Below are positions 1 to 35,529 of a DNA stretch of 35,529 nucleotides, piece by piece. The number at the start of each line of letters is the position of its first letter. Within the stretch, counting starts at the first letter, position 1. Below the pieces are notes generated by a model. That model saw only the letters and a list, made by a program, of their open reading frames with translations. It ran no database searches and was not told the DNA's origin. Made by a program: the position numbers and the translations under genes. The stretch is taken from positions 1-35,529 of the IMG/VR virus record IMGVR_UViG_3300044641_006922; one strand, 5' to 3'. This stretch comes from a virus.

Positions 1-443
1 TAATTTTTACCAAAGTATTTTTTACCTTTAAGCGCACCAGACTTATAAAAATCTTCTGCGTCCTTCTGGCTAACGTCTTTATCGCCAATCTTTTCTTTCT
101 CCCAGTCATCTAAAACTTCCTTCTTCTTAGATTTAAGATCGTCTTTGGACATTTTAGAATAGCTATCTTTAGAATCACCCTTAAAGAAGAAATCTGAAAT
201 AGCAGCTCCTGAGCTAGCTATCAATCTACCAAACATCGGAAGGATTGAATTGATCCTATTTATTGTTGATCTCCCCCCGTCGTCTGGCCCCGGTTCTGTG
301 TCAGCTCTAAGCTTATCATACTCATACTCCATATTGGCGTCCACCTTTCTAAGCCATCTGCTTAGCTTGGTATTACCCTTATAATAGTCGCTATCTCCCT
401 CTGTTAGGGACTCGGTAAAAATATCAAATTTCTTTATTCTCAT
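1..443 (-). CDS. Partial unknown protein with capsid-targeting-like N-terminus
   Basis: The frame is open from an ATG at 441-443 to the left edge, giving at least 147 residues with the C-terminus missing. I do not recognise the family. The start MRIKKFDIFTESL resembles the capsid-targeting peptide of T4 internal proteins, which begin MKTYQEFIAE and are cut after the Glu by the gp21 protease; here the comparable cut would follow FTE. After it come a charged stretch, a hydrophobic segment at about residues 66-87 (contains ILPMFGRLIASSGAAI) and a very Lys/Asp/Glu-rich region to about residue 147. It is the last gene of the UvsY-UvsW run, 31 bases after the uvsW stop, with a GATATATA motif in that gap. 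That it is a real gene is well supported; a head-packaged role is inference. Confidence 0.75.
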   Translation of the reverse strand, partial: MRIKKFDIFTESLTEGDSDYYKGNTKLSRWLRKVDANMEYEYDKLRADTEPGPDDGGRSTINRINSILPMFGRLIASSGAAISDFFFKGDSKDSYSKMSKDDLKSKKKEVLDDWEKEKIGDKDVSQKDAEDFYKSGALKGKKYFGKN

Positions 444-459
444 TTCTAGAGTTTTTCTT

Positions 460-467
460 TATATATC
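460..467 (-). promoter_or_regulatory. GATATATA motif upstream of the left-edge gene
   Basis: On the minus strand GATATATA, followed by AAG, lies 16 bases before the ATG at 443, in the short gap after uvsW. It is one of six exact copies I found, all just upstream of genes. It resembles the T4 late promoter element TATAAATA. Function is inferred. Confidence 0.35.
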
Positions 468-474
468 CCTAAAT

Positions 475-2013
475 TTAAAGTTTTACCTTGTATATCTTAT
501 ATTCGAAGGATTCATTCCTATAGATCTGGATTCTTGCCTCAGAGTGCTTCAACAGGTAGTTTTGATATTTAGGACTTGAAAAATCATCAACAAAGTCAAT
601 AATATTCACTTTATCCTTTCCTTCCATCTTTCTCATACCTCTGCCGAGACTTTGCTTTATTAACACTTCGCTTTTGTATGATTCCACTAAAAAGATGTTG
701 TGTAGATTGTTTATCGAGATCCCAGTAGAAAATGTACCGTAAGTGGCGATCAGTATTTTGTTTGCCCCTGATGCCATTCTTGCCTTATATTCCTCTCTTA
801 AGCCCTCGTTAGTGTCACCGTCAACATAAAAAACCTCTTTGTCATTATTCTTTTCCCTTAAAAGATTCCAGATTTGCTTACCGTATTCGTCCTTAACTGA
901 CTGAAATAAAACAAGTGAGTTCTTTGATGTCTTGCTTATAAAATCCACCACGTAGTTAAGTCTTTTCTTGCTTTCTACCACCAGTTTTCTCTCTAGATTG
1001 TAAACTTCGTTACCCTCTAGATTATTATTATTAATCTTTAAATCAGCAAGCTTGTCCTTTAATTCTTTCTCCAGCCAATCCATAACAACTATCTTAATAG
1101 AAACTGGGGTTGCGTAATTGTTATCGAAAAGGAAACTAGGCGAAATCTCAACTATGAGAGGACCTAAGAATTGCTGTATGGTTAAATAGTCTGCGGTTCC
1201 TCTTTTTGTTAGTGTTCCAGTTAACCCAAATCTCCATCTTGAGTGCATACAATTTGCTACGATCTTCTTTATCGACATACTGTTGGTGTGGTGTGCCTCA
1301 TCGACAAAAACCAAATCTGCCTCTTCGAAAAATTCCGGATCCTGCTTAACTAACGATTGAAAGGTTCCTATGATAACGTCGCACCCTTCTCTTAGTTTAG
1401 ATCCACCACCAATTTGTTGTACCTTGGAACCAAGCTTATGTAGACCATAATCTTCAAAATCTTCGCTTCCCTGAAAAACCAAGTTAGTACTTGGAACAAT
1501 CATGAGAAATTTCCTAATTAAACCTTTTTGTTTAAGGTATGCAAATATCATGAAAGATATCAGAGTTTTTCCTGAGGAAGTAGCAACTTCAGATACTGAG
1601 TATCTGTACTTAATCAGCTTCCACGCGGTTTCGATCTGGTAATCTCTTGGCATTTTTTCAGGATCTCCTCCAATACCACCTGCAAAGAATTCATTAACCC
1701 ATTCGGTGTACTCCTCAAGAGTTAAATCATTGTTCACTATTTTATCAAGACCGTTTATTTCGATCTTGATACTGTAATCTTCGCCAATCTGTAATACTTC
1801 TCTCCAAAGACCTATTGGTATTTTCCACGCCCCTCCTTTTTTTTCTATGAAGCATATATTTCCATCCCATATCTTTTTCTTTACTAAAGGGTGGAAATAG
1901 AAGTTGTGTATCTTCTTGGTTAATGATATATCAATTTGCTTCTTTTCAACCTCATCAAGTGCTTCCATTAGCACTATCCATTGATGATCATCAGAAACTT
2001 GGAATTTAATCAT
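475..2013 (-). CDS. uvsW: UvsW-like superfamily 2 helicase
   Basis: This 512-aa protein matches T4 UvsW (about 500 aa) along its length. UvsW is an SF2 helicase that unwinds D-loops, R-loops and branched recombination intermediates and helps switch T4 from origin-dependent to recombination-dependent replication. Visible features are an N-terminal UvsW-type domain (residues 1-110), a PRDYQ Q-motif near 122, Walker A ATSSGKT (144-150), DEAH box (238-241), motif III TGT (265-267) and motif VI QSLGRGMRK (454-462). Two stretches are close to T4: YGTFSTGIS near 425 and a NYLLKH segment near 485. The ATG follows the UvsY stop by 12 bases with an A/T-rich leader and no Shine-Dalgarno sequence. The call is firm. 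Confidence 0.95.
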   Translation of the reverse strand: MIKFQVSDDHQWIVLMEALDEVEKKQIDISLTKKIHNFYFHPLVKKKIWDGNICFIEKKGGAWKIPIGLWREVLQIGEDYSIKIEINGLDKIVNNDLTLEEYTEWVNEFFAGGIGGDPEKMPRDYQIETAWKLIKYRYSVSEVATSSGKTLISFMIFAYLKQKGLIRKFLMIVPSTNLVFQGSEDFEDYGLHKLGSKVQQIGGGSKLREGCDVIIGTFQSLVKQDPEFFEEADLVFVDEAHHTNSMSIKKIVANCMHSRWRFGLTGTLTKRGTADYLTIQQFLGPLIVEISPSFLFDNNYATPVSIKIVVMDWLEKELKDKLADLKINNNNLEGNEVYNLERKLVVESKKRLNYVVDFISKTSKNSLVLFQSVKDEYGKQIWNLLREKNNDKEVFYVDGDTNEGLREEYKARMASGANKILIATYGTFSTGISINNLHNIFLVESYKSEVLIKQSLGRGMRKMEGKDKVNIIDFVDDFSSPKYQNYLLKHSEARIQIYRNESFEYKIYKVKL

Positions 2014-2017
2014 TTTT

Positions 2018-2025
2018 TATATATC
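2018..2025 (-). promoter_or_regulatory. GATATATA motif before uvsW
   Basis: GATATATA fills most of the 12-base uvsY-uvsW gap and ends four bases before the uvsW ATG. At this distance a promoter would give an almost leaderless mRNA, so here the motif may instead be part of a translation leader. A near-copy (GATATAAAAAATG) precedes the 526-aa fibre gene at 15470. Confidence 0.25.
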
Positions 2026-2469
2026 TTATTTTACGGTGGACCCTCTCAAGTAATCCTCTAGAGCTATTCTTGACTTTACTCCATAAAGCATATGGTCAAC
2101 CGTTTGTATAGTTTGGTCTATGAATTTTCTGTGACTTTCGACAAGCTCTATTTTCTCTGCAATCTCTGTTAGATCTCCGTCAATCAATACTGTCTTTTCA
2201 TTCGCTCCATATCTAACATCGCTACGCTCAGAATAATCTTTTAGCTTCTTCGCTTTCTCTACTCTTCCCTTTGAATTTAGCTTAGATACAATTGATGCTA
2301 ATTTATAGCTGTATTCAAGCAATACCTGGCGTTGGCTAAAAAGATCAACCTGTGATTTGGCAAGTGTCTTTATATCCTTCATTTGGATAGCTATCACCTG
2401 TATTTTTTCTTTCCATTCAGCTCTCTCGTTTTCAAAGATTTTACTGAAATCCGTTTTTTCTGTTGACAT
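2026..2469 (-). CDS. uvsY: UvsY-like recombination mediator
   Basis: The product has 147 aa; T4 UvsY has 137. UvsY loads the UvsX recombinase onto gp32-coated single-stranded DNA. From memory of the T4 protein the C-terminal two thirds line up: a YSER segment (about 80) opposite T4 YSGR, KTVL (93-96) opposite T4 KTVL, and a C-terminal VKSR helix (about 130) opposite T4 IKSR, where T4 has DAIKSRGFAI. The N-terminus is helical and charged. Position is strong support: uvsY and uvsW are near neighbours in T4 too. The ATG directly abuts the TAG of the 82-aa gene (TAGATG), so translation is probably coupled. The partner UvsX is not in the window. Sequence similarity is modest, so the call leans on motif order plus synteny. 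Confidence 0.8.
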   Translation of the reverse strand: MSTEKTDFSKIFENERAEWKEKIQVIAIQMKDIKTLAKSQVDLFSQRQVLLEYSYKLASIVSKLNSKGRVEKAKKLKDYSERSDVRYGANEKTVLIDGDLTEIAEKIELVESHRKFIDQTIQTVDHMLYGVKSRIALEDYLRGSTVK

Positions 2470-2718
2470 CTAAAATAGTTTATTTTTATCTTTATTCTTA
2501 CCGCCAGATAGGTTTACCACTCTAACAGTATTTTTGTTTTTCTCTTTCTTTTTCTCTTTTGGCTCATTTATTATGGGCTCGGAAAACTCTATACTGATCT
2601 TATCCATAAGATTTTCCTTCATCTTGAGAGGAAATTTTATGCGGGGAGTACTTCTCTCGTCACATTCTTTTTCCCATTCACCAGTTTTATCCGTGCCTGA
2701 GCTGGGATCACTTATCAA
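2470..2718 (-). CDS. Small Lys-rich protein, unknown
   Basis: I do not recognise this protein. No ATG begins the frame near the primase end, yet the reading reads as protein well before the first internal ATG (2625). I chose the TTG at 2716-2718, which overlaps the primase TGA by 11 bases and gives 82 aa; another TTG at 2763 would give 97 aa. The N-terminal half is acidic and polar (SGTDKTGEWEKECDERS) and the C-terminus is a long Lys/Asn-rich tail, suggesting contact with nucleic acid or an acidic partner. It sits between primase and uvsY, and its stop abuts the uvsY ATG, so it belongs to that operon. The start is uncertain; an internal ATG would leave about 50 aa. Confidence 0.55.
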   Translation of the reverse strand: MISDPSSGTDKTGEWEKECDERSTPRIKFPLKMKENLMDKISIEFSEPIINEPKEKKKEKNKNTVRVVNLSGGKNKDKNKLF

Positions 2719-3772
2719 TAAAATATCTAAGGTCAAGTGCTTCGTTAGTAAAGTAGTTATCAAATCTCCTAATTTTTTTCCCAGTTGTTCTAAGGTGAAC
2801 CACTAGATCATTAAGATCCCATTTTCTGTTCTTTGTTATGTCGTTTTCTTCCAGGAATTTTCCCCAGTTGAAAACTGTAAATCCTTTTGCCAAAAGATCT
2901 ACACTTTTTTCTATTCCCGCTTTGTCCCAGTCGTACCAATATCTTAGATCTTCTATCTCAAAGGGGAATTTATTCTCTAATGAGCAAAGACCTACTGCAT
3001 TGGTCCACATCCAAGAATCCATCGGGCCTTCGAATATTGTAATAGGTTGTCCAAAATCTAAGAATCCTATACCAAAAACGTGAGATATAGGATCAATTGC
3101 TCTTGCTTTTTCTATGAGCTCTACGTCTTTCCAATTTAGGAGTTTCTCGTATATTCCACTTAGCTTGTAAGTAAGATATTTGGAAGATCCCTTTATAGAA
3201 TTCATATTTCTTACCTGTAGACCTATTATCTTATCATCAGGGGTAAGATTAAAAAGAAATAATCTCTCCTTCTTACCGTCCCACGCAAATCTTGAATCTA
3301 TCCTCTGGTTTCTTCTCTGGACATATCTCTGAATCTTAGATCCCCATACTTCTTGAAGTCCTAAAGCATTCATAAAGTCAGATCTCTTTATTAGAATGCC
3401 AGATATGTCATTGTCAAAGAAATAGCTTATGTCAACCTTGCCATAGACTGTTCTTCTCTTTGTGCGATTCTCTTCTATTATGTTCTTTATCTCCTCCTTC
3501 TCACTTCCTGTCAGTTTATTGAATAAACCGAAATCCTTTAATAAAGATATGGAATCTTTAAATATACCACAACCACCATTATAGCATTTATATGCCATAG
3601 TATCTAAGTAGAAATTCCCTCTTTTCTTTTTAGCATCGTGGGAATCACCACAATATGGACACGAGAAATTCAATCGATTACCCGCCTTATAAACAATTTG
3701 TTTTGCCGGGTTACCCTGAAATTCTCTGCTAAGGATTACTCCTATCAGATCTTCTATTTTTTCTGGCTGCAT
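2708..3772 (-). CDS. 61: gp61-like DNA primase
   Basis: The product has 354 aa; T4 gp61 has 342. It should make RNA primers for lagging-strand synthesis together with the replicative helicase. An N-terminal zinc ribbon is formed by Cys38, Cys41 (CPYCGDS, as in T4 CPVCGDS), Cys63 and Cys68. The TOPRIM domain has its glutamate in EGPMDS (Glu248-Asp252), matching T4 EGPIDS, then the YDWDKAG motif (Asp281, Asp283) and a late WDLNDLV segment (319-324) like T4 KDVNDMI. The ATG lies directly after the T-run of the gp32 terminator, so little of the mRNA upstream is available for an extra leader; its expression may rest on read-through or a promoter I could not place. The partner helicase is not in the window. 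Confidence 0.92.
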   Translation of the reverse strand: MQPEKIEDLIGVILSREFQGNPAKQIVYKAGNRLNFSCPYCGDSHDAKKKRGNFYLDTMAYKCYNGGCGIFKDSISLLKDFGLFNKLTGSEKEEIKNIIEENRTKRRTVYGKVDISYFFDNDISGILIKRSDFMNALGLQEVWGSKIQRYVQRRNQRIDSRFAWDGKKERLFLFNLTPDDKIIGLQVRNMNSIKGSSKYLTYKLSGIYEKLLNWKDVELIEKARAIDPISHVFGIGFLDFGQPITIFEGPMDSWMWTNAVGLCSLENKFPFEIEDLRYWYDWDKAGIEKSVDLLAKGFTVFNWGKFLEENDITKNRKWDLNDLVVHLRTTGKKIRRFDNYFTNEALDLRYFIDK

Positions 3773-3777
3773 GGGAT

Positions 3778-3807
3778 AAAAAAGGGGACAGCTATAAAGC
3801 CGTCCCC
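3778..3807 (-). terminator. Intrinsic terminator after gene 32
   Basis: Reading the minus strand, GGGGACGGC, loop TTTATA, GCTGTCCCC form a stem (one mismatch, six outer GC-rich pairs) followed by TTTTTT. It begins 14 bases after the gp32 stop and ends just before the primase ATG. It has the classical Rho-independent form and would cap the gp32 transcript, limiting read-through into the primase gene. Confidence 0.85.
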
Positions 3808-3821
3808 GGTTAAATTATCTA

Positions 3822-4790
3822 TTAAAGATCGTTATAAAGATCCTCTAATGAAGATGAAGATGAACTAGTGCTAGGTCTAGAAGGTGCTTCTGCCTGAATT
3901 GGCTCTTCTCTTTTAACTGAAGATCCCACTTTAGTTTGTGTAGCTTCAGCGTAGATATCATTAGAAGAGCTAACTGGTGAACTCTTTGAAGGAGCTGAGG
4001 TAACGCCACCAACGATTTCATTGATGATACGAGCTTCAGGAACAGTGTTTTTAATAACACTCATAACTTTGTCAGTCATTTCATCGTCCCAATCTTTGTA
4101 ATCAAAGCTTGTTAGATTTTTTGGACCTTCGTTTAGATATTCCAAGATAGCATTCATATCTTCCTGATTTTTCTTCATTGGCTTGCCGTTCACTTGGATT
4201 GGACATTTATCACCAACAAAAGAACATAAATCATAGTTATTCCACTCGCCTACTTTTCTAACTTGAACTGCGAATAATTTACCTTCGAATAAATCAAAAG
4301 GATTTGAAGGCTCACCATACTCAGGTTGAAGCTGTGCCTCGATAAGGTCGTTTAATTTTTTACCAAATTTGAAGATCATAATTTTACCTTCCAATTCTGG
4401 TTTGTTTTTGTCCTGAACGATTTGAACTAAAGAATAGTAATCCTCTTTTCTAGAGAATTTTTTAGCTAATTCCTGATCGGCAGCTGAATGTGAATTTTTC
4501 AATTTCCAGAAAAGATCCTTAAGGATAGATCTTTTTCCTACTGTGGAAGGACAATCTGCAGAAAATGCGTTTCCACTAACTGGATCGTTTAAGTAAACGT
4601 AGTACTTGTGGATTTTAGATTTTGCTGGATTAGCTGGGTTTGGTACGAATCTGATTAAAGATTTGTAAACTCCATCTTTTCCGTCCTCCGGATAAGGTTT
4701 GTAAAATTCAAGGTCTTTTCCGCCTCCTTGTTTAGCTGTTGGGGTTACGAACGCCTCTGCGTCGAGATTGAAGATGTCTAAATTACTCAT
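3822..4790 (-). CDS. 32: gp32-like single-stranded DNA-binding protein
   Basis: The product has 322 aa; T4 gp32 has 301. It coats single-stranded DNA and organises the replication and recombination machinery. Conserved parts include the OB core with IRFVP (46-50, T4 IRFLP), KIMIFKFGKK (136-145, T4 KYRFGKK) and WNNYDLCSF (183-191, T4 FSNYDESKF). The C-terminus is a Ser-rich linker ending in LEDLYNDL, close to the T4 end DLDDLLNDL, the acidic tail that binds partner proteins. Unlike T4, the zinc site looks lost: T4 uses one His and three Cys, but only His61 and Cys80 are seen here. The T4 KRKST cooperativity motif at the N-terminus is also absent. It has its own leader and terminator. Confidence 0.93.
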   Translation of the reverse strand: MSNLDIFNLDAEAFVTPTAKQGGGKDLEFYKPYPEDGKDGVYKSLIRFVPNPANPAKSKIHKYYVYLNDPVSGNAFSADCPSTVGKRSILKDLFWKLKNSHSAADQELAKKFSRKEDYYSLVQIVQDKNKPELEGKIMIFKFGKKLNDLIEAQLQPEYGEPSNPFDLFEGKLFAVQVRKVGEWNNYDLCSFVGDKCPIQVNGKPMKKNQEDMNAILEYLNEGPKNLTSFDYKDWDDEMTDKVMSVIKNTVPEARIINEIVGGVTSAPSKSSPVSSSNDIYAEATQTKVGSSVKREEPIQAEAPSRPSTSSSSSSLEDLYNDL

Positions 4791-4881
4791 GATTTTTTAA
4801 ATTTAATTTTTAGTTTTACTTTGTGTTTTCTTTTTGTTTCTCTTGATTTTCTATTTTTCCATTAAAATTGCTCTTTTTTTT
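4791..4881 (-). promoter_or_regulatory. A-rich unstructured leader of gene 32, possible autoregulatory operator
   Basis: This is the longest non-coding stretch in the window. On the mRNA it is almost free of C and G, largely A with some U, and ends TTAAATTTAAAAAATC before the ATG. T4 gp32 represses its own translation by binding an unstructured A/U-rich leader with repeated UUAAA near its start codon. The likeness is visible; the function is inference. I saw no pseudoknot, but it could extend into the upstream gene. A tiny ATGGAAAAATAG frame lies inside. Confidence 0.5.
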
Positions 4882-5148
4882 CTACTTATATCTTTTATGA
4901 TGTGTATTCTGCTTAATTAGATTGCATACCACGGGACAATATGCAATGACAGGTGTTTTTATTAAAGCACCTAATATGTCTTCGTAGCGAGCTTGTAAAC
5001 CACTCTTACGATTATTCTTGATGTTAGTGTTTGAAAGTGTGCGATTAGCCTCTTTGACGGAGTTTAGATACTCCCGAGTTCTAGAGAAAATGCTTAAATT
5101 ACTAGAGGCTTGCTGTGAGTTCTGTTTCAAAATTTCCTTTAATTCCAT
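4882..5148 (-). CDS. Unknown 88-aa protein upstream of gene 32
   Basis: I do not recognise this protein. It begins with ATG at 5146-5148, inside the end of the RuvC-like gene (47-base overlap in another frame), and ends 91 bases before gp32. The N-terminal half looks helical and polar (starts MELKEILKQNSQQASS), the middle is basic, and a short hydrophobic segment (LGALIKTPVIAYCPVVCNLI, about 60-79) precedes a basic end HHKRYK. In T4 the neighbours of gene 32 on this side are 59, 33 and dsbA; I compared it with my recollection of gp33 and saw no match. A small transcription or replication accessory role is possible only by position. Confidence 0.6.
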   Translation of the reverse strand: MELKEILKQNSQQASSNLSIFSRTREYLNSVKEANRTLSNTNIKNNRKSGLQARYEDILGALIKTPVIAYCPVVCNLIKQNTHHKRYK

Positions 5149-5809
5149 AAAATTCCTTTAATTCTTTCTTTAAATACAATGTTATCCAAGTTGCGTCCAC
5201 AATATCATCAATCGGTTTGTTAACTACTTTAGCTGGTGTTATCCACTCAGTTTTGTTAGCTTCTAATATATTAGCAAAGTTTGCTAAATTTGTTTCATCC
5301 TCTTTGTAAATACATAGAGAATTATATAGCTCATCCTTTTTAGCATTACCCTTTAAGGCGAACTTTTTAATAGATGTTGGTGAAAAAACGTGAAACCTAT
5401 CAGCTCCAACTCTATCTATTATCTTTTTTCTTAGTAGGGCGGTGGCCATAGAAATGTCAATAAGTGCATTCCCATTCGAAGAAAAGCTTAGACCCTCCAT
5501 GGCAACATGAAACTCAGAATCACCCATAATCTCTTCTATGCTGCTCCATAAAGAATCAACAATTTCCAAGAAGTAAACTATTTTGATTCTTTCCCTACCG
5601 GTATAATCCTCAGGTAATTCTTTTTTGTCAAGGAAAATCAATTTGAAGTCACTCTCAGTATCCAATATCGAAAATGGCTTCTTTGCGTTTTTCCTGAGAG
5701 ATTCCGGTGACCTGTCTGACCTTGTTAAAGATCCCCAGGTGTATTTACCGTCTCTGTAACAGCAGAATGCTGGAGAATTTATAGAAAAATCTATTCCTAC
5801 TATATTCAT
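5102..5809 (-). CDS. RuvC-fold nuclease, probable Holliday junction resolvase
   Basis: This 235-aa protein shows the four acidic residues of the RuvC/RNase H fold in order: Asp7 in GIDFS on the first strand, Glu105 in VAMEGLSF, and Asp202 and Asp205 in a DDIVDA helix that matches the RuvC DxxD. Before the last motif comes SPTSIKKFALKGNAKKDE (143-160), closely like the RuvC P-x-x-VK-G-N-x-x-K region. RuvC enzymes cut four-way DNA junctions symmetrically. It is longer than bacterial RuvC (about 170-180 aa), with an insert after the first strand. T4 uses the unrelated endonuclease VII (gp49) for this job, so this may be its replacement. Position upstream of gp32, UvsY and UvsW fits. The fold call is good; the exact substrate is inferred. 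Confidence 0.8.
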   Translation of the reverse strand: MNIVGIDFSINSPAFCCYRDGKYTWGSLTRSDRSPESLRKNAKKPFSILDTESDFKLIFLDKKELPEDYTGRERIKIVYFLEIVDSLWSSIEEIMGDSEFHVAMEGLSFSSNGNALIDISMATALLRKKIIDRVGADRFHVFSPTSIKKFALKGNAKKDELYNSLCIYKEDETNLANFANILEANKTEWITPAKVVNKPIDDIVDATWITLYLKKELKEFYGIKGNFETELTASL

Positions 5810-5827
5810 ATAATAAAAATTTACGGA

Positions 5828-6064
5828 TTAAACAGCAGGATGAACTATCTGACCAACAGATCCTGTGTAACCATAAACTTTAGAGAGTTTTTCGAAACAA
5901 GATTTCATTTGTGCATCGGTTAAGCAGTTTACCAAGTCGTTTAATACTCTTTGATCGTTACCTGCAGCAGATACCAAAAGATTCTTCATTTGGTCTTTTT
6001 CGCCACCTAGTGGTTGACCATACTTCATCTCGTTTAATTCTTTTACGTCTGAAAACTTTTTCAT
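5828..6064 (-). CDS. Unknown 78-aa protein
   Basis: I do not recognise this small protein. It starts at ATG 6062-6064 after an A-rich leader and reads mainly helical and soluble, with two Cys (in LVNCLTDAQMKSCFEKL) and a C-terminal GYTGSVGQIVHPAV. No signal peptide or membrane segment is seen. It lies 18 bases upstream of the RuvC-like gene and 27 bases after the tail-tube-like gene, with a GATATATA motif directly in that gap. This makes it the probable first gene of the replication and recombination run. Reality is supported by spacing on both sides and no better frame. Confidence 0.7.
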   Translation of the reverse strand: MKKFSDVKELNEMKYGQPLGGEKDQMKNLLVSAAGNDQRVLNDLVNCLTDAQMKSCFEKLSKVYGYTGSVGQIVHPAV

Positions 6065-6083
6065 CTTTAGTGTTTAATTTAAT

Positions 6084-6091
6084 TATATATC
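6084..6091 (-). promoter_or_regulatory. GATATATA motif at head of the replication block
   Basis: GATATATA lies 19 bases before the ATG at 6064 and directly after the TAA of the tail-tube-like gene. The spacing would allow a promoter with a short leader. It marks the boundary between structural genes and the replication and recombination genes. Function is inferred from recurrence. Confidence 0.4.
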
Positions 6092-6640
6092 TTACTTAGC
6101 CTCAAGAACTATATCTATGTAGTTACATTTAAAACCCAAGTTAAATGAGCTGTATGAAGGGTTATTATTGGTGTAATTCAATTCTAACTCAGAAAAAGAA
6201 GTGAAAAGAACCTCCTGAAACGTCACGGACATAACTATATTACCCTCGTTGTCCATTATTCTCAATGGAAGAGCTTGTATAAAGACCTGGTCATTGGCAA
6301 AATTGAGAAAGTCTAAAACGGTATCAAGCATTATAAAGTAATTTATGAATCCGTCAACCATTTTAAAATTCATTGTGAAATCCTTGGTAAAAAGTTCCTG
6401 TACTGGAGTAGAACTCTTATAAGCGATCTTTTTACCCAAATTTCTTACCTGCTCTACTGAATCTATAGACAATCCAGGAAATCCCACCGACTGTATTGTG
6501 CTATTAACATACTGAGCAACGTCATCGAATGGGATAGGCTGTTTCTTAATGTAATTATCATACTTTTCTGTTACTCTTTCTGAGAAGAATCCTCGAGGAA
6601 AGTTGAAGTAAAAACTGTTTGATTTCGGATTAAGTAACAT
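6092..6640 (-). CDS. Tail-tube-fold protein, gp19/gp54-like candidate
   Basis: The 182-aa product resembles the T4 gp19-type tail-tube family in layout rather than in strong identity. An early FYFNFPRGFF strand is followed by SVGFPGLSID (51-60), in the place of T4 gp19 TALPAG, then a DFTMNFKMVDGF strand (87-98), a helix with FIMLDTVLDFLNF, a hairpin PLRIMDNEGNIVMSVTF, and a closing strand FNLGFKCNYIDIVLE (166-180) where gp19 ends in a similar beta-strand. Length is close to gp19 (163 aa). Tube-fold proteins include the tube itself, tube initiators and terminators, and the sequence does not say which this is. It lies two bases after the 759-aa structural gene, so they are probably translated together. 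Confidence 0.5.
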   Translation of the reverse strand: MLLNPKSNSFYFNFPRGFFSERVTEKYDNYIKKQPIPFDDVAQYVNSTIQSVGFPGLSIDSVEQVRNLGKKIAYKSSTPVQELFTKDFTMNFKMVDGFINYFIMLDTVLDFLNFANDQVFIQALPLRIMDNEGNIVMSVTFQEVLFTSFSELELNYTNNNPSYSSFNLGFKCNYIDIVLEAK

Positions 6641-6642
6641 GC

Positions 6643-8922
6643 TTATTTAATTTTTGATAGTGTTGCAGTGGAAAGTATACCATTTGCAGCTTTTTTAAAC
6701 TGATCTCCTGTTAATCCACTGTATTGAATATATCCTGGTTTGCCTGGAGTTAAGAAATAATCAACTATCGTTTGTTCTGCCCATCCGGTAGCTACGTAAC
6801 CTTGTATCTGTGCAGATAAAGCGCTTATCAAGGCAGTACCAGTCAACTTCTGACTTGTGTTGACGTTTGATGCTAGATTTCCACTAAAAACTCCAATCTT
6901 ACCACTAGATGCAGGTCGTATGCTTTGTATTATATTTGCTGGAGCTGCTTGGATTGATCCAACCAATTGGTTACCAGAGCTTACAGGAACAACAGGCTGA
7001 ACCGGTACAGGGGTTTCAGTTGTTGGTACTGCTACCTCTCCTTCTTTTCTCCAATAGCCCCAGAATAAAACTGAGGTAGATTCATTAGATACCGGGGTTT
7101 GTGTCGTAAGCGGCATAGAAGAAGTAGAAACAGTCTCAGTTGCAATGACCGAGGTATTTCTTGCAAATGTATTAGAATTAGGGTTAGGTGCTGTCTGAAC
7201 AATATTAGTCCCTTCCGCAGCTACAGTCTGTGCCTGAGCAGTCACATTACCATTGGTTATAAAGAATCTTCTGTCTGTGAATTTAAGTACTTTAGTTGAT
7301 TGGGATTCGTCAACTTTAAATGCAAGTTCACCCGAAGCAGGTTTTGCTATGTTGTTATCTTGTAATGCAGGAACATAATTTTTATTCCCCGCATCATCAA
7401 GAAAAACAATCTTATAAAGACCACTATTGCTTAGATCTATTGCAACCGGTATGCCATTAGGGCCTTCTTTAACAAAAGTAAATTTATAGTAATTGTCAAA
7501 AGGAGATATTGGAATTACGAGCTTACCTACACCCAAAGCAGTAATATTGGATGTTCCGTTGTTCTGTGTTAAATTCCCGTTTGTGAAAGTTAGATTAGCT
7601 GCAGTAGCAGTCACATAGTTTTGCTGTATAAAAACGTTGGTGTACTTAATTATTTCCTTTGGTGTATTTGTATTATTAGAACCAACACTAATAGAAGAAG
7701 CTGAATAAACCCTGTTATATATTTTTTGAACCTGTGGTAGATTCTGTAGACTTATCGGAGTTATATTAGTTCCCCATTGGGCAGGATTATTGGAAGCATA
7801 AGTTGAAGTTCTGATAACTCTACTCTGATCAACACTGTTTATTAAAGACATTGTGTATCTCAAAAAGAATGAGGAAGAATAAGCAGCATTTCTTACTATG
7901 GGTCTATAGTAATTGGGTAAATCATAAGCAGTGGTTTGGGTGGATTCAAATCGCGAAGTCTCAATTATAGCAGCACCAATTTGTTCTAGTACTTCTATCT
8001 GATGACTTATGTAATAATTATTTCCTATGGAATTCTGGAAAAGTATAAAATCTTCAACAAATCCCTCATTATCTGTTGCATAATATTCAAAGAACTGTCC
8101 TCTGCTTGATTCCTTTATAGTAGCACCTATGTTAGAAAATGGATCTTCCTGTTCTAATGAAAGCAAAGCTACTCTTGCAGAGTCATATCTTGAATATCCT
8201 TCAAAATCAGTAGTGCTTTGTACTTGCCATGCGGATATTCTGATCGGAGCATCAGAAACAAATCCCTTTCCGCTTTGGCTTATTAAAGAGGCTAAAGTTT
8301 GTGGTCTGAAAAAATCCGAAGCTGAAAGATACTTATAGTTCATATCTTTCAAGTTAGGAAGCTTGATTTCGAAATATTTGTCGTAGATATTAGATCCTAT
8401 GACTACTGGATTTGGATTAAGCTCATAGTCTTGTTCCGTACCCTTTTTAAGGAGTATTTGCGAAGCAGTCACATAGCTTAAATTCTGATCCTGGAATTCA
8501 ACTTTAAGTATTAATCCATCTATATTTGAAAGATTGTACCCCGCTCTAATGTGATATCTAACAGTGTCATAAACAACCAAAAGATTCGATGGAAATACTA
8601 TCGGAAGATCATTCGTGTTGGTTAATTGGTCTGAATAATCATTAAAGGGTATTATTAAATTGGAATCTAATGTAACGAAAGAGTTTGTACTTATCTGCAC
8701 AACGCTGTTGCTAGCTGTGTTATGTGTTAGATCGTAATCACCGTTAGGATTAAATATCTGTACAGCACCATCCTGATAACCGTTAATTAGTTTATCATAC
8801 CCTACTGTAGTTGGTCCGCTGTTAACAAAGTAATCCTCTGGCTGCGGTTGATCAGCATACATGTACTCCATTAGGAGATATGGAGTAAGCTGGACGAATT
8901 TTGATGTTGTGCTGTAAGCCAT
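6643..8922 (-). CDS. Large virion protein, unknown (759 aa)
   Basis: I do not recognise this protein, but composition and context fit a structural component. The first 330 residues look like folded beta-rich domains (segments such as DTVRYHIRAGYN and YDKYFEIKLPNL). Residues of about 400-640 are Asn/Thr/Ser-rich, followed by a Pro/Val/Thr linker (PVPVQPVVPVSSG near 655). The last 80 residues switch to a helical module (TALISALSAQIQGYVATGW, then YFLTPGKPG) that may be a separate docking domain. There is no signal peptide or membrane helix. It sits between the membrane-anchored gene and the tail-tube-like gene, with gaps of 11 and 2 bases. A baseplate or tail-associated protein is the most likely class. 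Confidence 0.65.
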   Translation of the reverse strand: MAYSTTSKFVQLTPYLLMEYMYADQPQPEDYFVNSGPTTVGYDKLINGYQDGAVQIFNPNGDYDLTHNTASNSVVQISTNSFVTLDSNLIIPFNDYSDQLTNTNDLPIVFPSNLLVVYDTVRYHIRAGYNLSNIDGLILKVEFQDQNLSYVTASQILLKKGTEQDYELNPNPVVIGSNIYDKYFEIKLPNLKDMNYKYLSASDFFRPQTLASLISQSGKGFVSDAPIRISAWQVQSTTDFEGYSRYDSARVALLSLEQEDPFSNIGATIKESSRGQFFEYYATDNEGFVEDFILFQNSIGNNYYISHQIEVLEQIGAAIIETSRFESTQTTAYDLPNYYRPIVRNAAYSSSFFLRYTMSLINSVDQSRVIRTSTYASNNPAQWGTNITPISLQNLPQVQKIYNRVYSASSISVGSNNTNTPKEIIKYTNVFIQQNYVTATAANLTFTNGNLTQNNGTSNITALGVGKLVIPISPFDNYYKFTFVKEGPNGIPVAIDLSNSGLYKIVFLDDAGNKNYVPALQDNNIAKPASGELAFKVDESQSTKVLKFTDRRFFITNGNVTAQAQTVAAEGTNIVQTAPNPNSNTFARNTSVIATETVSTSSMPLTTQTPVSNESTSVLFWGYWRKEGEVAVPTTETPVPVQPVVPVSSGNQLVGSIQAAPANIIQSIRPASSGKIGVFSGNLASNVNTSQKLTGTALISALSAQIQGYVATGWAEQTIVDYFLTPGKPGYIQYSGLTGDQFKKAANGILSTATLSKIK

Positions 8923-8933
8923 TTAATTTTAAA

Positions 8934-9779
8934 TTATTTTCCGAACTGTAAAAATTTTGGTGAATAATGGACTCCAAATCCAATATAAAATCCAGGAGTA
9001 AGTCCTACAGAAGATCCTGATATTCCGTATCCCATCTGAACTCCAAGACCAAATTCCTTCCTAGCAGATTTTAATGCTTTTCTCGTATCCGCATTATCTG
9101 TAATATCAAAAGAGTTAATATCATTAAAAGTTAAACCAGGATAAGTTGTGGTTACTCTGGTCATCATTCTTTTAGTTTTAGGGTCTCTGTAGATCCCTGT
9201 TGTGATATCTATATTTTGCTCAAGATTTAGAGAGGTGAGTCCAGGTAAAATCGTAGCTATGTATTTAGTAGAATCTGAAGGATCTACGTGAATACTTATT
9301 GTGTATGGAGTCTTCCCAGTTATTTTTAGCCTGTTGTTTCCTGGCATTGATGGATTATGTAAAAAGCTTATTGATTCATCTCCATTTGGATCTTTAACAA
9401 TCGTAGATGCTACCTTAACGCTATCCCTAATTTCAGTAACAATATTTATTACAGAGTTTGGTGTGTTACCCCTTCCGCTAGATTTTAATCCCAATTGATG
9501 GATCAGCTCTTTTTGACTTTTAGAAAGCTCTGATGCTTTTAGTTCATAAGCTGACTTTTCTTGAATCAAATGACCGTTCTCATTCTTGATAGTTCTTACG
9601 CTATCTAAAGATGCTAGATAGTTATTATGTTCTCTTTTTGCTTCTGCTTCCATATGAGCAGTTTCCCCGCATTGTTTTAAAAACAGCAGAATTAAAACAA
9701 CAATTACAGCAAGCATTGAAAATCTGCTGCTTAGTACCGACGATACTTTCGAAAGAGTATCTTTATTTAGTAGTTTCAT
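8934..9779 (-). CDS. Membrane-anchored coiled-coil protein, possible spanin
   Basis: I start this at ATG 9777-9779 (281 aa); a TTG two codons earlier is possible. A single hydrophobic helix (MLAVIVVLILLFLKQCG, about 22-38) follows a basic N-terminus, so the protein should sit in the inner membrane with its body outside. A charged heptad-like region follows (about 42-95), then a beta-rich middle. The last 40 residues (GLGVQMGYG, then GFYIGFGVHYSP) read like the final strands of an outer-membrane barrel. Anchor, coiled coil and outer-membrane-seeking end together suggest a spanin-like lysis protein joining both membranes. That is inference: I recognise no family. It overlaps the preceding 88-aa coiled-coil gene by 17 bases, so the two may work as a pair. 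Confidence 0.6.
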   Translation of the reverse strand: MKLLNKDTLSKVSSVLSSRFSMLAVIVVLILLFLKQCGETAHMEAEAKREHNNYLASLDSVRTIKNENGHLIQEKSAYELKASELSKSQKELIHQLGLKSSGRGNTPNSVINIVTEIRDSVKVASTIVKDPNGDESISFLHNPSMPGNNRLKITGKTPYTISIHVDPSDSTKYIATILPGLTSLNLEQNIDITTGIYRDPKTKRMMTRVTTTYPGLTFNDINSFDITDNADTRKALKSARKEFGLGVQMGYGISGSSVGLTPGFYIGFGVHYSPKFLQFGK

Positions 9780-10029
9780 ATACAACTTCTTCTTTTTTCC
9801 ATTTTAATCCCATTGGATCTAGCTGGCCTTCGCCATATTTTTCAGATAGACTACGGGAAAAACTTTTTTCTCTATCCCTACATTCCTCTAATTCTTGTAT
9901 TAATTCAGAAGATCTTAACTCCATCTTCTTTATCGTCTCCTCCACCGTCATTATTTCCCCGTGGATTCTAATAAACTCCTGAGAGATATTTAAAACCTCT
10001 TCTTTTTCTTTTTTTGTTAGATCTATCAT
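9763..10029 (-). CDS. Small coiled-coil protein (88 aa)
   Basis: I do not recognise the family. The sequence is highly charged and mostly helical, with heptad-like spacing through residues 1-65 (VLNISQEFIRIHGEIM, then ELIQELEECRDREKS) and a single Cys. It has no membrane segment or signal peptide. It overlaps the start of the membrane-anchored gene (TATATGAAACTACTAAATAA holds both the ATG and the stop), so they are very likely co-translated. A TATAAATA motif lies 39 bases before the ATG at 10027-10029, making this the probable first gene of a transcript. A lysis regulator or a structural accessory are both possible. Confidence 0.7.
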   Translation of the reverse strand: MIDLTKKEKEEVLNISQEFIRIHGEIMTVEETIKKMELRSSELIQELEECRDREKSFSRSLSEKYGEGQLDPMGLKWKKEEVVYETTK

Positions 10030-10068
10030 TTTTAATTTCTATTTTTTTAAGCTTTATTTTTATTCAAT

Positions 10069-10076
10069 TATTTATA
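10069..10076 (-). promoter_or_regulatory. TATAAATA, exact T4-type late promoter element
   Basis: TATAAATA on the minus strand is identical to the T4 late promoter -10 element. It sits in the 53-base gap between the 582-aa fibre gene and the 88-aa coiled-coil gene, 39 bases before the ATG. A small inverted repeat TAGT-CGT-ACTA overlaps its upstream edge. One copy in AT-rich DNA can arise by chance, so the assignment is tentative. Confidence 0.45.
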
Positions 10077-10082
10077 GTACGA

Positions 10083-11831
10083 CTACAGTGCAGATGATTT
10101 AGCTGTTACTGCTGGAATTGTGCTAGCCGGTGCTGCGGTAACCAAAGATCCTACACTAAATCTGTTAGTTAATGGTATGTATCCGCTAATTCCGTCGCAC
10201 GTTTTCCAGAATACCCTAGGATTTCCGTTTGTTGTGCTAGCTGATCCCAGAAAAGTTAGATCGACATAGCAGCTTTCCGTCGGGAAAGCGTTCATTGAGG
10301 GTTGATATCTAAATCTCATGTAATATTGAATGGCAGAGAATGCTCCTCTAAAATTGAAACTCCAATAATTAAAAACCAGTCCAGCTATTTTGTAGTTTTG
10401 CCCACTTATCGTACTAGTATCATTCAAGAATATCCTATACGTATTAGTGTATCCAGTATTATAAAGACCAGATACGTTTTGCTCGTATGAAGTAGGGATT
10501 CTAAGGAAAACCTCATTGCTATCTGGAAGAGTATAAGTTGTAGGCGTAATAAGAATTATATCGCTGTCCCATAAAGAAAGTGATGTTAAATCGACAACAT
10601 TATAAACTGTTGGAGTAAACGATGTTGCTGCTGTCCAGATTCTTGCATTCAAATTAATTGTTGAAGGAGATACAGCTCTTATTTTTTTAACATTATAAAG
10701 ATATGGTCCTCCAGTAGCTCCAGCAGGCTGACCCCCGGTAGAACCGAATGTGGTTTGTATATGCTTTCCAGATGAAACTGATCCTCTAGCTTTAGCTGAA
10801 AAGATGGGAGCATTCATAAAATCAAAAAATTCAAAAGCTGTGTCCTGGGTGCTAGAAGCTAGAATAGATACACCTTGAGTAGAGGTAGATACTCCCGATG
10901 GCGTATTTTTAATAGCGTCAAAAGCCACTTGCCCGTTAGAAACGTTAGTGGTTCCTATTTTTATTGGAATTCTTGAAGTTAAGCTCGCTGAAGAAAGAGT
11001 TATATTAGACGAAGCCAGCGAAAGATCCCCTCCAACCCCGACGGTTGTATTTGAATATAGATAGAAATCTCCAGTTCCCCCGATCGTAACGTCCTGAACT
11101 GATGATATTTCAGCATGGTCACCATATAAAATGCTTCTTGCTGTATATGAATCTATGGTAATTCCCCATAAAGCAGAAATCTCCAAATTACCCGTCGAAT
11201 AATATCGCAGGGAAGCAGAGTTACCTAAAGTTCTCCAATAGAAACCGGGGGATCCTGCAGAAACTGCTCCAGTTTTAGAAAAGGATAATATTGGTCTGGT
11301 TATCTGATCCTCTGTAGAAATCAATAACTTACTCCTATTTGGGTTTATTCCTGATATTGAAGGGTAATCATCACCTATAACTAAAGATGTATTAGATTCA
11401 ATTAAACCGGTTCCACTTTTCAATCCTATCGCATACTTATCAGGCATAACTACGCCACCAGGTCCTATCAATTGATCATATACTGAAAAGTAAGGCGATG
11501 TAAATAGAGAATATCCGCTGTAAGACCAAGCACCGGTACTTCCTGCGGTATTTATTTGATAATCACTTGTGTTTGAATCTATCCAAAGATCAAAAGGATT
11601 AGGAGAAGCTGGAGCATTATCGGATTTGGACCAAAGTGTGCCTCTTAAACCCGTAGCTCCAGTAATTCCTTTTCTGCCGGAAGGACCATCATATCCTGCT
11701 GGACCCTTAGGACCTTGATGTCCATTAGGACCAACAGCGAAAGAAAGTATCTGATCAAAGTTATAATTGATTTTTCTTTTTATCTCTGAAGCCGAATCAC
11801 CAGCAAAAATATATTTAGTATTAAAGTGCAT
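10083..11831 (-). CDS. Collagen-like tail fibre protein, paralogue C (582 aa)
   Basis: This is the last of three tandem paralogues. An N-terminal helix (IKRKINYNFDQIL, about 17-29) leads to exactly ten Gly-X-Y triplets (34-64), then RGTLW and a short conserved domain (DLWIDSN, near 81-87). The rest is a unique Ser/Thr/Gly-rich beta-structured region with no family I recognise. Collagen-like rods in phage tail fibres make stable trimers, and variable C-terminal ends usually bind the host. Cys is rare. The N-terminal module is shared with the neighbours at 11848 and 13890 while the C-termini differ, as expected for fibres or adaptor tips with different receptors. It follows the 668-aa gene by 16 bases. 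Confidence 0.8.
   Translation of the reverse strand: MHFNTKYIFAGDSASEIKRKINYNFDQILSFAVGPNGHQGPKGPAGYDGPSGRKGITGATGLRGTLWSKSDNAPASPNPFDLWIDSNTSDYQINTAGSTGAWSYSGYSLFTSPYFSVYDQLIGPGGVVMPDKYAIGLKSGTGLIESNTSLVIGDDYPSISGINPNRSKLLISTEDQITRPILSFSKTGAVSAGSPGFYWRTLGNSASLRYYSTGNLEISALWGITIDSYTARSILYGDHAEISSVQDVTIGGTGDFYLYSNTTVGVGGDLSLASSNITLSSASLTSRIPIKIGTTNVSNGQVAFDAIKNTPSGVSTSTQGVSILASSTQDTAFEFFDFMNAPIFSAKARGSVSSGKHIQTTFGSTGGQPAGATGGPYLYNVKKIRAVSPSTINLNARIWTAATSFTPTVYNVVDLTSLSLWDSDIILITPTTYTLPDSNEVFLRIPTSYEQNVSGLYNTGYTNTYRIFLNDTSTISGQNYKIAGLVFNYWSFNFRGAFSAIQYYMRFRYQPSMNAFPTESCYVDLTFLGSASTTNGNPRVFWKTCDGISGYIPLTNRFSVGSLVTAAPASTIPAVTAKSSAL
11640..11732 (-). repeat. Collagen-like repeat, ten Gly-X-Y triplets (582-aa fibre)
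   Basis: Residues 34-64 of the 582-aa protein form ten uninterrupted Gly-X-Y triplets closed by a Gly, many with Pro in X. The following residues are TLW. The same length and boundary occur in the two sister genes. Confidence 0.9.
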
Positions 11832-11847
11832 CTATTTATTTTTTAAT

Positions 11848-13854
11848 TTATACTCCCGAAACTGTTATTTGATAAGCTGTTTGTCCGGATAGAGATAAGC
11901 CACTCCATGTTATAGTTCTCGTTGTTCCTGATCCAGAAACGCTTCCGCTGACGGATATACCTGACGGATAATAAATCAAAGTGGAAGTTACGAAACTTGG
12001 CGAGGAATTAAAAGTTACGCTCAGCGATAAAGCAGTAACACTACTACTAAAAGTAGTGTTTAATGATGATGCTGGTGTTATTTGCCCAGGTCCTGCAAGT
12101 GTCGATGTAAATGGTGCAGTTGATTGCAGAGTCGCAGTTGTTATGAAAATTGTACCTGAATTATAAAGATACGAATTTGTTGAAAATATATTGTATAAAA
12201 TACCGCACTTAGTTCCTGATATATTACCCCCATATGCGCTATAGTAAACAGAGAACCATTTTCTATTTCCTGCGGTGGATCCTAAACCAGCTATATTCAT
12301 TATCGTAAAATCTACGTGAGAAACACCTAGAGAATTGGATGATGTTAAATCCACAACCTGGGGATATATTGAAATGGGAGAATTCGTAAATGTATTTGAA
12401 GTATTCAGTCCTAAGAATCTAATAAGCTTGCTTTCTGAATCTGTTCTAACTCTAAAGCTAATTGCCTCATAGTTATTTAACATGTTTAACCATCCACCAT
12501 TATTATTGGTTCCCGTCCCTCCTGTTGCTGGTGTCCATAAACAAATTCCCATCGAATTGGAAGGACCTGATGTCGAAGGTCTAATAACAAAATCAGTTCC
12601 GTTATTAGCACTTATTCTTTGACTTGCAGTACCACCGGCACCTGAATAAACTGCTCCGGGTATTACGGTATACCAATTTGTATTCGAAACAGAAAGTGCG
12701 CTAGCAACAACGGTCGGCGTAACCATCGCTGGAGTCTGAATTGAATTGATTCTCTTATTATACCAAACTTCTCCGTTAGCCTTAACATCAAATATAATTT
12801 CGCTCGATGTGTAAGCTAAGAATAATCTAGAAACACTGCTAGATATAACATTTGCACGATAAGCCAAATTACCCGAATTTGCTGAATTACTTTCTATCCA
12901 GAGCGGAGGAAGCGAACTGTTTAATGTATTAGTGAAATTGAAAGTTATCGGCATTTCGAATCTGTTTCCCCCTCCACTAATAAGATATTTTATATTTCTA
13001 TTAGATAGCAATAAAGTACCAGCTGAAGTGAAATTCATTACAAAATTTCCCGCCGTTGTTATCGAGAGTCCTTGGCTTCCCGATAAGTTTAAATTGAAAC
13101 CTGTAGACCTGTATCTAGAATTATTTATGGTGTTGGTATTAGTTGAGAGTTTTAGTTCTCCCACAGGAACATCAAAAAATAAAGAGTCCCCATTTTTCCA
13201 AGAAAGATAATATTTAGTAAATCCAATAAGAGTAGATGTCCAATAAAATCTAGGCGTTTTTGTATTAAAAGATGTGTCCGATGAGTAATCACTTTTGCTA
13301 AACTCGAGTAGATTTTTTCCTGTTGCTCCTCCGTCTATTGCAATAAGAACCTTAGAATATTGGGGATTTGTGATCGATGAAGTTCCGACTAAAGAATTAT
13401 CACTAAGTACTAATGTATAATTAGAAGGGTTTGTTGAAGTTAATGTGTATGCGTTATAAGAAGAATTCCCGGAAGAAGTTGGAATATTTGGATAAACTCT
13501 AAACAAATCCTGAGAAAGAAGTCCGAATCCATATGGGTTCCATCCCGAATCTGAAAATTGGTAAATTGGATTACCTAATCCAGCCCTAGTATTTAGCCAG
13601 AAATCATTATTAATGTACCCGGTTAATCCCGGATCAGTAGGACCTATCGTCCAAATACTACCTCTGCTACCCATCCCGCCATAAGATCCAGCAGGTCCCG
13701 TTTGTCCAGGGTCACCCTGAGGACCTTGGTCTCCGGTCTTGCCATAAGGGCCTCCGCCGAAGGTTAATATATCAGAAAAATTGGAGTTGATCTTATCAAC
13801 TAAAACTTTCTGATTATCTCCTTCCTCTATTCTTAATAATTTTAAATCTGGCAT
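11848..13854 (-). CDS. Collagen-like tail fibre protein, paralogue B (668 aa)
   Basis: This is the middle paralogue. The N-terminal helix VDKINSNFSDIL (19-30) is followed by ten Gly-X-Y triplets (35-65), RGSIW, then the shared module with NDFWLNT and SGWNPYGFG (about 85-112). The body to about residue 560 is rich in Asn, Ser and Thr with repeated aromatic strands. The last 60 residues (from about 605) read as an immunoglobulin-like or pilin-like beta sandwich ending ITVSGV. I see no enzymatic motif. Its ATG has a GATATATA motif 29 bases upstream that overlaps the stop of the 526-aa gene. A trimeric fibre or receptor-binding protein is the likely role. Confidence 0.8.
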   Translation of the reverse strand: MPDLKLLRIEEGDNQKVLVDKINSNFSDILTFGGGPYGKTGDQGPQGDPGQTGPAGSYGGMGSRGSIWTIGPTDPGLTGYINNDFWLNTRAGLGNPIYQFSDSGWNPYGFGLLSQDLFRVYPNIPTSSGNSSYNAYTLTSTNPSNYTLVLSDNSLVGTSSITNPQYSKVLIAIDGGATGKNLLEFSKSDYSSDTSFNTKTPRFYWTSTLIGFTKYYLSWKNGDSLFFDVPVGELKLSTNTNTINNSRYRSTGFNLNLSGSQGLSITTAGNFVMNFTSAGTLLLSNRNIKYLISGGGNRFEMPITFNFTNTLNSSLPPLWIESNSANSGNLAYRANVISSSVSRLFLAYTSSEIIFDVKANGEVWYNKRINSIQTPAMVTPTVVASALSVSNTNWYTVIPGAVYSGAGGTASQRISANNGTDFVIRPSTSGPSNSMGICLWTPATGGTGTNNNGGWLNMLNNYEAISFRVRTDSESKLIRFLGLNTSNTFTNSPISIYPQVVDLTSSNSLGVSHVDFTIMNIAGLGSTAGNRKWFSVYYSAYGGNISGTKCGILYNIFSTNSYLYNSGTIFITTATLQSTAPFTSTLAGPGQITPASSLNTTFSSSVTALSLSVTFNSSPSFVTSTLIYYPSGISVSGSVSGSGTTRTITWSGLSLSGQTAYQITVSGV
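13660..13752 (-). repeat. Collagen-like repeat, ten Gly-X-Y triplets (668-aa fibre)
   Basis: Residues 35-65 of the 668-aa protein form ten Gly-X-Y triplets plus a closing Gly, bounded by a KINSNF helix before and SIW after, the same frame as in the two sister proteins. Confidence 0.9.
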
Positions 13855-13883
13855 TTTTTTCTATGGATCTTAATAAGTTATTG

Positions 13884-13891
13884 TATATATC
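13884..13891 (-). promoter_or_regulatory. GATATATA motif before the 668-aa fibre gene
   Basis: GATATATA lies 29 bases before the ATG at 13854, partly overlapping the TGA of the preceding 526-aa gene. The spacing suits a promoter with a short leader. It could give the two downstream fibre genes extra transcription. Confidence 0.4.
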
Positions 13892-15470
13892 AATAAGTGA
13901 AAGATCCCCCAGAACCTCCAGTGGATCCTATAGCACCGGTTGAAGACCAGGGAGCATAAGCTCTGTAATAAACTGTGGTTACACCAGATCCTGTCATCCC
14001 TCTAGCAATCGTAAGATCTACTGTTTGTGCTAAGAATGGTAGGGTCACTTTAGTTACACAAGAAGCTGAAGCACCTGTACCGACACCGATGAATTTGAAT
14101 CCCGTAGCTGAAGACCCGCTTGGAGCATCTGAACTGTTATGAACAGTTATATCTATAGATTCTCCCATTTGAAGTCCTCCAGATCCACCCCATCCAAAAT
14201 CGGTATCCGAATACAGACCCAGACCGACATGCTGGCCAGAAACTATAGCTGGGTTGATTATCATAACATTTCCGTTATTTAAAGGCGATCCCACTGTAGA
14301 TGAAGTTCTGGATATAAAATACCAATTTATTATAGTTGAGCTCCCACCGCTTATCCCGGTGGTCCCAGGAGTAGTTGATGGATATGATATACCGGTTACA
14401 GTTTTATTAGTTTTGAGTTTTCCCCTTGTGGAAAGCCAAAATTCTCTACCGGCAGAATTTTCCAGAGCTAAGTGGTAAACAGATTGGGAAAGCCCGTCCC
14501 ACGTGTCACCGGTTCTAGTGGATCTAAATCCTGCTGTTCCTGATGGAGTTATTTGAGTGTGAGGTGATGCGGAAGGCACCGTAGCTGTGGACTTAATAGG
14601 ATCCAAAAATCCCCCTGATAATCCAGAGACGTTGAGGTATTTGCTGGTTAGATTAAATTGACCAACGGAGTTAATGTTATATCCACCGGTTGCATATATT
14701 CCAGAAGATGAATCCAATCCATAATTTATATCTGTGCCCTTTTGTGATTGCATCACTAAAGAGTTAAATCTAGATTCGAATCCACCAGATGCACCAATTT
14801 CTAGAATACCTCCAGGAACGCTCATTCCTAAAGAATTATCTGTCGGTATAGTAGAGGTCCAATAAAAGAAAGGGTGCAAAGAATAATCGGCTACAGTTCC
14901 ATTAGCTATATCACTCCGAGAAAATTCCAAAAGAGGAGAATCATTTACGCTAGAATCATTTGATATGGAGAATTTGGCAAGTAGCTCGTTAACGACTCCA
15001 TTCTCAGGAGTAACGTCGCTCATTATAAATAGATAGTTCTTAGGTAATACCTGAGACATTTGTATAGCAGTACCTGTTCCACCTGTGTATCCAGTACCTC
15101 CACTATAAGTAAAGTTGTCAGTTCTAAATAAATTTGCACCTGTTCTTATATTGTATCCCGTGGGGTTCCACCCGGTTAGTTGCAGGGTGTATATTTCGCT
15201 GGTTGCCGAGTCTATCCAATAATCTCCTTCCTGTGCACTACCTGCAGGAGCTAGGCCAGAAACAAACCATCTAGTTCCTCTTTCACCATCTAAACCAGTT
15301 GGACCAAAAGTTCCAGAATCCCCTATAGCTCCTCTATCACCAGTAGGTCCCACAGTACCTTGATTTCCTCCGTGAAGTTCTACGATTTCATCGAAGTTGT
15401 TATTAATCTTATTTATAAGTTGACTTTGATCGTCACTGTAATTTAAGGACTGTATATTAGTATTTGGCAT
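13890..15470 (-). CDS. Collagen-like tail fibre protein, paralogue A (526 aa)
   Basis: This is the first of the three paralogues in transcription order. It has the helix INKINNNFDEIV (19-30), ten Gly-X-Y triplets (35-65), RGTRW, and the shared module with EGDYWIDSATSEIY and TGWNPTGY (about 81-108). The middle is Ser/Thr/Gly-rich beta structure, and the C-terminal 140 residues include hydrophobic strands (VTKVTLPFLAQTVDLTI) and finish in a Gly/Ser-rich tail GSTGGSGGSFTY. It follows the giant 1976-aa gene by three bases, in the order expected for fibres that dock onto a baseplate-associated protein. No catalytic site or S74-type chaperone was seen. Confidence 0.8.
   Translation of the reverse strand: MPNTNIQSLNYSDDQSQLINKINNNFDEIVELHGGNQGTVGPTGDRGAIGDSGTFGPTGLDGERGTRWFVSGLAPAGSAQEGDYWIDSATSEIYTLQLTGWNPTGYNIRTGANLFRTDNFTYSGGTGYTGGTGTAIQMSQVLPKNYLFIMSDVTPENGVVNELLAKFSISNDSSVNDSPLLEFSRSDIANGTVADYSLHPFFYWTSTIPTDNSLGMSVPGGILEIGASGGFESRFNSLVMQSQKGTDINYGLDSSSGIYATGGYNINSVGQFNLTSKYLNVSGLSGGFLDPIKSTATVPSASPHTQITPSGTAGFRSTRTGDTWDGLSQSVYHLALENSAGREFWLSTRGKLKTNKTVTGISYPSTTPGTTGISGGSSTIINWYFISRTSSTVGSPLNNGNVMIINPAIVSGQHVGLGLYSDTDFGWGGSGGLQMGESIDITVHNSSDAPSGSSATGFKFIGVGTGASASCVTKVTLPFLAQTVDLTIARGMTGSGVTTVYYRAYAPWSSTGAIGSTGGSGGSFTY
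15276..15368 (-). repeat. Collagen-like repeat, ten Gly-X-Y triplets (526-aa fibre)
   Basis: Residues 35-65 of the 526-aa protein form ten Gly-X-Y triplets plus a closing Gly, followed by TRW. Position in the protein is the same as in the 668-aa sister and offset by one residue from the 582-aa one. Confidence 0.9.
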
Positions 15471-15473
15471 TTT

Positions 15474-18400
15474 TTATATCTTAGCTATTCTTATGTTAAA
15501 CATGAGCGAGTAATAAAAACCAACTTCAGTTGAATATTCAAACTCATATATTAAATCGGTGATCGGTGTTAATTTATAGTTGTTATCTATAAAATATTCC
15601 AATTTATATCGATCGCTAGAAAATAAATCTCCCCTAACTATTTCCGAAGTTGGGATTGTTGTACTTGAGGTTTTTTTAACATACAGATCGAATAAATCCC
15701 CTCTGTATATAGGTGCAACATTTAAGTCTATATAGGTATTGATATCATCATTTATTGATAAAGGATCACCCACACCAAACTGTGATATCATATTATCTAT
15801 AAACACTTTCTTTATCCCCGAATTTAAAAGGTACCTTCTAAGTATTCTATCAACTCTTATTATGCCTTTTATTCTGTTTTGATCTGGGAAATTTTGCCAA
15901 ATAACTTCCGCATTAGAAAATATTTTAAGATCAAGCTTATCGTAATCGACTCCCGAAAGATAAGGACCAACCGAACCTATTCCTGTTCCTGAATTGGCCT
16001 TTGTTATTTCCTGAATGCTCTTAATGTAACCGTCTATTGAGGAGTTTAATATTTTTACATTTCTATTTCCAGTGGTTCTCGAAATCTCGAGAGTTATGTA
16101 GTTGTTAGCTTGGATTGGATCTGGGGTTTGCATAACTTTGGATCCGAAGAAAGTTTTATATTCTTTCATCCCTCTGGTTCCAGCTACAGGTGAACCTGAA
16201 TTAGTGTTCAGGTATCTGTCGTAATACCCAGGATCCCAAGATGATGAGAATATATTAAAATTCTTTCTAGCTATAGGGGTCAGTCCTATTAGAGGATAAA
16301 CGGGACCTTCCGGATACGAACTAGCGGCAGCTAATATATTAGATCCTTCAGAAACCTTGGTGTATCCTAGATTTCTAGAAATACCAAAATACTCCTTATC
16401 CGGAGCAAAGTTACAATTTCTGAAGGAAAGATCTATTGAATTTGAACCTACGAGTGTATCGGTCTTATCCCTATCGAAATGTATAACCTTTCTGAAAATA
16501 GGCTCATATTCTCCAGAATATCTGGTCAATATAGACGGTCTAGCGGGATCTGGAGCTATTATACTATACCCAGTCTCAACTCTTGCACCTCTTAAAGTTT
16601 GAGGTCCGTTAAAATCCCTAATAACTAGGGATCCGCTAGGTTTAGTTATTTTGGTAGGTCTTTCAAAATAAAGCTCAAATCCATTATCTGTGGATATTGT
16701 CGAGTTTGAAGCCTCGTCCCACTCATAACTAGTGTATTTTATATACTGTGAACTGTTATTGAATTTATCAGATATGTAAGAAACAGAACATCTAGAAAGT
16801 AGTCCTTTGTAATAATCGGATCCACCGCTTTTTTGTATAACCGGTCTTCCTTTATAGACTGAAGAAGGACCTACCGGAACTGTTACTGGATTAGATACGG
16901 AGAAAGGTATGGTGAACAAGTATGAAGATCCAGTAGATCCCGACACCTTTCCAAATTCTATAAATCCTGGACCAACCCCAGTCGGCCAAGGGTAGTTACA
17001 GGATAAAGATGTCACACTAAAACTTCCAGCTCCGGTGGAACTTGGTCCTCCTGTGGCACCGTCTGCGTTGGGAACATATGTTAAATGTATTTCTTCCCTG
17101 AAATCGGTATCATATTCAGGATTCTTTATGGAATTTATTATTCCAGTTGGTCTAGTTGTGTTTACAACACTACCAGATGCTAAAGAAAGATCTAAAGCAG
17201 CACTTAATTTTATGTCGTCTATTAAATAAAACTTCTGAGATGAAACCAAGGGTGACCTTAGTCTTTCCTTGTCATTTAAAGTATAAAGAAGGGTATAATC
17301 TAAAACTGGATCTTCCTCATCAGTTTGATTATTAGTTCCTGGGGTAACACTAATTACTTCAACGTTTGTTGGGGTGTTTGTAGTAAACGAATATTGTGGT
17401 CCTACATTATTAGCTTCAATTATCACAATAGCAGTACTTCCTGATGAAAGGTTTCTGTCGAAATTATACTGAATGGCAAATCCCGAGGCTTGTAAAATAG
17501 GAATAACTTCAAAATCCATAAATTCATCTGCATATTCATAATAAAATGTTCCAGACGGTACCACAAAGTTTAAATTACCCAAAGGCGTAGTTACCGAAAT
17601 ACCTTCATTAGATGTTGAATATCCATTGCTTACGTAATTATCAAATTGAATTACTATTTTTGCTTTAGTTCCAGGTGCAGTAATCACGGATCCAGAATAT
17701 CCAAGACTGAATGATTTTTGATCCCTTACAACAACATCACAAACAAAAAGTATAAACTTTTGCTGGTCGTTCTCTATAACCTGATATTTAACCGGTGCCT
17801 GTATAACCGTATCGTCTTCCCTGACAGCTCTTAGTATAGCAGAAAACTTATAATCTTCGTAGCCTCTGAAATTCTTTACATATCTATCAGATTCTACAGA
17901 TCCATCAAAATCAGTATCGGATCTTTTTTTCAATACTATTTTGCAACCTCTAAATATTGTCTCGTAGTATCCAGAAGCTTCGCTATAAACAAGCGGGGTG
18001 AATAGCTCCTTAGTGTAGAATGAGGTATCACTAAATTCTTCGGTGTAGTCAGAAGGTTCTACGGTGAAATATGAAGACAAATATAAAGCATCCTCTGGAT
18101 CAGCGCTTCTAGCTCTATCTAAATCTATCTTATAAGGAAGATAACTATTCTGGTTGTTCATAAACTCCTTAGGGAAATATCTAGGAGGCTGCTCTAATAA
18201 AAACCATTCGTGTGTTAGATATTTAGGATCCGGAGTTATTCTATCGAAACTTGGAGAAAAATTAGTAGGAGAAAATGCAGGACTACTGTTTAGCCTATAT
18301 CTATTTCCTCTAGCATCTGTACCCAGAGAAGATCCCCATTTATTTATGTATGGAACTATTCTAGATATATTAGCTCTTCTTACGGTGTAATTCTCTTTCA

Positions 18401-21400
18401 GATATTCATATTCGCTATTGAGCTTACCGTAATAAAATACTTCCTCCTTAGTTGGATTAACGTTCTTTGGATCAAGTAGAATCCCTTGTATACCTATAAA
18501 CCCGTTAAAAGCTTCAAGATCTCTGGTGTATCCTATGTTAGTGTATGATGACGAAGAAGAATTGTATAAAACGTCTGAATACTGAGCAGGGAATACCACA
18601 ACATTTCCTGATGAGAATGTTCTATCTTCCAGGTTGTTTATTGCTGCGATAGAGGAACTGAGATTTAAGCTAGGATCCGAAATTTTAAATGAAGTATAGC
18701 CAGTTGCTCCGTAGAATAAATTACCTTCGTTATAAATGCTCCCCGCGTAATTTATCTGACCCCTCTTTACAAAATATGGTATATTCGGTTCTATTACATT
18801 ATCCGTATCCGGGCTTATCTGAAAATACTTATACGTTTCAGGAGTTGGTGCATAACTATAGTCAGAGCTCCAAAAATCAAAGTTAAATTCTTTAGTATCA
18901 AAGAAAGTAAATACCCCGAGGTTCAAAGATGCGGAGTCATACACATTAAACGATTTATCAGAACCTAAATTTATCTGAGCGTATATGTCTTGCAGATTTA
19001 ATACAAGCTTATATTCAAAATCATTAAATCCTATGACCTTTCTCGTAACCTGATCTAATACTGGGTCATCTACATATTTATTAACTGAATCTATCATAGA
19101 AAATCCAGATTCAGTTTTAATATAATTTCCAGGTAAAACCTGATTGGAATATTTGCTATCGAATATTATTCTATTATTCTTATTTACTGTTCCCCCTATG
19201 AAACTAACATTGCTTTTTAACTCGGAAGCATCAGTTCCATTTATCTTAACATACCCAGGATAAGAAAATGTTGAGTACTCAGTCCAATTGGTAGAAGAAT
19301 CTGGACTAGTCGTAAATTGATTTCCACCGGTTGGTCCAGACCAACTTGAAGTGGAGTAATACGTGTTATTATAAAGTACAATATCATCTACAGAGTATGC
19401 AGTGGTATTGTCCCAAGATCCCCTGTATTTTTTAGAGAATTTTGAATAGTCATCAAATATTGATATAGAATAAGAATCGTTCCCATATAGACCCGGATTC
19501 TTAACCCTAATAATAGAAGATCCGTTTTGTTGGGCATAATCCATTGTTGAAGTATCAACATCATAAAGTACAGAGGAAAGAGCTAAAGCTATTTCCGAAA
19601 CATCCTGAAGCTGACTCCCACTTGTTGTACTACCAGAAGCATTGAAGTAATATGAATTTCCTGTCGAATAATAAGATCCACCTGTCCATATCATCATGGA
19701 AGAAAAATCAGCGGAACTTATAAGATCATATCTTCTAGATCCATCTTTTCTGGATCCATTAGGCCAATATAATTTTAGAGTTAATGGTAGGTTTTCGTTA
19801 TAGGAATTCAGAAATTCAATTTCAGCATAAGCCTTTCCTGCTTCTGCTGGTAATTCTCCTTTAACCGTAACGAGTTTAGCATCGCTTCCTGTAAAGTTGA
19901 GAAGATCTATTGTTTGATTCTGGATTACAAGGGATCCTGAAGTTGCACCCGTCGAACCCGTTGCGGAAAATTGTCCCGTCGTATAATCAAAAGGTCCATA
20001 AGAATACTTAGGTTCTGAACCTCCGTATCCGCCATACTCTTCAGTTCTCTTGAGACTATAAAAATTTTCGTTTTTGTCAGTTAGATAGAATAGCTTATTA
20101 GGATCCAGCAAATTGACATTATCAGATCCTGGTAAAAATCCAGTTGCATTTTCATAAAATAATCTAATGCCTGAAGTAGCTCCTATTTCATAAGGGTTAT
20201 TGTTGTAGTAATATCCAACATTATCTCTAGAAGGAATTGGTGTGTTTTCGTTTCCTTGTAGATTTCTATATTCATAGAAAAATTTGCCATTAGTTCTAAT
20301 GCTTGCAATGTCGTTTCGAGAAACGTACATACCAACATATCTGTTTATAGTATATAAATCAGAATCATCATCATCAAAGAAAAATTCAAGGTTTAATAGA
20401 TTTGGACAAATTATTCCATTTCTAGAAAATCCAGAAGTTATATAATCTTCTAGATCGATCATAGGATCTGATTTAGCTGAGGAAAGATATTGATTTAAAA
20501 GTTCTCCCTTTCTAGTATAGATTCCTTCTGAAACACTAACTCCTTTATAGTAAGTATATGCGTTATATCCCCAGCTTACTTCTAATGGTGAATTTGAAAA
20601 TTGTTTATTGTTAAATATAGATCTTATGTATTTACCGATTTTCGTATTCTCCCTAAGATCAAAAGTTTTTATAGCAGTTGCGTTATTTAATATCTTGTTT
20701 TTAAAAGTTGATGCTACATCATTTACGAGAGGTAAATTTTCAAGTTCTGCATAAACCGCAACCTTACCGGTACCGCTTATTATACTGTAAGTGGAATTGT
20801 TAGTATTCCCCTGGAAGATCTCGCCGTCATAATAATATAAATCGCTTCCCGAAGCATCCTTCCCGTAAGCTATTTTAAACTCCGTTGGTGTGTCGTAATC
20901 AGCAATAACCTTATATCTCTTGGTTGGATCTATTTGGGTAACGTTTGTTGAATATGGATAATCCAATGGATTATCCAGCTTGAAGATAACAAAGAAGTCT
21001 GGTATTTCGTTTTTGATCCAAAGTGGTGCAAAGTAGCTAAAGTCCTCAGGATAATTTTTATCTATCAAGGCAGAAGCTCCACTTGCATAAAAGAAATCAT
21101 ACTGATCCGAAAAATATTGTGCTGGTTCATTTTCACCGTTTGTAAATTCACCAACCTGGAATATAATATCATTAGAAATTTTACCATTAGAAAAAAAAGC
21201 AGAGACGTCACTGGCATATGAATTCTCCCCTGTCACGTTGTATTTCTTAAATGCGTCATTACTCAATGTGTTGTTAACGTCCATCGAGTTAAACCAAACT
21301 CCGCCTTCAGAATCTACCGAAATTTTAAAATTTCCAGTCAATTTTGGATTTGTTCTGATGACAGAGAAAGAAGAGTTATAATCAAAAAGTCTGGATTGAG

Positions 21401-21404
21401 ACAT
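15474..21404 (-). CDS. Giant tail/baseplate-associated protein (1976 aa) with carbohydrate-binding-like module
   Basis: This is the largest gene in the window. I do not recognise the overall family. The protein is rich in Tyr, Ser, Asn and Gly, with aromatic beta-strands throughout and no membrane segment or signal peptide, fitting a large virion component. One insert is recognisable: at about residues 655-710, WDNTTAYSVDDIVLYNNTYY followed some 25 residues later by NWTEYS has the W, aYsvgDiV, Y and W spacing of the CBM5/12 chitin- or sugar-binding fold found in phage tail proteins. A Gly/Thr/Ser linker with GATG-type repeats lies near 480-495. The final 50 residues (LIYEFEYS, NIRIAKI) form a beta-rich end. 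It is followed by three collagen-like fibre genes, which may attach to it. Confidence 0.75.
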   Translation of the reverse strand: MSQSRLFDYNSSFSVIRTNPKLTGNFKISVDSEGGVWFNSMDVNNTLSNDAFKKYNVTGENSYASDVSAFFSNGKISNDIIFQVGEFTNGENEPAQYFSDQYDFFYASGASALIDKNYPEDFSYFAPLWIKNEIPDFFVIFKLDNPLDYPYSTNVTQIDPTKRYKVIADYDTPTEFKIAYGKDASGSDLYYYDGEIFQGNTNNSTYSIISGTGKVAVYAELENLPLVNDVASTFKNKILNNATAIKTFDLRENTKIGKYIRSIFNNKQFSNSPLEVSWGYNAYTYYKGVSVSEGIYTRKGELLNQYLSSAKSDPMIDLEDYITSGFSRNGIICPNLLNLEFFFDDDDSDLYTINRYVGMYVSRNDIASIRTNGKFFYEYRNLQGNENTPIPSRDNVGYYYNNNPYEIGATSGIRLFYENATGFLPGSDNVNLLDPNKLFYLTDKNENFYSLKRTEEYGGYGGSEPKYSYGPFDYTTGQFSATGSTGATSGSLVIQNQTIDLLNFTGSDAKLVTVKGELPAEAGKAYAEIEFLNSYNENLPLTLKLYWPNGSRKDGSRRYDLISSADFSSMMIWTGGSYYSTGNSYYFNASGSTTSGSQLQDVSEIALALSSVLYDVDTSTMDYAQQNGSSIIRVKNPGLYGNDSYSISIFDDYSKFSKKYRGSWDNTTAYSVDDIVLYNNTYYSTSSWSGPTGGNQFTTSPDSSTNWTEYSTFSYPGYVKINGTDASELKSNVSFIGGTVNKNNRIIFDSKYSNQVLPGNYIKTESGFSMIDSVNKYVDDPVLDQVTRKVIGFNDFEYKLVLNLQDIYAQINLGSDKSFNVYDSASLNLGVFTFFDTKEFNFDFWSSDYSYAPTPETYKYFQISPDTDNVIEPNIPYFVKRGQINYAGSIYNEGNLFYGATGYTSFKISDPSLNLSSSIAAINNLEDRTFSSGNVVVFPAQYSDVLYNSSSSSYTNIGYTRDLEAFNGFIGIQGILLDPKNVNPTKEEVFYYGKLNSEYEYLKENYTVRRANISRIVPYINKWGSSLGTDARGNRYRLNSSPAFSPTNFSPSFDRITPDPKYLTHEWFLLEQPPRYFPKEFMNNQNSYLPYKIDLDRARSADPEDALYLSSYFTVEPSDYTEEFSDTSFYTKELFTPLVYSEASGYYETIFRGCKIVLKKRSDTDFDGSVESDRYVKNFRGYEDYKFSAILRAVREDDTVIQAPVKYQVIENDQQKFILFVCDVVVRDQKSFSLGYSGSVITAPGTKAKIVIQFDNYVSNGYSTSNEGISVTTPLGNLNFVVPSGTFYYEYADEFMDFEVIPILQASGFAIQYNFDRNLSSGSTAIVIIEANNVGPQYSFTTNTPTNVEVISVTPGTNNQTDEEDPVLDYTLLYTLNDKERLRSPLVSSQKFYLIDDIKLSAALDLSLASGSVVNTTRPTGIINSIKNPEYDTDFREEIHLTYVPNADGATGGPSSTGAGSFSVTSLSCNYPWPTGVGPGFIEFGKVSGSTGSSYLFTIPFSVSNPVTVPVGPSSVYKGRPVIQKSGGSDYYKGLLSRCSVSYISDKFNNSSQYIKYTSYEWDEASNSTISTDNGFELYFERPTKITKPSGSLVIRDFNGPQTLRGARVETGYSIIAPDPARPSILTRYSGEYEPIFRKVIHFDRDKTDTLVGSNSIDLSFRNCNFAPDKEYFGISRNLGYTKVSEGSNILAAASSYPEGPVYPLIGLTPIARKNFNIFSSSWDPGYYDRYLNTNSGSPVAGTRGMKEYKTFFGSKVMQTPDPIQANNYITLEISRTTGNRNVKILNSSIDGYIKSIQEITKANSGTGIGSVGPYLSGVDYDKLDLKIFSNAEVIWQNFPDQNRIKGIIRVDRILRRYLLNSGIKKVFIDNMISQFGVGDPLSINDDINTYIDLNVAPIYRGDLFDLYVKKTSSTTIPTSEIVRGDLFSSDRYKLEYFIDNNYKLTPITDLIYEFEYSTEVGFYYSLMFNIRIAKI

Positions 21405-21428
21405 ATTTTAAGCTCGTATTATGTTTTA

Positions 21429-24400
21429 TTAAAAATTAAGTGACTTAACTCCGCTATCGAAATTAGGAGCTACCAGAGTGTCATTCTGATAAGATCCGCT
21501 GACTTGGATATCAAAAGAGAATGAATCATCATTCCTTATTTGTATATCTATACCTAATTTCTTTGTGTATGTTATGTTGGATAAATTTCCTGCCTTTCTC
21601 CATCCGCCTATGTAACCCAATTTATCAACTGCTCTAAATTGGAATATTACTGGGATATTTATAGCATTCGTTTCGCCCTCACCAAGGTACGTAACAGATA
21701 ATGCTGTTGTTCCTGGGACTTGTAACGGAGTATTCGAAACCGGTCCAAGATAAAGATAAGAACCACAAGAATATTTACCTATCAGATATTCGTCATTCGA
21801 AGAAAATCCTAACTTATCAGCATACATGTTGTCTTCTCTAGCAGCGGTTGCGCCAGTGGCAAAATCTATCGGAGTTCTTGATGCTTGCTGAACCCAGTAT
21901 TGTGGTAGGCTTGTATCTCCCCAGAATGTTTGTGTGTGTCTGAAAGGGGAATAACTTACTGAGGTTGAACTGTAAGGTTTAACCATCTCAGAGTAATTGG
22001 TGAAAGAATTAGTACTACCGACAGAAATTAAATATGGATGTCCTGTATGAATACAGAATTCTGATAAATACCCACTTCCTACTGGAGATCCCCCAGTCGT
22101 TCCTGTAAATGTACCATTCCAAACTGCTGCTGCAGTTCCACCTGCTACTGTGCTGTAGCTTGCGAATAGTGTAGGATCATAAGGGGTAAATATCGTTCCG
22201 TTTTGTGGGTAAATTCCATCTACACCGAAGTTAGTTTGGGTAGAGCTAGAAATACCGTTGTATGTATAAGATGGACTGTAGGAGTTAGTGAAGAATTGTC
22301 CAAGATCACTTAGGTCCGGATTATAGTAAAGCACCTGATTAAATCCGATGTTTCTGTATCTAGGGTATATGTATTGTGAATATGCACTAGAAGAAGCAAA
22401 CGGAGGAGCCTGCCTAAAATCTGTTGAACTCTCAACGTCATTAATGGTCAGAGCAGTTAAAGATATAGGACCGTCTCCATATCTTAGATTGGTATTATAC
22501 CCAGAAGGGAAAGCAGAAGCTATCGATGAAGGAGCTGGAGTTTCCAATCCTCCCGGAATTATTGATGAAAGCTCAACAGGAGAAGCCTGCTCGTTAAATA
22601 ACTGTATGTTGTAAGATATAGAAGCTATTTTACCTGCGTCTGTGGTGGTTGCGCTAGTAAATATCTCGTTATAGAATCCTGCATTAAGCTTGATTGTCGA
22701 TCCTTTAGAAACCTTTATCTTGTTATTATTTGAATCCACAATATAAACTTGCAATACACCCTTAGCATTGCTTAATTCTGCTTTCATTAAGGTTATCTGG
22801 TTTTGGAGATCTGTTAACTTATCAAATAGATTTAAAACAGTTCCCGAATTCGTGTAGAATCCACTAGCAATACCTACTGCGTTGTGGTAATATGTGTCGC
22901 TTCCTACAGTAAATTGCTCAGATAAATGCGAGGGAAGTCCTTGTGCATTTAATTCTGCTTGCATTCTAGTAACTGCAGAATCCTCTGTATTAGTTCTTAA
23001 AGCTACATCTATACCGGTAACTGATAAGTTATCAGGGAATGAAACTATAACCGATTCTGAATAATCAGAAGTTAAAGGATTTTCTGGCCATCCAGCTTCT
23101 GATATTGAAGCTATTTGGATTTCTAATTTTTCGCCCTTAGTGATAGGTAAATCCAGCTGGTTGATGTTTTGAACATCAGAATTACCCGGATCTTCAGGAG
23201 CCCAAATGTAAATACCTCTTTGAGGGTCGTAAACCTTTTTCCTGATGTCTGTTTTATATTCAGTCCAGTTTGAGAAGGAAGCATTTTTCCTGGTTCCATC
23301 ATTGTCGATAAATTCTATCTGCTCATTAGGCTGTGCGGATCCGCTATCGCTGAGGTATCTATATCTAACCTTGAACTGTATAACTTCCTGAGCTCCCGTA
23401 GATGGGCTAATTTGTGGTGACGGAAATGCCCAAAATCCTCTGACTCTGTATTTAGGCGGGGTTACTATTTGAGGCACGTCCACGCTCAGAGTTTTAACTT
23501 CAGAAACTAAAGAAGAATAAAGTTCAACCTTCTTAACTCTCTCTTGTATTAGGGTACTTAAATTTGCATTAACTGCTTGTACGTTAACTCCTATTGGTGT
23601 TACCCTCTGGCCAGTTACACTGACCGGACTTAAATTAGATCCTAATATAGGACTAGTGCTTACGTTTGTTAGCTGTAATGATCCTTCGTTTATAGCTGAA
23701 AATCCAGTATTTAATTGAAGTCTAGATTGATTTATAGATTCATCCAGCTGATTTAGCTCACTCTTTATCGAAGATTTTAATGCTAGCTTTTCGTTGACAA
23801 CTTTTATCGGAGTTGAGTCTGTTATCTGTCTGTTTATCTGGACCACTTTAAAATTAGTCTGATCAATCAAAGGAGGAACTGGATCTAGTCCTTCTATAGC
23901 AGGAACCTTATTTTCTTTAGCAGCTCCAAGAAAGATCTTTCCTAAATCGGATACTTCACTAAGATAATAAGTTTCTAGATTTACCACCGTACCACTAGAA
24001 TTTTTAGTCTGAAGTTCATTACTCCAGAATACTATTCCCGTAGACCAAACTGCTCCAACTATATTAAAATTATCGTCTATTGCTTTAAAGAAAATACCTT
24101 GTCTTTCGTTATATCCAATATTAACCTGTGCATATCTGGGACCAAAGTCTGTCGATGAGATAGAAAGAGTGTTACCACCTATTGTAATTGGTTGATAACC
24201 AGAAACTCTTTTAGCTTGTATAGAAGATTGATCCCTGTCTACAGAAGTTACCTGGTATTGTGTTCCGTCCTTGGTAGAAATATTATCTCCTACGTTAAGT
24301 GATCTTCCGTCAACAAATGTACTAAGCGTATCAGTATAAGTGAGTTTATCAAGTTTATAATTTCTTCTGGTTTCCTGGAATTGATTTCCATTAGTATCAG

Positions 24401-25079
24401 TAATGGTAACTAAATCATCGTAGTAACTAGTTACGCTAAAATCCCCAACAAATCTTATTGTTCTTAGAGGTAACTGCTCAATTGATTCATCTACGAAATA
24501 TCCAATACCATTATCAGTTAATGCTTGGATAAACTGATCATACGAAAAATCGTTTCTTCCTTTTAAGCTGGTGTCAAAATAATTTTTTTGAACATCGGTT
24601 GTAGTGTTAGCGATTATTCTCTTAACTACTATCCTATCCGCTGCATCAGGAACTTGACCAGTTACATTTACATTTATGTACAAAAGAGGGGTTAGGAAAC
24701 TCTCAAAGAACCAATTGTCCTTAACATCAAATGTGCTAGGTACAGCTAAATTTGTCAATCTAGCAGGTTCTTTCAAAGGTTCGCTTTTATAAACCTGAGA
24801 ATATGTTCCGTCTGGATTTCTAACTGTTGCTGAGGATTCACTAATACCTGCTAAAGCCTGTATGTTGTTGTCTATTCTTTTAATCTCTCCCCTTAAAAAT
24901 CCGTATGAAGGGATATTTTGATTTTGGGGTAGACCTTGTTCATCAAGGAATTCTATCGTAACCGTGTTATTAGTGGATACTGCAACTTCATTTAAACCAT
25001 TTATGATCTCTAATGAATTTTTTTGCAGTCTCAGAAACTGAGCTACTAATGAACTTATCGAATTTTGTGTGCCTGCCAT
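21429..25079 (-). CDS. Large tail protein with FN3-like region (1216 aa)
   Basis: I do not recognise the family. The N-terminus is helical (SSLVAQFLRLQKNSLEIING, 9-28). Two further coiled-coil-like stretches are seen, at about 430-460 (ELNQLDESINQSRLQL) and 755-780 (FDKLTDLQNQITLMKAEL). Between them, about 538-680, the pattern YRVRGFWAFPSP, then VRYRYLS, then KLEIQIASISEAGWPENP looks like a fibronectin type III domain, common in phage tail and host-recognition proteins. The C-terminal third is beta-rich and Ser/Tyr/Gly-rich. Alternating helical rods and beta modules suggest a multimeric elongated part of the baseplate or fibre network. It lies between the 734-aa and 1976-aa genes with gaps of 13 and 24 bases. 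Confidence 0.72.
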   Translation of the reverse strand: MAGTQNSISSLVAQFLRLQKNSLEIINGLNEVAVSTNNTVTIEFLDEQGLPQNQNIPSYGFLRGEIKRIDNNIQALAGISESSATVRNPDGTYSQVYKSEPLKEPARLTNLAVPSTFDVKDNWFFESFLTPLLYINVNVTGQVPDAADRIVVKRIIANTTTDVQKNYFDTSLKGRNDFSYDQFIQALTDNGIGYFVDESIEQLPLRTIRFVGDFSVTSYYDDLVTITDTNGNQFQETRRNYKLDKLTYTDTLSTFVDGRSLNVGDNISTKDGTQYQVTSVDRDQSSIQAKRVSGYQPITIGGNTLSISSTDFGPRYAQVNIGYNERQGIFFKAIDDNFNIVGAVWSTGIVFWSNELQTKNSSGTVVNLETYYLSEVSDLGKIFLGAAKENKVPAIEGLDPVPPLIDQTNFKVVQINRQITDSTPIKVVNEKLALKSSIKSELNQLDESINQSRLQLNTGFSAINEGSLQLTNVSTSPILGSNLSPVSVTGQRVTPIGVNVQAVNANLSTLIQERVKKVELYSSLVSEVKTLSVDVPQIVTPPKYRVRGFWAFPSPQISPSTGAQEVIQFKVRYRYLSDSGSAQPNEQIEFIDNDGTRKNASFSNWTEYKTDIRKKVYDPQRGIYIWAPEDPGNSDVQNINQLDLPITKGEKLEIQIASISEAGWPENPLTSDYSESVIVSFPDNLSVTGIDVALRTNTEDSAVTRMQAELNAQGLPSHLSEQFTVGSDTYYHNAVGIASGFYTNSGTVLNLFDKLTDLQNQITLMKAELSNAKGVLQVYIVDSNNNKIKVSKGSTIKLNAGFYNEIFTSATTTDAGKIASISYNIQLFNEQASPVELSSIIPGGLETPAPSSIASAFPSGYNTNLRYGDGPISLTALTINDVESSTDFRQAPPFASSSAYSQYIYPRYRNIGFNQVLYYNPDLSDLGQFFTNSYSPSYTYNGISSSTQTNFGVDGIYPQNGTIFTPYDPTLFASYSTVAGGTAAAVWNGTFTGTTGGSPVGSGYLSEFCIHTGHPYLISVGSTNSFTNYSEMVKPYSSTSVSYSPFRHTQTFWGDTSLPQYWVQQASRTPIDFATGATAAREDNMYADKLGFSSNDEYLIGKYSCGSYLYLGPVSNTPLQVPGTTALSVTYLGEGETNAINIPVIFQFRAVDKLGYIGGWRKAGNLSNITYTKKLGIDIQIRNDDSFSFDIQVSGSYQNDTLVAPNFDSGVKSLNF

Positions 25080-25092
25080 TTAATTTTTAATA

Positions 25093-27297
25093 TTATTGGT
25101 TGTTTGTTAAACTTTTTCCTACTATATCTACTTGGAATTTTAGATTAATCTCATCGATACAAACTATTTCAAAAACTGGCATGTAGTCATATCCAGAGAA
25201 TACTGTTTCGTCAAGAGAAACTATTAACGTGGAATAGCTAACTCCTGTTGGATTGCTTAATGGATATAAGCCATCTGCATTAGTTAGTATGTTTATTATG
25301 AAATTACCAGGATATACCTGATCTCCGAAAGATATTCTAAATCTCTGTCCAGATTTCCATCTAGCATTGGGATTGTCTTTTAATCTTATGGTCAAATCCC
25401 CATTTAGAGTTAAAGGTGTACTGTTATTAACATGCTTAAAGTAGTTTGAATAAGGTACCAGAGATATCTCGTTTAGACCACTTTGTGTTAGAGTTCCTCT
25501 ACTTAAATCATTGGATATGTTGAAATCCTGAACATCATTTATTACAGAAAGCTGATTAGGTACGCTTCTGTCCACGATAATACCTGCTCCCTGTTTAACT
25601 AGGTCAAGATCATATGATATTTCAACGCTAGTTTGATTATTTAGTATCGACCTTACTAAATCATAATTCTGATCAATAAGTTGAATTATAGATTGGGTGT
25701 TGTTGAATAGAGCTTGATTTGAAGCTAGTGTTCTCTCAATGCTTTCTATTCTTCTGTCCATATTTAGAGAAGTTGGACTGCTTAAAGTTATATTCTCCAG
25801 ATTGGTTACTCTATTGCTTAATTCAATAAAATCCGAAGATGCGTTATTTAATGTTGAACTAGCATCTTGTAAAACGTTCATGGCATCCATGAACATAGAA
25901 AGGGAGAATGGAGAATAGTCATTTATAGCCTGCTCTACTCCGGTCTGATCCACATCGGTATCGAATTTAAGATTAATCTTAAATCCATACGAGTTACCAT
26001 TTAATTTGGTTACCGGATTAGGTCTGTATTTCTTTAATCTAGGAATGTAGATATCTCCACCTTCACTATTTACATCATCTAAAAATAAGACACCATATAG
26101 GTTCGTAGCGGACGTAGCAGGATTTGCTGGATCATATACATCATAATAGATTAATACTGCGTTAAAATCAAAGTCTGCTGCGTCTGCGGTTGAATTAAAC
26201 TCCTCTATGGTAGAAATACTAGGATTTGTTAATATCTGCTCATACGAATTAGGATCAAAATCAATACCAATCGAATCCAATTTACTTCTAGTGTAAACTA
26301 GAGTGTTTGAATTATCAGTCTTGGTAAGGATATAGTTTGAAGGGTCGGTAAAGATATTTTCAGAAAAATAAGTATTGGCAGTGTCTCTAGGTGAATACCA
26401 ATTACCTGAAACGGAAGATCCATTCACACCAGTGTCAAAATAACTGGCAGTAGGCGAACCTAAAACATCGTCATCAAAAATTGCAAGTGTTGTTAGTCCG
26501 CTAGGATTTGTCTCATCATAATTTCTATCGAAAAGGTATTCATCATTCAAAGGATTGCTCGGATTATTAGTCCATTGATAATCTGGATAATAATTCTTAT
26601 CTGTTACGTTTTTAAATAAAACATATGGGGTGTTTCCGTCTTTAGTTGGAATGTAAACATAAACCTCTGAGTATGCGTTTGTTGAATTTTTTACAGAATT
26701 CACAATATCCAAATTACCCACATACTGAACTACTCTATTATATGGTGCTCCTGTCATCCCATAGGCTCCAGTAGTACCGTAAGTTGCGTCACCTTCAGTA
26801 TATCTCTTTTGTGTTATTGGAACATCATTAACAATAGTAACTGTGTTCTGATCTAACGACGGCGAAACCTCTGTAGAATTTGCTGCTCTATATCTAATAG
26901 CACCGATCTCTTTTAGCCATTTGAAAAATATTCTCTCTGAAATATTTTGTTTCAGAGAAGAATCGTATTGATCGTCTCCAGTTATCGTGGATTCTATGTT
27001 TAAACAGTAACTTTGAAAACTTTGAGAGAAATCTATATTCGCGTCACCAGTTATAATTTGCTGAGTGTTATTAGCCCAATCAAGGAATGCACTGTCCGGA
27101 CCATTCAATCTTACGTAGTTTGTTTGACTAGATGAACTATTATCTATATCAGGTATGTTCAGCAAGGCAAACTTAGAAAATCTGAACTTACTATCAGAAT
27201 TATTAAACGTAAATGAAAGATCCTCCGCAGAAGAGGAGAATGTATAAAATGTTCCGCCTTGTACTTGTAAAGGTCTTATAAATGGTGTCTTTGCCAT
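25093..27297 (-). CDS. Tail/baseplate structural protein with central coiled coil (734 aa)
   Basis: I do not recognise the family. The first 450 residues are acidic, Asp/Asn/Tyr-rich beta structure. A long helical region follows at about 465-560 (NRVTNLENI, then RRIESIERTLASNQALFNN and IIQLIDQNYDLVRSILNN), almost certainly a coiled coil that oligomerises. The C-terminal 150 residues form a compact beta domain (RFRISFGDQVYPGNFIINIL, then MPVFEIVCID). Head, coiled coil and C-terminal beta domain resemble the plan of short fibres or fibre-attachment proteins. It is preceded by the 304-aa gene and followed by the 1216-aa gene at 13 bases, so it is part of the same tail operon. No signal peptide or enzymatic motif is visible. 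Confidence 0.72.
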   Translation of the reverse strand: MAKTPFIRPLQVQGGTFYTFSSSAEDLSFTFNNSDSKFRFSKFALLNIPDIDNSSSSQTNYVRLNGPDSAFLDWANNTQQIITGDANIDFSQSFQSYCLNIESTITGDDQYDSSLKQNISERIFFKWLKEIGAIRYRAANSTEVSPSLDQNTVTIVNDVPITQKRYTEGDATYGTTGAYGMTGAPYNRVVQYVGNLDIVNSVKNSTNAYSEVYVYIPTKDGNTPYVLFKNVTDKNYYPDYQWTNNPSNPLNDEYLFDRNYDETNPSGLTTLAIFDDDVLGSPTASYFDTGVNGSSVSGNWYSPRDTANTYFSENIFTDPSNYILTKTDNSNTLVYTRSKLDSIGIDFDPNSYEQILTNPSISTIEEFNSTADAADFDFNAVLIYYDVYDPANPATSATNLYGVLFLDDVNSEGGDIYIPRLKKYRPNPVTKLNGNSYGFKINLKFDTDVDQTGVEQAINDYSPFSLSMFMDAMNVLQDASSTLNNASSDFIELSNRVTNLENITLSSPTSLNMDRRIESIERTLASNQALFNNTQSIIQLIDQNYDLVRSILNNQTSVEISYDLDLVKQGAGIIVDRSVPNQLSVINDVQDFNISNDLSRGTLTQSGLNEISLVPYSNYFKHVNNSTPLTLNGDLTIRLKDNPNARWKSGQRFRISFGDQVYPGNFIINILTNADGLYPLSNPTGVSYSTLIVSLDETVFSGYDYMPVFEIVCIDEINLKFQVDIVGKSLTNNQ

Positions 27298-27321
27298 TAA
27301 ATTTCTTTTATTTTTATTCTA

Positions 27322-28236
27322 TTAAACCGTTACGTTAGTAGCTGATAAAACGATCCAAGAACCGTTTTGAGTTGCTTGTCCCTGACCAACTCTAGATTCC
27401 CATTGTAGGGTTACCGATGATCTATAGGCCTTGCTCGCAGCTACTGTTATACCAGCAGAAGCATATCCTCCATAGTTGGCACTAGTGTTAAATCCAGTAT
27501 AGTAACTTGAAGATGTTCCCGTTACTCCAGTGTAAATGTAACCAGTTGCTGCTGATGTGTTAACAATAGTTACCCTAGTTCCCTGAGGAATATTAGGTAG
27601 TGTTCCACCTACTGGAGATGTTCCGTCAACAACTTTCATAAAGAATCCAGTAGGTCCACAGTTTGCATAAATAACGTCTTCTAAACCAGTTACTGCATAA
27701 GGTGAGTTTACTGATGTTACGAATCCGCCGCCGCCGATTCCAGATGCGCTTGAATCGAATGCTGAACCTGCAGTTAAACCAGTTTTATAAGTTGTGTTTG
27801 AACTTATAGTGTGTCCAAGAGAACCTAAAGTAAATGCTCCATTAGCATTTAGACTTCCATTGAAGCTAGATGTTCCTCCTGCTACAAAAATAGAAGATGT
27901 TCCTAAGGTAATTGTACCGTTTAGCACTACCGCTCCGGATGCTGTTATATCGGTAGACTGGACGCTTACGAATGAAGCTGCTCCCAAGTTATTTACCGAT
28001 GCTGTAGGTACCCCAGTAGAAGGAATTGATAGTGAATCAAAAGCTCCAATCTTTGCTTGAACTTTACCTGTAGAAGCACCGCTGAGATTTAGTATACCGT
28101 TTACTGTGTCTATGCCAAAAACCGTAATGTATCCGTTTATCCAGTTCTGTAGAATTAGAAAATTAGAATTAATCGTTACTCTTGAGCCTGAGATTGAATC
28201 AGTGCCTAAAATTTCTGTAATGTTTACTGTTGCCAT
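27322..28236 (-). CDS. Small fibre-like virion protein (304 aa)
   Basis: The product is low in charge and rich in Gly, Ser, Thr, Val and Ala, as in beta-helical or beta-sandwich fibre parts. The N-terminus holds RVTINSNFLILQNWI (19-33), which echoes the KINxNFxxI helix that precedes the collagen rods of the three fibre proteins, but no collagen repeat follows. A glycine run GIGGGG lies near 165-172, possibly a hinge. The C-terminal third (TRVTIVNTSA, then WIVLSATNVTV) reads as a compact beta domain. It is the first gene of the long minus-strand tail block, divergent from the plus-strand PhoH island, with a GATATATA motif 30 bases upstream. Fibre, decoration or whisker protein are all possible. 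Confidence 0.7.
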   Translation of the reverse strand: MATVNITEILGTDSISGSRVTINSNFLILQNWINGYITVFGIDTVNGILNLSGASTGKVQAKIGAFDSLSIPSTGVPTASVNNLGAASFVSVQSTDITASGAVVLNGTITLGTSSIFVAGGTSSFNGSLNANGAFTLGSLGHTISSNTTYKTGLTAGSAFDSSASGIGGGGFVTSVNSPYAVTGLEDVIYANCGPTGFFMKVVDGTSPVGGTLPNIPQGTRVTIVNTSAATGYIYTGVTGTSSSYYTGFNTSANYGGYASAGITVAASKAYRSSVTLQWESRVGQGQATQNGSWIVLSATNVTV

Positions 28237-28266
28237 TTTATTGTTTTATTTCTTTTTGAATTGAAA

Positions 28267-28274
28267 TATATATC
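28267..28274 (-). promoter_or_regulatory. GATATATA motif in the divergent region, facing the tail block
   Basis: GATATATA lies 30 bases before the ATG at 28236, in the 61-base gap between divergent genes. It would start the long tail-gene transcript. The same A/T run might also serve the plus-strand genes, but I could not identify a clear promoter in that direction. Confidence 0.42.
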
Positions 28275-28297
28275 TATGTCTCAGACAACACTTAAAT

Positions 28298-28480
28298 ATG
28301 GCAATATCCAAAAACGAACTTACCATAATGGACATCAAAGACATATCTTTAAGTCCAAAACAAGTGATTTATTCCCCTAAAAAATTAAAAAATATAGACA
28401 ATTTTACTAACGCCGAGAAAATCGCTCCGATTAAGGGTGATCTGTGCGGTTACAACAAAAAACAAATACAATATGGCTAA
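28298..28480 (+). CDS. Unknown 60-aa protein before PhoH
   Basis: I do not recognise this small basic protein. It starts at the ATG at 28298 and is Lys/Ile-rich with a single Cys (KGDLCGYNKK), without signal peptide or membrane segment. Its stop overlaps the PhoH start: the bases CAATATGGCTAA contain the PhoH ATG and this gene's TAA, an 8-base overlap that suggests coupled translation. With phoH it forms the only plus-strand unit in the window. Reality is supported by spacing and overlap, not by similarity. Confidence 0.6.
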   Translation: MAISKNELTIMDIKDISLSPKQVIYSPKKLKNIDNFTNAEKIAPIKGDLCGYNKKQIQYG

Positions 28481-29240
28481 CAGAAAAAAAAGAATCAGTG
28501 ACGAAGAATTTAATGAAACCTTCCCTCCGGGGTATCAACCTACTAACGGGAATAAGTTTGATTTACAAAGATTAAAGGTCGATTTTAAGTTTAAAAATGA
28601 GAGTCAAAAGAACTTAGTAAATCTGATAAATGAAAATAAAATAACTATCGTAGCAGGTCCTGCTGGGACTGGTAAGACTTATCTAGCCTGTGCACAAGCT
28701 CTAAAGCTTATGAAAACAGATCCCAGATTTAAAAAAATTATACTTGTTAAAAGTGTAACGGTTTTAGAGGGGGAAGAATTAGGTTTCCTTAAAGGAGATC
28801 TTAAAGAAAAAATGCTACCCTTTACTATCTCATTCCTCGATAACTTTCATAAAATTATAGGTGAAGGTCTAACTCACATTATGTTAGAACAGGGTTATAT
28901 TGAAGTGTTACCTCTAGCTTTTATTAGAGGAAGATCCATAGACAATGCTATTATCATAGTGGACGAGGCTCAAAACATAACACAGAAAAACATGAGATCC
29001 ACGATGACCAGGATAGGAACAGACACGAAAATGATTATTACTGGCGACACTAAACAAATTGACATGAAAAAACCTAATCTTTCATCTTTAGATCTAGTTG
29101 TTAAGATATTCGAAAATAAAGAAGATATAGGCACAATGCACTTTGGAGTTAGTGATATTGTCAGGGATCCCATAGTAAAATTAATAGAGGAGACTTTTGA
29201 TGAATGGGACGAGAAAAATACAAAGACAAATAAAGAATAG
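28473..29240 (+). CDS. phoH: PhoH-family P-loop ATPase
   Basis: The product has 255 aa from ATG 28473; a GTG at 28437 would add 12 residues but the ATG has a typical A-rich leader (ACAAATACAAT) and begins MANRKKR. Walker A is GPAGTGKT (near 66-73), and Walker B is IIIVDEAQNIT near 165, the usual PhoH DEAQ form. ITGDTKQID near 192 is the expected sensor segment. PhoH-like ATPases are common in large phages, particularly marine ones, but their role in infection is unsettled; suggestions include RNA metabolism and phosphate stress. It lies on the opposite strand to all structural genes, so it is probably expressed at a different time. It ends inside the hairpin shared with the 1339-aa gene. Confidence 0.92.
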   Translation: MANRKKRISDEEFNETFPPGYQPTNGNKFDLQRLKVDFKFKNESQKNLVNLINENKITIVAGPAGTGKTYLACAQALKLMKTDPRFKKIILVKSVTVLEGEELGFLKGDLKEKMLPFTISFLDNFHKIIGEGLTHIMLEQGYIEVLPLAFIRGRSIDNAIIIVDEAQNITQKNMRSTMTRIGTDTKMIITGDTKQIDMKKPNLSSLDLVVKIFENKEDIGTMHFGVSDIVRDPIVKLIEETFDEWDEKNTKTNKE

Positions 29241-29261
29241 ATCCTAGATCTATTCTTTATT
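29229..29261. terminator. Bidirectional hairpin between convergent genes
   Basis: A perfect 15-bp inverted repeat, AATAAAGAATAGATC, loop CTA, GATCTATTCTTTATT, lies between phoH and the 1339-aa gene. Each arm contains the end of one gene, including its TAG, so it sits exactly where both transcripts must stop. The outer stem is A/T-rich, giving U-rich 3' ends in both directions, but no separate T-run follows. It is a likely two-way terminator or mRNA 3' end. Confidence 0.75.
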
Positions 29262-32200
29262 AAAAGTTGCGTCCGGATTATTCGGAATAACTATAGCAGA
29301 TCCAAATTGGCCCTTATTAGCTTTTAGTATTTCCATCTCTTGCTGCATTAGATCTTTACCTAATCTCATTGCTTGATAATCTCTTGCAAGGAAAGGAGGA
29401 TTAGGATATCCATAATCTGCTGAATCAACAAAATCTGGTCTTAGATCGTCAGGTCTTTTATCCTTATGATTTATTACTTTTATGAATCCTGGTTTGGACG
29501 TTTCGTAGATATTACCTGCTGAGTCTTCGGTCTGATTGTATATGGTATAAAAACCCGGATCGACAAAAGTATAAATAAAATAAGGGCTTCCTTTAATATT
29601 AAGGAGTTCCTCTTTAGATTCGGAATTACTTAATATCCATTTGTTGTTTGTCTTACCGTAGATATTAGAAGCGTAATTATTGAAAACGACAGTAGATAAT
29701 AACGGTATCTCCATATATGAATCTGTTGAATGGACATCACACCAGGTCCAAGCACCAGATCCGGGTCTAGATATTATGTTTCCTAGATTTATACCAAGTT
29801 CGGGCTTATATTGCTCTATTAAAGAGGTAAATCCTGCTGTAGCACCAAAGTAAATAAGACTTCCTGTTCCGCCAGTAGATCCGCTTATATTTATACCCGA
29901 CGAGAAAATATTAGATTCTCCGTCTTTTGTGAATGTTAATTCACCATCAAAGGTTCCGAAATTTTCTAGATCTAAGTTCTTTCCTGAATTGTTTGTTTTC
30001 AGTAAAGCTACTTTATAACCGGTTAGACCCGTCGTGTTTATTTCATATGAAGATATGAACTGATCATCATCTAATTTATCAAAATAGAGTATCTCCATTT
30101 CTCTGTCTAAAACACCAGTCTTATTAGAGAACACATTTTTTGGTGTTCCCTGATCTGTTATCTCTGCGGTATAAAGATAATTTTCACCGGTAGATCCTAG
30201 AACTATCTCATATCCAAAATAGCTTCCAGTTAGACCCTGACCGTAATCACCTATAACAGTATTTACATAATATCCGGATTTGTCTTTGGATGCGTATATT
30301 TTATTGAGATTTGAATTTGCAGAAGTTCCGCCAATGTTTATTATTCCCCCTGTTATACCATTTCCGGTCGGGTCTGAGATAATATAGAAAGGATAGCTAC
30401 TGTAATCGGAAGGTGAAGGATGCGATATGTTCAGTCCAAACATATCGATATCACCTTTAGATTGACCAGTAATTAGAACGCTTGATTCATTATTAGCTGA
30501 TTTTATACCACCTATGTAAAATCCTCCAGTAGTTCCTGTGGTATTCACAACGTTACTTAAGTCTAGATTATCGCAATCTAGTTTGACGTAAGATCCAAAG
30601 ATATTCTCAGATGAATTACCTATAATACTAGGAGATGTGCTTAAATCACTATTTCTATTCCAAGCATTTTTTAGGGTATCAAATGTGACAGGAGTACTTG
30701 CTTCGTGGGTAATAGCAAGATTCACATGGTATCTACTAGAATCGATTGACGTATAAGCGGTTCCTCCTGGGTATGTTGACGTTGGTACAAAATGTCTAAA
30801 TGAATTTATTCTGTATGATTTTTTTACTGAGTTATTATAGTCTCCAGTAACTCCAGCAAATGACGAAATGTTACCTAGGTCTCTTCCTATTTTAGCTACA
30901 AATATAGCTTTAGAGTTTGGTTGTGAAACACCATTATAAAGTGTGTATGGATAAACCGTACTGTAACGATCATAAGATCTGATGGTCATACTAGTTCCGT
31001 TAGTGTAAGGAACTGATCCGGTAGATCCGCTCTGGTAAGTAACCCCTACACCAAAAGAATCTGCATCTCTATAAATTTGATTAATCCTATAGTAGGCAGT
31101 ATTAGCTCCGTTATCTATTCTTATAGTTTGACCTGTTAATATAGTTGATATCGTAGAATACCTGTTTACACTTCCAGAATCTATAAAATTAAGATAAACC
31201 TTATTTATACCATCATAATTCCCGCCATATCCTGCAGTTATTCCAATAAACCCAAAATCACATCTACCAGATCCTAGTGCATCGACAGCACCTGGTGAAA
31301 TAGTCCAGGAAGAATTAAGGGATATCGTACCATTAGACGGAACACCTATACCGGGATAAATACCAGAGGTAGCTCCAGGAACCATAGGATTGGTAACTCC
31401 TACCGGAGAACCTGTTGCCCCTGTTGGTCCACTTAAGTTTTCGTATGCACTCCAAACAAATTCACCAACTTCTATAAATTTGTCGAATGTCCCAGAAGCG
31501 TATAGATAAAGTCCATCTTCGCTTGAACATATACTCTGCACTTCAGTACTAAAACCATTAAATGGAAGTATTGAATCAACTTTTCCACTTTCTGAATATG
31601 CAACAATAAATCCAGTTTTACCGTTATTAATCGAGTTGTAAGTCGAAGCCGTATTTGAATTTAGGCTAGGGCCAATATCGGATAATATAGCTGGAGTGTT
31701 GTCTGAATAATATCCGAATTGAATTGAATAACTTCCTGTGTAAATATCAGGTTCGATATTTCCTGAAATGTAATATTTCTTTTCTCCAAAAAATGTTTGG
31801 GAAGTTGATGATGTTATATTAACCATTCCGATATTACCCGATGCACCCGAAATATACGATACGGCTTCATCCCATATAGGTGCTTGTATACTTTCGGTTA
31901 TAAGATCTTCCTCAAACGTAGCTATTGGCCAATTATTCCAATATGCTTGTTTACCAGCTCTTCCGTCAGCTATATCAGCTAATTTTGTAGTTAAAAATAA
32001 ATTACGGGGATCTAGCCCAGGATGTTTATATTCCAAGAAAGAGCTATCGTAAACCATCCACTCCGGGTTATTCCAGGTGTATTTATTTACTTTAGGTAAA
32101 GGAGATCCACCTCCTGTGGCTGCATAATATGTGAAATTCCATCCAGTAGCACCAGCATATTTAGATGATCCGTAAACGTGAGGCATATCGTAACCGAAAA

Positions 32201-33269
32201 GGCTAAGAGTATCATATCCAAGAACCCATAAATCATTCTCGTGTATAGTGATATCACCCTGTTTTGTATTGTGACCTATTAGATCTATTCCGAGTACGTC
32301 ATTAGAATTTAACGAAGAATTGGATGTGTTAAATTGGGTGTGTGTAGTTCCGTTAAAGTGCCAAATACCCGTTCCGAGACCAAGCTCACCGTCTCCCTTT
32401 GAATAAAATACATGACCATTTTCTCTTGATTTTATCGCTGTGATTGGTCCTCCGCTAGTCGGATAATTCCAAAATTCTATGCCATCAAAATAAGAAAGTC
32501 CCAGATCAGTGCCTATCCAAAGATTACCATTCTCATCAAAATCTAAACAATAAACGTTATCTGATATTATCCCGCTTGTGCTGGTATTATAAACCTTCGA
32601 TTGCTGGATATACTTGGATCCGTTTGTTAAAGTTAGGGTTTGTAATTTTCCCTGGGGAACAATAAAAAGCCCCTCGGATGTTCCCATATAATATAGGTAA
32701 TCCTTACCTTCATATCCCTTTGTTTCTATAGCATAAATGTGAGGCCAGATGTAATCATCTACTGTTTCTCCCCACTGATCTGTTTCTTTGAGATAGTAGA
32801 ATAGTCTTCCTCCTGTTGCTCCTTCTATTCTAGTGTAATTGTAACCTGATGCTCCAGTTCCACCTACCCCATTAAGAGGATTTACGAATGCAAGCACATC
32901 ATCGCCAAATGGACAAGCGTATATCAGAGAAACCTCCTGTGGTTGATCGAATGTTCCCAGAGCTTGGAATGTCCAGCTCTCACCTTCATCAACCTTGTTA
33001 GTATTAATCCAGAAAACTGCAACCTGATTTATGCTGGAAACACCTGCAGTTGGACCTTGAGCTACACCAACCCAAGCTTTATCTTCGGGGTCTATTGAGA
33101 TACACCTAGTATCTAAGTAGTAAGGAGCAACCTGCGGAACAGCAGAGTTTGTGCTATCATAATATTCCCAACTCGATCCGTTAAATCTCCTAACATCCTG
33201 GCCTGAAGCCCAAACATAAAATTCCTGGTCTAAATCTATTTGATTGATATAAAGGGTACTACTGGGCAT
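29250..33269 (-). CDS. Beta-propeller virion protein (1339 aa)
   Basis: The first 360 residues look like a beta-propeller. The clearest blade, about 236-268, has FDENGNLWIGTDLGLSYFDG, a near-perfect match to the Reg_prop repeat of Bacteroidota two-component sensors. Weaker blades seem to lie at about 14-38, 55-88, 177-205, 276-312 and 325-361. The long middle is Ser/Gly/Tyr/Thr-rich beta structure. A PKD-like segment lies near 1200-1265 (PYFIYTFVDPGFYTIY), and a short helical C-terminus (AMRLGKDLMQQEMEILKANK) may dock it to a partner. No signal peptide or membrane helix is present, so it is not a sensor; a virion protein for host-surface or glycan contact is the best guess. It ends inside the shared hairpin. 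Confidence 0.75.
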   Translation of the reverse strand: MPSSTLYINQIDLDQEFYVWASGQDVRRFNGSSWEYYDSTNSAVPQVAPYYLDTRCISIDPEDKAWVGVAQGPTAGVSSINQVAVFWINTNKVDEGESWTFQALGTFDQPQEVSLIYACPFGDDVLAFVNPLNGVGGTGASGYNYTRIEGATGGRLFYYLKETDQWGETVDDYIWPHIYAIETKGYEGKDYLYYMGTSEGLFIVPQGKLQTLTLTNGSKYIQQSKVYNTSTSGIISDNVYCLDFDENGNLWIGTDLGLSYFDGIEFWNYPTSGGPITAIKSRENGHVFYSKGDGELGLGTGIWHFNGTTHTQFNTSNSSLNSNDVLGIDLIGHNTKQGDITIHENDLWVLGYDTLSLFGYDMPHVYGSSKYAGATGWNFTYYAATGGGSPLPKVNKYTWNNPEWMVYDSSFLEYKHPGLDPRNLFLTTKLADIADGRAGKQAYWNNWPIATFEEDLITESIQAPIWDEAVSYISGASGNIGMVNITSSTSQTFFGEKKYYISGNIEPDIYTGSYSIQFGYYSDNTPAILSDIGPSLNSNTASTYNSINNGKTGFIVAYSESGKVDSILPFNGFSTEVQSICSSEDGLYLYASGTFDKFIEVGEFVWSAYENLSGPTGATGSPVGVTNPMVPGATSGIYPGIGVPSNGTISLNSSWTISPGAVDALGSGRCDFGFIGITAGYGGNYDGINKVYLNFIDSGSVNRYSTISTILTGQTIRIDNGANTAYYRINQIYRDADSFGVGVTYQSGSTGSVPYTNGTSMTIRSYDRYSTVYPYTLYNGVSQPNSKAIFVAKIGRDLGNISSFAGVTGDYNNSVKKSYRINSFRHFVPTSTYPGGTAYTSIDSSRYHVNLAITHEASTPVTFDTLKNAWNRNSDLSTSPSIIGNSSENIFGSYVKLDCDNLDLSNVVNTTGTTGGFYIGGIKSANNESSVLITGQSKGDIDMFGLNISHPSPSDYSSYPFYIISDPTGNGITGGIINIGGTSANSNLNKIYASKDKSGYYVNTVIGDYGQGLTGSYFGYEIVLGSTGENYLYTAEITDQGTPKNVFSNKTGVLDREMEILYFDKLDDDQFISSYEINTTGLTGYKVALLKTNNSGKNLDLENFGTFDGELTFTKDGESNIFSSGINISGSTGGTGSLIYFGATAGFTSLIEQYKPELGINLGNIISRPGSGAWTWCDVHSTDSYMEIPLLSTVVFNNYASNIYGKTNNKWILSNSESKEELLNIKGSPYFIYTFVDPGFYTIYNQTEDSAGNIYETSKPGFIKVINHKDKRPDDLRPDFVDSADYGYPNPPFLARDYQAMRLGKDLMQQEMEILKANKGQFGSAIVIPNNPDATFNKE

Positions 33270-33291
33270 TTATCTTTTTTTAGTTATGTTC

Positions 33292-33299
33292 TATATATT
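33292..33299 (-). promoter_or_regulatory. AATATATA, one-base variant of the motif before the 1339-aa gene
   Basis: AATATATA lies 22 bases before the ATG at 33269, in the 55-base gap. It differs by one base from GATATATA and has the same position relative to its gene. I give it low confidence because A/T octamers are common here. Confidence 0.22.
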
Positions 33300-33324
33300 T
33301 TGATTTGAATAATCGTGCTATTAG

Positions 33325-35016
33325 TTAGGGATTACCAAAAAACCATCCCCTAACAGGTTCTGGTGAGTTTATGTCCCTTGTCTGGTAGGGATTTGCTACT
33401 CTATTTGTATTAAAAGCGGTCCAATTAATTACCCCAGGGGTGCTAGGAAATGCCAGATATGGATAGGGATTCCAGGGTCCATTATCACTTAGATCTACTG
33501 CGACTAGAAAAGGACCAGGTCCCCTATCTATAATAGCTATCTTAAGACCGTTAAAATCACTAATACTATAGGATCCCGAATCGGATTCCCATGAATAATC
33601 GGGAGAAGCCGAAGCAACTACATTGGAATCATATCCGGCTGTAGTTAAAGCGTCGTTTATTAATGTTGCAACACCAAGTCCAGTTCCAAAAAGAGTATCC
33701 TGCATAAGTACTAGATTGCCATCCTGACTATTCCCGGGGGATCCACCAGAGGAGATTATGACCGGGACTGTAACATCCATAATTGGATCTATCGTAGCAA
33801 TTGATCCAACATTACTGAATCTTAATCTTAGATAAATCTCTATCGAGTCTATACCTACAAACTGGCTGGAAGGTAGACAAGCACCGCCTGGATTAAAACC
33901 GCTGGGGTTAATTCCATCGAGTCCTACGAAATATGCTACCGGGGGAATACCAGGGGATATCTCCAGTGCTCTCGAAGATTGATACCCTATGGAAATCTCA
34001 TTAAAAATAAGGGACTCAACTTGAGAAGATGTCCAATACCTGTTATTAATTAAATTTTTACCGTATCCGGCTGTATCGGCAAAATAAAATACACTGAAAA
34101 AATAATCTCCAAGGTCTCCTGGAATCATGTAATTTCCCTGCGTGTATCTACTTAAAGACTCCCATCCAGTAGGAGTAACCCCGAGAGCCTGGAATGCAGA
34201 CTGAGAAGCAATATACTGACCAAAAAATCCGCCACTAAGAGTGGGTAAAAATTCTATGTCCTGTGAGGAAGACCAGTAAGTCGTGGATTCTCCCTGAGCT
34301 CTAAATTGAGTGTTGTTTATAGCAAGTGTCGATGCGTAATTAGTATCCACTAGATAGGCATTACCTGAACCAGCCATCCCGAATGAGCCTAAAGGAATTC
34401 CCGTGTCAAGCACGTTATAATAACTAACCCCCAGAGTGTAAGTACCAGTCAGGTAGTTATAAGGTTCAAATCCGCCATTTTTACTGTATGTCACATTCGT
34501 ACTAGAGGATGAGGTGTTACCCAAAACGCTATTAAAAACAACCGAGGATGTTGATGTATAGGTTGAATAAGCAGCACCTAATTCAGATCCCGTTAGATTT
34601 ATCCAGCTATAAAGAGTGCTTGATTGAGTTTGGCTAGTACCAGTAAATCCGGCTAACCCTGCAATATTCCAAGAATAATAAGAAAGATTACCCGTTGAAC
34701 CTGCTACCGTATAGATTACTGTTGTTCCCATGTGAACGGGAGAAGTCGTAACGCTTGTAGATAGCGACACTGATATATTCTCTGGTAATACTACAATTAT
34801 ATTTGATTCTTCTTTCGTTGAGGTAACTGCTACCTTGGTTACTGTCAATTTAGCATTAAATCCACTCCCTGAAGGAGAGAGATACCTGATAATTGGATTA
34901 AGACTAACTGATCCTGTTGGAGTTCCCCCTGGGAAATTCCAGCTTCTACTCGTGGGATTACCCACCGAGATATCCTGATACAAAACATAATCTCCCTGGT
35001 TTATTGTTATTGACAT
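33325..35016 (-). CDS. Virion protein with PKD-like N-terminal domains (563 aa)
   Basis: The first 80 residues have the pattern of a PKD/Ig-like domain (SRSWNFPGGTPTGS, then IIRYLSPSGSGFNAKLTVTKV), and a second appears to follow at about 82-160 (VIYTVAGSTG, YYSWNIAGL). The rest is Ser/Gly/Tyr/Asn-rich beta structure with repeated aromatic strands, and the end (NSPEPVRGWFFGNP) is short and Pro/Trp-rich. PKD-like domains are common in phage tail and adhesin proteins and often carry a receptor-binding part on a rigid stalk. There is no signal peptide. It lies 55 bases before the 1339-aa gene, with a GATATATA motif 22 bases before its ATG. The family as a whole is unrecognised. Confidence 0.72.
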   Translation of the reverse strand: MSITINQGDYVLYQDISVGNPTSRSWNFPGGTPTGSVSLNPIIRYLSPSGSGFNAKLTVTKVAVTSTKEESNIIVVLPENISVSLSTSVTTSPVHMGTTVIYTVAGSTGNLSYYSWNIAGLAGFTGTSQTQSSTLYSWINLTGSELGAAYSTYTSTSSVVFNSVLGNTSSSSTNVTYSKNGGFEPYNYLTGTYTLGVSYYNVLDTGIPLGSFGMAGSGNAYLVDTNYASTLAINNTQFRAQGESTTYWSSSQDIEFLPTLSGGFFGQYIASQSAFQALGVTPTGWESLSRYTQGNYMIPGDLGDYFFSVFYFADTAGYGKNLINNRYWTSSQVESLIFNEISIGYQSSRALEISPGIPPVAYFVGLDGINPSGFNPGGACLPSSQFVGIDSIEIYLRLRFSNVGSIATIDPIMDVTVPVIISSGGSPGNSQDGNLVLMQDTLFGTGLGVATLINDALTTAGYDSNVVASASPDYSWESDSGSYSISDFNGLKIAIIDRGPGPFLVAVDLSDNGPWNPYPYLAFPSTPGVINWTAFNTNRVANPYQTRDINSPEPVRGWFFGNP

Positions 35017-35038
35017 TAAATAATAAGGTAATTTGATT

Positions 35039-35046
35039 TATATATC
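35039..35046 (-). promoter_or_regulatory. GATATATA motif before the 563-aa gene
   Basis: GATATATAAAT lies 22 bases before the ATG at 35016, in a 43-base gap. With the bases that follow it also holds TATAAAT, seven bases of the T4 late element. This is one of the best-spaced copies. Confidence 0.42.
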
Positions 35047-35059
35047 CAGATTAAAAAGA

Positions 35060-35529
35060 TCATGGATTAATTTGATACGTAAACGCGGCAACCAATAATC
35101 CACTGCTACCTATGCTTGAAGGGGGAACCGCACTATTTGAATTCGGAACCACGGAATTATTTATAGAAATATTTATAGGTGGAGTGTTCAGAGGTAGATC
35201 TCCGCTCTCGTTAGGTATAGGTCTGTAATAGAAATTTTGTATATTAGGATCTGCAGAGTTGTTCAATTGATCTGCAAGTTCACCTATAGTTAATGCGGGT
35301 GATCCTGGCTGTACTGTCATCCCGATAGGATAGGGGAAAAACTCATTACCAGTGCTGATTTTTATAAAATCCCCCGGGCTTATGTTATGTAATTCATATC
35401 CTCCGAGCCAGTCATTATTAAACTCATAATCAAACCAGGTGTGTGCATATCCATCATCCCATCCATTATCAGTAAATATGTCCCAGTTTAATTTTTTAGT
35501 TCCCCAATATTTTAAATTTGCATTAGGTA
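35060..35529 (-). CDS. Partial virion-type protein cut by the right edge
   Basis: The frame is open from the TGA at 35060 to the window end, at least 156 residues; an ATG at 35320 exists, but the reading continues upstream without a stop and looks coding, so the true start is outside the window. The visible N-terminal part is rich in Trp, Asp and Tyr (WGTKKLNWDIFTDNGWDDG, then WFDYEFNNDWLGGYELH), followed by SPGDFIKI. The C-terminus is Asn/Pro/Ser-rich and ends AAFTYQINP. I do not recognise it. It is followed by the 563-aa gene after 43 bases, and a structural role is likely from neighbours and composition. Confidence 0.7.
   Translation of the reverse strand, partial: PNANLKYWGTKKLNWDIFTDNGWDDGYAHTWFDYEFNNDWLGGYELHNISPGDFIKISTGNEFFPYPIGMTVQPGSPALTIGELADQLNNSADPNIQNFYYRPIPNESGDLPLNTPPINISINNSVVPNSNSAVPPSSIGSSGLLVAAFTYQINP

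Follow-up and report, generated by a model that had tools for sequence, protein, structure and literature searches.

The octamer GATATATA, which precedes six minus-strand genes in the window (the whole stretch of viral DNA analyzed here, 35,529 nucleotides), is very probably a late promoter of the gp55 type whose box has changed, present in a widespread group of huge, uncultured phages with likely Bacteroidota hosts; we put the probability of this reading at roughly 85%. In the mechanism that we propose, late promoters of the lineage would have GATATATA, 8 bp long and without a -35 element, as their sole recognition element, and it would be read by a phage late sigma factor of the T4 gp55 family acting on the host RNA polymerase. 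Transcription would begin at a purine, usually A, located five bases past the box. The leader of most late mRNAs would be A-rich and short, about 9-30 nt, and a minority of the messages, represented in the window by that of the UvsW gene, would be leaderless, starting at the A of AUG.

The original prediction, made by analogy with the late element of T4, was that the octamer may be a late promoter. It is supported by the enrichment of GATATATA in intergenic gaps, its top rank and orientation bias upstream of genes in relatives, footprints in orthologous upstream regions, the initiator-like A at +5, a gap in the distances to start codons, the nature of the genes served, and the gene for a gp55-family sigma factor found in relatives. 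The same reading draws on controls with T4 and cyanophage S-RIM8, the lack of a -35 element, the exclusion of the octamer from genes with an early-type promoter, and the lack of any sign of a multisubunit phage RNA polymerase.

Position of the octamer in the window

As predicted, six exact copies of GATATATA were found on the minus strand, at 460, 2018, 6084, 13884, 28267, and 35039, and none on the plus strand. They lie 16, 4, 19, 29, 30, and 22 nt from the start codon, respectively, within the expected range of 4-30 nt. The claim that no copy falls inside a gene also held, since five of the six are wholly intergenic and the sixth (13884-13891) overlaps the stop codon of the preceding gene by its first two bases only and otherwise lies outside genes. 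Non-coding DNA, previously put at about 2% of the window, amounted to 3.4% according to our gene list, and counting two short, doubtful ORFs as genes restores the lower value.

A count over the whole window was not significant (6 copies versus 3.84 expected, a value within chance since 19 of 100 shuffles reached 6) and was discarded as unsuited to a signal defined by its position. The comparison with shuffled intergenic DNA, which had been set beforehand, was performed on the gaps and 8 nt of flanking sequence (1468 nt). The six copies compared with 0.12 expected, none of 5000 dinucleotide shuffles reached 6, and the opposite strand of the same 1468 nt contained no copy. Thus, shuffled DNA did not reproduce the frequency of the octamer. 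The whole-window count is what would be expected if GATATATA were a chance octamer of AT-rich gaps, but this explanation is refuted by the gap shuffles, by the first rank of the octamer among upstream 8-mers in four genomes, and by footprints of 28/28 and 56/58, which leave it a negligible probability.

Conservation of individual sites

Footprints were counted as exact octamers in non-redundant upstream regions of orthologues. All sites described here are on the minus strand. The box at 460..467 has a predicted start at 455 (A) and a leader of 12 nt, and precedes a gene (3-443) whose product has the N-terminus MRIKKFDIFTESLTEG. The exact octamer was present in all 28 distinct orthologue upstream regions, 16-20 nt before the ATG, even where the identity of the downstream protein was only 33%. 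Conservation was similarly high for the box at 6084..6091 (predicted start at 6079, A; leader of 15 nt), which precedes a 78-aa gene (5828-6064), with 56 of 58 distinct upstream regions of orthologues having the octamer at 17-23 nt from the ATG. For the box at 13884..13891, which overlaps the upstream TGA and has a predicted start at 13879 (A) ahead of a collagen-like fibre gene (11848-13854), the octamer was found in 20 of 46 orthologues at 18-31 nt. The box at 28267..28274 (predicted start at 28262, A; gene 27322-28236) was conserved in both distinct orthologues found, at 29-31 nt. The box at 35039..35046 (predicted start at 35034, A) precedes a gene (33325-35016) for which the footprint set offered no separate orthologue. 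No octamer was detected upstream of the orthologues of five operon-internal window genes (the 147-aa, primase, tail tube, 759-aa, and 283-aa genes).

The remaining exact copy, at 2018..2025, lies upstream of the UvsW helicase gene at 4 nt from the ATG, and its predicted start, at 2013, is the A of this ATG, indicating a putative leaderless message. The start codon is backed by a full-length alignment to distant UvsW proteins, from residue 1. Only 4 of 58 UvsW orthologues, the nearest four, have the octamer, which we counted against the late-promoter reading and which indicates that this site is young.

The one-base variant noticed ahead of the 1339-aa gene (29250-33269) is AATATATA, at 33292..33299, with a predicted start at 33287 (A). 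The A at its first position is the commonest alternative first base (36%) in the motif fitted to the long relative G001 described below. All six GATATATA sites of the window and the AATATATA variant have an A at +5.

The T4 late box, TATAAATA, had also been reported at position 10069. This copy (10069..10076) is real and has an A at +5, 39 nt before an 88-aa gene (9763-10029), five of whose 39 orthologues have GATATATA at 13-15 nt. It is, however, one of nine copies in the window, the other eight being inside genes, and can be regarded as a possible weak variant box. The link to TATAAATA is thus weaker than had been suggested: the box of the lineage is GATATATA, and clear use of TATAAATA was not seen. 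A role of TATAAATA as an equivalent second box was unsupported in the window, in the relative G002, and in phage LR756500 (20 copies versus 21 expected). A sense bias of 23:4 in the relative G005 would be compatible with a minor role.

Origin of the window and enrichment of the octamer in relatives

The 35.5-kb record represents part of the genome of a huge T4-like phage and contains genes for UvsW helicase, primase, a gp32-type single-stranded DNA-binding protein, a RuvC-like nuclease, tail tube, and PhoH, together with long fibre-type genes; neither an Rfam match nor a tRNA was detected in the window. Its UvsW is 42% identical to that of LR756500 (462 kb) and about 35% identical to those of the Prevotella Lak phages. 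Closer relatives in IMG/VR are contigs of up to 434 kb with UvsW 71-97% or tail tube 63-93% identical. The relationship to Lak and Chryseobacterium phages and an early-type promoter described below make a Bacteroidota host likely.

Three long relatives (contigs of 319-434 kb) were analyzed: G001 (348.6 kb), G005 (319.3 kb), and 400 kb of G002. Genes were called with a simple codon-usage caller, and 8-mers were scored against an order-2 Markov model. Independently in G001, G005, and G002, GATATATA ranked first of all 8-mers upstream of genes, with observed over expected counts of 55/4.7, 42/4.6, and 66/4.9 (log10 p of -38, -25, and -49) and sense-to-antisense ratios of 55:11, 42:6, and 66:20, respectively. 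The sense strand of coding DNA contained only 11-13 copies per 280-345 kb in these relatives. The genome-wide comparison of coding and upstream DNA on both strands, which had been put forward as a check, therefore revealed upstream enrichment with a sense bias. GATATATA was also the top upstream 8-mer of LR756500 (24 observed versus 3.2 expected).

As a control, the same pipeline returned TATAAATA for T4 (18/2.5) and for S-RIM8 (8/0.7), and GATATATA was absent upstream of genes in both phages. Enrichment of GATATATA was found neither in Lak-B5 (220 kb tested) nor in Chryseobacterium phage MA9V-2. Both encode gp55 relatives, indicating that the pairing of gp55 with this box does not hold strictly over larger distances; this mismatch was counted against the late-promoter reading. 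A text search of openly accessible literature identified no paper naming GATATATA with phage promoters, and a term search of papers on related huge phages returned no such motif.

Anatomy of the predicted promoter and candidate leaderless messages

An expectation-maximization (EM) motif model was fitted to 203 upstream segments of G001. Seeded with GATATATA, the corresponding runs in G005 and G002 drifted to a stronger early-type promoter, so the fitted model rests on G001 and exact 8-mer statistics were used for the other two genomes. The fit comprised a single 8-bp TATA-like box with G (56%) or A (36%) at the first position. It revealed neither a -35 nor any other strongly conserved element upstream of GATATATA. 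Downstream of the box, no conserved -10 or -7 element was seen at a constant spacing. The latter result bears on the possibility that GATATATA is the site of a regulator or activator, comparable to a MotA box, upstream of a conventional promoter. A short single box in one orientation would suit such a site, but the missing downstream element argues against it, as does the location of the box down to 4 nt from the ATG, which leaves no room for a promoter in between; we consider this explanation highly improbable.

At 118 sites with a leader, position +5 after the octamer was A in 83% of cases (purine 91%, C 2%, T 7%), as compared to 47% A at +4. The proportion of A at +5 was 76, 80, and 90% in the three relatives, 95% at the sites of LR756500, and 98-100% in two footprint sets; a purine occupied this position in 95% of 167 further non-redundant sites. 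In the three genomes, start codons were located either 0-6 nt (nearly all 4-6 nt) or at least 13 nt past the box, and none at 7-12 nt. A larger set of 200 sites had 27 at 0-6 nt, six at 7-10 nt, none at 11-14 nt, and the rest at 15 nt or more. Four of the six sites at 7-10 nt came from one gene family. The distance gap is therefore strong, although not absolute.

The base preference at +5 and the two distance classes point to a transcription start at +5 and a leaderless class. With this predicted start, the box would span about -12 to -5, and messages from sites at 4 nt would begin exactly at the A of AUG. Thus, some GATATATA-started messages appear to begin exactly at the first codon and would be made and translated in leaderless form.

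A second promoter of probable early type

The same relatives contain a second promoter, a long motif of the form ATTTTTTTATCCCG-N-tttcTATATTTGC, the 3' part of which fits the -7 element of Bacteroidota, TAnnTTTG. This promoter clusters in one block of the genome and precedes genes for dCMP deaminase, a nucleotidase, and a sigma-70-like factor. It looks like an early class. No gene was seen to have both this promoter and GATATATA, as compared to 8.9 expected, and the window contains no good match to it. A stretch ahead of the gp55 gene (TGAAAT...ACTA[AG]AA), considered as a further recurring promoter, was rejected as it is not a genome-wide motif.

This mutual exclusion also weighs on the interpretation of GATATATA as an element of the 5' leader acting at the RNA level, in processing, stability, or ribosome binding. 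Proximity to start codons is compatible with such an element, and Bacteroidota genomes generally lack Shine-Dalgarno sequences (PMC3155529), making other leader signals plausible. A ribosome site would not, however, be expected at two distinct distances (4-6 and at least 13 nt), the purine at +5 is a start-site signature, no other promoter is conserved upstream of GATATATA, and the early-type promoter never shares a gene with it. The RNA-level interpretation is accordingly very unlikely.

Candidate sigma factors and transcription machinery

The gp55-family late sigma factor (phrog_234) was detected in all six long relatives tested (E values of 2.5e-16 to 5e-15), and gp55 relatives were found at 244 IMG/VR loci. 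The gene lies outside the 35.5-kb window, and a contig with a 97% identical UvsW also carries it. The protein has about 119 aa and aligns with the gp55 family profile across positions 4-110; its only sequence match in the PDB was T4 gp55 (7d7c/7d7d). Its AlphaFold2 model (pLDDT of 83) gave 7d7c gp55 as the best structural match (Z of 13.7 over 113 residues, with an rmsd of 10.4, a high value that suggests a hinge or a low-confidence tail in the model), followed by general sigma region 2 structures with Z of 10.5 and below. This factor would be the one that reads GATATATA.

Two observations on this machinery were counted against the late-promoter reading. The gp55-like homologues stop shortly after the sigma-2 segment and lack the C-terminal clamp-binding tail of T4 gp55, and homologues of the sliding clamp gp45 and of gp33 were not recognised in relatives by profile and iterative sequence searches. 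The gp44 clamp loader was present in four relatives (E about 1e-62), indicating that a diverged clamp is likely.

A second phage sigma factor, sigma-70-like (phrog_351), might read GATATATA in place of gp55. Relatives of phrog_351 were found in all six genomes tested, one of them among the early-promoter genes of G001, so a second sigma would be available for a later class. A sigma-70-like factor with region 4 should, however, leave a -35 signal, and none was seen; the length and position of the box and its missing -35 fit gp55 promoters, GATATATA differs from TATAAATA at two positions only, and MA9V-2, in which GATATATA is absent upstream of genes, has a phrog_351 match too. Recognition by this second factor is therefore unlikely, and the gp55-like protein is preferred. 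A multisubunit phage RNA polymerase was sought with PF00623, which matched in 0/5 genomes at E <= 0.1 and in 14/14 control genomes.

Genes served and their N-termini

Of the 58 genes preceded by GATATATA in G001, 20 were scanned for function, most others having no assigned function. The GATATATA genes included those for tail sheath, the head maturation (prohead) protease, collagen-like fibres, and endolysin, from which late expression of the GATATATA genes would be expected. N-termini resembling MKxIKxFxxFxNE[AS] were found in 75 of 151 GATATATA-class proteins and in 178 of 1090 proteins elsewhere (Fisher p of 4e-18); this comparison is descriptive as the pattern was framed after some of the N-termini had been seen. 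These N-termini resemble those of T4 internal proteins, which read MKTYQEFIAEA in the T4 genome and for which a conserved capsid-targeting sequence has been described (PMC3012670). A specific link to leaderless genes, strong in three genomes (24/33), failed in the wider set (9/27 leaderless versus 73/152 leadered), leaving only a general enrichment in late genes. A copy-paste module of promoter and N-terminus DNA was dropped since the 4-nt spacers differ.

Implications

A tentative synthesis, which we regard as possible though somewhat short of probable, is that a widespread lineage combines a minimal gp55, a re-specified GATATATA box, a partly leaderless late regulon, and proteins with internal-protein-like N-termini that are possibly packaged in the head and injected. 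Since it comprises sigma region 2 only and has no clamp-binding tail, the minimal gp55 may be uncoupled from replication. The octamer would provide a map of late genes for hundreds of uncultured huge-phage contigs, with late operons predictable from sequence alone. It also makes testable T4-type late transcription without contact between gp55 and the clamp, and the way in which a gp55 comes to change its box, from TATAAATA to GATATATA, inside a single family. Leaderless messages of the predicted kind would be unusual among T4-type late genes; the genomes of the likely host group generally lack Shine-Dalgarno sequences (PMC3155529).

Comparison with known systems

T4 late promoters consist of TATAAATA, depend on gp55, gp33, and gp45, and have no conserved upstream element; the box begins at -13 and precedes the start by about one helical turn (PMC2988020). 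The GATATATA promoter has in common with them an 8-bp TATA-like box without a -35, A/T-rich downstream DNA, the late genes served, a gp55-family sigma encoded in relatives, and a predicted start about one helical turn further on. Relative to the T4 consensus, its first base is G instead of T and its fifth is T instead of A, and its predicted start is one base nearer. The gp55 of the lineage, in contrast to that of T4, is a protein of about 119 aa without the clamp-binding tail, gp45 and gp33 having not been recognised, and the putative leaderless class was not seen in the runs with T4 or LR756500.

LR756500 is otherwise alike, having GATATATA as its top upstream 8-mer and a UvsW and a gp55 that are 42% and 47% identical, respectively; it has no start codons at 4-6 nt and thus no leaderless class. 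T4-like cyanophages, represented by S-RIM8, have a gp55 relative that likewise has no T4 C-terminal epitope in our alignment, but their late promoters have the canonical TATAAATA. Giant phages of the phiKZ type also have late promoters with a short element near the transcription start, TATG, but there a phage non-virion RNA polymerase (nvRNAP) reads the promoter (PMC5312081), a multisubunit enzyme of which the GATATATA relatives give no sign. The late promoters of Aeromonas phage Aeh1, with a/gC at -13/-12 (PMC2988020), provide a precedent in the literature for a late box of the T4 family that departs from TATAAATA at its first positions; the substitution differs, GATATATA combining G at the first base with T at the fifth.

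Promoter classes and sigma factors

A long promoter-like motif of a second class, ATTTTTTTATCCCG-N-TATATTTGC, occurs in the contigs of three relatives, G001 (loci L127-L144), G005 (L145-L160) and G002 (L161-L180). In these genomes, its copies are grouped within one genome block, and none of the genes bearing GATATATA, the predicted gp55-type late promoter box, carries it. The motif, whose -7 element is Bacteroidota-like, probably corresponds to early promoters. A second phage sigma factor, the sigma-70-like phrog_351, was present in all six genomes tested: G001 (C1, 70345-71226), with counterparts in G002, G004, G005, the uncultured huge phage LR756500 and Chryseobacterium phage MA9V-2. One phrog_351 sigma factor is found among the early-promoter genes of G001, and this factor possibly controls a middle class of genes.

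GATATATA was not found upstream of the gene for gp55, the T4-family late sigma factor, in any of 19 relatives. In most of them (e.g. loci L293 and L332), this gene is preceded by a hairpin-plus-T-run terminator and then by a TGAAAT...ACTA[AG]AA-like stretch, which is locally conserved and is not a genome-wide motif. Downstream of gp55 in G001 (L142), two adjoining paralogous genes, each for a protein of about 537 aa (316048-317661 and 317671-319281), look, by eye only, like duplicated portal protein genes.

Gene organization

Family B DNA polymerase is split between at least two genes that lie about 16 kb from each other in G001 (221757-223157 and 204507-205655), G005, G002 and LR756500. In LR756500, the match to the gp44 clamp loader is likewise broken into two segments, separated by about 2 kb.

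About ten paralogous genes with MKRI.NYKTFINES N-termini are arranged in tandem at 38.7-48.4 kb of the G005 contig (L146-L147), and several are preceded by TGATCTAATATAATATAAAG in place of GATATATA. In the window, three adjacent collagen-like fibre genes (10083-15470) share a related N-terminal stretch (e.g. LLRIEEGDNQKVLVDKINSNF), which suggests tandem duplication.

Many late-class proteins (in G001, G005 and G002; also window gene 3-443) start with MKxIKxFxxFxNE[AS]; these may be packaged in the head and injected, their start resembling that of T4 internal proteins.
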